From: Clostridia bacterium
Lineage (GTDB): Bacteria; Bacillota; Clostridia; Oscillospirales; Acutalibacteraceae
Direction of reading: 5' to 3'
Length of the DNA: 49,554 nucleotides
NCBI GenBank assembly: GCA_017481575.1
Contig: JAFUPA010000009.1
Coordinates: 69,058 to 118,611, forward strand
Every line of letters starts with the position of its first letter. Position 1 is the first letter of the stretch. Positions 1-49,554 of the stretch are shown here, in pieces. Position numbers and translations under genes: made by a program. The notes under the pieces are model-generated. The model did no database searches. It saw nothing but the letters and a program-made list of their open reading frames with translations, and was not told the origin of the DNA.

Positions 1-2
1 AA

Positions 3-188
3 GTAATGTTCAAAATGCCGAACAATACATCCGTAACGGTTTCTAACTTCACAACTGACGAAAACGGCAACAGAGTTTTCACAGGCAACGCTTGGATGAA
101 CGAGGACGGCACAAATGAAATCAAAGTCTACATCAGACGTGACAATGTCTGGAAGCTTGCAGGAACGCTTGAGTATACGGTTGAATAA
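3..188 (+). CDS. C-terminal fragment of an unrecognised protein (5' truncated by window edge)
   Basis: The frame is open to the left edge of the window, so this is the last 60 or so residues of a longer gene. The residues alternate hydrophobic and polar amino acids (for example TVSNFTTDENGNRVFTGNAW), which suggests a beta-rich or beta-sandwich end of a secreted or surface protein. An internal ATG exists at position 6, but nothing shows that it is a start. The gene is followed by a short palindrome and a strong terminator. No family could be assigned from this piece. Confidence 0.5.
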   Translation, partial: VMFKMPNNTSVTVSNFTTDENGNRVFTGNAWMNEDGTNEIKVYIRRDNVWKLAGTLEYTVE

Positions 189-202
189 GATACATTATGT
201 AG

Positions 203-222
203 GGAACGCATTGATGCGTTCC
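203..222. repeat. Short REP-like palindrome (8-bp stem, TTGA loop)
   Basis: GGAACGCA at 203-210 pairs perfectly with TGCGTTCC at 215-222. It is preceded by TGTAG and followed by GAAT. Palindromes of this GTAGGGAACG...CGTTCC kind are familiar as dispersed intergenic repeats in Clostridia. The repeat nature cannot be shown here because only one copy is in the window. Confidence 0.4.
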
Positions 223-252
223 GAATAGAAAAATTTAAGAATAGCAAAACAC

Positions 253-285
253 AAAAGACCGACAGATTCGCTCTGTCGGTCTTTT
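253..285. terminator. Bidirectional intrinsic terminator
   Basis: A 14-bp perfect stem (253-266 with 272-285) has a 5-nt loop and an A-run on one side and a T-run on the other. It sits between two convergent genes, so it can end transcription of both. Confidence 0.9.
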
Positions 286-297
286 CGCAATTGTTAT

Positions 298-1515
298 TTA
301 TTTCTGTTTATATCCGTCAAGGAATTCGCCCATACGTCTCATTGCGGCACGAAGCTCTTCAGCCTCGGGAAGCATTACGATACGGAAGTGGTCAGGCTCT
401 TTCCAGTCAAAGCCGCTGCCGGGAATAAGCAAAATGTTTGTTGCGTGAAGCAAATCCCAAGCAAACTTCTTGTCATCGGTGATGTTGAACTTTTTAACAT
501 CAAGCTTCGGGAAGAGGTAGAAAGCGGCACTGTTTTTAACAAAGCTGATACCGTCAATCTTTTCAAGCTCTGAACAGGTTGCTTCTCTCTGCTCATAGAT
601 ACGGCCGCCCGGTACGATCATTGAACGGGGAGTTTCCATATCTGCCATAGCCGCAGGAATAACAAGCTGTGGAAGTGTGTTTGCACAAAGTCGGAGAGAT
701 GTCATCTGAATAATGCCCTTGCGGTATTCTTCTGTAAGGTTGCGAGGACCGCTCAAAACCATCCAACCGCAACGGAAACCGCATACAAGATGTGACTTTG
801 AAAGTCCGTTCATTGTAACAACAGGGATGTCCGGAGCAAGTGAAGCTGTTGAAATATGCTCAAGACCGTCCATAACAAGTCGGTCATAAATTTCGTCCGA
901 GAAGATGATAAGACCGTTTTCTCTTGCAATCTGAACAATCTGGAGTAAAAGCTCCTTCGGATAAAGTGCACCGGTCGGATTGTTGGGGTTAATAATAACG
1001 ATAGCCTTGGTTTTTGAAGTAACCTTTGAACGGATATCTTCAACATCGGGATACCAGTTGCTCTTCTCGTCGCAAACGTAGAAAACAGGCTTGCCGCTTG
1101 CAAGATAGACTGAATTTCCCCAAAGTGAGTAGCTTGGAGAGGGAACAAGCACCTCGTCACCGTCATTTAAAAGAGGCATTAAAGCAAAGTTTACAACCTC
1201 GCTTACACCGTTACCGATGAAAACATCGTCGGGCACAATGTTCTGAATTCCCTTTGTTTTTTCGTATTCGCAAATGGCTTCTCTTGCGTCAGGCATACCC
1301 TTGAAATCGCAATAAGCAACACCTTTCTGCTCGTTACCCTTTAAAGCATCTTCAAGGCTTTTAGGCAGTTTAAAACCGAATGTAGCAGGGTTACCGGTGT
1401 TAAGTCTTAAAACGTCAATACCTCTCGCACGCATTTCCATTGCTTCGACAAACAAAGGACCTCGGATGTCCGAATGAACATTTTTCATTCTGTCGGCAGT
1501 TTTGATGATATCCAT
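298..1515 (-). CDS. alaA: Pyridoxal-phosphate aminotransferase, AlaA-type (alanine:2-oxoglutarate)
   Basis: This 405-residue fold-type I aminotransferase transfers an amino group between alanine or a related amino acid and 2-oxoglutarate or pyruvate in the cytosol. Visible motifs are NPNNPTG (176-182), the SDEIYD segment around residue 206 that contacts the PLP ring, and the Schiff-base lysine K240 in GLSKSHLVCGFRCGW, with R248 as phosphate contact. The C-terminal DHFRIVMLP carries the substrate-carboxylate arginine. The N-terminus (residues 1-45, with GPLFVEAMEM) and the length match E. coli AlaA/YfbQ. The start ATG follows an AGGAGTG-like site. It is monocistronic, with a promoter upstream and a bidirectional terminator downstream. 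Substrate preference is inferred from the family. Confidence 0.85.
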   Translation of the reverse strand: MDIIKTADRMKNVHSDIRGPLFVEAMEMRARGIDVLRLNTGNPATFGFKLPKSLEDALKGNEQKGVAYCDFKGMPDAREAICEYEKTKGIQNIVPDDVFIGNGVSEVVNFALMPLLNDGDEVLVPSPSYSLWGNSVYLASGKPVFYVCDEKSNWYPDVEDIRSKVTSKTKAIVIINPNNPTGALYPKELLLQIVQIARENGLIIFSDEIYDRLVMDGLEHISTASLAPDIPVVTMNGLSKSHLVCGFRCGWMVLSGPRNLTEEYRKGIIQMTSLRLCANTLPQLVIPAAMADMETPRSMIVPGGRIYEQREATCSELEKIDGISFVKNSAAFYLFPKLDVKKFNITDDKKFAWDLLHATNILLIPGSGFDWKEPDHFRIVMLPEAEELRAAMRRMGEFLDGYKQK

Positions 1516-1545
1516 ATAGTTTCACTCCTTTGAAAATATAACAGA

Positions 1546-1574
1546 ATTATATACTTTAATGCTTTAAATTGCAA
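1546..1574 (-). promoter_or_regulatory. Candidate sigma-A promoter of the aminotransferase gene
   Basis: On the minus strand TTGCAA (1569-1574) is 17 bp from TATAAT (1546-1551). The -10 is perfect and the -35 has 2 mismatches. It lies 31 bp upstream of the start codon. Confidence 0.55.
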
Positions 1575-1600
1575 TAGAATTATAGAAAAAATATAAAAAA

Positions 1601-1625
1601 TTGCCTGCAAAATTTATGCAAGCAA
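1601..1625 (-). terminator. Intrinsic terminator of the methyltransferase/CapA/SGNH operon
   Basis: TTGCCTGCA (1601-1609) pairs with TGCAAGCAA (1617-1625) with one wobble, and is followed on the minus strand by a T-rich run. It lies just after the stop codon of the leftward methyltransferase. Confidence 0.7.
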
Positions 1626-1635
1626 TTATTGAATA

Positions 1636-2343
1636 TTATATACTTTTTTTAGCTACAAAAGTAACCACATCTGTAGAAAGAGCAGAGATAATATTTCCTC
1701 TGGGAATGTCATATTGTTGTTTTACTGTTGTTTCTTTAATAATTTGATAGTCTTTAAAAATGCACCTTAAAACTGTTAACAATTCTTCTGTTGGCAGATT
1801 TACTTCAAATTGCGGTGAGATTGGTGTGCCTGTATCTTTCTCTTTTTCACAAACATTAGAATTTATAATTAAACAAACTATTCCGTTTTGCTCCAAACCG
1901 TTATCTATTTCAGTTAGCTTGTCAATAAAACTATTTTTAGAGTCGATATGTTCCAAGGCTGAAACAGCTATTATTAAATCATAAGTATTTTGTGAAATTT
2001 CAAAATTTTCAATAGGAGAAATTATACCGTTTATATAATTCTCTACCGAATGAAATTTTGCGTTTTCATATAGCTTTTCTATTGCAAAATCCAATATATC
2101 AACGCAGTCAATCCGACAATCTGTGTCTTTGAATGATTTTGCAATCGGTATGCAGTTGCGACCTATGCCGCAACCTAAATCCAACACTCGCAGATTATTC
2201 TTATCAGAAAGCAATGGTATAATATCTGTTACGGTTTTTACGGGCTTTTGAAGCCAACTGCCTTCTTTAAACAATTCAGCACTTGAATATATTTCAATAT
2301 GCGATTGCTTTTCGGCTTCTCTGATTTTTGCTAATTCATTCAT
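1636..2343 (-). CDS. Class I SAM-dependent methyltransferase (small-molecule type)
   Basis: The 235-residue protein has a Rossmann methyltransferase fold. Motif I is VLDLGCGIGRNC near residue 65, followed by an acidic CRIDCVDILDF (motif II) and YDLIIAVSALEHID (motif IV/post-I). The fold resembles UbiE/Methyltransf_11 or Methyltransf_25 enzymes; the substrate cannot be told. The start is taken at the ATG of MNELAK because AGGGTGA lies just upstream of it; a TTG five codons earlier is possible but has no spaced ribosome-binding site. It is the last gene of an operon with the CapA and SGNH genes: the CapA stop is 15 bp before this start. Confidence 0.75.
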   Translation of the reverse strand: MNELAKIREAEKQSHIEIYSSAELFKEGSWLQKPVKTVTDIIPLLSDKNNLRVLDLGCGIGRNCIPIAKSFKDTDCRIDCVDILDFAIEKLYENAKFHSVENYINGIISPIENFEISQNTYDLIIAVSALEHIDSKNSFIDKLTEIDNGLEQNGIVCLIINSNVCEKEKDTGTPISPQFEVNLPTEELLTVLRCIFKDYQIIKETTVKQQYDIPRGNIISALSTDVVTFVAKKSI

Positions 2344-2358
2344 AAATTCACCCTGCAA

Positions 2359-3522
2359 TCACAACTGCTCCAACATATATTCCTTAACGGCATCTAACTT
2401 ACTCTTTTTCCATTCACCCTTATCGGCTTCTTCTGCAAGGGGACAGATAATGAAGAAATCAAGCGTTTCACCGGGTACACGACCTGTTCTCAAAGGGATT
2501 GAGAAATGCTCTTTCCATTTTTCTTCCGTTGCGTCCTTGAATTCAGTTGGGTTAAGGTAAGTCTGCTGTCTTTTTGTGGCGGCAACAAGCACCTTTGCAG
2601 AAAGAGGAGCGAGCAGCTTGTATTCGTCCTCCTGCACGTCTGTGAAAATCCTCGGTAATTCTTCTTTAACAATATGCTCTGTTCCACGTTCAATTCTCAA
2701 ACCCATAGGCTCCCACGTGAATTCGGTTTCGGTAAAATTGATTTTTACAAGCAGACCAAGCTCTGTGTTGAACTGTGAACGCTGATAATCTGTGTCAAAA
2801 ATGAAGTTGCCTAAAGAATAAAAAATAGCCTTGTCGCCGACAGTTTCATAATTCATCGGAACATGGGGATGATGCGACACAACTATATCTGCACCCATTT
2901 CGAGGTATTTGTGGTAACGCTCTCTTGTGTAAGGTGAGGGGAGAGGCGTAAATTCTTCGCCTGCGTGAGCTACAACAACACACCAGCGGCACTTTGCTTT
3001 GATTTCGTTGATTGTGTTCTGAATTGCATCAAGGTCACTCCAGCTGTAACAGCCTGGCTTGTCAATGTCAGCTTTTCTGCAAGCACGCTGATAACCGACG
3101 CCGAACATTCCTATGCCGCCCGCCTCATCAAGAATAACAGGCTTTCTCGCTTCGTCAATATTCATTCCGGCACCGATAGTCTGAACATTGTTTTCCTCTG
3201 CAATTTCAAGTGTGCTTTTAATTCCGTATTCACCTGCGTCCATAATGTGATTGTTGCAGATGTTCCATATGTCTGCTTGCATATTATTAAGCACTTTAAC
3301 TGCGGCAGGGTCAATTGTATGAAGCAACTGCTGAACGCCATCTTTTGTTGTATTTTGCTCAACAGGCGCAACAGGACCTTCAACGTTTGCGATTACATGG
3401 TTAGCACTATGCAAAAAAGAAAGAATTTCCTGTGAGATAAGCTCGTCGTCTTCCCACTTTTTATACATATATCTGTCAAAACCTATATCACCGGTAAAGA
3501 CTAATGAAGTTTTATCTATCAT
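2359..3522 (-). CDS. CapA-family metallophosphatase-like protein
   Basis: This 387-residue protein is of the CapA/PgsA family (calcineurin-like fold). Family members act in poly-gamma-glutamate capsule synthesis or export, or in cell-surface modification. Hallmarks are FTGDIGFDR near the N-terminus, NVEGP (about residue 47), CNNHIMDAGEYG (about 110), VVVAHAGEEF and VVSHHPHVP (about 215), and FYSLGNFIFD (about 235). No signal peptide or membrane anchor is seen at the N-terminus, unlike Bacillus CapA, so the protein may be cytosolic and its role may differ. No capB/capC is nearby, so capsule synthesis is not supported by context. The start overlaps the stop of the SGNH gene by 4 bp, indicating translational coupling. 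Confidence 0.8.
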   Translation of the reverse strand: MIDKTSLVFTGDIGFDRYMYKKWEDDELISQEILSFLHSANHVIANVEGPVAPVEQNTTKDGVQQLLHTIDPAAVKVLNNMQADIWNICNNHIMDAGEYGIKSTLEIAEENNVQTIGAGMNIDEARKPVILDEAGGIGMFGVGYQRACRKADIDKPGCYSWSDLDAIQNTINEIKAKCRWCVVVAHAGEEFTPLPSPYTRERYHKYLEMGADIVVSHHPHVPMNYETVGDKAIFYSLGNFIFDTDYQRSQFNTELGLLVKINFTETEFTWEPMGLRIERGTEHIVKEELPRIFTDVQEDEYKLLAPLSAKVLVAATKRQQTYLNPTEFKDATEEKWKEHFSIPLRTGRVPGETLDFFIICPLAEEADKGEWKKSKLDAVKEYMLEQL

Positions 3523-4148
3523 AATAACACCTCAACTGCTTTTGAAAGCTCTTCTTTGATTATCTGATGTCCTGCGGCTGTAGGATGTATTCCGTCGACA
3601 CTCCAGTATCTTGTGTTACCGTCGGCTGAGACCTCATCAAAAATGGTTTGCAAAGCTACAAATTTAAGTCCATATTTTTCAGCAACACGTTTTGAGACTT
3701 CGGCCTGTTTTTCTACCTCACCGCTGAATTCGTCCCAACGTTCGGTTGTATGCAAACCTTTCAAAACAAAAGGCTCGAGGATTATTATTTTGATTTCAGG
3801 AAGAGCCTCTTTGACTTCCTCAATGAGCATACAATATATTTTTTTAAACTTATCGGGCAGAACACCACAGCCTTGTGTAAGCTCATGCGAAACGTCGTTA
3901 ACACCAATCAGAATTGACATATAGTCCGGCTTGAGGTTGATGATATCCTCTTTAATTCTTGCGTAAATATCAGTAATTCTGTCACCGTTTTTTCCACGGT
4001 TTATAAATTTGAACTCGCCCTTATGTTTTCTTGAAAAATCGGAAGCAAATAAAAGTGCATAACCGCAACCAAGACCGAAATTGTCCTCGTTTTCGTCATC
4101 TCTGTTTGCGTCTGTTATTGAATCTCCCTGAAATAAAAACGTTTTCAT
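3519..4148 (-). CDS. SGNH/GDSL-family hydrolase (esterase/lipase or deacetylase type)
   Basis: The 209-residue single-domain hydrolase carries all four SGNH blocks. Block I is FQGDSITD (nucleophile Ser about residue 10), block II is NRGKNGDR (Gly), block III is IGVNDVSHE (Asn), and block V is DGIHPTAAGH (Asp and His). Such enzymes remove acyl groups from carbohydrates, lipids or cell-wall polymers. No signal peptide is seen. It is the first gene of the leftward operon SGNH-CapA-methyltransferase, with a GAGGTG-like ribosome-binding site. The context suggests modification of a surface or storage polymer, but the substrate is unknown. Confidence 0.85.
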   Translation of the reverse strand: MKTFLFQGDSITDANRDDENEDNFGLGCGYALLFASDFSRKHKGEFKFINRGKNGDRITDIYARIKEDIINLKPDYMSILIGVNDVSHELTQGCGVLPDKFKKIYCMLIEEVKEALPEIKIIILEPFVLKGLHTTERWDEFSGEVEKQAEVSKRVAEKYGLKFVALQTIFDEVSADGNTRYWSVDGIHPTAAGHQIIKEELSKAVEVLL

Positions 4149-4207
4149 ATTTACACCTCGTTTCTTTAATTATATCATATCTTTCAAAACAATCTACTAA
4201 AAAAGAA

Positions 4208-4235
4208 AAAATCCTGCACTATTGCGCAGGATTTT
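4208..4235 (-). terminator. Intrinsic terminator of the leftward tRNA-Leu gene
   Basis: AAAATCCTGC (4208-4217) and GCAGGATTTT (4226-4235) form a 10-bp stem with an 8-nt loop. It abuts the 3' CCA end of the tRNA, so the tRNA is its own transcription unit. Confidence 0.85.
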
Positions 4236-4319
4236 TGGTGCGAGAGACGGGACTTGAACCCGTACGGGATTACCACACGCCCCTCAAACGTGCGCGTCTG
4301 CCGATTCCGCCACTCTCGC
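4236..4319 (-). tRNA. tRNA-Leu (anticodon GAG), copy 1
   Basis: Read on the minus strand, the 84-nt sequence folds as a class II tRNA. It has a 7-bp acceptor GCGAGAG/CTCTCGC, a D arm containing AATCGGCAGA, an anticodon stem CACGT/GCGTG with loop TTGAGGG (anticodon GAG, reading CUC/CUU), a long variable arm, a T arm ACGGG-TTCAAGT-CCCGT, discriminator A and an encoded CCA. It is identical to the copy at 13,074-13,157, which lies in the opposite orientation. Confidence 0.95.
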
Positions 4320-4352
4320 ATATTCGGTTTTTGTCCTCAACGAACGAGTGAA

Positions 4353-4381
4353 ATTATAGCAAAAACCAAATTATATGTCAA
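4353..4381 (-). promoter_or_regulatory. Consensus sigma-A promoter of tRNA-Leu copy 1
   Basis: On the minus strand a perfect TTGACA (4376-4381) is 17 bp from a perfect TATAAT (4353-4358), about 34 bp before the tRNA 5' end. Such consensus promoters are typical of stable RNA genes. Confidence 0.85.
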
Positions 4382-4399
4382 GCCTTTTTTGAAAAGTTT

Positions 4400-5734
4400 T
4401 TAGTTATTTTTTAACTTTTTTGCCTCATCAAGCAGAATATCTTTTTTGTTTGGTATTTTTTCGTCAAGCACAAGTTCCAAAAGCCGGTTTAGTGTTGTTC
4501 CGATTTCCTTTCCGTTATATCCCAAAGATTTAATGTCATCACCGCTGACTGCAAGGTCAGCAAGGGTAAGACAAAGTGCACTAGCTTCAATTTCTTCAAT
4601 TTGTTTTTCGGCAAATTCATATGAAGCGATGTCTTTGTCATAATGCTCGGGGTTTTTGCCTGCCGCATCTCCACGCATAAGCTCAAGTGTAAGTTTAACA
4701 ATATTGACAGAATGTTTTGAACAAAGTCTGATAAGCTTCTTTTTTCTTCCGTCAGGTCTGGTATCGTGCAGTTTAATTATTTTACTTATTATATCTATAT
4801 CTGCATTTGAAAAACGCAGTCTTTTCAAGATTTCAACAGCCATTTCTGCACTTAATTCGGGGTGCCCCTTGAAGTGAGCAATACCTTTATCGTCAAGATA
4901 AAACTTTTGAGGTTTACCTACGTCATGTAAAAGAGCGGCGACCTTCAATTCGGGGGTGTTTTTGACTCCTGCAACAGCCTTTACTGTATGTGTCCATATA
5001 TCATAGATATGGTAAGGCGTTTTTTGAGGAAATGCGTCCAAAGCTTTAAGTTCGGGGATAATTGTGAAAATAACATCCTTGAACTCAACCAGTATTCGTT
5101 CAACCCCTCGGCCTCGCAAGAGTTTTATCAGCTCAACTCTAATGCGCTCGTTTGCAATGCTATTTAAAAGAAATGAGTTTCTTTTAATACTATCTGCTGT
5201 GTTGCTGTCAATATCAAAATTGAGTACGGAAGCAAACCTTAACGCACGGATGATTCTCAAAGCATCTTCGTTAAAGCGCTTGTCAGGCTCACCGACACAA
5301 CGGATAATACCTTTTTGAATATCCTCTTTACCGCCAAAAGGATCGATTAGTCCGTTTTTGTGGTTGTAAGCCATAGCGTTTACCGTAAAGTCACGGCGGC
5401 TGAGGTCTTTAATAATGTCAGAGGTGAATTCAACGCTGTCGGGTCTTCTGCTGTCGTGGTATTCACCGTCAATGCGCATAGTGGTAATTTCAATATGTTG
5501 TCCGTCGATAATTACAGTAACCGTTCCGTGTTTCAGCCCTGTCGGAATTACTCGGAAATCTTTAAAAACTTCTATAGTTTCTTCTGGTGTGGAAGAGGTT
5601 GTCATGTCCCAATCGTCAGGTTCTTTTGCCATAATTGTATCTCTTATGCAACCGCCGACGGCAAAAGCCTCAAAGCCGCTTTCTTCAAGCAGCCTTAATG
5701 CTTTGCTGATATATTCGGGACATTTGATAACCAT
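4400..5734 (-). CDS. cca: CCA tRNA nucleotidyltransferase with HD domain
   Basis: This class II nucleotidyltransferase adds or repairs the 3' CCA of tRNAs. The head domain shows FAVGGCIRD (residues 24-32) and the metal-binding DWDMTTS (41-47). The RRDFTVNAMAYN segment near residue 105 and the neck EDALRIIRALRFASVLNF near 155 are typical of the family. A C-terminal HD domain (LLHDVGKP and HFKGHPELS, about 258-285) is present. The start is placed at the ATG of MVIKCPEY because AGGAGTGA lies 4 bp before it; the frame is open further upstream but without a ribosome-binding site. It neighbours a tRNA-Leu that already encodes CCA, so a repair role is as likely as synthesis for that tRNA. Confidence 0.9.
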   Translation of the reverse strand: MVIKCPEYISKALRLLEESGFEAFAVGGCIRDTIMAKEPDDWDMTTSSTPEETIEVFKDFRVIPTGLKHGTVTVIIDGQHIEITTMRIDGEYHDSRRPDSVEFTSDIIKDLSRRDFTVNAMAYNHKNGLIDPFGGKEDIQKGIIRCVGEPDKRFNEDALRIIRALRFASVLNFDIDSNTADSIKRNSFLLNSIANERIRVELIKLLRGRGVERILVEFKDVIFTIIPELKALDAFPQKTPYHIYDIWTHTVKAVAGVKNTPELKVAALLHDVGKPQKFYLDDKGIAHFKGHPELSAEMAVEILKRLRFSNADIDIISKIIKLHDTRPDGRKKKLIRLCSKHSVNIVKLTLELMRGDAAGKNPEHYDKDIASYEFAEKQIEEIEASALCLTLADLAVSGDDIKSLGYNGKEIGTTLNRLLELVLDEKIPNKKDILLDEAKKLKNN

Positions 5735-5750
5735 TTTATCACTCCTGACC

Positions 5751-5779
5751 TTTACAATATTAACATTTTCAAGTATAAT
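5751..5779 (+). promoter_or_regulatory. Candidate sigma-A promoter of the ArsC/Spx-like gene
   Basis: TTTACA (5751-5756) is 17 bp from a perfect TATAAT (5774-5779), in the divergent region between cca and the next rightward gene. Confidence 0.65.
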
Positions 5780-5808
5780 TATCAAGACTAAAAACAAAAG
5801 GTGATGTA

Positions 5809-6150
5809 ATGAATATTCAGATTTACGGCAAAGCAAAGTGCTTTGATACAAAGAAAGCGGAAAGATATTTTAAGGAACGTCGCATAAAATATCAGTTTGT
5901 GGATCTTGTTAAATACGGAATGAGTGAAGGGGAGTACCGTAACATTAAAAATGCAGTCGGTGGTATGGATGAGCTTATTGATGAGAAATCAAAGGCTTAT
6001 GAGGATTGTTTTATAAAATACCTTGCGAGTAAAGAAGCTATCGAGGAGAAGCTTCTCGAGAATCAATCTCTTTTTAAAACCCCGATTGTCCGTAACGGCA
6101 AAAAAGCTACTGTAGGTTATAAACCCGAAATTTGGAAAGATTGGGAATAA
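5809..6150 (+). CDS. ArsC/Spx-family thioredoxin-fold protein
   Basis: The 113-residue protein has the ArsC-family layout. An N-terminal beta strand leads to IYGKAKCFDTKKAERYF with a single active-site-position cysteine at residue 11, then RRIKYQFVDLVKYGMS. The C-terminal part is LLENQSLFKTPIVRNGKKATVGY, the cis-Pro thioredoxin-fold segment that matches LL..P.L...PI in arsenate reductases. Only one cysteine is at the redox loop (no CxxC), so it is either a glutaredoxin-dependent reductase or a Spx/YfjU-like protein. The ribosome-binding site AAGGTGATG precedes the ATG. No ars genes are nearby, so arsenate reduction is not supported by context. Confidence 0.8.
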   Translation: MNIQIYGKAKCFDTKKAERYFKERRIKYQFVDLVKYGMSEGEYRNIKNAVGGMDELIDEKSKAYEDCFIKYLASKEAIEEKLLENQSLFKTPIVRNGKKATVGYKPEIWKDWE

Positions 6151-6182
6151 AATAAGAATGATTAAAAGAATTTAAAAAACGA

Positions 6183-6211
6183 TTGAAATATACCTTGCGT
6201 TATGGTATTAT
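6183..6211 (+). promoter_or_regulatory. Candidate sigma-A promoter
   Basis: TTGAAA (6183-6188) is 17 bp from TATTAT (6206-6211). It is followed by a GGAG ribosome-binding site and the start codon at 6247. Confidence 0.6.
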
Positions 6212-6246
6212 ATTGTCGTTAATTTAAAATATAAGGAGATTTTATA

Positions 6247-6594
6247 ATGAAAAACACAGTTATATCTTGCATCGTTGCAATTCTTTGCGTCGTTGCTCTT
6301 TGCGTTACTTACGCTGTTTGCACACCCTCAACACAGCCTGCAGAGTTTGCAGATTACCTCACAGAGGAAGAAGCTGCTGATTACATCGGTGTTTCCGATG
6401 AAGTAATGGTTATGATTCGTGAAAAGCTCGGACTTTTCAAGGGCGCATTTATGACCTATACATATACAGATGCAAGCGGTAAAGAAGTAACAGACATCGT
6501 TTACAACAAAGCAGCTCTCGACGAAGCTGTTGAAAAGATGATGAGCGAGCACAGCGGTCTCAACTTCAAATACCTTCAGGATCAGGCACAGTAA
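6247..6594 (+). CDS. Membrane-anchored or secreted small protein with a helix-turn-helix-like domain
   Basis: I do not recognise a named family. Residues 4-25 (VISCIVAILCVVALCVTYAV) form one hydrophobic segment after MKNT, either an uncleaved anchor or a signal peptide; a cysteine follows at residue 26 but no clear lipobox. The remaining part begins LTEEEAADYIGVSDEVMVMIRE, which looks like the excisionase/HTH_17 type of winged helix, and ends with YNKAALDEAVEKMM. With one N-terminal lysine the predicted topology would put this domain outside the membrane, which is odd for a DNA-binding fold. It has its own promoter and terminator. Confidence 0.7.
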   Translation: MKNTVISCIVAILCVVALCVTYAVCTPSTQPAEFADYLTEEEAADYIGVSDEVMVMIREKLGLFKGAFMTYTYTDASGKEVTDIVYNKAALDEAVEKMMSEHSGLNFKYLQDQAQ

Positions 6595-6601
6595 ATAATT
6601 T

Positions 6602-6629
6602 AAGCACAGATTAGCTTCTGTGCTTTATT
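6602..6629 (+). terminator. Intrinsic terminator
   Basis: AAGCACAGA (6602-6610) pairs with TCTGTGCTT (6617-6625), then TATTTTT. It separates the small membrane protein gene from the next gene, which starts 17 bp later. Confidence 0.7.
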
Positions 6630-6645
6630 TTTAGGTGGTAAATTT

Positions 6646-6951
6646 ATGATTATTAAAGATGAAAACGACGGAGCACTTTCAGTAGAAAGTCTTTCGGATA
6701 TCACAAAAGAGATTAATGAAATCGAAGCAATTTTCAGCAAAGCAATTGCCAACAAAAAGAAGGGCGGCTCAATGCCTCAAGAGGAAAAGGATGAGCTAAA
6801 AGCCCGAATGGAAGACCTCAATGCAGTTATGTCTACTGTCGGCAAGGAAATGCAGGAAAAGGCAAAGCCTATGGAGTTGATTTCATTCATCAAGGCACTT
6901 GCAAAGCTAAAAAAAGTTGCAGAAGCCGGTAAGAGTGAGCTTAAAGAATGA
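6646..6951 (+). CDS. Small alpha-helical protein of unknown function
   Basis: A 101-residue charged protein with no signal peptide or membrane segment. Residues 15-100 are predicted helical with heptad-like spacing (ITKEINEIEAIFSKAIANKK; LKARMEDLNAVMSTVGKEMQ), suggesting a coiled coil or helical bundle. The start has an AGGTGG ribosome-binding site. Its stop overlaps the start of the RluA-type gene by 4 bp (ATGA), so the two are translationally coupled. No function can be assigned. Confidence 0.65.
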   Translation: MIIKDENDGALSVESLSDITKEINEIEAIFSKAIANKKKGGSMPQEEKDELKARMEDLNAVMSTVGKEMQEKAKPMELISFIKALAKLKKVAEAGKSELKE

Positions 6952-7586
6952 TTGAGATACTTTTTGAAAACGACGATCTTGTCGTTTGTATTAAGCCTGT
7001 GGGTGTAAATTCACAGAATGACAAGTCGGAGGATATGGTTAAGTTGCTGTCTTTGCAGATAAACACACAGATTTTTCCTGTCCACCGTTTGGATACGGCT
7101 GTAGGCGGAATAATGGTTTTTGCTAAGAATTCTAAAACAGCCGCAATTTTGTCAAAGCAGATTTCTGACGGCACATTCAAAAAGAAATATCTTGCAGTAG
7201 TTACCGGTACACCGCTAAAAGAGTGTGACGTGCTTGAAGACTTACTTTTTAAGGATTCTTCAAAAAACAAGAGCTTTGTTGTCAAGCGTGAGCGCAGGGG
7301 AGTAAAAAAAGCCTCATTGCAGTACGAAACGCTTTCATCTGTTTCAGGCTTTTCGCTTGTTAAGATTTTGCTGCATACGGGCAGAACACATCAGATAAGG
7401 GTTCAGTTTGCTTCACGCAAAATGCCTCTTGTAGGTGACGGCAAATACGGCAGTCGTGATAATCGCTGTACAGTTGCCTTGTGGTCGCACAAGATTTCAT
7501 TTATGTATAAAGGTAACGAAGTATCTTTTTTGTCAAATCCGGACTTTAATAAATATCCTTGGGAATATTTTAATGGTAAAATGTAA
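6948..7586 (+). CDS. RluA-family RNA pseudouridine synthase
   Basis: This 212-residue synthase isomerises uridine to pseudouridine in rRNA or tRNA. It has the RluA/RsuA catalytic motif VHRLDTAVGGIMVFAK with the catalytic Asp in HRLD (about residue 48). Further motifs are KKKYLAVVTG (motif IIa-like), LLHTGRTHQIRVQFA (about residue 141) and PLVGDGKYG. No S4 RNA-binding domain precedes the catalytic domain, so it resembles the short TruC/YqcB or RluA branch. It is coupled to the small helical protein gene and followed by a strong terminator. The target nucleotide is not predictable from the sequence alone. Confidence 0.85.
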   Translation: MIEILFENDDLVVCIKPVGVNSQNDKSEDMVKLLSLQINTQIFPVHRLDTAVGGIMVFAKNSKTAAILSKQISDGTFKKKYLAVVTGTPLKECDVLEDLLFKDSSKNKSFVVKRERRGVKKASLQYETLSSVSGFSLVKILLHTGRTHQIRVQFASRKMPLVGDGKYGSRDNRCTVALWSHKISFMYKGNEVSFLSNPDFNKYPWEYFNGKM

Positions 7587-7593
7587 TTATCAC

Positions 7594-7632
7594 AAAAAAT
7601 GGTGTTAAAAACTACTTTTTAACGCCATTTTT
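7594..7632 (+). terminator. Intrinsic terminator
   Basis: AAAAATGGTGTTAAAAA (7595-7611) pairs with TTTTTAACGCCATTTTT (7616-7632) around a CTAC loop, with one wobble. It is symmetric, so it may work on both strands. Confidence 0.8.
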
Positions 7633-7657
7633 ACTTTCATTTTATACTATTTGTCTA

Positions 7658-7686
7658 TTGAATTACAAAATTCGATATGATATAAT
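7658..7686 (+). promoter_or_regulatory. Candidate sigma-A promoter of the acyltransferase/ACP operon
   Basis: TTGAAT (7658-7663) is 17 bp from a perfect TATAAT (7681-7686), upstream of a GGAGGTG ribosome-binding site. Confidence 0.7.
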
Positions 7687-7715
7687 CTAAAAAATTAAAA
7701 TGGAGGTGTATGTGG

Positions 7716-9026
7716 TTGAAGTCAGAATACGGTAAATACGTTCGTGGCGGTGCTCCGGAAACTAAAAAATTTGATATAAATAAACCATTTGTTAAAACAC
7801 GTGCTTATCTGCTTCCGGCTGTATGGGCATATTGTAATATCAGAAGATTCCACCATCTTGAAAAAATCGAAAAGATAAGAATGGAAGGAATAAAACCACC
7901 TTATATTCTTTTGTGCAATCACAATTCATTCTACGATTTTTATGTTATGATGTGTGCAATTGCTCCTTACAGAGCAATTCACCCGGCTGCAGTTGATGAC
8001 TATATCGGCAGAGAACATTTGCTGAGAATTGCAGGTACAGTTCCTAAAAGAAAGTATACAGCTGACATCAGTTTATTACGAGTTGCAAGACAGGCTCTTA
8101 AAGAAAATCAGATTTTCGGTATTTATGCAGAAGCAAGATACTCACTTTGCGGTGTAACTGAGGTGATTCCTGACGCCGTGGGACAGCTTATTAAGCACCA
8201 GAAAGTTCCTGTTGTTGTTCTCAACTGTAAAGGTCACCACATTTATGACCCGTTCTGGGGCGATCATAAAAAGAGATTTGTCACAGGTCTTGAAGCAACA
8301 ATGACTCAGGTTCTCACACCTGATGAAATCAAGTCTTTATCTGCAGATGAAATCAGCAAAAAAGTTAAAGACGCTATGTATAACGATGATTTCCGTTGGC
8401 AGAGTGAAAACAGAGTTAAAATGTCTTACAGAAAGCGTGCTGAAGGTCTTCATAAGGTTCTTTATCAGTGTCCTCATTGTATGACAGAATACAAAATGAA
8501 CTCCAAGGGCACAAAGATTTTCTGTGAACACTGCGGTAAGTCATGGACTCTTAATGAGTATGGTGAGCTCGTAGCTGATAAGGGAGAAACAGAGTTCAAG
8601 TTTGCAAGTGATTGGTACAAGTGGGAACGTGAACAGGTTAAGAAGGAAGTTCTCGCAGGTACTTATTACTTTGAAAGTGATTGTCACGTCAATGACCTGC
8701 CGAACTCTAAGGGTTATGTGCGTCTCGGAAACGGTAAAATAATTCATGATATGAACGGATTTAGAGTTACCGGTATTAAGGACTATGACGGAAAGCCGTT
8801 TGAAATGAATATTGATGCTGCAGGACAGTATGCTGTACACGTTGAGTATAATTACCGTTTTGGACAGTACAAGGATTGTATTGATCTCAATACACTTGAT
8901 GATACATGGTATGTATACCCGCACGCAAGTGAGTTTTCAGTAACAAAGATTTCACTTGCAACAGAAGAAATTTATAATGAAATTTGGCGCAAGCGTAATG
9001 AAGAACGTATTGCAGCTGCGAAATAA
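7716..9026 (+). CDS. PlsC-type lysophospholipid acyltransferase with a C-terminal zinc ribbon
   Basis: The 436-residue enzyme has the LPLAT/PlsC fold. The catalytic HX4D is HNSFYD (residues 69-74), and a block resembling the family's EGTRS lies at YAEARYS (137-143). These enzymes acylate lysophosphatidic acid or related glycerolipids at the membrane. A four-cysteine ribbon CPHC...CEHC (252-273) and about 160 extra residues with WYKWEREQV and a beta-rich end follow, making it longer than usual PlsC (about 200-250). The start is taken as TTG at 7716, since GGAGGTG at 7702-7708 is 7 bp before it; the ATG at 7710 is only 1 bp from that site. It precedes an acyl carrier protein by 16 bp, the likely acyl donor. 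A paralogue lies at 15,963-17,141. Confidence 0.8.
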   Translation: MKSEYGKYVRGGAPETKKFDINKPFVKTRAYLLPAVWAYCNIRRFHHLEKIEKIRMEGIKPPYILLCNHNSFYDFYVMMCAIAPYRAIHPAAVDDYIGREHLLRIAGTVPKRKYTADISLLRVARQALKENQIFGIYAEARYSLCGVTEVIPDAVGQLIKHQKVPVVVLNCKGHHIYDPFWGDHKKRFVTGLEATMTQVLTPDEIKSLSADEISKKVKDAMYNDDFRWQSENRVKMSYRKRAEGLHKVLYQCPHCMTEYKMNSKGTKIFCEHCGKSWTLNEYGELVADKGETEFKFASDWYKWEREQVKKEVLAGTYYFESDCHVNDLPNSKGYVRLGNGKIIHDMNGFRVTGIKDYDGKPFEMNIDAAGQYAVHVEYNYRFGQYKDCIDLNTLDDTWYVYPHASEFSVTKISLATEEIYNEIWRKRNEERIAAAK

Positions 9027-9042
9027 GAAAGGAAAATAAATC

Positions 9043-9273
9043 ATGGATATCAGAAACGACATGCTTGAAATGCTCAGAGATTACACAGACGGCAGAATTA
9101 CAGAGGTTAATCCTGACGATGTTCTCACTTCAGACCTCGGACTTAACTCTTTTGAACTCTTTGATATGATTTGTCTTATCGAAGAAAAGTACGAGATTAC
9201 AATTCCTGACAGAGTTCTTCCAACACTCGTAACTGTTAAGGACGTAGTTGAGTATCTTGAAGCAAACGTATAA
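9043..9273 (+). CDS. Acyl carrier protein
   Basis: A 76-residue protein with the ACP four-helix pattern and the phosphopantetheine attachment serine in DLGLNSFELFDM (about residue 38). LGLNS replaces the usual DSL, so it is a divergent ACP rather than the housekeeping fatty-acid ACP. It would carry acyl groups as thioesters. It lies 16 bp after the acyltransferase gene with an AAAGGA ribosome-binding site and is followed by a terminator. The pair therefore looks like a dedicated acyl-donor and transferase unit; the acyl chain is unknown. Confidence 0.85.
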   Translation: MDIRNDMLEMLRDYTDGRITEVNPDDVLTSDLGLNSFELFDMICLIEEKYEITIPDRVLPTLVTVKDVVEYLEANV

Positions 9274-9278
9274 TTTTG

Positions 9279-9305
9279 AAAAGACGGCCGTGTGCCGTCT
9301 TTTTT
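9279..9305 (+). terminator. Intrinsic terminator after the ACP gene
   Basis: AAAAGACGGC (9279-9288) pairs with GCCGTCTTTT (9294-9303), followed by more T. Confidence 0.9.
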
Positions 9306-9326
9306 CTTGCAGTTTACTGCGCAATA

Positions 9327-9355
9327 TTGACACTTTGGCTAAAATGTATTAGAAT
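9327..9355 (+). promoter_or_regulatory. Candidate sigma-A promoter of the lipase gene
   Basis: A perfect TTGACA (9327-9332) is 17 bp from TAGAAT (9350-9355), 32 bp upstream of the start codon. Confidence 0.7.
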
Positions 9356-9387
9356 ATAACTATACTGGAACATAGGAGAGGTGTTTT

Positions 9388-10659
9388 ATGCAAGCTTTAA
9401 TGTCAGTTTGGGTTTCATTTGTAATGCTTTTTGTCAATTTTGTGCCGGGCTTTGTTGCCCCTGAAACAGATGCTCTTCCGCAAAAAACATATCCTTATAT
9501 TTTTGTTCATGGCTTTATGGGCTGGGGCGAAGATGAAGGAATTGACCAGGATCTTTCATATTGGGGAGCTACTGCATGCGACCTTATTAAAAATATCAAC
9601 GAAGCCGGTTATGAGTGCTATGACGCTTCTGTAGGTCCTCTTTCCAGCAATTGGGATAGGGCGTGTGAACTTTATGCCCAGCTTACAGGAACAACTGTTG
9701 ATTACGGTGCGGCTCATGCGGCTGCTCACGACCACAGCCGTTACGGCAGAACCTACGACAAACCGATTGTTGAGGGTTGGGGCGAAAAAGATGAGAACGG
9801 ACTCATAAACAAAATCAATCTTATCGGTCACAGCTTTGGCGGTAATACTATTCGTCTGCTTCAGACTCTTCTTGCAAAAGGTAGTGAGGCTGAAAGAACT
9901 GCTTCGCCTGATGATGTTTCACCGCTTTTTGTCGGTGGGAAGGTCGATTACATTAACTCACTCGTAACTGTTTGTTCTCCGAATAACGGAACAACGCTTT
10001 ATTATATTGCAGATCAGCTTAATATTGCTATGTTACTTACAATCTGTGCGTATACTTATGCCGGTGTTATGGGACGTTCACCGCTTAACGGTTATGTCGA
10101 TTTCCATTTGGAACAATTTGGTCTTACATATGTTCCGGGTGAACAGCCTACAGAAAAGCATATACTCGACGCTATGTTTGTTATGCTTCAGCATTGGGAA
10201 GACACGGCAATGTATGACCTTTCACCTGACGGAGTTAAGGAGCTAAACGATATGTCAGACCTTGATCCTCATACATATTATTTCTCCTACGCTTTTGACA
10301 GTTCAAAAAAGAGCAGCTTTGCGGACTTCTATTATCCGCTTCCGAGCACCTTTGCTATATTACAGCCATTTTCATTGATGATTGGCAGTTACGATAAAAA
10401 CGGTATAAGCGACTATCCTATCGACGAAACGTGGCTTCCGAACGACGGACTGGTGAATGTTGTTTCTGCGCTCTATCCGCACGACGATGCCCATAAGGAC
10501 TATGATGCCAACAATGTCGAAGCAGGTATCTGGAATGTAATGCCGACAAGTATCGGTGACCACGGTAACGCAATCGGAATTGGTGTTTCTGAAGAAATTA
10601 CGATGGAATTCTATCTCAATATGATAGAGATGATCGAAAAACTACCCGTCACAAATTAA
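9388..10659 (+). CDS. Secreted triacylglycerol lipase (alpha/beta hydrolase, family I.5-like)
   Basis: The 423-residue protein begins with a hydrophobic signal-type segment (residues 1-24). FVHGFMGWG (39-47) is the oxyanion-hole region and GHSFGG (147-152) holds the nucleophile S149. DGLVNVVSALYPHDD near residue 353 holds the likely acid and IGDHGNAIG near 393 the histidine. The segment DYGAAHAAAHDHSRYGRTYD (105-124) matches the zinc-binding insertion of Geobacillus/Staphylococcus lipases. It would hydrolyse acylglycerols outside the cell. It has its own promoter, a GGAGAGGTG ribosome-binding site and a terminator. It sits next to the acyltransferase/ACP pair, a loose lipid theme but not one operon. 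Confidence 0.85.
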   Translation: MQALMSVWVSFVMLFVNFVPGFVAPETDALPQKTYPYIFVHGFMGWGEDEGIDQDLSYWGATACDLIKNINEAGYECYDASVGPLSSNWDRACELYAQLTGTTVDYGAAHAAAHDHSRYGRTYDKPIVEGWGEKDENGLINKINLIGHSFGGNTIRLLQTLLAKGSEAERTASPDDVSPLFVGGKVDYINSLVTVCSPNNGTTLYYIADQLNIAMLLTICAYTYAGVMGRSPLNGYVDFHLEQFGLTYVPGEQPTEKHILDAMFVMLQHWEDTAMYDLSPDGVKELNDMSDLDPHTYYFSYAFDSSKKSSFADFYYPLPSTFAILQPFSLMIGSYDKNGISDYPIDETWLPNDGLVNVVSALYPHDDAHKDYDANNVEAGIWNVMPTSIGDHGNAIGIGVSEEITMEFYLNMIEMIEKLPVTN

Positions 10660-10676
10660 ATTTTTAAAAATTTCCA

Positions 10677-10709
10677 CGGTGCTGTTGCTATGACAGCACC
10701 GCTTTTTAT
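10677..10709 (+). terminator. Intrinsic terminator of the lipase gene
   Basis: CGGTGCTGT (10677-10685) pairs with ACAGCACCG (10693-10701), then CTTTTTATT. Confidence 0.85.
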
Positions 10710-10764
10710 TAAAAATAAATATTTGTTCATTTTCAGGTTACATTATAATCGGAGGTGCATTCAA

Positions 10765-11985
10765 TTGCGAAAGTGCATTCGGGTTTTCAGTGTAATCTGT
10801 TTTTTTGCTGTCAGCGCAATTTTAATGTTTCTTATGATCGGATATGTAAGAATACCTGATGTTATGACTGTTAGTGAATTTGATGAGATGAATGTTGGTA
10901 AGACGTATGTCTGTCAGACTCTTACAACCATTTCGGGTAGAAATTCGGGTGCGGGTGCAGATGAATATGTTACTTCCATAAAGCTCTTTAACATTTTTCC
11001 CATAAAGGATGCAAAAGTAACCGTTACTCAAAGGAAATATGTTGTTCCGGGTGGCAATGTATTCGGAATACGCCTGTATACAAAAGGCGTAATGGTTATT
11101 CGCATAGACGAGGTAACAACCCCGTCGGGTAGCCAGAGTCCCGGTAAACTTGCCGGACTTAAAGAAGGGGATATGATAATTTCTGTCGAGGGCGTAACAA
11201 TAACACGCAACAAGGAGTTATCAAAGATTTTTGCAGACAGCAAAGGTAAAATGCTGAAAATGCAAATTGAGCGTGACGGTCAGATAAAAGAGATTGAAAT
11301 TACACCCGTACTGTCTGATGATTCGTCGTATAAAGGCGGTTTATGGATCAGAGACAGCACAGCAGGTATCGGAACGGTAACCTGGTATGACCGCACAAAT
11401 GGTGTTTTTGCAGGTTTGGGTCATGCAGTATGTGATGTAGACACGGGAGAAATAATGCCGCTTGCAGGCGGAGATGTAGTTGAAGCAACAGTAAACGGAT
11501 GTTATAAGGGCACAGCAGGCAGTGCAGGTGAACTTTGCGGAGTTTTTTCATCGGGCGCTATAGGTGAACTGTATATTAACTCAAGTACAGGTGTCTATGG
11601 TGTCATGAATAAATTTGAAAAGTCAGCAAATGTTTTACCCGTGGCTTTAAAGCAAGAAGTCAAGGAGGGCGCTGTCAAAATTATCTGTACGGTGGACGAG
11701 AACGGTCCTGAATATTATGATGCTGAAATCACCAAAGTATTTTCAGCTAATTCCGGCACTCAACGTAATCTGACAATTAAGATTACGGATACACGTTTAA
11801 TCGAAAAAACAGGCGGAATTGTACAGGGAATGTCAGGCAGTCCAATCATACAGAACGGTATGCTGGTAGGTGCAGTCACTCATGTTTTTCTTGATGACTG
11901 CACCGAAGGCTACGGTATATTTGCAGAAAATATGCTGAACACAGCAGAGAATATCTCTACAATGGAAGAGAGAAAAGCATCATAA
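10765..11985 (+). CDS. spoIVB: SpoIVB sporulation serine peptidase (S55)
   Basis: SpoIVB is made in the forespore and signals to the mother cell by cleaving SpoIVFA, which allows activation of sigma-K. The protein (about 406 residues) has an N-terminal membrane segment (CIRVFSVICFFAVSAILMF), a PDZ domain (GKLAGLKEGDMIISVEG, then LKMQIERDGQIKEIEITP), and the S55 domain. That domain shows GLWIRDSTAGIGTVTWYD, GLGHAV with the catalytic His, and VQGMSGSPIIQNGMLVGAVTHVF with the catalytic Ser in GMSGSP. The start is a TTG at 10,765, 7 bp after GGAGGTG; ATG codons further upstream overlap the previous terminator. Its position directly before spo0A is the conserved Firmicutes order. Confidence 0.92.
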   Translation: MRKCIRVFSVICFFAVSAILMFLMIGYVRIPDVMTVSEFDEMNVGKTYVCQTLTTISGRNSGAGADEYVTSIKLFNIFPIKDAKVTVTQRKYVVPGGNVFGIRLYTKGVMVIRIDEVTTPSGSQSPGKLAGLKEGDMIISVEGVTITRNKELSKIFADSKGKMLKMQIERDGQIKEIEITPVLSDDSSYKGGLWIRDSTAGIGTVTWYDRTNGVFAGLGHAVCDVDTGEIMPLAGGDVVEATVNGCYKGTAGSAGELCGVFSSGAIGELYINSSTGVYGVMNKFEKSANVLPVALKQEVKEGAVKIICTVDENGPEYYDAEITKVFSANSGTQRNLTIKITDTRLIEKTGGIVQGMSGSPIIQNGMLVGAVTHVFLDDCTEGYGIFAENMLNTAENISTMEERKAS

Positions 11986-11988
11986 ATT

Positions 11989-12030
11989 ACAGGTGAAACA
12001 GCAAATCATTGCTGTTTTTCCTGTTTCTTT
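11989..12030 (+). terminator. Intrinsic terminator between spoIVB and spo0A
   Basis: ACAGG...AAACAGCAA pairs with TTGCTGTTT...CCTGT across an ATCA loop, followed by a T-rich run. It separates the two sporulation genes transcriptionally. Confidence 0.75.
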
Positions 12031-12083
12031 TCTTTTATATTTATATATTTTTTAACAAGTGCCAAAAAATACCAAAATTTATA

Positions 12084-12112
12084 TTGACACCGCTGTCAAA
12101 TTATGGTAATAT
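12084..12112 (+). promoter_or_regulatory. spo0A promoter with a possible 0A box
   Basis: A perfect TTGACA (12,084-12,089) is 17 bp from TAATAT (12,107-12,112). TGTCAAA at 12,094-12,100, inside the spacer, differs at one base from the Spo0A box TGTCGAA, so autoregulation is possible; that part is inference. Confidence 0.75.
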
Positions 12113-12144
12113 ATGCGTGAATTAAATTCACGGAGGTAATAATT

Positions 12145-12906
12145 ATGCAAACTAATCTAAAAATTTTGGTAGCAGAAAACAATGAATTCGGTCAGAATTG
12201 TATGCGAGTACTCAATTCTTACGGATACAATACGGTATTGGTCGAAAAAGACGGTTCGCAGGTTTTGACAAGACTTCGCTTTGAGAAGCCGGATATTGTT
12301 GTTATGGATGCCTTTATGTTGCACGTTGATGCTTTAGGTGTTATGAAGCAGATGAAAGATATGACTGATATTAAACAGCCAATGGTTGTCGTTCTTTCAA
12401 GTGTTGATAATCCTCACTTTGAAACAGAAATACTTTCAAGCGGCGCTGATTATTATTTTTTAAAGCCGGTTGATGTAGACGTTCTTGCACAACGAATTTC
12501 ACAGATGTCAGGCTGGAAGTCCAGAGGCTACAATAAAAATGCGAGTGACAGTACTGATATAGAAGTTATTGTTTCTGAAATTATGCACCAGATTGGTGTT
12601 CCTGCACACATAAAGGGATATATGTACTTAAGAGAAGCTATAATTCTATCCATTAACAATACGGATATGATGGGTTCGGTAACCAAACTCCTTTATCCTA
12701 CTGTCGCAAAAACATATAAAACAACCTCTTCAAGGGTAGAACGAGCAATCAGACATGCCATTGAGGTTGCATGGGATAGGGGAGATGTCGATGTTTTAAG
12801 CTCATATTTCGGTTATACAATTCAATCATCAAGAGGTAAGCCGACAAATTCCGAATTCATCGCAATGATTGCGGACAAGCTGCGACTTCAGATGAAAGCC
12901 TCATAA
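12145..12906 (+). CDS. spo0A: Spo0A, master regulator of sporulation (response regulator)
   Basis: Phosphorylated Spo0A binds 0A boxes and starts sporulation. The 253-residue protein has a receiver domain (about 1-120) with the phospho-acceptor D55 in VVMDAFML and the conserved lysine K107 in FLKP. The Spo0A-specific DNA-binding domain (about 140-253) shows the signature [40 protein letters not shown] and [19 protein letters not shown]. The receiver is unusual: the acidic pocket normally formed by two Asp (ADDN) is AENN at 10-13, and the usual Pro after the acceptor (MP) is Leu. The start has a GGAGG ribosome-binding site. It is monocistronic with its own terminator. Confidence 0.93.
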
Positions 12907-12938
12907 TTATTATCTGTTTACGATATTTACAGTATAAT

Positions 12939-12982
12939 CAGGCAGAAAAAATGCTAATTTTATATTATATTTTTTCTGCCTG
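12939..12982 (+). terminator. Intrinsic terminator of spo0A
   Basis: CAGGCAGAAAAA (12,939-12,950) pairs with TTTTTCTGCCTG (about 12,971-12,982), followed by AAATTTTTTC. Confidence 0.75.
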
Positions 12983-13011
12983 AAATTTTTTCAAAATATA
13001 GTAAAAAAGTG

Positions 13012-13040
13012 TTGACAAACGCAATTTACTTTGATATAAT
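13012..13040 (+). promoter_or_regulatory. Consensus sigma-A promoter of tRNA-Leu copy 2
   Basis: A perfect TTGACA (13,012-13,017) is 17 bp from a perfect TATAAT (13,035-13,040), 33 bp before the tRNA. Confidence 0.85.
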
Positions 13041-13073
13041 ATCAATCGTTCCGTGAGGGACGCAACCGAATAT

Positions 13074-13157
13074 GCGAGAGTGGCGGAATCGGCAGACGCG
13101 CACGTTTGAGGGGCGTGTGGTAATCCCGTACGGGTTCAAGTCCCGTCTCTCGCACCA
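13074..13157 (+). tRNA. tRNA-Leu (anticodon GAG), copy 2
   Basis: This 84-nt class II tRNA has the same fold and sequence as the minus-strand copy at 4,236-4,319, including the encoded CCA. The identity extends about 10 bp upstream (AACCGAATAT). It has its own consensus promoter and a separate terminator that is unrelated to that of copy 1. Confidence 0.95.
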
Positions 13158-13159
13158 AG

Positions 13160-13197
13160 ATAAGAGAAATACCACGAAATGGTACTTCTCTTATTTT
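13160..13197 (+). terminator. Intrinsic terminator of tRNA-Leu copy 2
   Basis: ATAAGAGAA...TACC pairs with GGTA...TTCTCTTAT, followed by TTTTCTTTT. Confidence 0.85.
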
Positions 13198-13227
13198 CTT
13201 TTATAAATCTTTCTGCAGGAGGTCGTT

Positions 13228-14376
13228 ATGTCCGAACTCAAAGAATACATAAACAGAATTTTCGAAAGTCAACCTCATAAGCTTGTTATAAGTAAACCTG
13301 CGAACAAGCAGTCAGAATTTAAAAAAATTACCGTTGAGCTATTACCAAAATATTATCAGATTGCAAAGTATACCGATAAACAGGTTTTTCACGAAAACAT
13401 CATAAATGAAAACATTTCGGAACGTTGTCTTGGATTGGTAGACGGAAAATTCTTGCAACTTAATGCCTGGGCAGGCGGTAAAGAGTTTTATTTGACTATC
13501 TCTAAAAAAGGTAAAATATTTTTTAAGGAAAAGAATATTCAAGGCGAAACTCCATGCAAAACTGTTGAACATAACCGCCAAAAGCAATATCTTCTGCCCG
13601 AAGGTCAGGTTATCGAACCTTTGGTTGATATGGGTGTCTTTACAAAAGACGGTAAAGTCGTAAATTCTATGTACGATAAGTTCAAGCAGATTAACCGTTT
13701 TATAGAAATAATTGATGATGCAATACGTCAGTCTGATTGTAAAAAACTCAATATTATCGACTTTGGATGCGGTAAGTCATATCTTACGTTCATAGTCTAT
13801 TATTATCTTACATTTATTAAAAAAGTCGATACTACGATTATAGGCTTGGATTTAAAGAAAGATGTAATCGAGAAATGTAACAAAGCTGCTGAAAAATATG
13901 GTTACGATAAGCTTCGTTTTGAGCTTGGTGACATTAACGGCTTCAAGTGTCCGTTTGATGTTGATATGGTTATTACGCTTCATGCTTGCGATACGGCAAC
14001 TGATTACGCTCTTTATAACGCTGTTAAATGGAACGCAAAAATGATTTTTTCTGTTCCTTGTTGCCAGCATGAGTTAAACAAGCAGGTAGCGTCCGATAAT
14101 CTTGCAATCCTGACACGTTACGGCATAATTCAGGAGAGATTCTCTGCTTTGTTAACAGATTCAATTCGAGGAAATCTTCTTGAATACTGCGGATATAAAA
14201 CACAGCTTTTGGAGTTTATCGATTTTGCTCATACTCCCAAAAATATTCTTATCCGTGCCGTTCTTAAGCAAAATCAAGCAAACAAGGTTAAAGAAAAAGC
14301 GTTAAACGAAGTTAAAGCGGCTGTTGAAGAGTTTAATGTAAACCCAACTTTATATAACTTATTGCTTAACGAATAA
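13228..14376 (+). CDS. SAM-dependent methyltransferase, Methyltransf_32 type
   Basis: The 382-residue protein has an N-terminal domain of about 160 residues followed by a Rossmann methyltransferase domain. Motif I is IIDFGCGKSYLTFIVYYYL (about residue 173), an acidic IIGLDLKKDVIEKC follows, and MVITLHACDTATDYAL (about residue 250) matches the LHACG.ATD motif of Methyltransf_32 proteins related to METTL25 and putative RNA methyltransferases. SVPCCQHELN is also typical. The substrate is unknown; RNA is likely from the family. The ribosome-binding site is GCAGGAGG. It lies 15 bp upstream of the glycosidase-like gene and may be co-transcribed with it. Confidence 0.8.
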   Translation: MSELKEYINRIFESQPHKLVISKPANKQSEFKKITVELLPKYYQIAKYTDKQVFHENIINENISERCLGLVDGKFLQLNAWAGGKEFYLTISKKGKIFFKEKNIQGETPCKTVEHNRQKQYLLPEGQVIEPLVDMGVFTKDGKVVNSMYDKFKQINRFIEIIDDAIRQSDCKKLNIIDFGCGKSYLTFIVYYYLTFIKKVDTTIIGLDLKKDVIEKCNKAAEKYGYDKLRFELGDINGFKCPFDVDMVITLHACDTATDYALYNAVKWNAKMIFSVPCCQHELNKQVASDNLAILTRYGIIQERFSALLTDSIRGNLLEYCGYKTQLLEFIDFAHTPKNILIRAVLKQNQANKVKEKALNEVKAAVEEFNVNPTLYNLLLNE

Positions 14377-14391
14377 ATTACAAGGAGCATA

Positions 14392-15921
14392 ATGATGATA
14401 AGTTTTAAACAGAACAATGAAATTACTTATGATGATAAAGATTTAATGGAAGAGAATATATTTATCACAGCTCAGGCAGATAAAACTCCGCTTCCTGTTT
14501 TTGAAGATATCAAGACCTTATTGCCGCAGCCTTTATGGGACGGACACGAAGACGCTCTGAAATGTTATTGGAAAGCATGGGAAATTGCTTTTTCAAATAT
14601 CCGTATGCCAAAAGAATCAACTGGCTTTGTTTCAAGCTATATTGATGCAGCATTTAATGGTTGTATCTTTATGTGGGATTCAGCTTTTATGCTTATGTTT
14701 GGTAAATATGCGGACAGAATTTTTAAATTTCAAAAAACTCTGGACAACTTTTATTCTCATCAACACGTTGACGGTTTTATCTGCCGTCAGATTGAAGAGG
14801 AAACAGGTAACGATGTTTTTACCCGTCACGATCCGTCGTCAACAGGTCCCGAGGTCATGGCTTGGTGCGAGTGGGACTATTTCCTGAACTTTGGTGACAA
14901 AGAAAGACTTTCCTGTGTTTATCCTTGTTTGATTGCCTATCATCAATGGATGCGTGAACACTTCACATGGAGAGACGGTACATATTTTTCTTCAGGATAC
15001 GGTTGCGGAATGGATAACTGTCCTCGTCTTGATGAAAAATATCACGTATGCTACGATCACGGTCACATGATATGGGTTGATGCATGTATGCAGGAGCTCA
15101 ATGCCTGCAACATTTTGCTGAAAATGTCAGATGTTCTCGGTCGTAAAGAATTTGTTGATGAATTGACAGAGGAAAGAGATTTACTTTTTAAGGTTATAAA
15201 TGACAAACTCTGGGACGATGAAACCAAGTTCTATTACGATCTTAAAAAAGATGATACTTTTAACGGTGTAAAGCATATTGGTGCTTTCTGGTCTTTGCTG
15301 GCAAAATGTGTACCTGATGACAGAGTAGAAGATTTTATTGCTCACCTTAACAATGAGAATGAATTTAAGACCGTTCACCGGGTTCCGACTTTATCAAAGG
15401 ACCACGAGGAGTATAATCCTGCAGGCGGTTATTGGTGCGGTTCTGTTTGGGCTCCAACAAATTATATGGTTCTCAAAGGACTTGACGAGTATAAAAAGTT
15501 TGCACTTTCTCATGAAATTGCTTGCGAACATCTTAATGCTGTTGTAGAAGTTTTTAAAGAGACGGACACACTTTTTGAAAATTACGCACAAGAGTTGGTT
15601 GACGGTAAGTATAATAAGGGCAGTATGTCAAGGGCAGATTTTGTTGGTTGGACAGGTTTATCTCCGATTTCGATTATGTTTGAATACGTATTCGGAATAA
15701 AGCCTGATGCTGCAAACAACAAAATCACGTGGCACATAAATCTTTTGGAGCGCCATGGAATAGATAAATATCCGTTTGGAAAAAATGGTGAACTTAAACT
15801 GATATGTGAAAAAAGAAAGAACGTTTCCGAAAAACCAAAAATTACTGTTGAATCAAACCTTCCTGTAATTCTTGAAATAATCTGGGATAACGGAAGTCGC
15901 TCTGAAACAATTTCTGTGTAA
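14392..15921 (+). CDS. MGH1-like six-hairpin glycoside hydrolase (GH63/GH37-related)
   Basis: The 509-residue protein resembles the (alpha/alpha)6-barrel mannosylglycerate-hydrolase/trehalase-like domain. Recognisable segments are CIFMWDSAFMLMFGKYA (about residue 91), SSTGPEVMAWCEWDYF (about 150), and CYDHGHMIWVDACMQELNA. NPAGGYWCGSVWAPTNYMVL (about 344) carries the W.G..W.P.NY signature of GH63/GH37 enzymes, and SMSRADFVGWTGLSPI (about 412) follows. There is no signal peptide, so it acts on an intracellular oligosaccharide or compatible solute, which cannot be named. Either of two adjacent ATG codons (14,392 and 14,395) could start after AAGGAG. A strong hairpin terminator follows. Confidence 0.75.
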   Translation: MMISFKQNNEITYDDKDLMEENIFITAQADKTPLPVFEDIKTLLPQPLWDGHEDALKCYWKAWEIAFSNIRMPKESTGFVSSYIDAAFNGCIFMWDSAFMLMFGKYADRIFKFQKTLDNFYSHQHVDGFICRQIEEETGNDVFTRHDPSSTGPEVMAWCEWDYFLNFGDKERLSCVYPCLIAYHQWMREHFTWRDGTYFSSGYGCGMDNCPRLDEKYHVCYDHGHMIWVDACMQELNACNILLKMSDVLGRKEFVDELTEERDLLFKVINDKLWDDETKFYYDLKKDDTFNGVKHIGAFWSLLAKCVPDDRVEDFIAHLNNENEFKTVHRVPTLSKDHEEYNPAGGYWCGSVWAPTNYMVLKGLDEYKKFALSHEIACEHLNAVVEVFKETDTLFENYAQELVDGKYNKGSMSRADFVGWTGLSPISIMFEYVFGIKPDAANNKITWHINLLERHGIDKYPFGKNGELKLICEKRKNVSEKPKITVESNLPVILEIIWDNGSRSETISV

Positions 15922-15927
15922 AAATTT

Positions 15928-15965
15928 ACCTCCACGGAACAGTTTGTTCTGTGGAGGTGTTTTCA
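15928..15965. terminator. Terminator between convergent genes
   Basis: ACCTCCACGGAACA (15,928-15,941) pairs almost perfectly with TGTTCTGTGGAGGT (15,945-15,958) and is followed by GTTTTC. It overlaps the end of the leftward acyltransferase gene. Confidence 0.8.
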
Positions 15966-17141
15966 TTTATAGTCTTTTCCGATAAGGTATCTCCATGCTG
16001 CAACATATTTAGCGGCGGCACGTGGTCTTTGACTTTGGATATAAAGATAATAATCTGGACAGATTATTATTAACGCTTCAATTGAAACGTTTAAAACAAG
16101 CTTTATGTCCTTGTGAGGAATAGTGATTGATGAGTTTTCAGCAAGCTCAATAACAAATCTATCTTTATGAAGCTTGATTTTAGCGTCATTTGAAAGCAGT
16201 TTTTTGCGGTGCTTTATAACCGTTGAAACAATCTGATGTCCTTCTTCGAAAATAAGTTCATCTGTGGAATTTAATACACGTTTTTTCCATTCAGCTTTTT
16301 GCCACTTGTCCCAGTCAAGAATTGTTCCAAAGTGCAAGCCTGTGCCGGTGTCGTGGAAAAATCCGTCGTATTTTAGTTCTACGTTATATCCGCAATCACA
16401 TTTAAGGTGGTTACCGTTTGAGTGAAGAGTTCCGACTTGTTTACATTCGGGGCACATATACAAAATACGCTCAACATACTCTGCAAGCCGTTTACCTTTG
16501 TACTCGTTTCTGTGCTCTTTTTGGTAAACATAGTCGTTGTGATAAATGTCTTTAGCTATTGCTTCGTTTACTTCCTCAACGGTCATTTGGGCGATTTCTT
16601 GTGGGGAGTACTCTCTTACCACTTTGCCGTGAACAGGGCCTTTACGGAGCTTTTTTGCCCATTTTGGTGCATGCAGATAACCGCCCGTAAGCTTAAATGT
16701 AATCAAAGCGGCACCGCTGTCCTTTATAAGTTGTCCTGTTCTTGGGGAGAAAAAGCCGGTTTCGCCGTTAGGCGTCATTGCGCCTTCAGCATAAATACTG
16801 ACAGGAATACCTTGCTTGATGCTTGCAATAACTTGTTGATTAAGTTCCGCAGTTGGCTTTTCACGGTGTTTAACAATAACTCCGGCAACTTTTTTCAGAA
16901 ACATTTCCGTAAAATTATTGCGTGCCAAGTGGTCGCTTATAACAAATCGGATATATCGTTTTAAGGCTATCAGCTCATAACCGGGATCCATGCCGTCAGC
17001 GTGGTTACCAATTACGATAAAAGCCTTGTGTTTTGGTTTATAGGGTTCAATTTTTGCGTGACAAAACTTTAATATTATCCAGCCAAACAATCTTCTGACC
17101 GAATTAACCGCAAAACTGCGAAGTCTGTATTTGTAATTCAT
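15963..17141 (-). CDS. PlsC-type lysophospholipid acyltransferase with a C-terminal zinc ribbon (paralogue)
   Basis: This 392-residue protein matches the architecture of the acyltransferase at 7,716. An N-terminal hydrophobic segment leads to the catalytic HX4D in GNHADGMD (near residue 50), the motif VSIYAEGAMT (about 110), and a four-cysteine ribbon CPEC...CDCG about residue 230, followed by a conserved DWDKWQKAEWKK helix. It probably acylates a lysophospholipid at the membrane. The start is placed at the ATG 17,141 with GGGCGGTG upstream; a GTG three codons earlier lies inside that site. It is not next to an ACP gene. Together with the other copy it suggests a lineage-specific lipid acyltransferase family. 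Confidence 0.8.
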   Translation of the reverse strand: MNYKYRLRSFAVNSVRRLFGWIILKFCHAKIEPYKPKHKAFIVIGNHADGMDPGYELIALKRYIRFVISDHLARNNFTEMFLKKVAGVIVKHREKPTAELNQQVIASIKQGIPVSIYAEGAMTPNGETGFFSPRTGQLIKDSGAALITFKLTGGYLHAPKWAKKLRKGPVHGKVVREYSPQEIAQMTVEEVNEAIAKDIYHNDYVYQKEHRNEYKGKRLAEYVERILYMCPECKQVGTLHSNGNHLKCDCGYNVELKYDGFFHDTGTGLHFGTILDWDKWQKAEWKKRVLNSTDELIFEEGHQIVSTVIKHRKKLLSNDAKIKLHKDRFVIELAENSSITIPHKDIKLVLNVSIEALIIICPDYYLYIQSQRPRAAAKYVAAWRYLIGKDYK

Positions 17142-17175
17142 AGGCTTCACCGCCCAATTTAATTTATCTTAATTA

Positions 17176-18891
17176 TTATGCTGCAACTGTAAAACCGCAT
17201 CCCTTGAGAGCATACTTTAACATCATAGTCATATAGAGAACGATTTTATCAATGATACGATCAATGTTAACGTAAATATTAGTAAGGTTATCCATTACGT
17301 TTACTGTGCCGTAACCGGGGAGTGTACCGTTATTATCATCAACTCCGTCATCGTCGTAAGCAAAAGCGTAGAGAATGGGTGAGATAAGACCGAGTACAGC
17401 ATATTCAATAGCGTTAACCGAACCGAATACTTTTATACCAAGCTTTGTGAGTTCGTCGGAAATTGAATCTATACCAACATTTGAAAGCACCTGATTTGCA
17501 AGGTTTACAAGATAAAGTGCATCCGTAATGTTTGCAATATCAACTCGTAGAATAAGAACAAGAGTACGGAGAAGCATTGTAACTTCTGTACTTTCGAGGT
17601 CATAGTATTCAGAACCGGCATAGTGCATACCGACGAGTGAAGTTACAAGATGCCAAGGAGTCTCATATTCGCTGTCGGGGATTTCAAGACCGTACTCTTT
17701 AGCAAGCTCCTGAATTCCGCCCTCGCCGTAGAACGGCATATCGAGCATATCTGTAAGACCTGAAACAGCGGCATTTACAACGTTGTAATAAACAGCATCC
17801 TCTTCAATGCCCATCTGCTCCATTGTCATTCCTTTGCTAAGTCTGTACTTGATGCCGTGGTGGAAGAAATTCTTTGAATACTCTTCAAAATCCTCGTCCA
17901 TAAGAGCAAAGTGTTCTTCCGTAAGGTCAGGTACAGCTTCAGCAAGTGCTTCTGTATCAATGCTTGTAATCTTTTTGTTTTCGTATCTGATCTCTTCATC
18001 AGTCATATAGAACATTCTATATTCGAGAGGATACATTGAAAGTGAAGTGTTAGCAAAGTCATAAATAACATTACCAAGTGCGCTTGTAAATGTAGCGGCA
18101 TCACTGCAATGCTCATGACCGGAGAAAACAAGCTTGATACCGTGGTCAGCAAAGAGTTCGGCAGTTGTATAGTGGAAACGTACAATAAAGTTACGGCTTA
18201 CTATTCTCTGAACAGGGAGGTGGTCAAGAAGGTTGTGGTGCATCATAACGATGGGGTATCTTCCGTCTTCCTTAGCCTTGTCAGCTTCATCAAGAACCCA
18301 CTGTACCTTTTCTGTTGTCATACCGTCTTCAGTTGATTTGCTGTGGTCGCAGGAGTCAAGAGCAATAAGTCTGTACTTATTGCCAAGATTAGCGGTATAT
18401 GAGCAGTTATCTTCTACAATTGTGAGTGCTTCTTCATAACCAAACTCATAATAAACTTCTTTGAACTTTTCGGGAGTAGTTGCACTATCATAACCAACGT
18501 CATGGTTACCTGCAATAACATAAACCTGTTTACCGGTCTCTTTTTCAAACTTCGCAAACTTTTCAGCAACGTCTATATGCTGCTGGAAAATTGAACGACC
18601 GTCGTTAACAAGGTCACCGGGGATAAGAAGAAAATCAACGTCATCATTTTCGGCACACTGACGAAGCATCTCGTCAATGATAAATCCGCTCTCGTGTTCC
18701 ATCTGTGCACGTCTGTTAGCATAGTAGAAAATCGGGTCGTCAGAGTAATGCTCAACAGGCTCTGATGGCTCAACATAGTGCAAGTCAGAAGCGACAGCAA
18801 AGCTCATTTCGTCATCTTGTGCATATGCGCCTACAATAACGACGGACATAAGCATAGAAACTGCAAGGATAATAGAAATCAGTTTTTTCAT
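17176..18891 (-). CDS. Secreted calcineurin-like metallophosphoesterase
   Basis: The 571-residue protein starts with a signal peptide (MKKLISIILAVSMLMSVVIVGAYAQ, cleavage near 25). The dinuclear-metal phosphoesterase motifs follow: SDLHY (about residue 35), GDLVNDG (about 93), GNHD (about 127), MMHHNL (about 215) and FSGHEHCSDA (about 260). The C-terminal 250 residues are helical and of unknown role. It would cleave phosphate esters (nucleotides, phospholipids or teichoic material) outside the cell. It has its own consensus promoter and an AAAGAGGTAG ribosome-binding site. It is the last chromosomal gene before the prophage. Confidence 0.85.
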   Translation of the reverse strand: MKKLISIILAVSMLMSVVIVGAYAQDDEMSFAVASDLHYVEPSEPVEHYSDDPIFYYANRRAQMEHESGFIIDEMLRQCAENDDVDFLLIPGDLVNDGRSIFQQHIDVAEKFAKFEKETGKQVYVIAGNHDVGYDSATTPEKFKEVYYEFGYEEALTIVEDNCSYTANLGNKYRLIALDSCDHSKSTEDGMTTEKVQWVLDEADKAKEDGRYPIVMMHHNLLDHLPVQRIVSRNFIVRFHYTTAELFADHGIKLVFSGHEHCSDAATFTSALGNVIYDFANTSLSMYPLEYRMFYMTDEEIRYENKKITSIDTEALAEAVPDLTEEHFALMDEDFEEYSKNFFHHGIKYRLSKGMTMEQMGIEEDAVYYNVVNAAVSGLTDMLDMPFYGEGGIQELAKEYGLEIPDSEYETPWHLVTSLVGMHYAGSEYYDLESTEVTMLLRTLVLILRVDIANITDALYLVNLANQVLSNVGIDSISDELTKLGIKVFGSVNAIEYAVLGLISPILYAFAYDDDGVDDNNGTLPGYGTVNVMDNLTNIYVNIDRIIDKIVLYMTMMLKYALKGCGFTVAA

Positions 18892-18922
18892 ATTTCTACC
18901 TCTTTCAAAATTATTTCATTTT

Positions 18923-18951
18923 ATTTTAACATTCATACATTTTTTTGTCAA
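18923..18951 (-). promoter_or_regulatory. Consensus sigma-A promoter of the metallophosphoesterase gene
   Basis: On the minus strand TTGACA (18,946-18,951) is 17 bp from TAAAAT (18,923-18,928). It lies just 12 bp from the recombinase stop codon, so the chromosome-prophage junction is probably to the right of it. Confidence 0.7.
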
Positions 18952-18963
18952 CATAAACAAATT

Positions 18964-20511
18964 TCATGCAACAAAACAAAAAAGCACTTCCGAAGAAGTG
19001 CTTTCTGGTGAACCACTCGTCCCTAAATTCGAACATTCACCCTCTATGAAGGATTCGATATCATCAAGCATTTCAATGTAAGAAACCTGCTTACCGTCCT
19101 TGACATTGAAGTAAATAACGAGCTTATCGTCATAGAGATAAACTGCGTTAACTAAAACATCAATTATCCTTTTTCTAAAATTCAAATCCATAAGGTCACC
19201 GGTGCAGAAACCACGGAGCCACTTTTCGATATCATCAACATTGAGGCGAGCTTTTGACGAAATTCTTAAATCGACGAGCGTGTTTTCTGTTTCTTGAATT
19301 TCAACCTCAATAGCTTCTGCTTTGGCGTTGATTGTATCAATCATTCTCTGTGAAGTTGCATTTATCAGAGAGTTAGCGATTTTATTATAATCGTTTTCAA
19401 GCTTTAGAAGCTTACGCTCCAGCCTCTTGATTTCATCTTCGCCAAGTCCGTTATTGTAAACTTCGGCAACACGCTTTGAAATATGCTGAATACGCTCTTC
19501 TGTCAAAACGTATTCGACAGTTTGCTCACATACATACCATTCGATATAGTCTTTCTTTTCTCGCTTCTTGTCGCAAGGAGCGAGCTTTTTCTTTACATTG
19601 TTGCAAGCGTAATAATAATATCGGTTTCCGTGACGTCCTGTTCCGCAATCACCGACCATTTGAGTACCGCAATGCCCACAGAATAATTTACCTTGCAAAA
19701 GATATTCTTCCTTTGCTTTAGCCTTTGCAGGAGCACGACGGTTCAGCTCGGCACGACGGCGGCATTTTTCGAAAAGCTCTTTTGAAACAATTGCAGGACA
19801 GCCGCCCTCGATTTCAAGTCCGTCATAGCAGTAAACACCGATATACTTTTTGTTGTTAAACATACGCTTAAATGTATTAGGGTTAAACTCTGTGCCTTGC
19901 CTTGTGCGTATGCCCTTGCCGTTGAGTTCTTTTGCCAGAGCCGCCTTGCCGACACCGTTTGCATACTGTTCAAAAACGTATTTAACAATCGGAGCTGTTT
20001 CTTCATCAATGGCGAGCTTGCCGTTTTCAAGCCTGAAGCCGTAGGGGATAGTACCGCCTGTGCTTGCACACTTCATTGCTGATTCTTTCAATCCTCGGCG
20101 GACATTCTGTGCGAGCTGTCTTGAATATGTTTCTGCCATAGCTTCAAGAACAGCCTCAAGGATAATTGATTCGTCACCCTCACCGATGCCTTCGGTTGCA
20201 GAAAGAACCTTAACACCGTTTTTACGGAGCTTATTTTTGTAAATGGCGCTGTCGTATCTGTTACGGGAAAAGCGGTCGAGCTTCCACACAATAATAAACT
20301 TGAACTGCTTTCTTGAGCTATCCTGTATCATTCGCTGAAATTCGGGGCGCTCGTCCGTCGTTCCGCTGATAGCTCGGTCAATGTAACTGCCTATTATGTT
20401 GTAGCCGTTCAATTCAGCGTATTGCTGACAGAAACGGATTTGTCCGTCAATACTTTGCTCGTTTTGCTTGTCAGAGGAATAACGGGCATAAATAACAGCG
20501 TTAGCACTCAT
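18964..20511 (-). CDS. Large serine recombinase (phage integrase)
   Basis: This 515-residue enzyme integrates and excises the prophage through a Ser-DNA intermediate. The resolvase domain has YARYSSDKQNEQSIDGQ with the likely nucleophile S12, then IDRAISGTTDERPEFQRMI and WKLDRFSRNRYDS. The Recombinase domain (GTIPYGFRLENG...) follows, then the zinc ribbon LFCGHCGTQM...C...C near residues 278-318, and a coiled coil (about 360-415). The end of the frame (SNLGTSGSPESTSSEVLFC) reads through a terminator hairpin, so the true phage-encoded C-terminus may be different in the excised form. It is the last gene of the leftward lysogeny operon, 17 bp after the PASTA gene. Confidence 0.92.
   Translation of the reverse strand: MSANAVIYARYSSDKQNEQSIDGQIRFCQQYAELNGYNIIGSYIDRAISGTTDERPEFQRMIQDSSRKQFKFIIVWKLDRFSRNRYDSAIYKNKLRKNGVKVLSATEGIGEGDESIILEAVLEAMAETYSRQLAQNVRRGLKESAMKCASTGGTIPYGFRLENGKLAIDEETAPIVKYVFEQYANGVGKAALAKELNGKGIRTRQGTEFNPNTFKRMFNNKKYIGVYCYDGLEIEGGCPAIVSKELFEKCRRRAELNRRAPAKAKAKEEYLLQGKLFCGHCGTQMVGDCGTGRHGNRYYYYACNNVKKKLAPCDKKREKKDYIEWYVCEQTVEYVLTEERIQHISKRVAEVYNNGLGEDEIKRLERKLLKLENDYNKIANSLINATSQRMIDTINAKAEAIEVEIQETENTLVDLRISSKARLNVDDIEKWLRGFCTGDLMDLNFRKRIIDVLVNAVYLYDDKLVIYFNVKDGKQVSYIEMLDDIESFIEGECSNLGTSGSPESTSSEVLFCFVA
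18976..19006 (-). terminator. Intrinsic terminator inside the 3' end of the recombinase frame
   Basis: AAAGCACTTC (18,981-18,990) pairs with GAAGTGCTTT (18,995-19,004) around CGAA. On the minus strand it is followed by T6, the form of a Rho-independent terminator. Unusually, the recombinase frame continues through it and stops 15 bp later. Confidence 0.75.
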
Positions 20512-20528
20512 AAAATCACAACCTAAAA

Positions 20529-21224
20529 TTATTCGCCAAGATAAAGTGTTACAGCGATTTCAGAAGGATAAGAACCCGTAAGCGGGTATTGACTGATAAT
20601 CTTTGTTCCGCTTCCGCTAAAAGTAATGTTAGCAAAACCTGCAGTTTCAAGTTCTTCTTTTGCCGAAGTTAATGTATATCCGATAACGTTTGGAAGTATG
20701 GAGTTGTTTTGCGTAGAAGACGGTTCTGTTATTTCGTTTTCGTAATCATAAGTTGCAACATTGTAAATACTACACGGAGTAGTTGTGAAATCTATATTGC
20801 ATTTGTAAACCAATTTACCGTTGACATAAGCCTTGAATAAAGAAATAGAGCCTGAATCGTGTACTGTAATTGGATAAACCGAACCATCAAGAACAAGACT
20901 TTCGGCTGTGAGCTCTGAACCATCAAGAGTTGCAGAAATATAACCATAAGCACCTGTATTAGGTAAAGTGATATCAATTATTGCTGTTTCATTATAGAAA
21001 TCATCCCAAAAGTTACTGGTTGCAGAATCGTCTGTGTAGGGTTCGGTTGTAGTTGTAGTAGTTGTTTCAATGGGTTTCCGAGCGTGCAGACTGCTTATTT
21101 CCTCTTGCATACTTGAAACACTTGCTTCAAGGTCATCAAGACGTTCCTCGACTTTCTTATCTGTTATGGTGAAGCCGAATGCACCTAATAAAACAGACAT
21201 TGCGGCAGCTATTATCTTCTTCAT
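20529..21224 (-). CDS. Secreted prophage protein with coiled coil, Thr-rich linker and C-terminal PASTA domain
   Basis: The 231-residue protein starts MKKIIAAAMSVLLGAFGF, a signal peptide or anchor. A short coiled coil (VEERLDDLEASVSSMQEEIS, about 26-45), a threonine-rich linker (TTTTTTT, about 54-60) and a beta-rich middle domain (about 75-160) follow. The end is one PASTA domain (about 172-231: LPNVIGYTLTSAKEELETAG). PASTA domains bind cell-wall fragments or beta-lactams in Ser/Thr kinases and penicillin-binding proteins. Being in the lysogeny operon between exonuclease-side genes and the recombinase, it is probably expressed in the lysogen and placed on the host surface. A function such as superinfection exclusion is inference. 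Confidence 0.7.
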   Translation of the reverse strand: MKKIIAAAMSVLLGAFGFTITDKKVEERLDDLEASVSSMQEEISSLHARKPIETTTTTTTEPYTDDSATSNFWDDFYNETAIIDITLPNTGAYGYISATLDGSELTAESLVLDGSVYPITVHDSGSISLFKAYVNGKLVYKCNIDFTTTPCSIYNVATYDYENEITEPSSTQNNSILPNVIGYTLTSAKEELETAGFANITFSGSGTKIISQYPLTGSYPSEIAVTLYLGE

Positions 21225-21238
21225 AAAATCAACTCCGT

Positions 21239-21799
21239 TTAATTATAAAAAACTTTACCTTCATCAAGGTTCTTCTTGTACATACAAGCCGTTGCGTATA
21301 AGATATCAGGGTGTATACACTTTCCTGCATTGCTACATTCTTTATAACGGCTACAACATCCAAAGCTGGGGAAATTGAAAGATTTTGCGAATATCGTTGT
21401 AATTATATTTGATAATTCTTCCTTTTTTTCTTCACATAATGAAACAAACAAAGAAAGGTCTATTCTTAAATAATCGTCAGATTTAACTTTGTTATAAGAA
21501 ATATTCTCCGCATCAAAAAGTCTTGAATTGATATGAGCAAAAGAAATATATGGTGATTTGCCGATCGTTTTAATACGAGCTAACACAATAGAATCAGCGT
21601 TATTCTGCCGGTAGACGGTGTTTTGAGGTACTGCAATAACACTATTGTAAGAAGCGGCACTGTTTTTTTGCAACTTTATCTTACAATCTGTTAAATATTC
21701 GGGTATTAGAAGACTAACAAAACAATTAAATATTTCTTCATCGGTAAATTGTTTATTAACTTCTACAATATCGAAAATTGTAAATTCTGTATCATTCAT
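21239..21799 (-). CDS. Prophage protein of unknown function with a C-terminal cysteine cluster
   Basis: The 186-residue protein is not one whose function I know. The C-terminal 40 residues hold the pattern FGCCSRYKECSNAGKCIHP, then ATACMYKKNLDEGKVFY: five or six closely spaced cysteines that could bind zinc or an iron-sulfur cluster. I recall similar Cys-rich tails on small proteins of Clostridial mobile elements, but no function. The N-terminal part (1-140) has no recognisable motif. It overlaps the exonuclease gene by 8 bp, so the two are probably translated together and may act together on DNA. Confidence 0.65.
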   Translation of the reverse strand: MNDTEFTIFDIVEVNKQFTDEEIFNCFVSLLIPEYLTDCKIKLQKNSAASYNSVIAVPQNTVYRQNNADSIVLARIKTIGKSPYISFAHINSRLFDAENISYNKVKSDDYLRIDLSLFVSLCEEKKEELSNIITTIFAKSFNFPSFGCCSRYKECSNAGKCIHPDILYATACMYKKNLDEGKVFYN

Positions 21800-22688
21800 C
21801 AGAAATACACCTCTTTACTATTGATAAAAAGTCACTGCCTTTTATAATTTTTATCGGTTTTCCTTTAGCAATTAATTCTTCAGCTTCTTTTATTTTATTA
21901 CTTTTAGCTGATTGTTTGTCTTTAACTGCAGTTAAATCCTCTAATCCCACAATTAAATAATCCGTCTTTGAGCTTACACCACTTTTGAGTTTTCCGCCTT
22001 GAGAAACTATAAATTGTTGTAGGTCGCTACGGCTCATTTCGACCAAATCACCTGTTGCGACAAAGCTTTTATCCTTAAAATCAATACAATCACATTTTTG
22101 GTATTCGAGCGTGGGGAGAACTCCATCTTCTTCCTGCTCTTTTCCTTCTACTTCAGGCACGCAAACACAAGCCTTTGCGTTGAAAATACTTTCATTGTCA
22201 AGCATCTTCAAAATCAGTTTTGCGACAGCTCTTGAGTCATCAAGAGAATTGTGAGTACACTTTGCGTTCAAATTAAAGAATTTACACAAATAATCTAAAT
22301 TGTGCTTTGGTAAATTTGGATAGCTGTCCTGACAATATCGAAATGAGCATAAAAACAAACATTTCGGGAATTCGAGATTATAATGCAACAAAGCATCGAA
22401 AAGTACCTTTTTATCAAAAGAAACATTGTGAGCAAATGCGATTCCATATTTATTGAAAAGGGATATAACTTCTTTCCATACAACAGGGAAAAGGGGAGCG
22501 TCCTTAACATCTTTATTAGTAATACCGTGAATTTTTGTTGCTGATGGTGAAATTTTAATTTCTGGATTAATCAATGAATAGTATTCGTTTACAATTTGAT
22601 TGTCCTCAATAACTGTTATTCCGAGTGAACACGGGCGTTGATTTTTACCACCGGTTGTCTCGAAGTCGAAAGCAATAAAATTCATCAT
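21792..22688 (-). CDS. DEDDh 3'-5' exonuclease fused to a BRCT domain
   Basis: The 298-residue protein has a DnaQ/epsilon-type exonuclease domain (1-175). Motif I is FDFETTG (residues 8-14), motif II is AFAHNVSFDKKVLFDALL (about 77-94), and motif III is HNSLDDSRAV (about 152). It is linked by an acidic segment to a BRCT domain (about 205-298: FVATGDLVEMSRSDLQQFI, GGKLKSGVSSKTDYLIVG). DinG, Pol III epsilon-like and ligase proteins use the same parts in proofreading or repair. Two adjacent ATGs can start; the second overlaps the ImmA stop. Its location in the lysogeny operon, not in the replication module, suggests a function in the lysogen such as defence or maintenance; that is inference. Confidence 0.85.
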   Translation of the reverse strand: MMNFIAFDFETTGGKNQRPCSLGITVIEDNQIVNEYYSLINPEIKISPSATKIHGITNKDVKDAPLFPVVWKEVISLFNKYGIAFAHNVSFDKKVLFDALLHYNLEFPKCLFLCSFRYCQDSYPNLPKHNLDYLCKFFNLNAKCTHNSLDDSRAVAKLILKMLDNESIFNAKACVCVPEVEGKEQEEDGVLPTLEYQKCDCIDFKDKSFVATGDLVEMSRSDLQQFIVSQGGKLKSGVSSKTDYLIVGLEDLTAVKDKQSAKSNKIKEAEELIAKGKPIKIIKGSDFLSIVKRCISDE

Positions 22689-23092
22689 GCCACATCCTTA
22701 TAAAATTTAACAGCTTTTATGATAAAATCTTCTGTTACATCAAAATATTCAGCTAAATCCCACGGTTCAACTATGCCGTGTTCAAAAGCATTGTTCAGCT
22801 CGTCCTTCGGGACGAGCTTTTTTATTGCCCACTTGTCGGCCCTTAATTCGTGTTTTGCCACGATATCAAAATCAGAATAGAGGTTATAAAAACTGCCGGT
22901 TACACAATGACCGAGCTCGTGAGCAAGCAAAACAGCCTCTTCTGATGAATCTAAAAGGGTAAATGGGTCAATAGCAATTGCTGATTTGCCGTTTCTGCAC
23001 ATCGACAAGGATTTTGTCGCAAGCAAATCTAAACAATAAACATCAATATTTTCATTTTGAGCTATTTGGTAAAGCTCATTAAGATTTCTCAT
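22685..23092 (-). CDS. ImmA/IrrE-family zinc metallopeptidase
   Basis: The 135-residue protein has the gluzincin motif AHELGH (about residue 77-82) in EEAVLLAHELGHCVTG and the downstream ELRADKWAIKKL that supplies the third ligand. ImmA of ICEBs1 cleaves the neighbouring repressor ImmR to start induction after DNA damage or cell signalling. Here it directly follows an XRE repressor gene with a 14-bp overlap, exactly the ImmR-ImmA arrangement. It therefore probably degrades the repressor at 23,079-23,417. Confidence 0.88.
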   Translation of the reverse strand: MRNLNELYQIAQNENIDVYCLDLLATKSLSMCRNGKSAIAIDPFTLLDSSEEAVLLAHELGHCVTGSFYNLYSDFDIVAKHELRADKWAIKKLVPKDELNNAFEHGIVEPWDLAEYFDVTEDFIIKAVKFYKDVA

Positions 23093-23417
23093 TCTCTCTC
23101 ATTTCCTTTTCCGCCATAATTATTGCCATTTTCTTAATATCTTCATAAACCTTATCACTGACATTCATTCCGCCAAAAAGAGCGAATTTGATATCGTCAT
23201 CTGTAATAATTTTCGTAGTGTTATCTGTACCATTGAGAAGATAATCGGTGCTCACACCAAAGTAAGATGCAATTTTGGCAAGAGTATCACCTTTAGGTGC
23301 AGTTCCCTTTTTCTTCCAGTACGAAACCGTACTAGCTGTTATATCTAATTCAGTTGTAACAGCGAATACGCTTTTTCCTTTTGATTTACACAATTTCTCT
23401 AAAACGTCATAAAACAC
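23079..23417 (-). CDS. CI/ImmR-like XRE-family repressor
   Basis: The 112-residue protein has an N-terminal XRE helix-turn-helix (VFAVTTELDITASTVSYWKK, then DTLAKIASYFGVSTDYLLNG, residues 17-60) and a short C-terminal region. It would bind the palindromic sites to its right and keep lytic genes off. The start is a GTG at 23,417, 7 bp after AGGAGG. It is the first gene of the leftward operon leading to the protease and recombinase. It lacks a LexA-like self-cleavage domain, in line with proteolysis by the ImmA protein next door. Confidence 0.9.
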   Translation of the reverse strand: MFYDVLEKLCKSKGKSVFAVTTELDITASTVSYWKKKGTAPKGDTLAKIASYFGVSTDYLLNGTDNTTKIITDDDIKFALFGGMNVSDKVYEDIKKMAIIMAEKEMRENEKS

Positions 23418-23452
23418 AATAAAACCTCCTGAAAATTAGTGAAATTCGCCAA

Positions 23453-23668
23453 ACTTCAAAAAATCGAAGTGTTTTGTGTTGACAGCTACGAAAAATAGTA
23501 GTAATATAAAAATACAGTTACGAAAAATCGAAGTAATGAACAACAAACACCATCATTCTGTGAAGAAAGCGGCTGTTTTTGAGCGTTATTTAATTGGTGG
23601 CACAATCATAATAACACACTACTTCGATTTTTACAACTGTTTTTTGAAAAAATTACGAAATACTGTAA
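23453..23668. promoter_or_regulatory. Lysogeny-lysis operator region with five related palindromic sites
   Basis: Related sites are ACTTC...GAAGT at 23,453-23,470, TACGAAAAATAGTAGTA at 23,487-23,503, TTACGAAAAATCGAAGTAA at 23,518-23,536, CTACTTCGATTTTTAC at 23,619-23,634 (inverted), and TTACGAAATACTGTAA at 23,653-23,668. They share TTAC or CTAC half-sites and a CGAAAAAT core. The set lies between the divergent repressor and Cro-like genes and overlaps the rightward promoter. The 264 bp between the genes hold no convincing coding region. Confidence 0.75.
23479..23507 (+). promoter_or_regulatory. Rightward early promoter of the prophage (PR-like)
   Basis: A perfect TTGACA (23,479-23,484) is 17 bp from TAATAT (23,502-23,507). 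An operator-like site fills the spacer, so bound repressor would block it directly. Confidence 0.8.
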
Positions 23669-23681
23669 AGAAGGTGATGTT

Positions 23682-23870
23682 TTGAGCGAAATCGAAAAAG
23701 CAATTCTTCTAATGAGAAAACACAAAATCACACAAAGAGAGGTAGCCGCCGAAACTGGCTATACAGAAGATTGGATTTCAATGATTTTCAGAGAAAAGGC
23801 TAAAAGCGACTCTGCGATTGAAAAAATCCTAACTGCAATCGATTCTATAATCGCAAATCGCACTGCGTAA
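23682..23870 (+). CDS. Small helix-turn-helix protein (Cro-like)
   Basis: The 62-residue protein is mostly one helix-turn-helix (LLMRKHKITQREVAAETGYTEDWISMIFREKAKS). It is the first rightward gene after the operator region, as Cro is in lambdoid phages, and likely binds the same sites. The start is TTG at 23,682 with AAGGTGAT upstream. The short length and the lack of any other domain fit a Cro role; the actual effect is inferred. Confidence 0.75.
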   Translation: MSEIEKAILLMRKHKITQREVAAETGYTEDWISMIFREKAKSDSAIEKILTAIDSIIANRTA

Positions 23871-23899
23871 CAACGTGTTAAACAAAGGAGGGCAGGGTT

Positions 23900-24169
23900 A
23901 TGGCAACAGAACAAATCGGAATAATCGTCGAGCGTGGCCCTGCTGGGGAGTTCCTGACACGCAAACCTATTTGCAAGGAGGTGAAGCGTAATGCAGAGAC
24001 CGAGAGATTTGACAGAGAAGTTGAGGAATTGTTTGTCAATTGCATCCTTGATTACCTTAAGGCAAGAGATGAGATGGAGGAGCGCCGCAAAGCGAGGGAA
24101 GCTCTCTTTGCCCGTATCAACAAGCAGAAAGCTGAAGAAATGCTTATTTCCTCTGGAGTGGAAGATTAA
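23900..24169 (+). CDS. Small charged prophage protein of unknown function
   Basis: 89 residues, start with a strong AGGAGGGCAGGGTT site. The second half (residues 35-85) is a long charged helix rich in Glu, Arg and Lys (LKARDEMEERRKAREALFAR), with no signal peptide or membrane segment. It belongs to the early rightward operon. No family could be recognised. Confidence 0.65.
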   Translation: MATEQIGIIVERGPAGEFLTRKPICKEVKRNAETERFDREVEELFVNCILDYLKARDEMEERRKAREALFARINKQKAEEMLISSGVED

Positions 24170-24215
24170 GCAGAAGCTCGGAATAATATCGCCTTCAGCG
24201 GTGATTAGAAACACA

Positions 24216-24380
24216 ATGCTTCAATGGCGCTGGGGTACTACAATCGGCATTCAAAAGGGAATGCTCGACAGTATTCACAAATTGCCATTTTCGCCGATTA
24301 TTCATATACGCTCCGATTATGCTGAACTTTCACGAACACCTTTTGAAGTGTGGTGCGATGTATACGATTATGGGAGGTGA
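24216..24380 (+). CDS. Possible small prophage protein (start uncertain)
   Basis: The frame from about 24,168 to 24,380 encodes a protein-like sequence (MLQWRWGTTIGIQKGMLDSI, then IHIRSDYAELSRTPFEVWCD). It ends at a TGA that forms part of the next gene's GGGAGGTGA ribosome-binding site, a compact arrangement typical of phage genes. The first ATG is 24,216, 10 bp after GGTGAT. An in-frame GTG at 24,201 is possible, and similarity may extend further upstream without a usual start codon. 54 residues if the ATG is right. Function unknown. Confidence 0.45.
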   Translation: MLQWRWGTTIGIQKGMLDSIHKLPFSPIIHIRSDYAELSRTPFEVWCDVYDYGR

Positions 24381-24385
24381 GAAAA

Positions 24386-24661
24386 GTGTATTCATCAGAA
24401 GAAATAAGCGCTTGTATGAGTAGCGGTTTTGCCGAAATAGGAAAAGCTTTCCGAATGATAGTAGAAAACATAACGGAAAACTTCTCTAAAGTTATAAAGA
24501 TTTACAATAACGAGCTTCAACTTGAAAGCGAAATTATTGCACTATACCCGAACAGCCGTGTAAAGCACCTTGCTTTACACGCTAAAAAAGCAAGGGTGCG
24601 AAAGAAAAACCGTGACAGAATTCTTAAAGAATATTACCGCTCGCTGGAGGTGAAGACATGA
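24386..24661 (+). CDS. Small prophage protein of unknown function
   Basis: 91 residues from a GTG at 24,386, 5 bp after GGGAGGTGA. It contains amphipathic helices (FAEIGKAFRMIVENITENFS) and a basic tail (ALHAKKARVRKKNRDRILKE), which could bind nucleic acid. Its stop overlaps the start of the following 29-residue membrane peptide by 4 bp. No family is recognised. A longer frame to the left would remove the ribosome-binding site. Confidence 0.65.
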   Translation: MYSSEEISACMSSGFAEIGKAFRMIVENITENFSKVIKIYNNELQLESEIIALYPNSRVKHLALHAKKARVRKKNRDRILKEYYRSLEVKT

Positions 24662-24747
24662 CACCGGGAGTGCAGATAACATTGATTATTTGCGTAACAC
24701 TTATCACGCTTATGGGAATGCTTGTATGGTTCGCCAAAAGCAAATGA
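24658..24747 (+). CDS. 29-residue single-pass membrane peptide
   Basis: The ATG lies 7 bp after GGAGG and overlaps the previous stop (ATGA). The product, MTPGVQITLIICVTLITLMG and then MLVWFAKSK, is one hydrophobic helix of about 20 residues with a basic C-terminus (N-out or N-in cannot be told). Translational coupling and the strong ribosome-binding site make it a likely real gene despite its size. The role is unknown; small membrane peptides in early phage operons can act on host membrane proteins. Confidence 0.6.
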   Translation: MTPGVQITLIICVTLITLMGMLVWFAKSK

Positions 24748-24760
24748 ACGCAAAAAAATA

Positions 24761-24871
24761 ACCGCTCGAAGCGGCAACTTCGAACGGTCGGGGTACAATT
24801 TTCAATTGTGTCAAATAGAAATTGTACTCTTATTTTACAGTAAAAAATTGAATTTGTCAAATAGGAGTTGA
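24761..24871 (+). promoter_or_regulatory. Tandem hairpins and a repeated TGTCAAATAG element before the PcfK-like gene
   Basis: Hairpin 1 is ACCGCTCGAAG/CTTCGAACGGT (24,761-24,788) with one mismatch. Hairpin 2 is GTACAATTT/AAATTGTAC (24,793-24,827), followed by TCTTATTTT, so it could terminate or attenuate. TGTCAAATAG occurs inside hairpin 2 and again at the ribosome-binding site of the next gene. There is no coding sequence in 24,748-24,875. Confidence 0.55.
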
Positions 24872-24875
24872 AATT

Positions 24876-25223
24876 ATGATTGAAAAAGCAATCGCTCGCA
24901 TAACGGAGCAACAGCAGGGACTGCCCGAAGAGGACAATGTTTTCTGTGTTGGCGAGCAATTAAAGGAAATCTGTCGAGAGGGTGAAGCTGTTGCTGAACT
25001 CATTTATCAGGACCTCGAAAACCCCGAAATGTCCCTCGCAAAAGCCGAGGCGCAGATTAACAAGAAGGCAGATGAGCTACACAAGAAAAACAAAGGCAGA
25101 AAAGTATGTGTAAATCCGCTTGTGGCAGATAAAATCCTCCGTGATTTCTACTGCTTACCGCCAAAGGGCGAAGCCCCTGCAGCATCGGGTTCAAAGCTTA
25201 TCAGCCTTGATGAATATATGTGA
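24876..25223 (+). CDS. PcfK-like protein, possible AcrIIA9-family Cas9 inhibitor
   Basis: The 115-residue protein lies 9 bp upstream of a PcfJ-domain gene, the position of PcfK in plasmid and phage pcfK-pcfJ pairs. The helical middle and the segment LHKKNKGRKVCVNPLVADKI leading to LRDFY resemble the PcfK core (basic helix, then a Cys/Val strand and a helix ending in a YF or FY pair). PcfK-like proteins include the AcrIIA9 group, which inhibits type II Cas9. I assign the fold with moderate confidence; inhibition is inference only. The N-terminus has acidic helices (EEDNVFCVGEQLKEICREGE). The ribosome-binding site AGGAG lies inside a repeated element that may regulate translation. Confidence 0.5.
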   Translation: MIEKAIARITEQQQGLPEEDNVFCVGEQLKEICREGEAVAELIYQDLENPEMSLAKAEAQINKKADELHKKNKGRKVCVNPLVADKILRDFYCLPPKGEAPAASGSKLISLDEYM

Positions 25224-25232
25224 GGTGCGGGT

Positions 25233-27080
25233 ATGGATGTAAACAAAGTTGCGAAGCTCTTACCCGAGCAACCTCGTCCCGGTATGGTCGATGATGTTTT
25301 AAGACAATGCAGATATTTAGAACTCGGTGGTGAGTTTCTAATTTTTCGTCGAGTGCCTATAACAATCGAGCCCGAACTTAAACGCACAATGTTAATGTCG
25401 GATTACGAAGACCATGAGAAAAAAACGGTCAAGCGTTGGGCGGCAGAATGCAGATGTACAGCCTGCAGTGAAGAGTTTATTGCAGGCTATGAAAACAAAA
25501 ACGGTCTTGTTGGTATCAAGATGTATCAGGGCGAGGACGGTCAGCTTTACCCCGATTATGTTCCGCTCGAATATGACGATTATGATTGCATCTGGCTCAA
25601 TTCCGGTGCTTCTGCAAATTGCCCGTATTGCGGAGCAAGAGCAGAGGTTAAAGCAAAAAGCAAACTCACTCGTGGCAGACTTTATCAGACGTTGGTTATC
25701 AGCATAGAAACGGCAGGGGAATATGCCGCCATTGTTACTTGGTTGGTGAGACGAGAACTTAACAGCTATGGTTACTGGAATACAACGTATGCAATTCCAC
25801 GGAACGCAGTTGTCATTGATGAAAAAGGCAGACTGCATTGCTTCAGGCACACAGAAATTCATTTTAATAATGATGTGCCGATTGCAGAATGGAAACCGCT
25901 GAAAGGTTACATAGACCCGACATTTAAAAAATATTACAACTACTCTGCTGTATGTCATACACAGATTTGCGGTTTTACGTGGGAGAACTCGGCAGATTTA
26001 ACCGGAACAACAGGCGAAAAGACAGGTTTGCAGACTTATGTTGAAAAGGGCGGTATTTACCCGACGGTTTATCTCAAGCTGTGGAAAAAGTATCCGCAAC
26101 TTGAAAATATAGTGAAATCGCAGTTTTTCGATATCTTCGAAAGTGAAATTAACTACACCTGCAATCAGCAAATCGAGTATTACGGACATGGACCTGAAAG
26201 CATAGAAATAAAGTGTCTTGACCTCAGCGAGGTTAAACCCCATAAAATGCTTCATTTCAAAAAGAATGAGTTTAAGCACGGTATGCTCACCGAATGGGAT
26301 TGGGAAACCGCATATATGTGGCTTGCTCACCATTGGTATATAGCCGATATGTCAGCAACAGAATATGACGAATACATATCTCTGCTTGGTAGTGAAGCTG
26401 TATATATGCTTGACGGTCAGACGATAGACGGTGAGGACTGGTTTTCTTTGTCCGAAGTCACAAAATACCTTTACAAGCAACAACGCAAACACAATCTGCC
26501 TGTGTGTGAAGGAGTACAGTATCTCATTGACTACAGAGAAGAGCTTTACCGACAGAATGCAAACAATCTTACGCATGAGCTTTTATGGCCGGGCAACCTG
26601 CTTGAAGCCCACGATGCAATAATGGAAACAGCCGCACAGCTTAATGACCCGAAATCATATAAGAATTTCAAGAGGATTGCTAAAAAGTATAAACCGCTTG
26701 AATGGAACGATGGTGAGCTGTGTATCAGAGTTGCAAGAAGTAATCAGGAGCTTGTCAACGAAGGCAAGACTTTAAGACATTGCGTAGGTCGCTACGGAAC
26801 ACAGCACCTTTCAGAGAGTGATGTTATTTTCTTTGTCCGCAAGTACCGCAGACCTGAAAGAAGCTATTACACACTTGACATCCGTATGAATGCAGGTGAA
26901 CCGAGAGAGATACAGCTTCATGGCTACGGTAACGAGCACCACGGTAAAAACAAGGAATACAGTCACACGATACCGCAAAAGGTGCGTGATTTCTGCGACC
27001 GCTGGAAGAAAGAGGTTTTATTGCCTTATTACTACAAAGAGCTTGCAAAGCAAAAGAAAAAGGAGAGTAAATCAGCATGA
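25233..27080 (+). CDS. PcfJ-domain protein
   Basis: The 615-residue protein ends in a PcfJ domain (about 485-605). The signature is LCIRVARSNQELVNEGKTLR followed by HCVGRY, then FFVRKYRRPERSYYTLDI. The N-terminal half carries two zinc-binding motifs, CRCTAC (about residue 70) and CPYC (about residue 131). PcfJ proteins are common on conjugative plasmids and phages next to PcfK; their biochemical role is not established, although the zinc motifs suggest nucleic-acid binding. It follows the PcfK-like gene by 9 bp with GAGGTG and overlaps the DUF3102 gene by 4 bp. Confidence 0.8.
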   Translation: MDVNKVAKLLPEQPRPGMVDDVLRQCRYLELGGEFLIFRRVPITIEPELKRTMLMSDYEDHEKKTVKRWAAECRCTACSEEFIAGYENKNGLVGIKMYQGEDGQLYPDYVPLEYDDYDCIWLNSGASANCPYCGARAEVKAKSKLTRGRLYQTLVISIETAGEYAAIVTWLVRRELNSYGYWNTTYAIPRNAVVIDEKGRLHCFRHTEIHFNNDVPIAEWKPLKGYIDPTFKKYYNYSAVCHTQICGFTWENSADLTGTTGEKTGLQTYVEKGGIYPTVYLKLWKKYPQLENIVKSQFFDIFESEINYTCNQQIEYYGHGPESIEIKCLDLSEVKPHKMLHFKKNEFKHGMLTEWDWETAYMWLAHHWYIADMSATEYDEYISLLGSEAVYMLDGQTIDGEDWFSLSEVTKYLYKQQRKHNLPVCEGVQYLIDYREELYRQNANNLTHELLWPGNLLEAHDAIMETAAQLNDPKSYKNFKRIAKKYKPLEWNDGELCIRVARSNQELVNEGKTLRHCVGRYGTQHLSESDVIFFVRKYRRPERSYYTLDIRMNAGEPREIQLHGYGNEHHGKNKEYSHTIPQKVRDFCDRWKKEVLLPYYYKELAKQKKKESKSA

Positions 27081-28075
27081 GTGAAAATGTAATGATACCG
27101 GAGCGTAACATTGAAACCGTTACCAATGAGATATTGATGCTCAAACATAAGGTGCAGGAAAAGGTAGCTGTATATATTATCGAAATCGGCAGAAGGCTTG
27201 TTGAAGCTAAAGCGATAATTCCGCACGGCGAGTGGGGCGACTGGCTTAAAAACAGAGTTGAGTTTTCTCAAAAGTCAGCAAACGATTATATGAATTTCTA
27301 CAGAGAATACGGTGACGAGCAGTTGTCACTTCTTGCGGACAGCTCAAATTCGCAGGCGCTTTCCAATTTGTCCTATACAAAGGCACTTGCGCTTATTGCA
27401 ATCCCCCGTGAAGAGCGTGAGGAATTCATTGAGGAAAACGACGTTGAAAATATCTCCACACGTGAGCTTGACAAGCTCATCAAGGAACGCAATGAGGCTC
27501 TGAAAAGGGCAGAAGAGGCGGAAAAACTTCAAGAGGTTGTTGAAAACGAGAAGGCCCGGGCGGAGCGCTACGAGCGTGAAGCTGCCCGAAGTGCCGAGAA
27601 CACAAAGGAGCTGACCGAGCGTGTCAATGACCTTAATCTGAAGCTCGAAAAAGCCAAAGAAGCCGAGAAAAAGGCGAAGGCGAAGGTCAAGAACATGAAA
27701 GAAAATCCGACAGTTCCGCAGGAGGTACTCGATAAGCTCAAGGCAGAGGCAGAAGCTGAAGCGGCACAGAAGAGTGCAAAGGAGCTTGAAGAAAAGAACG
27801 CACAGGCGGCAGAAGAGCTTAAGGCGGCACAACTCGCCAAAGAGGATGCCGAGCGTGAGAAGCAAAAAGCAATCGAGCGTGCAGAGAAGCTTGAAAAACA
27901 GCTTAAACTGCAAAATCCCGATGTTATGGAGTTTAAAAGGCTTTTTGAACAGGTGCAAGGCGATATTGTCAATATGGAGAATGCCCTCAACAAATTAAAG
28001 GCATCAGACCCCGAGCTTTCGGACAAGTTTTCGGCGGCTGTTCAGGCATTATTCAAACAACACATCAAGGAGTAA
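27077..28075 (+). CDS. DUF3102-domain protein with long coiled coil
   Basis: The 332-residue protein has an N-terminal DUF3102 domain (about 1-110: RNIETVTNEILMLKHKVQEK, AYIIEIGRRLVEAKAIIPHGEW-like, FSQKSANDYMNFYREY) and then about 190 residues of highly charged coiled coil (EKARAERYEREAARSAENTK; AQAAEELKAAQLAKEDAERE). A short C-terminal helical domain follows. DUF3102 proteins are frequent in Firmicute phages and plasmids, but their function is unknown. It overlaps the PcfJ gene (ATGA), suggesting that the products work in one pathway. Four copies of the CGAGCGTG octamer lie within this gene. Confidence 0.8.
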   Translation: MSENVMIPERNIETVTNEILMLKHKVQEKVAVYIIEIGRRLVEAKAIIPHGEWGDWLKNRVEFSQKSANDYMNFYREYGDEQLSLLADSSNSQALSNLSYTKALALIAIPREEREEFIEENDVENISTRELDKLIKERNEALKRAEEAEKLQEVVENEKARAERYEREAARSAENTKELTERVNDLNLKLEKAKEAEKKAKAKVKNMKENPTVPQEVLDKLKAEAEAEAAQKSAKELEEKNAQAAEELKAAQLAKEDAEREKQKAIERAEKLEKQLKLQNPDVMEFKRLFEQVQGDIVNMENALNKLKASDPELSDKFSAAVQALFKQHIKE

Positions 28076-28078
28076 GCT

Positions 28079-28291
28079 ATGGAAATAATTTTTTGTTACA
28101 TACCGCTTGCGGCAGTTTTAGCAACGATGTTTGTAGGTGTGTTTATGTCTTTTCTGTCCCTAGTGCACGACCACCAACAGCAGAAAAAAGATATTGCAAA
28201 TCTCGAAGAGGACAACCTCACTCTTGCACGTCGCAATCAAGCTCTGCGTGAGCTTCTTCAAAAGCAAACTGAACAGCTTTTGCAAAAATGA
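28079..28291 (+). CDS. Small membrane protein with C-terminal coiled coil
   Basis: 70 residues with one N-terminal membrane segment (IIFCYIPLAAVLATMFVGVF, residues 3-22) and a charged coiled coil (KKDIANLEEDNLTLARRNQA). It resembles Rz-type or septum-like small phage membrane proteins only in layout. It starts 3 bp after the DUF3102 stop with AAGGAG. It is the last gene before the structured RNA region. Function unknown. Confidence 0.7.
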   Translation: MEIIFCYIPLAAVLATMFVGVFMSFLSLVHDHQQQKKDIANLEEDNLTLARRNQALRELLQKQTEQLLQK

Positions 28292-28324
28292 CTGACTTTC
28301 CGCCCCGACCTCAAGCACCGGTTA

Positions 28325-28602
28325 GGGCACCGACAATCGAACCTTGTACGCCTAAAATTTAAATCTTTCGGCGTATCAAGCCGTTTTATCGTCTTGAAAT
28401 ACACCCCGTATGTCGGCGACTCAAAACACCTTGCTACACCAAAATCTTTAGAATTTTAGGTGCGAAGCAGTTTTGTAAGACAGAAATTTTTGTTCTGACA
28501 AGGAAAAGGCTTGCAGGAATATGCCATATTGCAAAAGACTTTTCTGCAGTCAGGGCAGAAATTTGCCTTCCAAAACCGTGCAGTGTTCAATTGTCGGTGC
28601 CC
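28325..28602 (+). ncRNA. Candidate structured non-coding RNA with a long-range closing helix
   Basis: Region 28,292-28,795 (504 bp) holds no convincing gene. Positions 28,325-28,342 pair with 28,585-28,602 at 17 of 18 positions. Directly inside are helix 28,343-28,352 with 28,370-28,380 (one bulge) and a long hairpin at 28,422-28,475 built from four stacked segments. A hairpin at 28,481-28,497 and a hairpin at 28,511-28,534 (TTGC..AATAT/ATATT..GCAA) follow, with AAGGC (28,506-28,510) pairing GCCTT (28,565-28,569). Helices are nested and adjacent, as in a multi-branched functional RNA. The strand is assumed from the flanking genes. I cannot match it to a named family. Confidence 0.65.
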
Positions 28603-28795
28603 GGATTATATGTAAATTTAATACCTATTAACATTTTAAAAGTTCATTTTTAGACAACTACAATTTAATATTTTCAGACTGAAATAATGCAAAGAAAGGA
28701 AGTGGAAAACCTCTCTTATTCCAAAACAAAAACCGGTGTTTGCGAACGGGGCGGAGGGCATTTAAGTAATAAGTAATAGTGAAGAGGGAAGAGGT

Positions 28796-29107
28796 ATGAG
28801 AACACTCAAACAGAAACCCGAAGAAATCAGATTTATGTTTAAAGATGCTGACGAATACGGTTACTTTACCGACCTGCGGCATCCGAAGATGCGTGAAGAG
28901 TTTGAAAACTTCAAGAGATTAAATAAAACCCCGAGACACTTCGCTTTGTCCGACCCCGAACGTCACGAGTTCGACTGCCTTATGGCACACAAATACAAAG
29001 CGGAATGGTACTTTTTCCAGGACGAAACAAAAGGAGGTCACTATGAAAGAAACCATTTTATTCCCTCGGCCTACAGATTGGAAATTTGCAAGGCTGATTC
29101 AGCGTGA
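28796..29107 (+). CDS. Small prophage protein of unknown function
   Basis: 103 residues, start ATG after GAAGAGGGAAGAGG. The sequence is rich in aromatic and basic residues (DADEYGYFTDLRHPKMREEF; HKYKAEWYFFQDETKGGHYE). It is a soluble protein with no recognisable family. Its last 65 bp overlap the next gene, an unusually large overlap even for a phage, so the true 3' end or the reality of the gene could be questioned. Confidence 0.55.
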   Translation: MRTLKQKPEEIRFMFKDADEYGYFTDLRHPKMREEFENFKRLNKTPRHFALSDPERHEFDCLMAHKYKAEWYFFQDETKGGHYERNHFIPSAYRLEICKADSA

Positions 29108-29321
29108 CGATGCGTTTGTCGTGCAGTCGCATTACAACAAAGCCACCAAACGTTTTGAAGCCGAGCGTGTTATTGATATAAAAACAACCCCTTGCCCACA
29201 GCTGCAGGCGGTTATCCTTTACTGCGAGACATTCTGTGAAGCAATCTGTAAGAAGCTACGAAAAAGGGAGGATTACCTCAAGTGGGTAGAGGAGAACAAG
29301 GTGGGTGAGGAAGATGGCTAA
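29043..29321 (+). CDS. Small prophage protein of unknown function
   Basis: 92 residues beginning MKETILFPRPTDWKFARLIQ. It has a strong AGGAGGT site 4 bp before the ATG. The middle part (YNKATKRFEAERVIDIKTTP) looks like a small alpha/beta domain, and a helix with two cysteines follows (LYCETFCEAICKKLRKRE). No family recognised. It overlaps the next gene by 8 bp. Confidence 0.65.
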   Translation: MKETILFPRPTDWKFARLIQRDDAFVVQSHYNKATKRFEAERVIDIKTTPCPQLQAVILYCETFCEAICKKLRKREDYLKWVEENKVGEEDG

Positions 29322-29514
29322 TATCAAGCCTTGCCCGGAATGCGGCGAAACACCGATAGTCGGTTATGCCTGCGGTGATTATTTTATTATGCCACTTTCA
29401 AAACCCCTATTTATGTGTGTTTGCTCTTCCTTTAATGAAATGCACGCATCCGAAGAACGGGAAATTGAAGAATGGAATAAATATGTTGAAAGGTGGAGAG
29501 CTAAAAATGTTTAG
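29314..29514 (+). CDS. Lar-like zinc-ribbon protein
   Basis: 66 residues: IKPCPECG (residues 4-11), a second cysteine pair CVC (about 38-40) and the C-terminal EEREIEEWNKYVERW. The pattern of CPxCG, a later CxC, and an (I/A)xxWN tail is that of Lar-like restriction-alleviation or phage zinc-ribbon proteins. Lar protects phage DNA from type I restriction by stimulating the host methylase; whether this one does so is unknown. The start is taken as ATG 29,314 because the GTG at 29,305 sits within the GGTGAGG ribosome-binding site. Confidence 0.6.
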   Translation: MANIKPCPECGETPIVGYACGDYFIMPLSKPLFMCVCSSFNEMHASEEREIEEWNKYVERWRAKNV

Positions 29515-29632
29515 CTACACAAGTTTTTACCTTAACAATCAGTTCAAAGAATACCCGACAGGCTCGGCACGGTATACGCCGAAGCGTTCACAAAGAATTA
29601 AAGATAAAATGAGGAGGAAAAGAAGAAAATGA
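29507..29632 (+). CDS. 41-residue basic peptide
   Basis: The ATG at 29,507 follows AGGTGGAG and overlaps the previous stop; its own stop overlaps the next ATG, so it is coupled at both ends. The product ends in a very basic tail (RSQRIKDKMRRKRRK) and begins MFSYTSFYLNNQFKEYP. Basic peptides of this kind can bind nucleic acid, but no function can be assigned. Confidence 0.5.
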   Translation: MFSYTSFYLNNQFKEYPTGSARYTPKRSQRIKDKMRRKRRK

Positions 29633-30036
29633 GCCTTAAACAAACCGCAATACAGTATTTCAGTAACCATATAAAAATCCTTAATTCTATGGCGGTGTCG
29701 CCAGACGATAAAGAATACTACGAAAAGTTGAGCAGAATTTATGAGACTGCCCTCGATGCTCTTATAACCGTGCAAAAGCAAGAGGAGGAGATTAAGAGAT
29801 TTGAAGCAGAAATTGATGAACTTCTCAAGAAAAATAAAATACTTTCCAACAATGCCGATACGGCATTTCAGGACGGCTTGAACGAAAATCAAGCCTTGTT
29901 TGAAAAGGAAATTCTTATTGAGTTTAACAAAAAACTCGAAGAAAAGACGGGGTTTCGTTTTAATGACACACAGGAAATCGTTATCCCCGAGCGTGTTATT
30001 CGAGAAATATTCAAAGAAATGGAGATTGAATTATGA
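29629..30036 (+). CDS. Coiled-coil prophage protein of unknown function
   Basis: 135 residues, mostly helical, with a predicted coiled coil at about 45-75 (ITVQKQEEEIKRFEAEIDEL) and a C-terminal domain with KTGFRFNDTQEIVIPERVIR. The start has GGAGG. No signal peptide. Its end overlaps the next gene by 4 bp. It is not in a family I recognise. Confidence 0.65.
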   Translation: MSLKQTAIQYFSNHIKILNSMAVSPDDKEYYEKLSRIYETALDALITVQKQEEEIKRFEAEIDELLKKNKILSNNADTAFQDGLNENQALFEKEILIEFNKKLEEKTGFRFNDTQEIVIPERVIREIFKEMEIEL

Positions 30037-30218
30037 AAGTCTATGAGTTAATGCAACAACTTTCAGAAATGCCGAGTGGTTCAGATGTTCTTGTCGGTGG
30101 ATGTATAAATCTTAAAGATTTAGCACAGTGCGACGAAATCGATACAGGTCTATTTGACACTGTTAAACCTGCAGAAGATTGTTACTGTGAAAACAATATT
30201 TGCAAAATTGTATATTAG
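30033..30218 (+). CDS. Small prophage protein of unknown function
   Basis: 61 residues starting MKVYELMQQLSEMPSGSDVL, which resembles the many short phage proteins with an MKVxEL..L..(M/L)P...V opening, and ends with a cysteine-containing CYCENNICKIVY. It overlaps the previous gene (ATGA). No function known. Confidence 0.6.
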   Translation: MKVYELMQQLSEMPSGSDVLVGGCINLKDLAQCDEIDTGLFDTVKPAEDCYCENNICKIVY

Positions 30219-30229
30219 GAGGCTTAACA

Positions 30230-30436
30230 ATGGAATACGACAACAAATACGAAGTGGCACTCTTTGTAATGTGCCGTCAGAGGCTTGTTCATCTCGGTGC
30301 GGTGATAGGTAAATCACCGCAGGAAGTTGACGTAGCCGCATACAGGGCAATGCAGGATGTCCTCAACGATGAAGATGTTATCAGTTCTGCAGTTGAGTAC
30401 GAAAACGCAAAACGCATTGCGGAGGTTTATGGATGA
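30230..30436 (+). CDS. Small prophage protein of unknown function
   Basis: 68 residues from ATG 30,230 with TAGGAGGC upstream; an in-frame ATG ten codons before lacks a ribosome-binding site. The protein is helical (ALFVMCRQRLVHLGAVIGKS; EYENAKRIAEVYG). It overlaps the next gene by 4 bp. No family recognised. Confidence 0.6.
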   Translation: MEYDNKYEVALFVMCRQRLVHLGAVIGKSPQEVDVAAYRAMQDVLNDEDVISSAVEYENAKRIAEVYG

Positions 30437-30633
30437 GCACAGTTTTTGAACAAGCAATAAAGGATGAGGAAACTCTTGCAAAGTTTCTGCACGAAAAAAC
30501 AGGCGGTCTTTTTCTCCCGTCCTGCCACGCAAAATATTGCAAAAAGTTCCACAATTGCACAGCACATAACCCGGTTGAAGCCGATTGTATAAAAGCGAAT
30601 GTAAATTATCTTAAAAGCGAGGAATGCATATGA
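30433..30633 (+). CDS. Small cysteine-rich prophage protein
   Basis: 66 residues with a possible zinc site: C-x4-C-x5-C in SCHAKYCKKFHNC (about 31-43), and further cysteines near the end (DCIKAN, EECI). It is coupled to both neighbours. The Cys/His spacing suggests a small zinc-binding protein; the role is unknown. Confidence 0.6.
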   Translation: MSTVFEQAIKDEETLAKFLHEKTGGLFLPSCHAKYCKKFHNCTAHNPVEADCIKANVNYLKSEECI

Positions 30634-31043
30634 CCCGAGAAGTACCGTGTCCGTCTTGCGGACAGCTTGTTATCTGCACCGTGCCTGACGATAACAATTA
30701 CACGGAAAAAGAATACCAGCAGCACGCACTTTCAATCTGCACCTGCCCTATGGGCCGCAAGGTCAGAGCGACAGAGGCACAGATTGCCGAAGCACAGGAT
30801 AACATCAATATGCTTTGCGGTGAGGGTGCCGAGGGAAACTCAATGACACCGATTGAAAGCGAAGATGTACATACTATCTTAAAAATGGCCGTCAAGCTTG
30901 TTTCAAAAGGTACAATATTTGACCTAACCGTCAGAGTGTCGGGCGGCGGTACTGTTAAAATCAGCGCCGGCACAAAAGGTCAGATTAAGGTTAAAAGAAC
31001 TGTCGGTTTCTCCGAACAGCTCGAAGCAAATCAAAAATTATAA
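30630..31043 (+). CDS. Zinc-finger prophage protein of unknown function
   Basis: 137 residues from ATG 30,630 with GAGG upstream. The N-terminus has CPSCGQLVIC (about 7-16) and a later CTCP (about 37-40), a likely zinc ribbon. The rest is an alpha/beta domain with a lysine-rich C-terminal strand region (ISAGTKGQIKVKRTVGFSEQ). It ends the run of overlapping small genes. No family assigned. Confidence 0.6.
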   Translation: MTREVPCPSCGQLVICTVPDDNNYTEKEYQQHALSICTCPMGRKVRATEAQIAEAQDNINMLCGEGAEGNSMTPIESEDVHTILKMAVKLVSKGTIFDLTVRVSGGGTVKISAGTKGQIKVKRTVGFSEQLEANQKL

Positions 31044-31072
31044 CTCAAATTCGCAGGCGATTTCAAATTTTA

Positions 31073-31296
31073 AGAGGGGCAAGTTCAAGGCTTGTCCCTC
31101 AAGCCATAAGGAACAGCCTTCCCCTGCGAGGGGAAGGGGGACCGCTTGCGGTGGATGAGGTGTAGATTGCAATGCAACTGGTAAACACATCTGATACAGA
31201 AGTATTCCACCTCATTCGCCTCGTTCCTCGGCACCTTCTCCTCAAGGAGAAGGCAAATAAGGTGTCAGATTTTAAACGGACTTTCAAGTCCGTTAA
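31073..31296. repeat. Non-coding region with a MITE-like imperfect palindrome and two further hairpins
   Basis: This is the gene-free stretch 31,044-31,362. A hairpin GAGGGGCAAG/CTTGTCCCTC lies at 31,073-31,100. An imperfect 139-bp palindrome at 31,116-31,254 begins CCTTCCCCTGCGAGGGGAAGG and ends CTTCTCCTCAAGGAGAAGG, with GGATGAGGTG (31,153-31,162) opposed to CACCTCATTC (31,208-31,217). A hairpin AACGGACTT/AAGTCCGTT lies at 31,277-31,296. The 139-bp unit has the look of the short mobile or dispersed repeats common in gut Clostridia. Confidence 0.6.
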
Positions 31297-31362
31297 GAGG
31301 AAGTATGGGATATTAAGTTATTGACCAACTTCCTATAGAAGATAAAAGAAAGGATAAGCTGT

Positions 31363-32190
31363 ATGAGATGCTTAATGAGAGAAGTAATACACGACTCGGG
31401 AGATTTCAGAGATATTGATATCTTTCCTGTGCGTAAGGTACCGAACACACGCAAGGCAAAGGCAAAGCCCAGCTCGGAAACTCAAAAGAAGCTTAACGAG
31501 AAGAATGCCGCCCGACGTCTTACATGGCTTATCCAGGAAAACTTCGGAACAAATGATTATTACATAGGCCTCAATTATCCTGCGGAATATGATATCAATC
31601 CTGCATCGGGTGACAGAATGCTTAAAAATTGGATTCGAAGAAATAAGCGTAAGTTTCAAAAAGCAGGATTTGATTTTAAATATATCACTACTACGGAAAT
31701 CGGCGACAAAAACCGTCGTGTGCATCATCATGTTATATGTTCGGGTGAGCTGGGGGCGCAGATACTCCGTGAGGATTGGGACAAGCAGTTCCACGCATAC
31801 AAGACAAAGCCGACAACAAGCTTCTCTCACGCAAAGCACCTTAAATTCACAAGAACAGGTCTTGCCGGTATTGCGTTTTACACCTGCAAGGACCCGTCGC
31901 TTTCTTACCGTTCCTATAACTGCAGTAAGAATCTGCGCCGTCCCGAGCCAAAGAAGCGTGACGGCAGGGTCAGCGGAAAGAAGCTTAAGGAGCTCCGTGC
32001 CGATTATCTCAATGCGGAAATATTCGAGGAGCTTTATCCGGGCTATGAATTTGTTGATGCAGACCCGTACTGGGATATGTACGGCATAGACGAGAACGGC
32101 GAAGCGGACAAGCTGGAATTTCCTTACATAACGATACGTATGTTCCGAAAGGACAGTAAATACATACTTCGTGACAAAGACAGGATGTGA
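31363..32190 (+). CDS. HUH-endonuclease-like replication initiator
   Basis: The 275-residue protein carries the HUH motif VHHHVIC (about residue 123) preceded by the TTTEIGDKNRR strand. A conserved tyrosine region (IAFYTCKDPSLSYRSYNCSK, about 172-191) follows, ending in NLRRPEPKKRDGRVS. It fits rolling-circle replication initiators of the G2P/Rep type: they nick one strand, stay bound through Tyr and prime replication. In a tailed phage this suggests initiation by nicking of the phage origin, likely close by. Start ATG with AAAGGATAAG. It overlaps the VRR-NUC gene by 4 bp. Confidence 0.75.
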   Translation: MRCLMREVIHDSGDFRDIDIFPVRKVPNTRKAKAKPSSETQKKLNEKNAARRLTWLIQENFGTNDYYIGLNYPAEYDINPASGDRMLKNWIRRNKRKFQKAGFDFKYITTTEIGDKNRRVHHHVICSGELGAQILREDWDKQFHAYKTKPTTSFSHAKHLKFTRTGLAGIAFYTCKDPSLSYRSYNCSKNLRRPEPKKRDGRVSGKKLKELRADYLNAEIFEELYPGYEFVDADPYWDMYGIDENGEADKLEFPYITIRMFRKDSKYILRDKDRM

Positions 32191-32600
32191 TGAACACGGA
32201 AAGGGTATATAAAAACAACATATCGCCACTCGAAGCTCAGGAGCAGAAAGCACTTTTCGCCTGGGCTGAATTGAGTATGGGTAAATATCCCGAATTGCGG
32301 TGGCTGTTTCACATAACCAACGAGGGCAAGCGGACAAAATCCCACGGCGCCGACCTTGTTCGGCAAGGACTTAAAAAGGGTGTCCCGGACATCTGCCTTC
32401 CTGTTCCGAAAGGCAATTATCACGGCCTTTATATCGAAATGAAGCGTGTGGGCGAGAAGACAACCGAACAACAGGATGAGTGGCTGCAGGGATTAACCAA
32501 GAACGGTTATTGCTGTTATGTAGGCGACAAAGGTTGGGAGGATGCATCCCGAATGATATTGTGGTACTTGAACCTGAAAGGAGAAAAGGATGAGATATAA
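32187..32600 (+). CDS. VRR-NUC domain nuclease
   Basis: 137 residues with the VRR-NUC (PD-(D/E)xK type) signature: EAQEQKALFAWAELS, FHITNEGKR, KKGVPDICLPVPKGNYHGLY (the Asp), IEMKRVGEKTTEQQDEWLQG (the E-x-K pair). Such nucleases resolve branched DNA; in phages they act in recombination and replication. A GTG at 32,187 or the ATG at 32,190 may be the start. It directly follows the HUH gene and overlaps the next small gene by 11 bp. Confidence 0.85.
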   Translation: MMNTERVYKNNISPLEAQEQKALFAWAELSMGKYPELRWLFHITNEGKRTKSHGADLVRQGLKKGVPDICLPVPKGNYHGLYIEMKRVGEKTTEQQDEWLQGLTKNGYCCYVGDKGWEDASRMILWYLNLKGEKDEI

Positions 32601-32745
32601 AATAACGGTCATAGTTGAGCCCGAGCCGAGCGTGGAGCTTCTCGGCATTAAGGAAGATTTGGTTACACATTGCGAAAAGTTCGGTGACGTAAAGAGTGTG
32701 CAGGTCACGCCGATGGAAACCGAACAGGTTAAGTTTAAGTTGTGA
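32590..32745 (+). CDS. 51-residue prophage protein of unknown function
   Basis: The ATG at 32,590 follows AAAGGAGAAAAGG and overlaps the end of the VRR-NUC gene. The product starts MRYKITVIVEPEPSVELLGI and continues KEDLVTHCEKFGDVKSVQVT, a ferredoxin-like beta-alpha-beta pattern. It ends 10 bp before the YopX gene. No function known. Confidence 0.6.
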   Translation: MRYKITVIVEPEPSVELLGIKEDLVTHCEKFGDVKSVQVTPMETEQVKFKL

Positions 32746-32755
32746 GGTGGGGAGA

Positions 32756-33202
32756 ATGAGAGAGATTTTGTTTAGAGGTAAAGCAATAAATCGTGAAAAA
32801 GGTTATCACAAGACAAAGTATAAAAATAATGAATGGGTGTATGGAATAGTATCACGATTATATGATGAAAGATTTAAAAATTTACCTGCTGAAATGACTA
32901 ATACTGATGGTGTAAGTGGTATTGATATTGATTATAAAACCGTTGGACAATACACAGGCTTGACCGACAAGAACGGCACAAAGATTTTTGAGGGCGATAT
33001 CCTCTCGTTCAGCGACAGATTAGTTTATGTGTATTGGCAAGAAAATTGTGGTTGTTGGGATTGCCGATATATTAAATCAATAGGTGGTAAAGCGACATCT
33101 CATGAAGAAAGAAACCCGAACAAGTGGAAGTTTGCCACAGTGGTAATCGGCAACATACACGACAATTCCGAACTGTTGGAAGGAGGAATAGAAAATGTCT
33201 AA
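32756..33202 (+). CDS. YopX-family phage protein
   Basis: 148 residues with the YopX signature: MREILFRGKAINREKGYHKT, WVYGIVSR, TVGQYTGLTDKNGTKIFEGD followed by ILSF, and the C-terminal VVIGNIHDNSELLEGG. YopX proteins are common in Gram-positive phages; their function is unknown. The start is the ATG preceded by GGGGAG; a longer upstream frame lacks a proper site. It overlaps the next gene by 8 bp. Confidence 0.9.
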   Translation: MREILFRGKAINREKGYHKTKYKNNEWVYGIVSRLYDERFKNLPAEMTNTDGVSGIDIDYKTVGQYTGLTDKNGTKIFEGDILSFSDRLVYVYWQENCGCWDCRYIKSIGGKATSHEERNPNKWKFATVVIGNIHDNSELLEGGIENV

Positions 33203-33539
33203 TATTTTATCCGAAATGCGACCTTGCTATGTTAATGGCGAAAGGGCTATTTTTCACAAATGGATAAAAAATATCAATTTAAAGCTGAATTGTTCACGAA
33301 TACTTAGTCGTGAGAAAATAAGAGAACTAATTAACATACTTGAAGAGTATGGATTTATCCAGGGCGATTGTGAACCTGTAATAATTGAGGAAACGTTAGC
33401 AATTATAGAATATGTTGACGGTAGGGTTCGTATGGTTAAACCGCATGAAGTTAGATTTGCTGATAAAAAAATAAATGACTTTATTTTTCAGTTTCAGTTT
33501 GATGAACATTGCGGCGAGATAATAAGTGACAAGGAGTGA
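33195..33539 (+). CDS. Prophage protein of unknown function
   Basis: 114 residues, start ATG after GGAGGAATAG and inside the end of the YopX gene. Sequence features are a helical LSREKIRELINILEEYGFIQ and a beta-rich second half (VIIEETLAIIEYVDGRVRMV; FIFQFQFDEHCGEII). No family recognised. It lies 6 bp before the ArpU/RinA-like regulator. Confidence 0.6.
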   Translation: MSNILSEMRPCYVNGERAIFHKWIKNINLKLNCSRILSREKIRELINILEEYGFIQGDCEPVIIEETLAIIEYVDGRVRMVKPHEVRFADKKINDFIFQFQFDEHCGEIISDKE

Positions 33540-33545
33540 CCGAGC

Positions 33546-34028
33546 GTGCAGAATAAATACAAAATGCCGTCTGATGTCCGAAAGACAGTCATTGGCATTG
33601 TGCAAGGCTACGAGCGGCGAAAAATTGAGCTCAAGCGTGACGAAGAGGATATCCTTTCTCTCGGTAGCGGAAAGTTTGAGACCGTGACCGACGATAAAGG
33701 AAAAGAAACCGAGCGTGCATTTATGCCGTCCGGCAAGGGCGGAAAATCATCTGCTGTCGAAAATCAAGCCCTGCGATTGATGAATTTACATAATAGCTTC
33801 GATTATAAGTGTAATGAAGCAATAGACCAATCCCTCGCTGCACTTCCCTTGAATGGCTACGATCCCAAACTTGCCGAAAAGGTAAAAGAGAAGATTATGC
33901 TGTCGTGCGTTCTGGGAAAAAGGTTTATCTTTCGTTATGAGGGTTTAGAGGGTGTGAGTGAAAGAACATTTTACAGATTTCGTAGTAGATTCTTATATTT
34001 TGTTGCAAAAAAACTTGATTTTTTATAA
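33546..34028 (+). CDS. ArpU/RinA-like late transcription regulator
   Basis: 160 residues. The C-terminal third (SERTFYRFRSRFLYFVAKKL) is a helix-turn-helix of the RinA/ArpU/sigma-like type. The middle (AVENQALRLMNLHNSFDYKC, NEAIDQSLAALPLNGYDPKL) is the helical part seen in such regulators. It is the last gene of the early region and lies directly upstream of a promoter region and the packaging genes, the classic place for a late-gene activator. The start is GTG at 33,546, which forms the end of a CGAGCGTG octamer. Confidence 0.7.
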   Translation: MQNKYKMPSDVRKTVIGIVQGYERRKIELKRDEEDILSLGSGKFETVTDDKGKETERAFMPSGKGGKSSAVENQALRLMNLHNSFDYKCNEAIDQSLAALPLNGYDPKLAEKVKEKIMLSCVLGKRFIFRYEGLEGVSERTFYRFRSRFLYFVAKKLDFL

Positions 34029-34058
34029 AAAGTGGCAGAGTGGAACGAAAAAAGGGTC

Positions 34059-34098
34059 TATAATATATAGCATAGAGTACTCTAAATGAAGCGCTTCA
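34059..34098 (+). promoter_or_regulatory. Candidate late promoter -10 with two perfect 12-bp palindromes
   Basis: TATAAT at 34,059-34,064 has no recognisable -35 at 17 bp, as for an activator-dependent promoter. TAGAGTACTCTA (34,073-34,084) and TGAAGCGCTTCA (34,087-34,098) are perfect palindromes 2 bp apart. They lie between the regulator gene and the first gene of the late operon, in the 111-bp gap that has no gene. Confidence 0.6.
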
Positions 34099-34139
34099 AT
34101 AAAAATTAAACTCAAATTTAGTTTGGAGGAAGTGTTGAT

Positions 34140-34895
34140 TTGGAATACTTAAACAAAATTTTTAATGCCGACGGTCTTACAGGAATGGATGTCTACCCGG
34201 ACAAAAGCATAGATTTAATTCTTTGCGATATGCCTTACGGAATGACAAACTGCAAATGGGACAAGTCGGCTTTTTCTTTGCCGCATATGTGGCGACAGTA
34301 TGAACGAATAATCAAGGATAACGGTGCAATTGTTCTTACGGCGGCACAGCCGTTCACTACCGACTTGATTAACAGTAACCGCAAGCTGTTCCGTTATTGC
34401 TGGTATTGGCGAAAGAATATGACAACGGGTTTTACATTTGCAAAGTTTCAGCCGTTGCGATGTATGGAAGATATATGTGTCTTTTATAAAAAAGCACCTA
34501 CATACAATCCGCAGGGCATTATCTATCACGAGAAGCCGATAGTAAGACGAGGCCGCAAAGACAATAAGAGCGGTGATTTTATTTATGATGCCGATACTTT
34601 GCGAAAAGATACTGTAACACATATAAGCAATTACCCGAGAAATATTCTTGATATCAAGTGCGAGCGTGGGCTTCATCCGACATAAAAGCCTGTCGAGCTT
34701 TTCGAATATCTTATCAGAACATACACAAATGAGGGTGATGTTGTTCTCGATAACTGTATGGGTAGCGGTACAACAGCAGTTGCCGCAATAAGAAGCGGCA
34801 GAAATTATACGGGTTTTGAACTTGATGAAGGATATTACAAAACAGCAACCGAGCGTGCGGCACGGGAACTGAATAGATACAGCCGTTCGGAATAA
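34140..34895 (+). pseudogene. DNA methyltransferase (beta-class N4/N6) interrupted by an in-frame stop
   Basis: The frame encodes an SAM DNA methyltransferase with motif IV CDMPYG (about residue 29-34), a target region, and the HPTQKP region. At 34,683-34,685 the expected Gln codon (CAA) is TAA; the frame then continues KPVELFEYLIRTYTNEGDVV and the motif I-like CMGSGTTAVAA up to a TAA at 34,893-34,895. The two parts are otherwise intact (about 251 codons). Motif IV before motif I is the beta class. The start is TTG at 34,140 after GGAGGAAG. Either the gene has just been inactivated or the stop is read through; other genes in this phage use TAA as a normal stop. Confidence 0.85.
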
Positions 34896-34922
34896 CCGGG
34901 CGGCTTTCGTTTTAGTGATAAT

Positions 34923-35225
34923 ATGGCAAGAGATTTTGCAAAAAAGTTTTACGGGAGCAAACGCTGGAAGAAAAAAAGGAAAAAGATATACGAACGTGAC
35001 GGCGGTCTTTGTGTTAAATGTGGTAACCCGGGCAAAATAGTTCACCACATTATTCCGCTTTCGCCTGAAAATATTGACGATCCAAATATAGCTTATGGTG
35101 ATGATAATCTTGAACTTGTTTGCGAAGCTTGTCACGGTATACTAACTTCAGGCGAAAGGCTAATGTTATTTGATGAAAACGGCCAACCGATACCTCCCCC
35201 TGTTCAAAAAGTCGATTTTTTTTAA
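34923..35225 (+). CDS. HNH endonuclease (packaging-associated)
   Basis: The 100-residue protein has an HNH fold: CVKCGNPGKIVHHIIPLSPE (about 36-55, with CxxC and the catalytic HH) and DNLELVCEACHG (about 77-88, the N and second CxxCH). Small HNH nucleases beside terminase are required for DNA packaging in HK97-like cos phages such as HK97 gp74. It sits 103 bp upstream of TerS, so a packaging role is likely. The start ATG 34,923 has only a weak ribosome-binding site. Confidence 0.88.
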   Translation: MARDFAKKFYGSKRWKKKRKKIYERDGGLCVKCGNPGKIVHHIIPLSPENIDDPNIAYGDDNLELVCEACHGILTSGERLMLFDENGQPIPPPVQKVDFF

Positions 35226-35274
35226 AAGTCCACCGTTCGCCTTACCTCGGAGTATAAAAAATTCCCAAAACCCT

Positions 35275-35311
35275 CACGTGACGTGCGCACACGCACGCAC
35301 ACGCACGTGCG
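35275..35311. repeat. Alternating purine-pyrimidine tract with a tandem 10-bp repeat
   Basis: Positions 35,281-35,311 are a perfect 31-bp alternation of purine and pyrimidine. Inside it CGCACACGCA is repeated twice without spacing (35,286-35,295 and 35,296-35,305). CACGTG (35,275-35,280) precedes it. It lies in the 102-bp gap between HNH and TerS and could be a Z-DNA-prone segment or part of a cos/pac site. Confidence 0.7.
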
Positions 35312-35327
35312 AAGGAGGTGACGGACT

Positions 35328-35882
35328 TTGGGAAGACCTGCAAAAACTGCAGATGTATTGAAAGATGAGGGAAAATCCCATAGAACCAAACAAGAGCTTG
35401 AAGACAGAGAAAAAGCTGAAAAAGCACTCTTAACCGGGCAAAAAATACGTAAGTTTCCCGAAGTCTCGAAAAATAAAAGTGCGAACAAAGAATTTAACCG
35501 TGTTAAAAAACTGCTGGAGGCACTCAAGAAAAATGACGATTTATACAGCAATGTTATCAATCGTTATTGCTTGCTTAAAGCCGAATGCAACGACTTTGAA
35601 GAGAAAAGGGAAAGGTTCTACAAAGACCTCGAAAGAGCCGAAAAAGCGGCCGACGAGGGCGAAATTGAAACAAAGGAATACCTACGCTTGATTAACGCAA
35701 TTCAGCGTAATGTAATCGACATAGATAAGCAAATTCAAAATAAAAGAAAGATGATGTTTGACATTGAAAAAGAAAATCTGATGACTGTTGCTTCTGCTTT
35801 GCGCTCAATTCCTAAAAAATCAGCACCTGACCCGGAAGATGAAGCAATTTTGGCGTTTATTAAGGGTCGTGAGAATATATGA
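35328..35882 (+). CDS. Terminase small subunit (P27-like)
   Basis: The 184-residue protein begins MGRPAKTADVLKDEGKSHRT, the start typical of P27-family small terminases, and is helical throughout with a coiled coil (EKRERFYKDLERAEKAADEG). It recognises the packaging site and hands DNA to TerL. The start is TTG at 35,328 after GAAGGAGGTGA. It overlaps TerL by 4 bp. Confidence 0.8.
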   Translation: MGRPAKTADVLKDEGKSHRTKQELEDREKAEKALLTGQKIRKFPEVSKNKSANKEFNRVKKLLEALKKNDDLYSNVINRYCLLKAECNDFEEKRERFYKDLERAEKAADEGEIETKEYLRLINAIQRNVIDIDKQIQNKRKMMFDIEKENLMTVASALRSIPKKSAPDPEDEAILAFIKGRENI

Positions 35883-37561
35883 GTACAATTTGCATTGAAA
35901 ATCCGATTGTTTCTTATTGGAACGCTATCCAAAACAAAGAAGTCACAGTATCAAAGAAAATCGAAAAAACGTACAGAAAGCTCGTTGAGGATGTTAACAA
36001 TCCAGGCGAGTTTTTTTATTCGTGGAAACGTGCGAACCACGCCATTGATTTTATAGAGCTGTTCTGCAAGCACTCAAAAGGTAAGTGGAGCGGTCAAGCT
36101 GTAAAGTTAGAATTATGGGAAAAGGCTTTGATTGCCGCCACGTTCGGCTTTATTGATAGTGACGGTAACAGACAATACAGAGAAGTAATTTTGATTGTCG
36201 GCAAAAAGAACGGCAAATCCTTGCTTGCTTCGGCTATAGGCTTGTATATGATGTTTGCTGACGGCGAAGGCGGCCCGGAAGTGTATGCTGTTGCTACTAA
36301 AAAAGACCAGGCCAAAATCATTTGGGACGAAGCCAAACGAATGGTTAAAAAGTCGCCTGCACTAAAAAAATATATCAAGCCTTATGTTTCCGAGCTTGCT
36401 TCAGAGGTTAATGATGGTGTATTTAAGCCGCTTGCATCAGACAGCGACACTCTTGACGGTTTAAATGTTCACTGCGGACTTATGGACGAAATACATCAAT
36501 GGAAAAACGGCACAGCCCTCTTTGATATTATTGCGGACGGTACCACAGCACGTTCACAGCCGCTTATTTTTATTACATCAACAGCCGGATTTATCCGTGA
36601 GGATATTTACGACGATAAATACGAAGAAGCCAAAAAGCTTATTGACGGTTATACCTCCGAAGAGGGGTATAAAAACAAAAGGCTTTTGGCTTTTGTTTAT
36701 GAAATTGACAGCCGAGAAGAATGGGAAAAGCCCGAATGTTGGCAGAAAGCAAATCCCGGTCTCGGTACAATTAAAAGCATCTCACAGCTTGCGGATAAGG
36801 TTAACAAGGCAAAGGAAGACCCGAGGCAGCTTCGTAATCTTCTCTGTAAGGAATTTAACTACCGCACAAACAGCCGTCAGGCTTGGCTTGAGTGGGAAGA
36901 ATATAACAACGAAGAAGTCTTTGATATTCGTGTGCTTAAGCCCAAATACGCAATTGGCGGTGTTGACCTTTCTTCAACAACGGACCTTACAGCGGCGGCT
37001 CTGATATTCAGAGTTCCCGATTGTGAGAAGATTTTTGTTGAAGTTATGTTTTGGTTGCCGGAAGACCTTCTTGACAAGAGAGTTCACGAAGACAAAATCC
37101 GCTACGACATTTGGAAAGAACAGGGACTTTTGCGAACGTGCGAGGGAAACCGAGTTAATTACAAGGATGTTGTTTCATGGTTCTCCGAAATGGAAGATGA
37201 ATACGACCTCATAATCAGCTATATCGGTTACGATGCGTGGTCGTCACCGTATTTTGTTGATGATTTAAAGAGGACGTTTTCAAAGAAAGTGCCTGAAGCT
37301 GTGCATCAGGGCAAGAAAACCCTCTCAAGCCCGATGAAGAGCCTCGGCGCAGATTTAATCGCCAAAAAGATTGTTTATCAGAATAACCCGATTCTTAAGT
37401 GGTGTTTCAATAACACGGCTTATGAAGAGGATAAAAACGGAAATATTCAGCCGTGCAAGACATCAAAAGCCACAAGGCGTATTGACGGTTTTGCGGCTCT
37501 GCTGGATGCTTACGTTATGTATGAGAATAATCTTGAGGAATATTTAGATTTAGTTGCATAA
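35879..37561 (+). CDS. terL: Terminase large subunit
   Basis: The 560-residue ATPase/nuclease packages DNA into the prohead. Walker A is GKKNGKS (residues 108-114), Walker B is HCGLMDEIHQW (about 197-207), and the C-motif region is FITSTAGF. The RuvC-like nuclease begins IGGVDLSSTTDLTAA (about 360) and has further acidic residues in IGYDAWSS. The HK97/P27-type sequence agrees with the neighbouring portal. It overlaps TerS. Confidence 0.95.
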   Translation: MSTICIENPIVSYWNAIQNKEVTVSKKIEKTYRKLVEDVNNPGEFFYSWKRANHAIDFIELFCKHSKGKWSGQAVKLELWEKALIAATFGFIDSDGNRQYREVILIVGKKNGKSLLASAIGLYMMFADGEGGPEVYAVATKKDQAKIIWDEAKRMVKKSPALKKYIKPYVSELASEVNDGVFKPLASDSDTLDGLNVHCGLMDEIHQWKNGTALFDIIADGTTARSQPLIFITSTAGFIREDIYDDKYEEAKKLIDGYTSEEGYKNKRLLAFVYEIDSREEWEKPECWQKANPGLGTIKSISQLADKVNKAKEDPRQLRNLLCKEFNYRTNSRQAWLEWEEYNNEEVFDIRVLKPKYAIGGVDLSSTTDLTAAALIFRVPDCEKIFVEVMFWLPEDLLDKRVHEDKIRYDIWKEQGLLRTCEGNRVNYKDVVSWFSEMEDEYDLIISYIGYDAWSSPYFVDDLKRTFSKKVPEAVHQGKKTLSSPMKSLGADLIAKKIVYQNNPILKWCFNNTAYEEDKNGNIQPCKTSKATRRIDGFAALLDAYVMYENNLEEYLDLVA

Positions 37562-37567
37562 AGGCAG

Positions 37568-38761
37568 GTGAGAATTATTAAAAAGAGATTTAAAAATAAA
37601 GTTGAAGTCACCAAAGGAGTTGATTTGATTATAACTACCTCGGGTGGCTTTTTTGCGTGGAATGGAAACGTATATGAATCAGACATCATCCGTGCGGCAA
37701 TTCGGCCGAAGGTTAACGCTGTTGGTAAGCTGAAGCTTGAGCACGTTCGTAAGACTGTGAAGGACGGCAAAACGGAAATTGCAATCAATCCTGAACCTTA
37801 TCTTCGTATGTTGATGATGCGGCCAAATCCGTATATGTCGATGCAGAAAATGCTTGAAAAGTTGACTGTTTGTAAGGCGATAAATAACAACGCTTTCGCT
37901 CTTATAGTTCGTGATGATAACGGTCTGCCTTATGAGATTTATCCTATATACGCAACTCACGTTGATGCGCTAAAAGACAAGCAGGGCAGGCTTTACCTGC
38001 GATTTACGATGTGTAACACAGGACAGCTTTTGACCTTTAGTTATTCTGACATCATTCATCTGCGTAAGGACATTTACTCAAACGACATTTTCGGAGAGCC
38101 GAATTATAACTGTCTTAAGCCGCTTATGGAGATTGTAACAACAACCGACCAGGGCGTTGTAAATGCTATTAAGAATTCCAACACAATCCGCTGGCTTTTG
38201 AGGTATGGCAGAGCGCTTGATGAAAATAAACTGAAAAACAATGTTAAAAAATTCGTCAATAATTACCTGAAATTTTCTGACGATGTTGCAGGTGTTGCGG
38301 CGATTGACGGAGACGTTGACGAGATTAAGCAGATTGAGCCGAAGGATTTTGTCCCGAATGCTTCTCAAATGAAGCTTTCAGAGGACAGAATTTATTCATA
38401 TCTGAACACCAATAAAAAGATTGTTCAGTCGAGCTGGAGCGAAGATGATTGGAACTCTTACTTCGAAGCAGAGGTAGAGCCGGATTCACTTGATATTCAA
38501 AACGAATTTACGTGGAAAATCTTCTCCCGACGTGAAATTGCCTGTGGCAATTCAATTTATGCCGAAGCCGCAAACCTTGCATGTGCGAGCGTGCAGACGA
38601 AGCTTGCGTTTGTTCAGATGGTTGACCGTGGTGCATGGCTTCCGAATGAATGGCGTGAATTGTTCAATAGAGGTCCTATCGAAGGCGGAGATAAGCCTAT
38701 CCGCCGTCTTGATACGGCTACAGTTTCATCAGCGAAGGGAGGTGAAACAAATGAGGATTAA
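37568..38761 (+). CDS. HK97-type portal protein
   Basis: The 397-residue portal forms the DNA-entry vertex. Typical elements are RAAIRPKVNAVGKLKLEHVR, PNPYMSMQKMLEKLTVC, LRYGRALDE and a C-terminal clip/crown region with ANLACASVQTKLAFVQMVDR. The start is GTG at 37,568, 6 bp after the TerL stop with AAAGGCAG. The last 11 bp overlap the protease gene. It is somewhat short but complete. Confidence 0.9.
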   Translation: MRIIKKRFKNKVEVTKGVDLIITTSGGFFAWNGNVYESDIIRAAIRPKVNAVGKLKLEHVRKTVKDGKTEIAINPEPYLRMLMMRPNPYMSMQKMLEKLTVCKAINNNAFALIVRDDNGLPYEIYPIYATHVDALKDKQGRLYLRFTMCNTGQLLTFSYSDIIHLRKDIYSNDIFGEPNYNCLKPLMEIVTTTDQGVVNAIKNSNTIRWLLRYGRALDENKLKNNVKKFVNNYLKFSDDVAGVAAIDGDVDEIKQIEPKDFVPNASQMKLSEDRIYSYLNTNKKIVQSSWSEDDWNSYFEAEVEPDSLDIQNEFTWKIFSRREIACGNSIYAEAANLACASVQTKLAFVQMVDRGAWLPNEWRELFNRGPIEGGDKPIRRLDTATVSSAKGGETNED

Positions 38762-39425
38762 CATCAAAAGTGATATTGTCGGTAATGACGAAGCGTGGAT
38801 TTACAGGTGGTACGGAATTGATTGTGTTACTCCTAAAAACGTACTTTCTGCACTTGACGAAGCCCGTAAAAACAACAACGAGCGTGTTGATATTTACATA
38901 AATTCGGGCGGCGGTGATATTTTTGCCGCATCTGAAATTTACTCGGCTTTGATTGAGTATGAGGGTGAAGTGATGATTCACATTGTTGGACTTGCGGCTT
39001 CGGCAGCAAGCGTTATTGCCTGTGCCGGTGTTTCTGAAATTGCCCCGACCGCTATGTTGATGATTCACAATGTTTCAGCTCAAACCCGAGGCGATTATAA
39101 CGCTATGGAGCATTCTGCTGAAATGTTGAAAAAAGCAAACTTAACAATCTCGGCCGCCTACCGTGCAAAGACCGGCAAGACGGACGATGAGCTTCTCGAT
39201 TTAATGAATCGGGAAACTTGGTTTACAGCGGATGAAGCTGTCAGCTTGGGCTTTGTTGATAAGCACATCGACACAAGCAAGGTCAGACTTGTTGCGGCAG
39301 ATTCCCGTGTTCTTTCTCTTGACACACTCGAAAAAATGAAATCGGTTGCTCGGGAGAATGAAGCACTCAAAAAACAAAATTCACATTATAAAAACTATAT
39401 CGAATTGAAGGAGAAATCTATATGA
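38751..39425 (+). CDS. ClpP-like capsid maturation protease
   Basis: The 224-residue serine protease cuts scaffold or capsid precursors. The catalytic Ser is in GLAASAASVIACAG (about residue 82-95) and the His in MLMIHNVSAQ (about 102-111). YINSGGGDIFAASEIYSALI is the ClpP oxyanion region, and the Asp lies near VRLVAADSRV or earlier. The start is ATG 38,751 with GGAGGTG. It overlaps the portal by 11 bp and the capsid gene by 4 bp. Confidence 0.92.
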   Translation: MRINIKSDIVGNDEAWIYRWYGIDCVTPKNVLSALDEARKNNNERVDIYINSGGGDIFAASEIYSALIEYEGEVMIHIVGLAASAASVIACAGVSEIAPTAMLMIHNVSAQTRGDYNAMEHSAEMLKKANLTISAAYRAKTGKTDDELLDLMNRETWFTADEAVSLGFVDKHIDTSKVRLVAADSRVLSLDTLEKMKSVARENEALKKQNSHYKNYIELKEKSI

Positions 39426-40696
39426 ACAAACAGGAATATTTGAACAAGAGAAATACACTTCTCGCAAAAATGAGGGAGCTTATCGAAAATAACGCTTCTG
39501 ACGACGAAATCAACGATGTTAAGGGCGAAATCGAAACTCTTGACAACAACTTAAGGACACAGGCCACACGAATGGCCAATATGAACGCACTTGCTGACAA
39601 TGCAATTGTTTCTAACCTTGAGGACAGCTCTGTTGTCGTTGAGGTTGTTGGCTCTTCCAATGTCGGTGGAGTCGCAAACGGTGGTACTGATGTGTTAACA
39701 CATTACGACAATGCTTTTGCAAAAATGATGATGGGTGTTCCTATGAATACTGCTGAAACAGCCGCATTCGCACAGTTTAACCCCTCATTCTCAAATGATG
39801 TAAATACTGCCGCTAACAACCCGGCGGTAATTCCTGCACAGCGTGCAGAGGAAATCTGGTCTGAAATGAGAGCATCTCATCCTATTATTGAGGCTATTAC
39901 TCCGAAGCATTTTGCAGGTACCTTTGAGTTTATGAAGGGTGAAATTAAAGATTCGGATAACGAGTGGTACGATGAGACAGATACTGTTGATGAAAGTGAA
40001 TTCAAGTCAGGTCTTGTAAGTCTTACAGGTTGTGAACTTTCAAAAACTGTTCCGATTTCTTGGAAACTCAAAAAGATGTCGGTAAAGGATTTCTACAACT
40101 GGCTTGTTCGTGAACTCGGTGCAAAGATGGGCGATGCACTTGCAAAGGGTTATATTATGGGCCTGGGTAAACCTGGTGATGGTGAAAACTTCAAGCCCCA
40201 GCCGAAGGGTATCATCACCGAGCTTAAAAATGAAGCAGGCACTCCTCAGATTGTTACATACGTTGAGGGTGAAGAACTTGCTTATTCACTTCTCACAACA
40301 GCAAGAGGTAAAATCAAGAGTGGATATGTTCCCGCAGTTTATGCAAGTTCTGAAACTATTTGGGGTACACTTGCAAACATCCTTGATAAGGTCGGCAGAC
40401 CTATTTTTATTAACGACCCGTTAGGCAAGGGCGTTGGCTCCATTCTCGGCTCAATTGTTAAGGAGGAATCCGCAATTCCTGCAGGATGTGTTCTGTTTGG
40501 TGATGCAGTGAAGGGCTACGAAGCAAATGTTGCAGATGATATGTCAGTAACAATTGAGGACAAACCTACACAGCGTAAGACCAACTATGTCGGTTATATG
40601 ATTGTTGACGGTGCACCGAGAACATCAAAGGCATTTTCTTATATTATGCCGGCTACAGAAGCGGCGGTTGCTGATAACGGCCAGACCGAAGAGTAA
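39422..40696 (+). CDS. HK97-type major capsid protein with N-terminal delta (scaffold) domain
   Basis: 424 residues. Residues 1-60 are a helical coiled-coil delta domain (MNKQEYLNKRNTLLAKMREL), removed by the neighbouring protease in the family. The fold starts after about residue 100: VIPAQRAEEIWSEMRASHPI, FMKGEIKDSDNEWYDETDTV, and the P-domain SWKLKKMSVKDFYNWLVREL. The C-terminal region has KPTQRKTNYVGYMIVDGAPR. It is the main shell protein. It overlaps the protease stop (ATGA). Confidence 0.92.
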   Translation: MNKQEYLNKRNTLLAKMRELIENNASDDEINDVKGEIETLDNNLRTQATRMANMNALADNAIVSNLEDSSVVVEVVGSSNVGGVANGGTDVLTHYDNAFAKMMMGVPMNTAETAAFAQFNPSFSNDVNTAANNPAVIPAQRAEEIWSEMRASHPIIEAITPKHFAGTFEFMKGEIKDSDNEWYDETDTVDESEFKSGLVSLTGCELSKTVPISWKLKKMSVKDFYNWLVRELGAKMGDALAKGYIMGLGKPGDGENFKPQPKGIITELKNEAGTPQIVTYVEGEELAYSLLTTARGKIKSGYVPAVYASSETIWGTLANILDKVGRPIFINDPLGKGVGSILGSIVKEESAIPAGCVLFGDAVKGYEANVADDMSVTIEDKPTQRKTNYVGYMIVDGAPRTSKAFSYIMPATEAAVADNGQTEE

Positions 40697-40718
40697 TAAG
40701 AAAGGTGGATAACCGCAG

Positions 40719-41015
40719 ATGAAGGAAAAATTCTATTCACAGCAGAATGTAATTGTTATTCGCAAAAGTCTGCGATATAGCCACTCTCGACTTGATTCGG
40801 AAATTCAGGATACTATCAAGGACTGTTTGTCAGATTTGGAACTCGCAGGCGTGAAACTTAACATAGTTTCGCCTGCGAGCGTGCTTATGGCAATCAAGCT
40901 CTATTGCAAGTGGATTTTTGACTATAACGGCAAGGGCGAAGACTGGCACACAGCTTACGATTTAAAAGTCAAGGCATTATCTCTTGATAGCAAAGGTTGT
41001 GATACTGATGAATGA
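40719..41015 (+). CDS. Head-tail connector protein (gp6-like)
   Basis: 98 residues, helical, placed directly after the major capsid gene. The pattern VLMAIKLYCKWIFDYNGKGE followed by DWHTAYDLKVKALSL matches gp6/DNA-packaging connector proteins that form the first ring below the portal. The ribosome-binding site AAAGGTGG lies somewhat far (about 10 bp) from the ATG. It overlaps the next gene by 8 bp. Confidence 0.75.
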   Translation: MKEKFYSQQNVIVIRKSLRYSHSRLDSEIQDTIKDCLSDLELAGVKLNIVSPASVLMAIKLYCKWIFDYNGKGEDWHTAYDLKVKALSLDSKGCDTDE

Positions 41016-41325
41016 TTGTGTAACTCTCATTTTAGCTGAAACGGGCAAGGATGGCGAAGGCTATGCCAAACTTAAGATTTTGAAAGAAACTGACATATTT
41101 GCTGAAACCGGAGACCCGAAACGTGCGCAGAGAGACTCTGCGATGCGGCAAGGCTACACCGCAACCTTGAAAGTTAAGGTGAATTTGGTTGAATACAATG
41201 ATGAAAACTATCTTCGTAATAACAACAAAATGTATGAAATCAAAGAAGCCTACAAGCTTGATGAAAACTACAAGGAGCTTACTTGTTCGGATATGAGGTG
41301 TAAGCGTGGCGAAGCTGGACTTTAA
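41008..41325 (+). CDS. Head closure (stopper) protein
   Basis: 105 residues. MNDCVTLILAETGKDGEGYA and the beta-rich remainder (YTATLKVKVNLVEYNDENYL, NNNKMYEIKEAYKLDENYKE) fit the SPP1 gp16-like head-closure fold. It forms the second ring of the connector. The ATG at 41,008 is chosen because it begins the conserved part; an ATG eight codons earlier overlaps the connector more deeply. Confidence 0.7.
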   Translation: MNDCVTLILAETGKDGEGYAKLKILKETDIFAETGDPKRAQRDSAMRQGYTATLKVKVNLVEYNDENYLRNNNKMYEIKEAYKLDENYKELTCSDMRCKRGEAGL

Positions 41326-41746
41326 CATTCCGCAGGATTTTTATAAGCAACTCGGAAAGCTGTACGATATTGAGAAGGTTGCCCCCAAAATGCTTGAAGA
41401 GGCGGCTCCCATTCTTGTTGATACAATGAAATCGGAGCTCTCGAAGCATAACAGAACCGCTGAAATGGTTAACGCTGTCAAAGCGGCAAAACCGAAGGTG
41501 TCAGCCAAACATGGCGGACACTTTATCACGGTTTACCCTCGGGGCAATTCCAAAGAATACGTTGACAGCACCGGAAAACGCCGTAAGCGTAATACTAAAG
41601 TCCGTAATATGGATAAACTTATAGCTATCGAATACGGCAAAGACGGTCAGGCGGCAACGCCTGTTATGGGTAAAATCATATCGAAATGCGAAAATGCAGT
41701 TCTTGAAAAAATGGCAGAGGTGTACGAAAAGGAGGTTAATCAATGA
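41306..41746 (+). CDS. HK97 gp10-like tail-completion protein
   Basis: 146 residues starting at GTG 41,306 (GAGGTGTAAGC before it). It has the helical N-terminal segment KVAPKMLEEAAPILVDTMKS and the family-typical GGHFITVYPRGNSKEYVDST, then YGKDGQAATPVMGKIISKCE, as in HK97 gp10 and phi11-like proteins. It joins head and tail. It overlaps both neighbours. Confidence 0.85.
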   Translation: MAKLDFNIPQDFYKQLGKLYDIEKVAPKMLEEAAPILVDTMKSELSKHNRTAEMVNAVKAAKPKVSAKHGGHFITVYPRGNSKEYVDSTGKRRKRNTKVRNMDKLIAIEYGKDGQAATPVMGKIISKCENAVLEKMAEVYEKEVNQ

Positions 41747-42084
41747 CATTGATACAAAAGCTTGATGAAGTTTTGAAGCCAATGGGCTTTGAATTCTTCC
41801 CGAACGTGTACACCGGCAACGGTATTGAATACGGAATATATGACAACATTACTGAAGGCGGCGACCTTTTTTGTGATGATGCACCTGAATTCTGTGTTAC
41901 AAGCTTCAGAGTCCATATTTACGTACTTGACGACCGTATCAAAAAGAAAAAACAGTTAAAAAGCCTGCTTCGCTCGGCAGGCTTTTTGTTAGGCGATATT
42001 ACCGAGCAACACGAAAAAGAAACGGGTTATACCCACTACACATTCGAGGTCGAGACGTTCGACCCGGAAGGAGGAGAAATATAA
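41743..42084 (+). CDS. Tail terminator / minor tail protein
   Basis: 113 residues with an alpha/beta layout: IQKLDEVLKPMGFEFFPNVY, CVTSFRVHIYVLDDRIKKKK, HYTFEVETFDPEGG. The position between gp10-like and major tail protein is that of the tail terminator (gpU/gp17-like). It overlaps gp10 by 4 bp and the major tail gene by 1 bp. Confidence 0.75.
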   Translation: MTLIQKLDEVLKPMGFEFFPNVYTGNGIEYGIYDNITEGGDLFCDDAPEFCVTSFRVHIYVLDDRIKKKKQLKSLLRSAGFLLGDITEQHEKETGYTHYTFEVETFDPEGGEI

Positions 42085-42734
42085 TGGCAGGAATTTCAGC
42101 CGCAAAACCTATGTTCGCACCTATGCTTGAGAAAAGCAAAATAACCGACCCATCCTACGGAGCGGCGCAGGCTGTCGGAAAAATGATTTCCGTTGAGGTG
42201 AAGCCACAGTATAAATCAGGCACGCTTTACGCTGACGACGGCGTTGCAGAAGAAAAAAAGGTCTTTAACTATGCTGATGTTATTCTCAACACATCCACAT
42301 TGCCGCTTGCTTGTGCGGCGGTTATGTTTGGCAAATCAAATACAAATCCAGAGACAGGCGATGATATCTATGATAACGTCAACGACGAAGCGCAATATGG
42401 TGCCTTCGGTTACATATACGGACAGGTTGTCGATAAAAAGACGTCCTATGTTGTTGTCTTTTTGCCGAAGGTAATGTTTGATGTTCCCGAGGAAAAAAGC
42501 GAAACACAGGGAGAGAATATCACTTTTCAGACACCAACAATCAACGGAAAAGCTTATTTCAGCGATGCCGGTGATTGGAGAATTAAGACTCCGTGTACCA
42601 CGATGGCAGAGGCAATCATAGCGTTAGAGAGTAAGTTCACTTCATACAACACCGCAAGCACCGAAGACACAGAAAGCGGTGAAGTAATTGAAGATAGCAC
42701 CGACCCCGAAACCGGAGATGAAACAACAACTTAA
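42084..42734 (+). CDS. Major tail protein
   Basis: 216 residues, beta-rich, with the phi13/TP901-type major tail protein outline: MAGISAAKPMFAPMLEKSKI, KMISVEVKPQYKSGTLYADD, NDEAQYGAFGYIYGQVVDKK, and a flexible acidic Thr/Glu-rich tail at the end. It forms the tail tube. It is followed by a strong hairpin before the chaperone gene, which may set the ratio of tube protein to chaperone. Confidence 0.85.
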   Translation: MAGISAAKPMFAPMLEKSKITDPSYGAAQAVGKMISVEVKPQYKSGTLYADDGVAEEKKVFNYADVILNTSTLPLACAAVMFGKSNTNPETGDDIYDNVNDEAQYGAFGYIYGQVVDKKTSYVVVFLPKVMFDVPEEKSETQGENITFQTPTINGKAYFSDAGDWRIKTPCTTMAEAIIALESKFTSYNTASTEDTESGEVIEDSTDPETGDETTT

Positions 42735-42745
42735 TTAAGGAGGAT

Positions 42746-42773
42746 AAGGCACAGTTAGCGCTGTGCCTTTTTG
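42746..42773 (+). terminator. Hairpin between the major tail and tail chaperone genes
   Basis: AAGGCACAG (42,746-42,754) pairs with CTGTGCCTT (42,761-42,769), followed by TTTTG. It could partly terminate transcription. It also stands between the only good ribosome-binding site (AAGGAGG, 42,737-42,743) and the ATG at 42,779. Confidence 0.75.
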
Positions 42774-42778
42774 TTTAT

Positions 42779-43258
42779 ATGAAAGCACATATAAGATATG
42801 ACGATATCAAGCTCAAAACAGTTCCTATGATGCTTGATAACCGCACTTTTAACATAACCGCAACTCTTAATGCCGTTGAAAGAATACAGAATAAGTTCGG
42901 CTCGCTTGACAACGCTATCGACCAAATAGGCGATATGGCTATATCAACCATAAAAGAGCTTATTTTGATTTTTATAGATGATGCCATCGAGCGTGCGGAT
43001 TTTGAACCAAAGCTTGCAGAGGGTGAAACATCTGTAGGAATTACAGCTCAAAAGATTGGTAGCTGTATCGGTTTCAGCAATATTCAGTATTACAACGATT
43101 GCTTAATGTATGCAATCAGCGGCTCTCTCCCTGAAACAGAGGCCGAAGCTTCGGTTGATGACGAGGGAAATGAAACAGTCGTTACTGACGAAATGCTCGC
43201 CGCACTCGATGATATACCCGACGTCCCCGAGCCGTCAAAAAACTTGAAAGCCGAGTAA
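42779..43258 (+). CDS. Tail assembly chaperone, zero-frame product (gpG-like)
   Basis: 159 residues. It is the short form of the tail chaperone that coats the tape measure. The N-terminal domain (MKAHIRYDDIKLKTVPMMLD, NAVERIQNKFGSLDNAIDQI) is typical of phi13/TP901-like chaperones, and the C-terminus is acidic. Near its end the codons TCA AAA AAC contain the slippery A AAA AAC that leads to the longer -1 product. The ATG has no near ribosome-binding site: AAGGAGG is beyond a hairpin. Confidence 0.85.
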   Translation: MKAHIRYDDIKLKTVPMMLDNRTFNITATLNAVERIQNKFGSLDNAIDQIGDMAISTIKELILIFIDDAIERADFEPKLAEGETSVGITAQKIGSCIGFSNIQYYNDCLMYAISGSLPETEAEASVDDEGNETVVTDEMLAALDDIPDVPEPSKNLKAE

Positions 43259-43401
43259 TTAACCTTAACACGTGGTTTTTTCGTGCAAAGGTTTTACTCG
43301 GCTTTTCTACATTTGAAGCTTGGCATATGACAATAAGGCAAATAAATGCCTTATTCCATGAATACTGCCTGTTTCACGGATTAACGGGAAAGGAGGAATA
43401 G
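42779..43401 (+). CDS. Tail assembly chaperone, -1 frameshift product (gpGT-like)
   Basis: The zero frame is read to AAC (43,241-43,243); the ribosome slips one base back on A AAA AAC (43,237-43,243) and continues from 43,243 to TAG at 43,399-43,401. The extra part reads NTWFFRAKVLLGFSTFEAWH then MTIRQINALFHEYCLFHGLT, a plausible T domain that binds the tape measure. The stimulating stem GCCGAGTAA (43,250-43,258) with TTACTCGGC (43,294-43,302) begins 6 nt after the slip site and has an inner hairpin CACG/CGTG. The product would have about 207 residues. The stop is 1 bp before the tape measure start. Confidence 0.88.
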
Positions 43402-43402
43402 T

Positions 43403-45886
43403 ATGGCTAAAAAGTTTAATATAGGCCCTAAAATTGTGCTTGACGGTGAAAAAGACTATAAGAAAGCAGTCACCAATATAAACGATTCTATGAAACTGCT
43501 TGCATCTGAAATGAAGAAAGCCTCTGCAGAGTTTTCAAGCAATGGAAATGCTTTATCAAGCGCTAAAGTTCAAACTGAGCAGTACAATGAAAAAATTGAA
43601 TTGCAAAAACAAAAGATAAAAGCATTATCTGAAGGTTTAGAAAATGCCAAGAAAGAATATGGTGAAAATTCTGAACAAGCAAAACAGTGGGCTATATCGT
43701 TAAATTATGCTGAAACCGATTTAATAAAGTTCAATAACCAGCTTGACGAATTTAATGAAAAAATACGGGCTTCTAAAGGAGAGGAATATAAGAAGACAAT
43801 CAATGATATTGATGCTTCAATGGAATTGCTCGCCTCACAAATGAAGAAAGCCTCTGCAGAGTTTTCCGATAACGGTAAAAGTCTCAAAGCGTTAAAGTCT
43901 GAAACACAACAGCATACCGATAAGGTTAAACTTCAGGAAGAAAAGGTCCGCACTTTGGCAGGCGCCCTCGAAAATGCCGAAAAGGAGTACGGTAAAAATT
44001 CCGCTGAAGCCAAACGCTGGGCGACTTCTCTTAATAATGCTGAAGCTGACCTCGTGAAGCTGAATGACCAGCTTGACGAGCTCAAGAAGCAAACGACCGG
44101 TATCGGGAAAATCAAAACTGCATTTCAAGAGATGAAGGATAAAATATCCGACATCAAAAGTAAGCTTTCTCCTGTAACTGACGGTCTAAAAAAAGCGGCT
44201 TCTGCGGCGGCAAGTGTAGCAAAAGTTTCGTTTAAGGCTGTAGCTGCAGGGGTTGCGGCAATTGGAACAGCTGCGGCGGCAGCCGGTAAGAAATTGCTTG
44301 ATATGTCTCTTGAAACAGCAGAGGCGGCGGATAATATTGATGAACAGTCTCAAAAGATGTCACTTTCTGCAAAACAGTATCAAGAGTTAGCTTATGCGGC
44401 TGACGTTAGCGGTACTAATATGAAAACTTTGCAGATGGCGCAGAAAAATCTGCTGACCTCCGGAAGTAATCTAGGTTTGGTAGAAGCTCTTAAAGAGTGT
44501 GCTGATTCTTCCGATGTAGCATCAACAGCGGTTGAAATGTTCGGCTCTCGTTGTGCTCAAGAGCTTATACCTATGCTTAACGGCGGCAGTGCGGGTCTTG
44601 AGGAGATGATGAACAAGGCCGATGAATTAGGTCTTGTTATGTCCGATAAAGCAGTCAAGGCAGGTGGCGAACTCAACGATAACTTGACCACGTTAAAAAG
44701 CACCTTCACAGGCGTTAAAAATGGCATTATGAGCAATCTTTTACCTGGCCTTAATCAATCAATTGTTGGAATGACAGGTTTGCTTATGGGTACAAAAGGC
44801 GCAAAGGATGAGATTGTAAAAGGTGTTGCTGAAATGGCGGCTTCACTTAAAGTTGTATTCACTCAAATTTCGAGCGTGTTCGGAACTCTTGTGACTTCAA
44901 TTGCCGCAATTGCACCGCAAGTTATAAGCAGTCTGGTGAATGGACTTGTTGAAAATCTCGAACCATTGATAGAGGCGGCTATGAGTATAATTTCCTCTCT
45001 TGCCTCAAGTCTGCTTCAAGAGGACAACCTGAACACGATAATCAAAGCCGCAGTAAGTCTTATAACTCAACTTGTTTCGGGATTGGTAAATAACCTAGAC
45101 CTGATTATCGATGCCTGCATAACAATAATCACTTCTCTAACTACTGCATTGACCGAAGACGGCAATATGCAAAAGCTTATTGATGCCGCTTTCACAATTA
45201 TTATGAAGCTGTCCGAGGCAATGATTGAGCTTGTTCCTCAACTCATAGATTGCGGATTACAGTTAGTGTTAGGTCTTGTGAAAGGCTTGTGGGATAACCG
45301 GGATAAAATATGGACTACCATTAAAAATCTCGGAAAAACACTTATAAGCACGTTTACGTCATTGCTCGGAATACAAAGCCCGTCAACTGTATTTGCCGAC
45401 TTTGGTAAGAACCTCATACAGGGACTTATCAACGGAATTGAAAACGTTAAGGGCTGGCTTAAAGAGAAAATCCGTTCTCTTGGTACAACCATTATATCCA
45501 CAGCAGAGGATATCCTCGGCATAAACAGCCCGTCTAAAGAGTTTGAGGCTCTCGGTGACTTCTCGGGTCAAGGCTACGGCGTCGGTTTCATCAAATCAAT
45601 GAAAAAGGTCAAAGAGCAGATGAAATCTTCAATTCCGACAAGCATTGACAGCGACGTAGGTGTCAGAGTTAAAGCTTCAATGCAGACTGTACGCAATGAG
45701 TTATCCGATACTGTTCCTTCATCAGGAGGAAAAGGAAACATTACCCGTGAAAAAATAAAGCTTTATGTTTCTCTTAACATTGAAAAGTTTGTTAATTCCG
45801 CTGAAAGTGACATTGACGAGCTTATCGATATCATTTCCGAAAAGCTTTATTTGAAAATCAAGAGGAAAATGGAGGCGTTTGCATAA
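43403..45886 (+). CDS. Tail tape measure protein
   Basis: 827 residues, setting tail length. The N-terminal 230 residues are two tandem copies of a 110-residue coiled-coil unit (each with LLASxMKKASAEFSxNG and NNQLDE or NDQLDE). A hydrophobic region at about 270-300 (AAAGVAAIGTAAAAAGK-like) and membrane-spanning segments at about 490-590 follow. The C-terminal region holds two GIxSPSxxF motifs (LGIQSPSTVF, LGINSPSKEF) common in tape measures. The ribosome-binding site is AAAGGAGG. The GIxSPS repeats are well known in the family. Confidence 0.92.
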   Translation: MAKKFNIGPKIVLDGEKDYKKAVTNINDSMKLLASEMKKASAEFSSNGNALSSAKVQTEQYNEKIELQKQKIKALSEGLENAKKEYGENSEQAKQWAISLNYAETDLIKFNNQLDEFNEKIRASKGEEYKKTINDIDASMELLASQMKKASAEFSDNGKSLKALKSETQQHTDKVKLQEEKVRTLAGALENAEKEYGKNSAEAKRWATSLNNAEADLVKLNDQLDELKKQTTGIGKIKTAFQEMKDKISDIKSKLSPVTDGLKKAASAAASVAKVSFKAVAAGVAAIGTAAAAAGKKLLDMSLETAEAADNIDEQSQKMSLSAKQYQELAYAADVSGTNMKTLQMAQKNLLTSGSNLGLVEALKECADSSDVASTAVEMFGSRCAQELIPMLNGGSAGLEEMMNKADELGLVMSDKAVKAGGELNDNLTTLKSTFTGVKNGIMSNLLPGLNQSIVGMTGLLMGTKGAKDEIVKGVAEMAASLKVVFTQISSVFGTLVTSIAAIAPQVISSLVNGLVENLEPLIEAAMSIISSLASSLLQEDNLNTIIKAAVSLITQLVSGLVNNLDLIIDACITIITSLTTALTEDGNMQKLIDAAFTIIMKLSEAMIELVPQLIDCGLQLVLGLVKGLWDNRDKIWTTIKNLGKTLISTFTSLLGIQSPSTVFADFGKNLIQGLINGIENVKGWLKEKIRSLGTTIISTAEDILGINSPSKEFEALGDFSGQGYGVGFIKSMKKVKEQMKSSIPTSIDSDVGVRVKASMQTVRNELSDTVPSSGGKGNITREKIKLYVSLNIEKFVNSAESDIDELIDIISEKLYLKIKRKMEAFA

Positions 45887-46614
45887 TGGCTCTTAATTAC
45901 TTTACCTTCGGGGACTTTCAGTCCCTGAAGGATTGCGGTCTTTATATCGAAAAAAGGCCGCCGAGATATAAACCGAAACGTGACGTGTCAACTTATCAGG
46001 TGCCGGGTAGGGACGGCGACATAATTATTGACAACGGCCGTTGGGAAAATGTTCCCCAGCCGTATCAAGTAGGATGCAGTAACATTGATGTGAATATTGA
46101 CAAAATCAATCAAATGCTGTGTCAGACAGGATTCCAAAATTTAAAAGATACTTACGATCCGAAGGTTTACCGCAAAGCTTGTTGTATAAATGCAATGGAA
46201 TTTCAGGAGGATTTATTGAATTTCGGCCACGCCACAATTGAATTCAGTTGTGACCCTTACAGATATTTAATTTCGGGTAACAGTTCAATAACAGCCACAG
46301 TCACGTCAGAGACTGTTATTGAAAATCCGACAGGGTTTACTGCCTTGCCTAAAATCTATCTAGTTGCCACTCCCGGAGCAACCTGCACAATTCATCTGAA
46401 CTCAAATAATTATCCCATTGCCATGCCTTCGAACCGCTCTTCTTTTTATATAGATTCGGAGAGTATGAATGCTTATGTCGGAGACACGAATTTCAATGAT
46501 GCCCTTTTGTTTGATGAATTTCCGGTTCTTGAACCCGGTGAAACAACTGTTCAGCTTACAACATCAAGCGGCACAATTAGAGCGTTGATTATTCCGAGGT
46601 GGCGTAAAATATGA
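45886..46614 (+). CDS. Distal tail protein (Dit)
   Basis: 242 residues. YIEKRPPRYKPKRDVSTYQV, PGRDGDIIIDNGRWENVPQP and CDPYRYLISGNSSITATVTS match the Dit/siphovirus tail component family (Sipho_tail), a hexameric ring at the tail tip that links the tube to the baseplate. It overlaps the tape measure stop by 1 bp and the next gene by 4 bp. Confidence 0.88.
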   Translation: MALNYFTFGDFQSLKDCGLYIEKRPPRYKPKRDVSTYQVPGRDGDIIIDNGRWENVPQPYQVGCSNIDVNIDKINQMLCQTGFQNLKDTYDPKVYRKACCINAMEFQEDLLNFGHATIEFSCDPYRYLISGNSSITATVTSETVIENPTGFTALPKIYLVATPGATCTIHLNSNNYPIAMPSNRSSFYIDSESMNAYVGDTNFNDALLFDEFPVLEPGETTVQLTTSSGTIRALIIPRWRKI

Positions 46615-49046
46615 TACCCATTATATGCAAAAATGACGAGACAAAAGTCGGCTTTTTAAAAAAAGCCATAAAGGCAGAGGTTACAGAGGAACGAAACGGA
46701 GTTTATGAGCTGATGCTTGAATATCCCGTTACAGGTGAACATTACAGCGAAATTATCGTTGACCGTTTCATCAAAGCTAAACCGAATATGACCTCTGATA
46801 ATCAATTCTTTCGTATCTACAAAGTCTCAAAGCCTATTCACGGAATTGTAACTGTTAAGGCTGAACACGTTTCTTACGCTCTTTCTCATTATCCGATAAA
46901 GGCAGTCGATCTGACAAGCACTACTGCACAGTCGGCTATTAACGGCGTTTTAAGTGCAAGCTCTGAAAGCTTAAAATCCGCACATCCTTTCAAAGTTGGC
47001 GGTTGCGACATTGAGACGATTGCACCGTTTAAAGCTCAACTCTGTTCAGCTCGAGCGGCTCTCGGTGGCATCGAAGGCTCTGTTCTTGACACTTACGGCG
47101 GTGAACTTGAATTTAATAATTACACCGTTAACCTGCATAAGAACAGGGGAGCTGATAACGGTGTCCGAATTACTTACGGTAAAAATATGACTGACCTTAA
47201 GCTGGATATATCCTTACAGAACAGCTATACGGGAATATATCCGTATTGCATAGGTGAAGATGATACCCTGATAACTCTCGACGAAGGAACGATTCATGTC
47301 GAGAATGAGAGCGGTATTGCCGAGCGTGTTCTTTTGCTGGATTGTACCTCAATGTTTGAGGATGACGAAGAAAAGAACGCAGACAACCTCAAGAAACACG
47401 CAAATGAATACCTCGCCAATAACGATATTAACGCAATCGAAGGCTCAATGTCTGTTTCTATGATTGACTTGTCAAAGTCAGAGAATTATAAAAATCTGTC
47501 CGTACTTGAGACTGTTTCACTCTGTGACACAGTTAAAGTTGAACATAAAAATCTTGCCGTAACGGTCAAAATGAAGGTTATTAAGGTTATCTATGATGTT
47601 CTTGGTGAGAAAAATAAAACGCTTGAATTAGGTACTGCAAAATCGGATTTTGCAGACACAATAAAGCAACTTACCCATACCGCTGAAAAAGCAAAAGAGT
47701 TTGCTGCAAAGACAGAGTCGAAGCTTGTAAAAGAATACAAACAAGCAATCGAAGATGCCACAAAGGCTATAACGGGAGCATCGGGTGGATATGTTGTTTT
47801 AAATCCACCTAAAAACCCCAGCGAAATTCTCATTCTTTGTGATTCGCCGAGCATTTCAAAAGCTAAAAAGATATGGCGCTTTAATAGTGCCGGTCTTGCG
47901 TACAGTTCAAGCGGATATGAAGGCCCTTATGGTCCGGCATTGCTTGCTGACGGAAAGTTTGTTATCAATGATATTACTGCACAGACGATATCGGCTAACC
48001 TCATCCGCTCGGGTATGCTAACATCGGTTGACGGTAACTCGTATTTCAACCTAGACAGTGGTCGGATACAGGTTGCAAATGATAAGTTTATGACTATTAT
48101 TGACGATGGAATAATCACGCAGACTGATATAAAAACAGGCGTTGAAGTTGGTGGACTACAACCATATTGGACAGAATCAGGTTATTCTTATCAAGGTTTG
48201 TATTTTAAGGAAAATGAAAAGATTTATGGTGCGATTATTGCACAGCAACTTCTTGACGGGAATACTAACACGATAGCAAGGTTTTACCCAGATTATATTC
48301 ACTTTCATAAAATCTTGAGGGCAGACGAGAGTATTGTAACGGATGCTAATGTGACTACAAATGCAGATTATTCTAATTTATTTGCAGGACTTATTCATTA
48401 TCGTGGTCACACATTCAATGGTACTTCAAAGCAAAATGTTTCTGTTGGCTTTGGTTGTGGTGTGCGTGAAGAACGTTCAAGCATTGCATTGGAAATGAAA
48501 TATGCCGGTTCTGACAACATTTTGGCACGATTAGACGTTTATCGAAGTGCAGGAGAAGCAATGGTGTGTATCGTTGGGCAGAAAGGTACAACAACATCAA
48601 ATGTTTTGGAACTCGGCGAAAAGCTTTACTTTAACGGTAATATTGTTTCGGATGACATCGAGGTTTCATCTACTGAAACAGTAAAAACAAACATTCAAGT
48701 AACGGATTCGGTTTTATCACTTTTTGAAACTGAAAATTCAGAGGTCTATTCCTACAACCGACTTCACACTAAAACAGTATACGATGAATACGCCGAAGAT
48801 GAAAGCGGGGAGTTTACTACTCAAGGCATAGGTCAAGAGATTATAGAAATCGATGAAACTACATCTTATGGTTTTGTCATTGGTGAAGATTATAAAACAC
48901 CTGCTGAAATATTAACTGCGGACGGTGAACACGTAAATCTTTATTCAATAGCCGCTTTAAATTGGAAAGCAATTCAAGAACTTTACCTGCAGTTAAAAAC
49001 TGCACAGGGAGAAATCGAAACACTAAAGCAACAGATTGGAGGTTAA
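46611..49046 (+). CDS. Tail-associated (Tal/prophage endopeptidase tail) protein with receptor-binding-type C-terminus
   Basis: 811 residues. The N-terminal 380 residues are the Tal/gp27-like domain (YELMLEYPVTGEHYSEIIVD, FFRIYKVSKPIHGIVTVKAE, SYTGIYPYCIGEDDTLITLD). A helical linker (THTAEKAKEFAAKTESKLVK) and a beta-helical or fibre-like C-terminal region (about 430-720) follow, then a short coiled coil (ALNWKAIQELYLQLKTAQGE). It forms the tail tip and probably contacts the host. The C-terminal half is the part expected to vary between phages. Confidence 0.85.
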   Translation: MIPIICKNDETKVGFLKKAIKAEVTEERNGVYELMLEYPVTGEHYSEIIVDRFIKAKPNMTSDNQFFRIYKVSKPIHGIVTVKAEHVSYALSHYPIKAVDLTSTTAQSAINGVLSASSESLKSAHPFKVGGCDIETIAPFKAQLCSARAALGGIEGSVLDTYGGELEFNNYTVNLHKNRGADNGVRITYGKNMTDLKLDISLQNSYTGIYPYCIGEDDTLITLDEGTIHVENESGIAERVLLLDCTSMFEDDEEKNADNLKKHANEYLANNDINAIEGSMSVSMIDLSKSENYKNLSVLETVSLCDTVKVEHKNLAVTVKMKVIKVIYDVLGEKNKTLELGTAKSDFADTIKQLTHTAEKAKEFAAKTESKLVKEYKQAIEDATKAITGASGGYVVLNPPKNPSEILILCDSPSISKAKKIWRFNSAGLAYSSSGYEGPYGPALLADGKFVINDITAQTISANLIRSGMLTSVDGNSYFNLDSGRIQVANDKFMTIIDDGIITQTDIKTGVEVGGLQPYWTESGYSYQGLYFKENEKIYGAIIAQQLLDGNTNTIARFYPDYIHFHKILRADESIVTDANVTTNADYSNLFAGLIHYRGHTFNGTSKQNVSVGFGCGVREERSSIALEMKYAGSDNILARLDVYRSAGEAMVCIVGQKGTTTSNVLELGEKLYFNGNIVSDDIEVSSTETVKTNIQVTDSVLSLFETENSEVYSYNRLHTKTVYDEYAEDESGEFTTQGIGQEIIEIDETTSYGFVIGEDYKTPAEILTADGEHVNLYSIAALNWKAIQELYLQLKTAQGEIETLKQQIGG

Positions 49047-49050
49047 TTTT

Positions 49051-49257
49051 ATGACGGACGAAATCAAGAAGCTTATATCTGATGTTGACAAAAGAATTGA
49101 AGCTTCTGCAAATCAAATTGACCAGCTGTCGCAGATGCTTAATGAAGCATCTGTAAATCATCAGCGTTTAATCGGCGAGCGTGCCGGCTATTCCAAAATG
49201 CTTAAGGCAATGGAGAACACAACAAAAGAAGGTGAGTCTGATGCTGATAAAGCTTAA
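49051..49257 (+). CDS. Small coiled-coil tail-region protein
   Basis: 68 residues from ATG 49,051, with GGAGGT upstream. Nearly all helix with heptads (ISDVDKRIEASANQIDQLSQ; HQRLIGERAGYSKMLKAMEN). It lies between Tal and a baseplate-type gene. No family is assigned. Its last 17 bp overlap the next gene. Confidence 0.65.
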   Translation: MTDEIKKLISDVDKRIEASANQIDQLSQMLNEASVNHQRLIGERAGYSKMLKAMENTTKEGESDADKA

Positions 49258-49554
49258 TGTCTTTGAAGACGGAAATATTTATATCGACAATGGCGACAGC
49301 ATTTCATCAGATAACACCATCGGCCGTACAGGCGAGCACAACGCAACGGTGTTGAGTTTTTTATTTTTTGAAGAGCTGAACGGGGAGGCGGTGAGCGGAC
49401 TTGAAAAGAAGCTTGTGGCGGTGCTTGACGAGGGTGTAATCAGATACACTCTTGACGGCAACTTCAAGCTCCCGAAGGAACTCACGCTGTCACCCGAGCT
49501 GGTGCTGTTCGTTGAAATCCGCAAGGGCGAGGACGTGCTGTTTAAATCATATCC
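49241..49554 (+). CDS. Baseplate-type protein, N-terminal part (3' truncated by window edge)
   Basis: The ATG at 49,241 follows AAGGTGAG and overlaps the previous gene; the frame is open to the end of the window (104 codons). The start MLIKLNVFEDGNIYIDNGDS and the beta-rich remainder, with a run of charged residues (VEIRKGEDVLFKS), suggest a baseplate or receptor-binding component such as BppU-type N-terminal domains; this is a weak assignment. From about 49,380 the base composition is clearly more GC-rich than the gene before it. Confidence 0.55.
   Translation, partial: MLIKLNVFEDGNIYIDNGDSISSDNTIGRTGEHNATVLSFLFFEELNGEAVSGLEKKLVAVLDEGVIRYTLDGNFKLPKELTLSPELVLFVEIRKGEDVLFKSY

Follow-up and report, generated by a model that had tools for sequence, protein, structure and literature searches.

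Gene Content of the Prophage

The window (the whole stretch of DNA analysed, 49,554 nucleotides) contains a prophage whose visible part covers positions 18,961-49,554 (30.6 kb); its right end is unseen because the window stops at the end of contig C38 (118,611 bases). At the left edge, a gene on the minus strand (18964..20511) encodes a serine-type integrase (Pfam Resolvase and Recombinase; phrog_95 integrase), and another leftward gene (21792..22688, minus strand) encodes a DnaQ-type exonuclease with a BRCT domain (RNase_T, BRCT; phrog_192), the predicted domains of which correspond to no known phage recombinase. The plus strand encodes a G2P-type (rolling-circle) replication initiator (31363..32190; Pfam REP_ORF2-G2P, E 7.5e-8; phrog_3584), a Holliday-junction-resolvase-like VRR_NUC nuclease (32187..32600; domain match VRR_NUC; phrog_5702), an HNH endonuclease that adjoins the terminases (34923..35225), a terminase small subunit with a weak match (35328..35882; phrog_83, E 7.3e-6), the terminase large subunit (35879..37561; phrog_9, E 9e-159), and a portal protein (37568..38761; phrog_12). 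An HNH endonuclease beside the terminases is the usual arrangement in cos phages. As the terminase large subunit reads rightward, the plus strand is the sense of the late genes. No phage recombinase or AddAB inhibitor was recognised among the proteins scanned of the visible prophage, an absence that is provisional because many early proteins match no named family and the prophage is cut off on the right.

The visible prophage has 22 copies of the octamer CGAGCGTG on its plus strand, from 19275 to 49176, with a mean spacing of 1.4 kb, and no copy on the minus strand. Three copies are antisense within leftward genes: one in the integrase gene (19275..19282), one at 21079..21086, and one in the exonuclease-like gene (22106..22113). 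By a list of 35 genes, 10 copies read in the Glu-Arg frame (27571..27578, 27616..27623, 27850..27857, 27874..27881, 29988..29995, 33710..33717, 34661..34668, 38879..38886, 42988..42995, and 47321..47328), three in the Ser-Val frame (38586..38593 in the portal gene, 40876..40883, and 44871..44878 in the tape-measure gene), and one in the third frame. Six are not wholly inside a listed gene, some of which may sit in short ORFs outside the list: 23929..23936, 29162..29169, 32627..32634, 34850..34857, and 49176..49183, together with 33541..33548, which overlaps a GTG start at 33,546. The original prediction had the same 22 plus-strand copies with no reverse complement, the same three copies antisense to leftward genes and the same overlap with a GTG start; its 14 Glu-Arg copies and four copies ending in Ser-Val are reduced to 10 and three by the gene list.

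Enrichment, Orientation and Codon Use

The heptamer GAGCGTG has 24 plus-strand sites in the whole window, 23 of them in the prophage, and none on the minus strand. The preceding base there is C in 22 and A in one (27413), never G or T, so that the near-constancy of the leading C noted originally is borne out. The one-base variants of CGAGCGTG have 0-3 copies each per strand. Expected plus-strand counts under Markov models of orders 2, 3, 4, and 5 are 0.32, 0.54, 2.97, and 9.4, the last being inflated because parts of the word itself feed the expectation, and the corresponding enrichment ranks among 20,496 octamers are 1, 1, 8, and 158. The count against a Markov background that had been proposed as a check thus places CGAGCGTG at the top for orders 2 and 3, with a ~40-fold excess over the order-3 background.

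This excess bears on the proposal that the phage escapes type III restriction by holding all sites in a single orientation, as T7 does with respect to EcoP15I. The 22/0 orientation is what such escape would produce; selection of this kind, however, removes one orientation and does not lift the other ~40-fold at eight exact positions, and the orientation that is present would be expected near its chance frequency, which CGAGCGTG far exceeds. We therefore regard type III escape as highly improbable.

A favoured spelling of Glu-Arg as GAG CGT, or a protein repeat, could likewise yield CGAGCGTG as a by-product: 10 copies lie in the Glu-Arg frame, GAGCGT is used for 14/35 Glu-Arg pairs, and a comparable signal in a related locus does look codon-driven (GGAGCTT, described below). 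However, 1000 codon shuffles of the 35 listed genes gave a mean of 1.36 copies and a maximum of 5 against the 17 genic copies observed (minus strand: 0 observed against 0.10), and the copies are spread over all three reading frames as well as over leftward genes and gaps. Although the outer C and G are contributed by adjacent codons, both are present at 9/14 of the GAGCGT pairs compared with 2/19 of the other Glu-Arg pairs, and all nine copies outside rightward genes (three in leftward genes, six not wholly within any listed gene) lie on the plus strand. As the original prediction held, codon use alone is insufficient; it already fails as the whole explanation, and a codon or protein-repeat origin is barely credible.

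The Host Chromosome

The host genome holds 186 copies of CGAGCGTG compared with 39 of a reversed control, and 164 of the 186 are outside the prophage. At 0.09 copies per kb, the host is ~8-fold sparser than the prophage (0.72 per kb). In 752 kb of host sequence outside the prophage there are 68 copies against 14.2 expected; a codon shuffle gave 67 against 14.8 (rank 34), and at Markov order 6 the word ranks 93. Within contigs of this draft genome the copies favour one strand (polarity z 2.5, rank 79 of 7,636), and the lean exceeds what gene sense accounts for: 11/22 copies in minority-direction genes are antisense compared with 6/45 in majority-direction genes (p 0.002). When 20,319 octamer orientations, each with 25 copies or more, were compared, 11 combined enrichment with polarity in the host, and only CGAGCGTG of these is also dense and one-way in the prophage. 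We grade the host signal as moderate. The "phage-specific" role originally suggested is unsupported, because the host chromosome is also enriched and strand-biased for this word.

Over-representation of Chi in the host chromosome is usual, not universal. A concentration of Chi on the leading strand is also usual, although the lean is absent for the Chi of Pseudomonas (PMC5959072).

A strand lean in the host would also suit a segregation signal of the KOPS/SRS type, read by FtsK or SpoIIIE and copied by the prophage. Over long stretches host copies do favour one strand, as in contig C11 of a related genome of the genus (G003), where 12 copies in a row are on one strand, and the strand used in the prophage matches that of its contig, where the other copies are 2/2 on plus. 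These two copies, however, are all that the adjacent 88 kb left of the prophage contain, against 22 in 30.6 kb, so that the surrounding chromosome lacks the rise in density towards dif expected of KOPS/SRS, and no local gradient explains the density of the prophage. The same count qualifies the original statement that the flanking chromosome is devoid of the octamer, which is true of both strands of 1-18,960 and not of the left part of the contig. Known KOPS are G-rich, and a phage would have no obvious gain from carrying them; a copied segregation signal is accordingly improbable.

AddAB and the Genus

The host encodes adjacent addB and addA genes on contig C1, addB at C1:37741-41058 (735 bits, short of its curated cut-off, 903.7) and addA at C1:41096-44617 (889 bits, above its cut-off). 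Within the genus, enrichment of CGAGCGTG tracks one AddB clade (support 0.997), which comprises the four genus genomes densest in the octamer; sister species are not enriched. In G003, sampled stretches gave 7 copies versus 3.3, and the whole genome 104 versus 7. Clade-specific AddB changes adjoin the residue aligned with F68 of Bacillus subtilis AddB in 3/8 cases, compared with 0/16 in the sister clade, within loop limits that were set after the alignment had been seen. The F68A variant of B. subtilis AddB is a Chi-binding mutant (PMC4824097).

That the phage itself reads the octamer, as a replication or packaging signal recognised by a phage protein (for example for lagging-strand starts on rolling-circle intermediates), would account for the strict one-way arrangement and would suit a prophage with a G2P-type initiator. 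In the same direction, 11/22 copies fall within 27,077-35,328 (p 0.018, for a region chosen after the sites had been seen). Such a signal leaves unexplained both the enrichment and polarity of the host chromosome and the link to the AddB clade, and we consider it unlikely.

Related Phages and Prophages

Recurrence in related prophages had been put forward as a check on the pattern. We searched 127 terminase-related loci (1.82 Mb; 47 from genomes and 80 kept of 140 from IMG/VR), and 0/127 showed a one-way excess of CGAGCGTG: there were 21 copies on plus and nine on minus, with a maximum of two per locus. In the host family, a terminase match was found in 38/300 genomes, and 0/4 of the prophages examined there had the excess. 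Within the genus, the phrog_9 terminase was found in the prophage itself and as one weak match; phrog_2 matched 18/18 genomes and looks chromosomal. The DUF3102, Rep, capsid, and PcfJ-like proteins of the prophage had no relative in IMG/VR, its integrase had two distant relatives there, and megablast of 25 of the 30.6 kb against 50,697 phage records gave no match.

Other one-way octamers were sought in the 88/127 loci of at least 11 kb (39 shorter loci were excluded). A candidate in one locus (L064) proved to be a tandem repeat, and GGAGCTT in another (L049, 19/2) is codon-framed, with 17/18 genic copies in the Glu-Leu frame. The word GGCAGCAG, found in several Lachnospiraceae-type phages, is partly a matter of codon use: it exceeds the codon expectation in two loci (15 against 2.65 in L051, 19 against 4.8 in L086), and in a host genome (G059) its excess is weak (32 against 21.2). 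In a scan of IMG/VR for paired octamers, the best 25 of 80 loci were mostly GC-rich.

CGAGCGTG as a Candidate Chi

Together, these data suggest that CGAGCGTG is probably the Chi sequence of the host AddAB, exploited by a phage with no recognised recombinase of its own, as in some Escherichia coli phages. Of the roles raised by the original prediction, the Chi-like one is thus favoured, whereas restriction escape does not explain the excess, nor packaging or replication the host copies. We propose that the prophage is loaded with CGAGCGTG because the phage relies on host recombination.

At a double-stranded end of phage DNA, whether on a cut concatemer, on the tail of a rolling circle, or on newly injected DNA, AddAB would enter and degrade. 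Chi would be read only if its strand has the 3' end at the point of entry, so that plus-strand copies would be effective against AddAB coming in at the right (tail and lysis) end of the prophage and moving left. On meeting CGAGCGTG, on average every 1.4 kb, AddAB would stop destroying the 3' strand and load RecA; the phage DNA would then be spared and recombined into concatemers for packaging by the terminase, which may be the benefit to the phage. A single orientation would suffice if the terminase usually holds the opposite end, and in lambda the other DNA end is usually held by terminase. If the Rep initiator nicks the plus strand, the end of a rolling-circle tail would need the opposite orientation of CGAGCGTG.

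More tentatively, changes in the AddB loop that reads Chi might have given part of a single genus a Chi of its own, CGAGCGTG, with which this phage would have stocked all of its genome, genes as well as gaps, strictly in the single orientation suited to the geometry of its DNA ends. Such prophages could then serve as signposts to the Chi of unculturable bacteria. As sister species of the genus are not enriched, their AddAB would offer a natural experiment on changing Chi recognition.

If CGAGCGTG is Chi, the novelty would lie in the octamer itself, in a host that has AddAB, and in the strictly one-way arrangement, and the use of host Chi by phages would be carried from enterobacteria with RecBCD to a bacterium with AddAB. 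Few bacteria have an identified Chi, and the table in PMC5959072 has eight rows. Because the phage concentrates the word ~8-fold over the host and fixes its orientation, a candidate Chi could be read from sequence alone.

Comparison With Known Systems

As in KOPS/SRS, CGAGCGTG is an oriented, octamer-like word that leans to one strand in the host; unlike them, it is far denser in the prophage than in the adjacent chromosome. It shares a single orientation with the type III sites of T7, and differs in being over-represented and exact at eight positions. Primers came up among the matches listed for GAGCGTG in the literature, and narrower searches gave nothing.

The host AddB aligns over its length with that of B. 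subtilis (E 1.3e-120); it retains the counterparts of F68 and F210, whereas those of R70 and W73, two residues that contact Chi in B. subtilis, differ. The B. subtilis Chi (AGCGG) is shorter than CGAGCGTG. The Chi of Lactococcus lactis and streptococci, read by an enzyme of the AddAB/RexAB type as would be the case here, is GCGCGTG in the table of PMC5959072, which confirms the one-base difference from GAGCGTG pointed out originally; unlike in the lactococcal word, the leading C of CGAGCGTG matters (22/23). GCGCGTG was absent from three lactococcal phages with annealing proteins.

The closest parallel is with E. coli phages. Those without recombinases carry Chi in excess, and in lambdoids Chi lies mainly between the origin and the packaging site (Bobay, Touchon, and Rocha 2013; PMC3784561). 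In this prophage, 5/22 copies of CGAGCGTG are located between the initiator and the terminase (p 0.068), and the 11/22 within 27,077-35,328 (p 0.018) invite the same comparison. Only two Chi are present in N15, for which no recombinase is annotated. In SfV (17/5) and mEp460 (16/4), Chi leans to the same, terminase-sense strand as CGAGCGTG does at 22/0; this control lends no support to orientation, because codon use predicts the lean there (5.3/0.8 and 5.9/0.7, respectively). Chi-rich lambdoids resemble this prophage in being temperate, in having no recognised recombinase and in carrying an octamer in large excess; they differ in that their hosts possess RecBCD, whereas the host here possesses AddAB and CGAGCGTG is a candidate Chi.

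Prophage Context

The window closes contig C38 on the right, in a host draft genome of 2.1 Mb (completeness 72.9%). Its first bases, up to about 18,960, are chromosomal and carry spoIVB- and spo0A-type genes. The prophage follows from 18,964 to the contig end at 49,554; because the contig stops there, the right-hand boundary of the prophage is not visible. The prophage opens with a serine-type integrase and the leftward genes of the repressor region. Rightward early genes come next, among them a replication initiator of the G2P type and a VRR nuclease, and then an HNH nuclease, terminases, and head and tail genes; for several of the early proteins there is no match to a named family. A leftward gene (20,529–21,224) encodes a C-terminal PASTA domain (Pfam), unusual for a phage immunity region, and a 181-aa ORF (34,140–34,685) partially matches phage DNA methyltransferase families phrog_12862 and phrog_67.

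Octamer Enrichment and Orientation

Our recount of CGAGCGTG in the prophage agrees with the original prediction: 22 copies on the plus (terminase-sense) strand and none on the minus strand. Single-base variants of the word number 0 to 3 per strand each. A Markov-background count of octamers, proposed with that prediction, placed CGAGCGTG first in the prophage at orders 2 and 3 (22 copies vs 0.32 and 0.54 expected); the expectation is 2.97 (rank 8) at order 4 and 9.4 (rank 158) at order 5, at which sub-words of the octamer itself raise the expected number. The copies are spaced no more regularly than chance.

Codon use alone would place the copies in rightward genes on the plus strand, so the one-way orientation rests on the nine copies outside rightward genes (9/9 plus). 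When codons were shuffled within the 35 listed prophage genes (1000 shuffles), 1.36 genic copies were expected (maximum 5) against 17 observed: 10 in the Glu-Arg frame (0.87 expected), three in the Ser-Val frame (0.05), one in the third frame (0.05), and three antisense in leftward genes (0.41). Six copies are not wholly within a listed gene, with 4,348 bases lying outside genes, and a coarser null with gaps left unshuffled gave 4.88 copies for the whole prophage. The outer C and G accompany 9/14 Glu-Arg pairs spelt GAGCGT vs 2/19 other Glu-Arg pairs (p 0.002). CGAGCGTG is an eight-base signal at the DNA level; the pattern is real and strong, and is not accounted for by chance or, as originally argued from the copies in leftward genes, by codon use alone.

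Distribution in the Host Chromosome

CGAGCGTG does not occur in the chromosomal stretch of the window, so its predicted absence from the flanking chromosome holds there but fails for the whole host genome, which has 186 copies vs 39 of the reversed (control) word. The word is not confined to the phage, contrary to the phage-specific role first raised as a possibility, and its density is 0.09 per kb in the host vs 0.72 per kb in the prophage. In a 752-kb host sample outside the prophage, 68 copies were found vs 14.2 expected at Markov order 3 (rank 10 of 62,881). The expectation rises to 24.5 (rank 22), 30.1 (rank 3), and 46.8 (rank 93) at orders 4, 5, and 6, respectively; with codons shuffled, 67 copies compare with 14.8 expected (rank 34). 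Several other words (TTGCGGCA, CCGCCGCA, and AAGCTCGG) are approximately 5-fold above codon-shuffle expectation in this sample, both sense and antisense, perhaps from codon context.

Host copies are antisense in 6/45 cases within genes facing the contig majority vs 11/22 within opposite-facing genes (p 0.002), and a simpler majority rule gave a polarity z of 2.5 (rank 79 of 7,636 octamers). Of 20,319 host octamer orientations counted 25 times or more, 11 combine enrichment (z at least 10) with polarity (z at least 2), and CGAGCGTG alone among these has a dense, one-way distribution in the prophage. In the related genome G003, the sampled stretches yielded 7 vs 3.3, a weaker showing than the 104 vs 7 of the whole genome; copies there keep one direction for long distances, with a run of 12 on contig C11, and 62/84 adjacent pairs share direction (among the 100 of 104 sites listed).

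AddAB and Related Phages

The host encodes addB and addA side by side. Among 18 genus genomes, the four densest in CGAGCGTG (the host G000, G003, G010, and G014; 65 to 88 per Mb) form a single clade (support 0.997) on an AddB tree of the 17 with an addB match, two partial. The sister clade (G002, G004, G006, and G012) has 25–32 copies vs 19–33 reversed; outside both clades, G001 has 88 vs 39 and G008 81 vs 41. Counts also vary widely among genomes from the order's other families (e.g., G027, 235 vs 36); thus, CGAGCGTG is not unique to the enriched clade. In AddB, the enriched clade has eight fixed changes at sites where the outgroup G008 matches the sister clade, and three of these (positions 65, 68, and 70) adjoin the residue that aligns with F68 of B. 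subtilis, vs 0/16 sister-clade changes; the p of 0.0007 for this loop is exploratory, because the loop limits were chosen after the alignment was viewed. F68A and F210A are described as Chi-binding mutants in PMC4824097.

Recurrence in related prophages, suggested as a check on the original prediction, was not found in 127 terminase-related loci (at most two copies each) or four prophages of the host family (0 or 1 copy); none is known from the enriched AddB clade. Other words were seen among the loci. L051, L068, L072, L086, L101, and L107 have GGCAGCAG or GCAGCAGG running one way only, in the terminase sense (8–19 copies, reverse 0–2), a signal partly due to codon use; several such loci come from Lachnospiraceae, and the word includes CAGCAG, the EcoP15I site. 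In L049, the closest terminase relative, GGAGCTT (19/2) is a codon-pair effect imitating a one-way motif, with 17/18 genic copies in the Glu-Leu frame. In L064, an array-like word (CACACGCC, with octamers that overlap it) has 35 exact copies in 21.7 kb and looks like a tandem repeat. All 18 genus genomes (L421–L438) have a phrog_2 terminase large subunit match, mostly about 425–450 aa, which looks chromosomal and conserved.

Chi Interpretation and Control Phages

CGAGCGTG is most likely a host Chi, exploited by a phage apparently without its own recombinase; Chi activity is predicted. Lambda terminase holds the left DNA end. In E. coli, the enzyme that reads a Chi has come in at the 3' end of the strand bearing it (PMC5959072); plus-strand CGAGCGTG would act on an enzyme entering from the right, away from the terminase genes. 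The titles and abstract openings of the open PMC matches listed, mostly without subscription papers, mention no Chi for such a bacterium and no strictly one-way Chi phage, which is not a claim of absence. GCGCGTG has no copies in three lactococcal phages with annealing proteins.

As a control, GCTGGTGG was counted (plus/minus) in five phages of E. coli or Shigella whose terminase is encoded on the plus strand: SfV (17/5), mEp460 (16/4), HK97 (4/0), mEp235 (3/0), and N15 (2/0). No annealing recombinase or RecBCD inhibitor is annotated in SfV or mEp460, which have early genes in common; an exonuclease is annotated in mEp460. HK97 and mEp235 carry genes resembling Erf and Abc2, and N15 is recombinase-free by annotation, yet has only two copies. 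Codon-shuffle expectations are 5.3/0.8 for SfV and 5.9/0.7 for mEp460: both strands of these two phages have more Chi than expected, and the plus lean is no greater than codon use yields. The control therefore backs the Chi excess that Bobay et al. (2013; PMC3784561) describe for E. coli phages without a recombinase, rather than the one-way arrangement.
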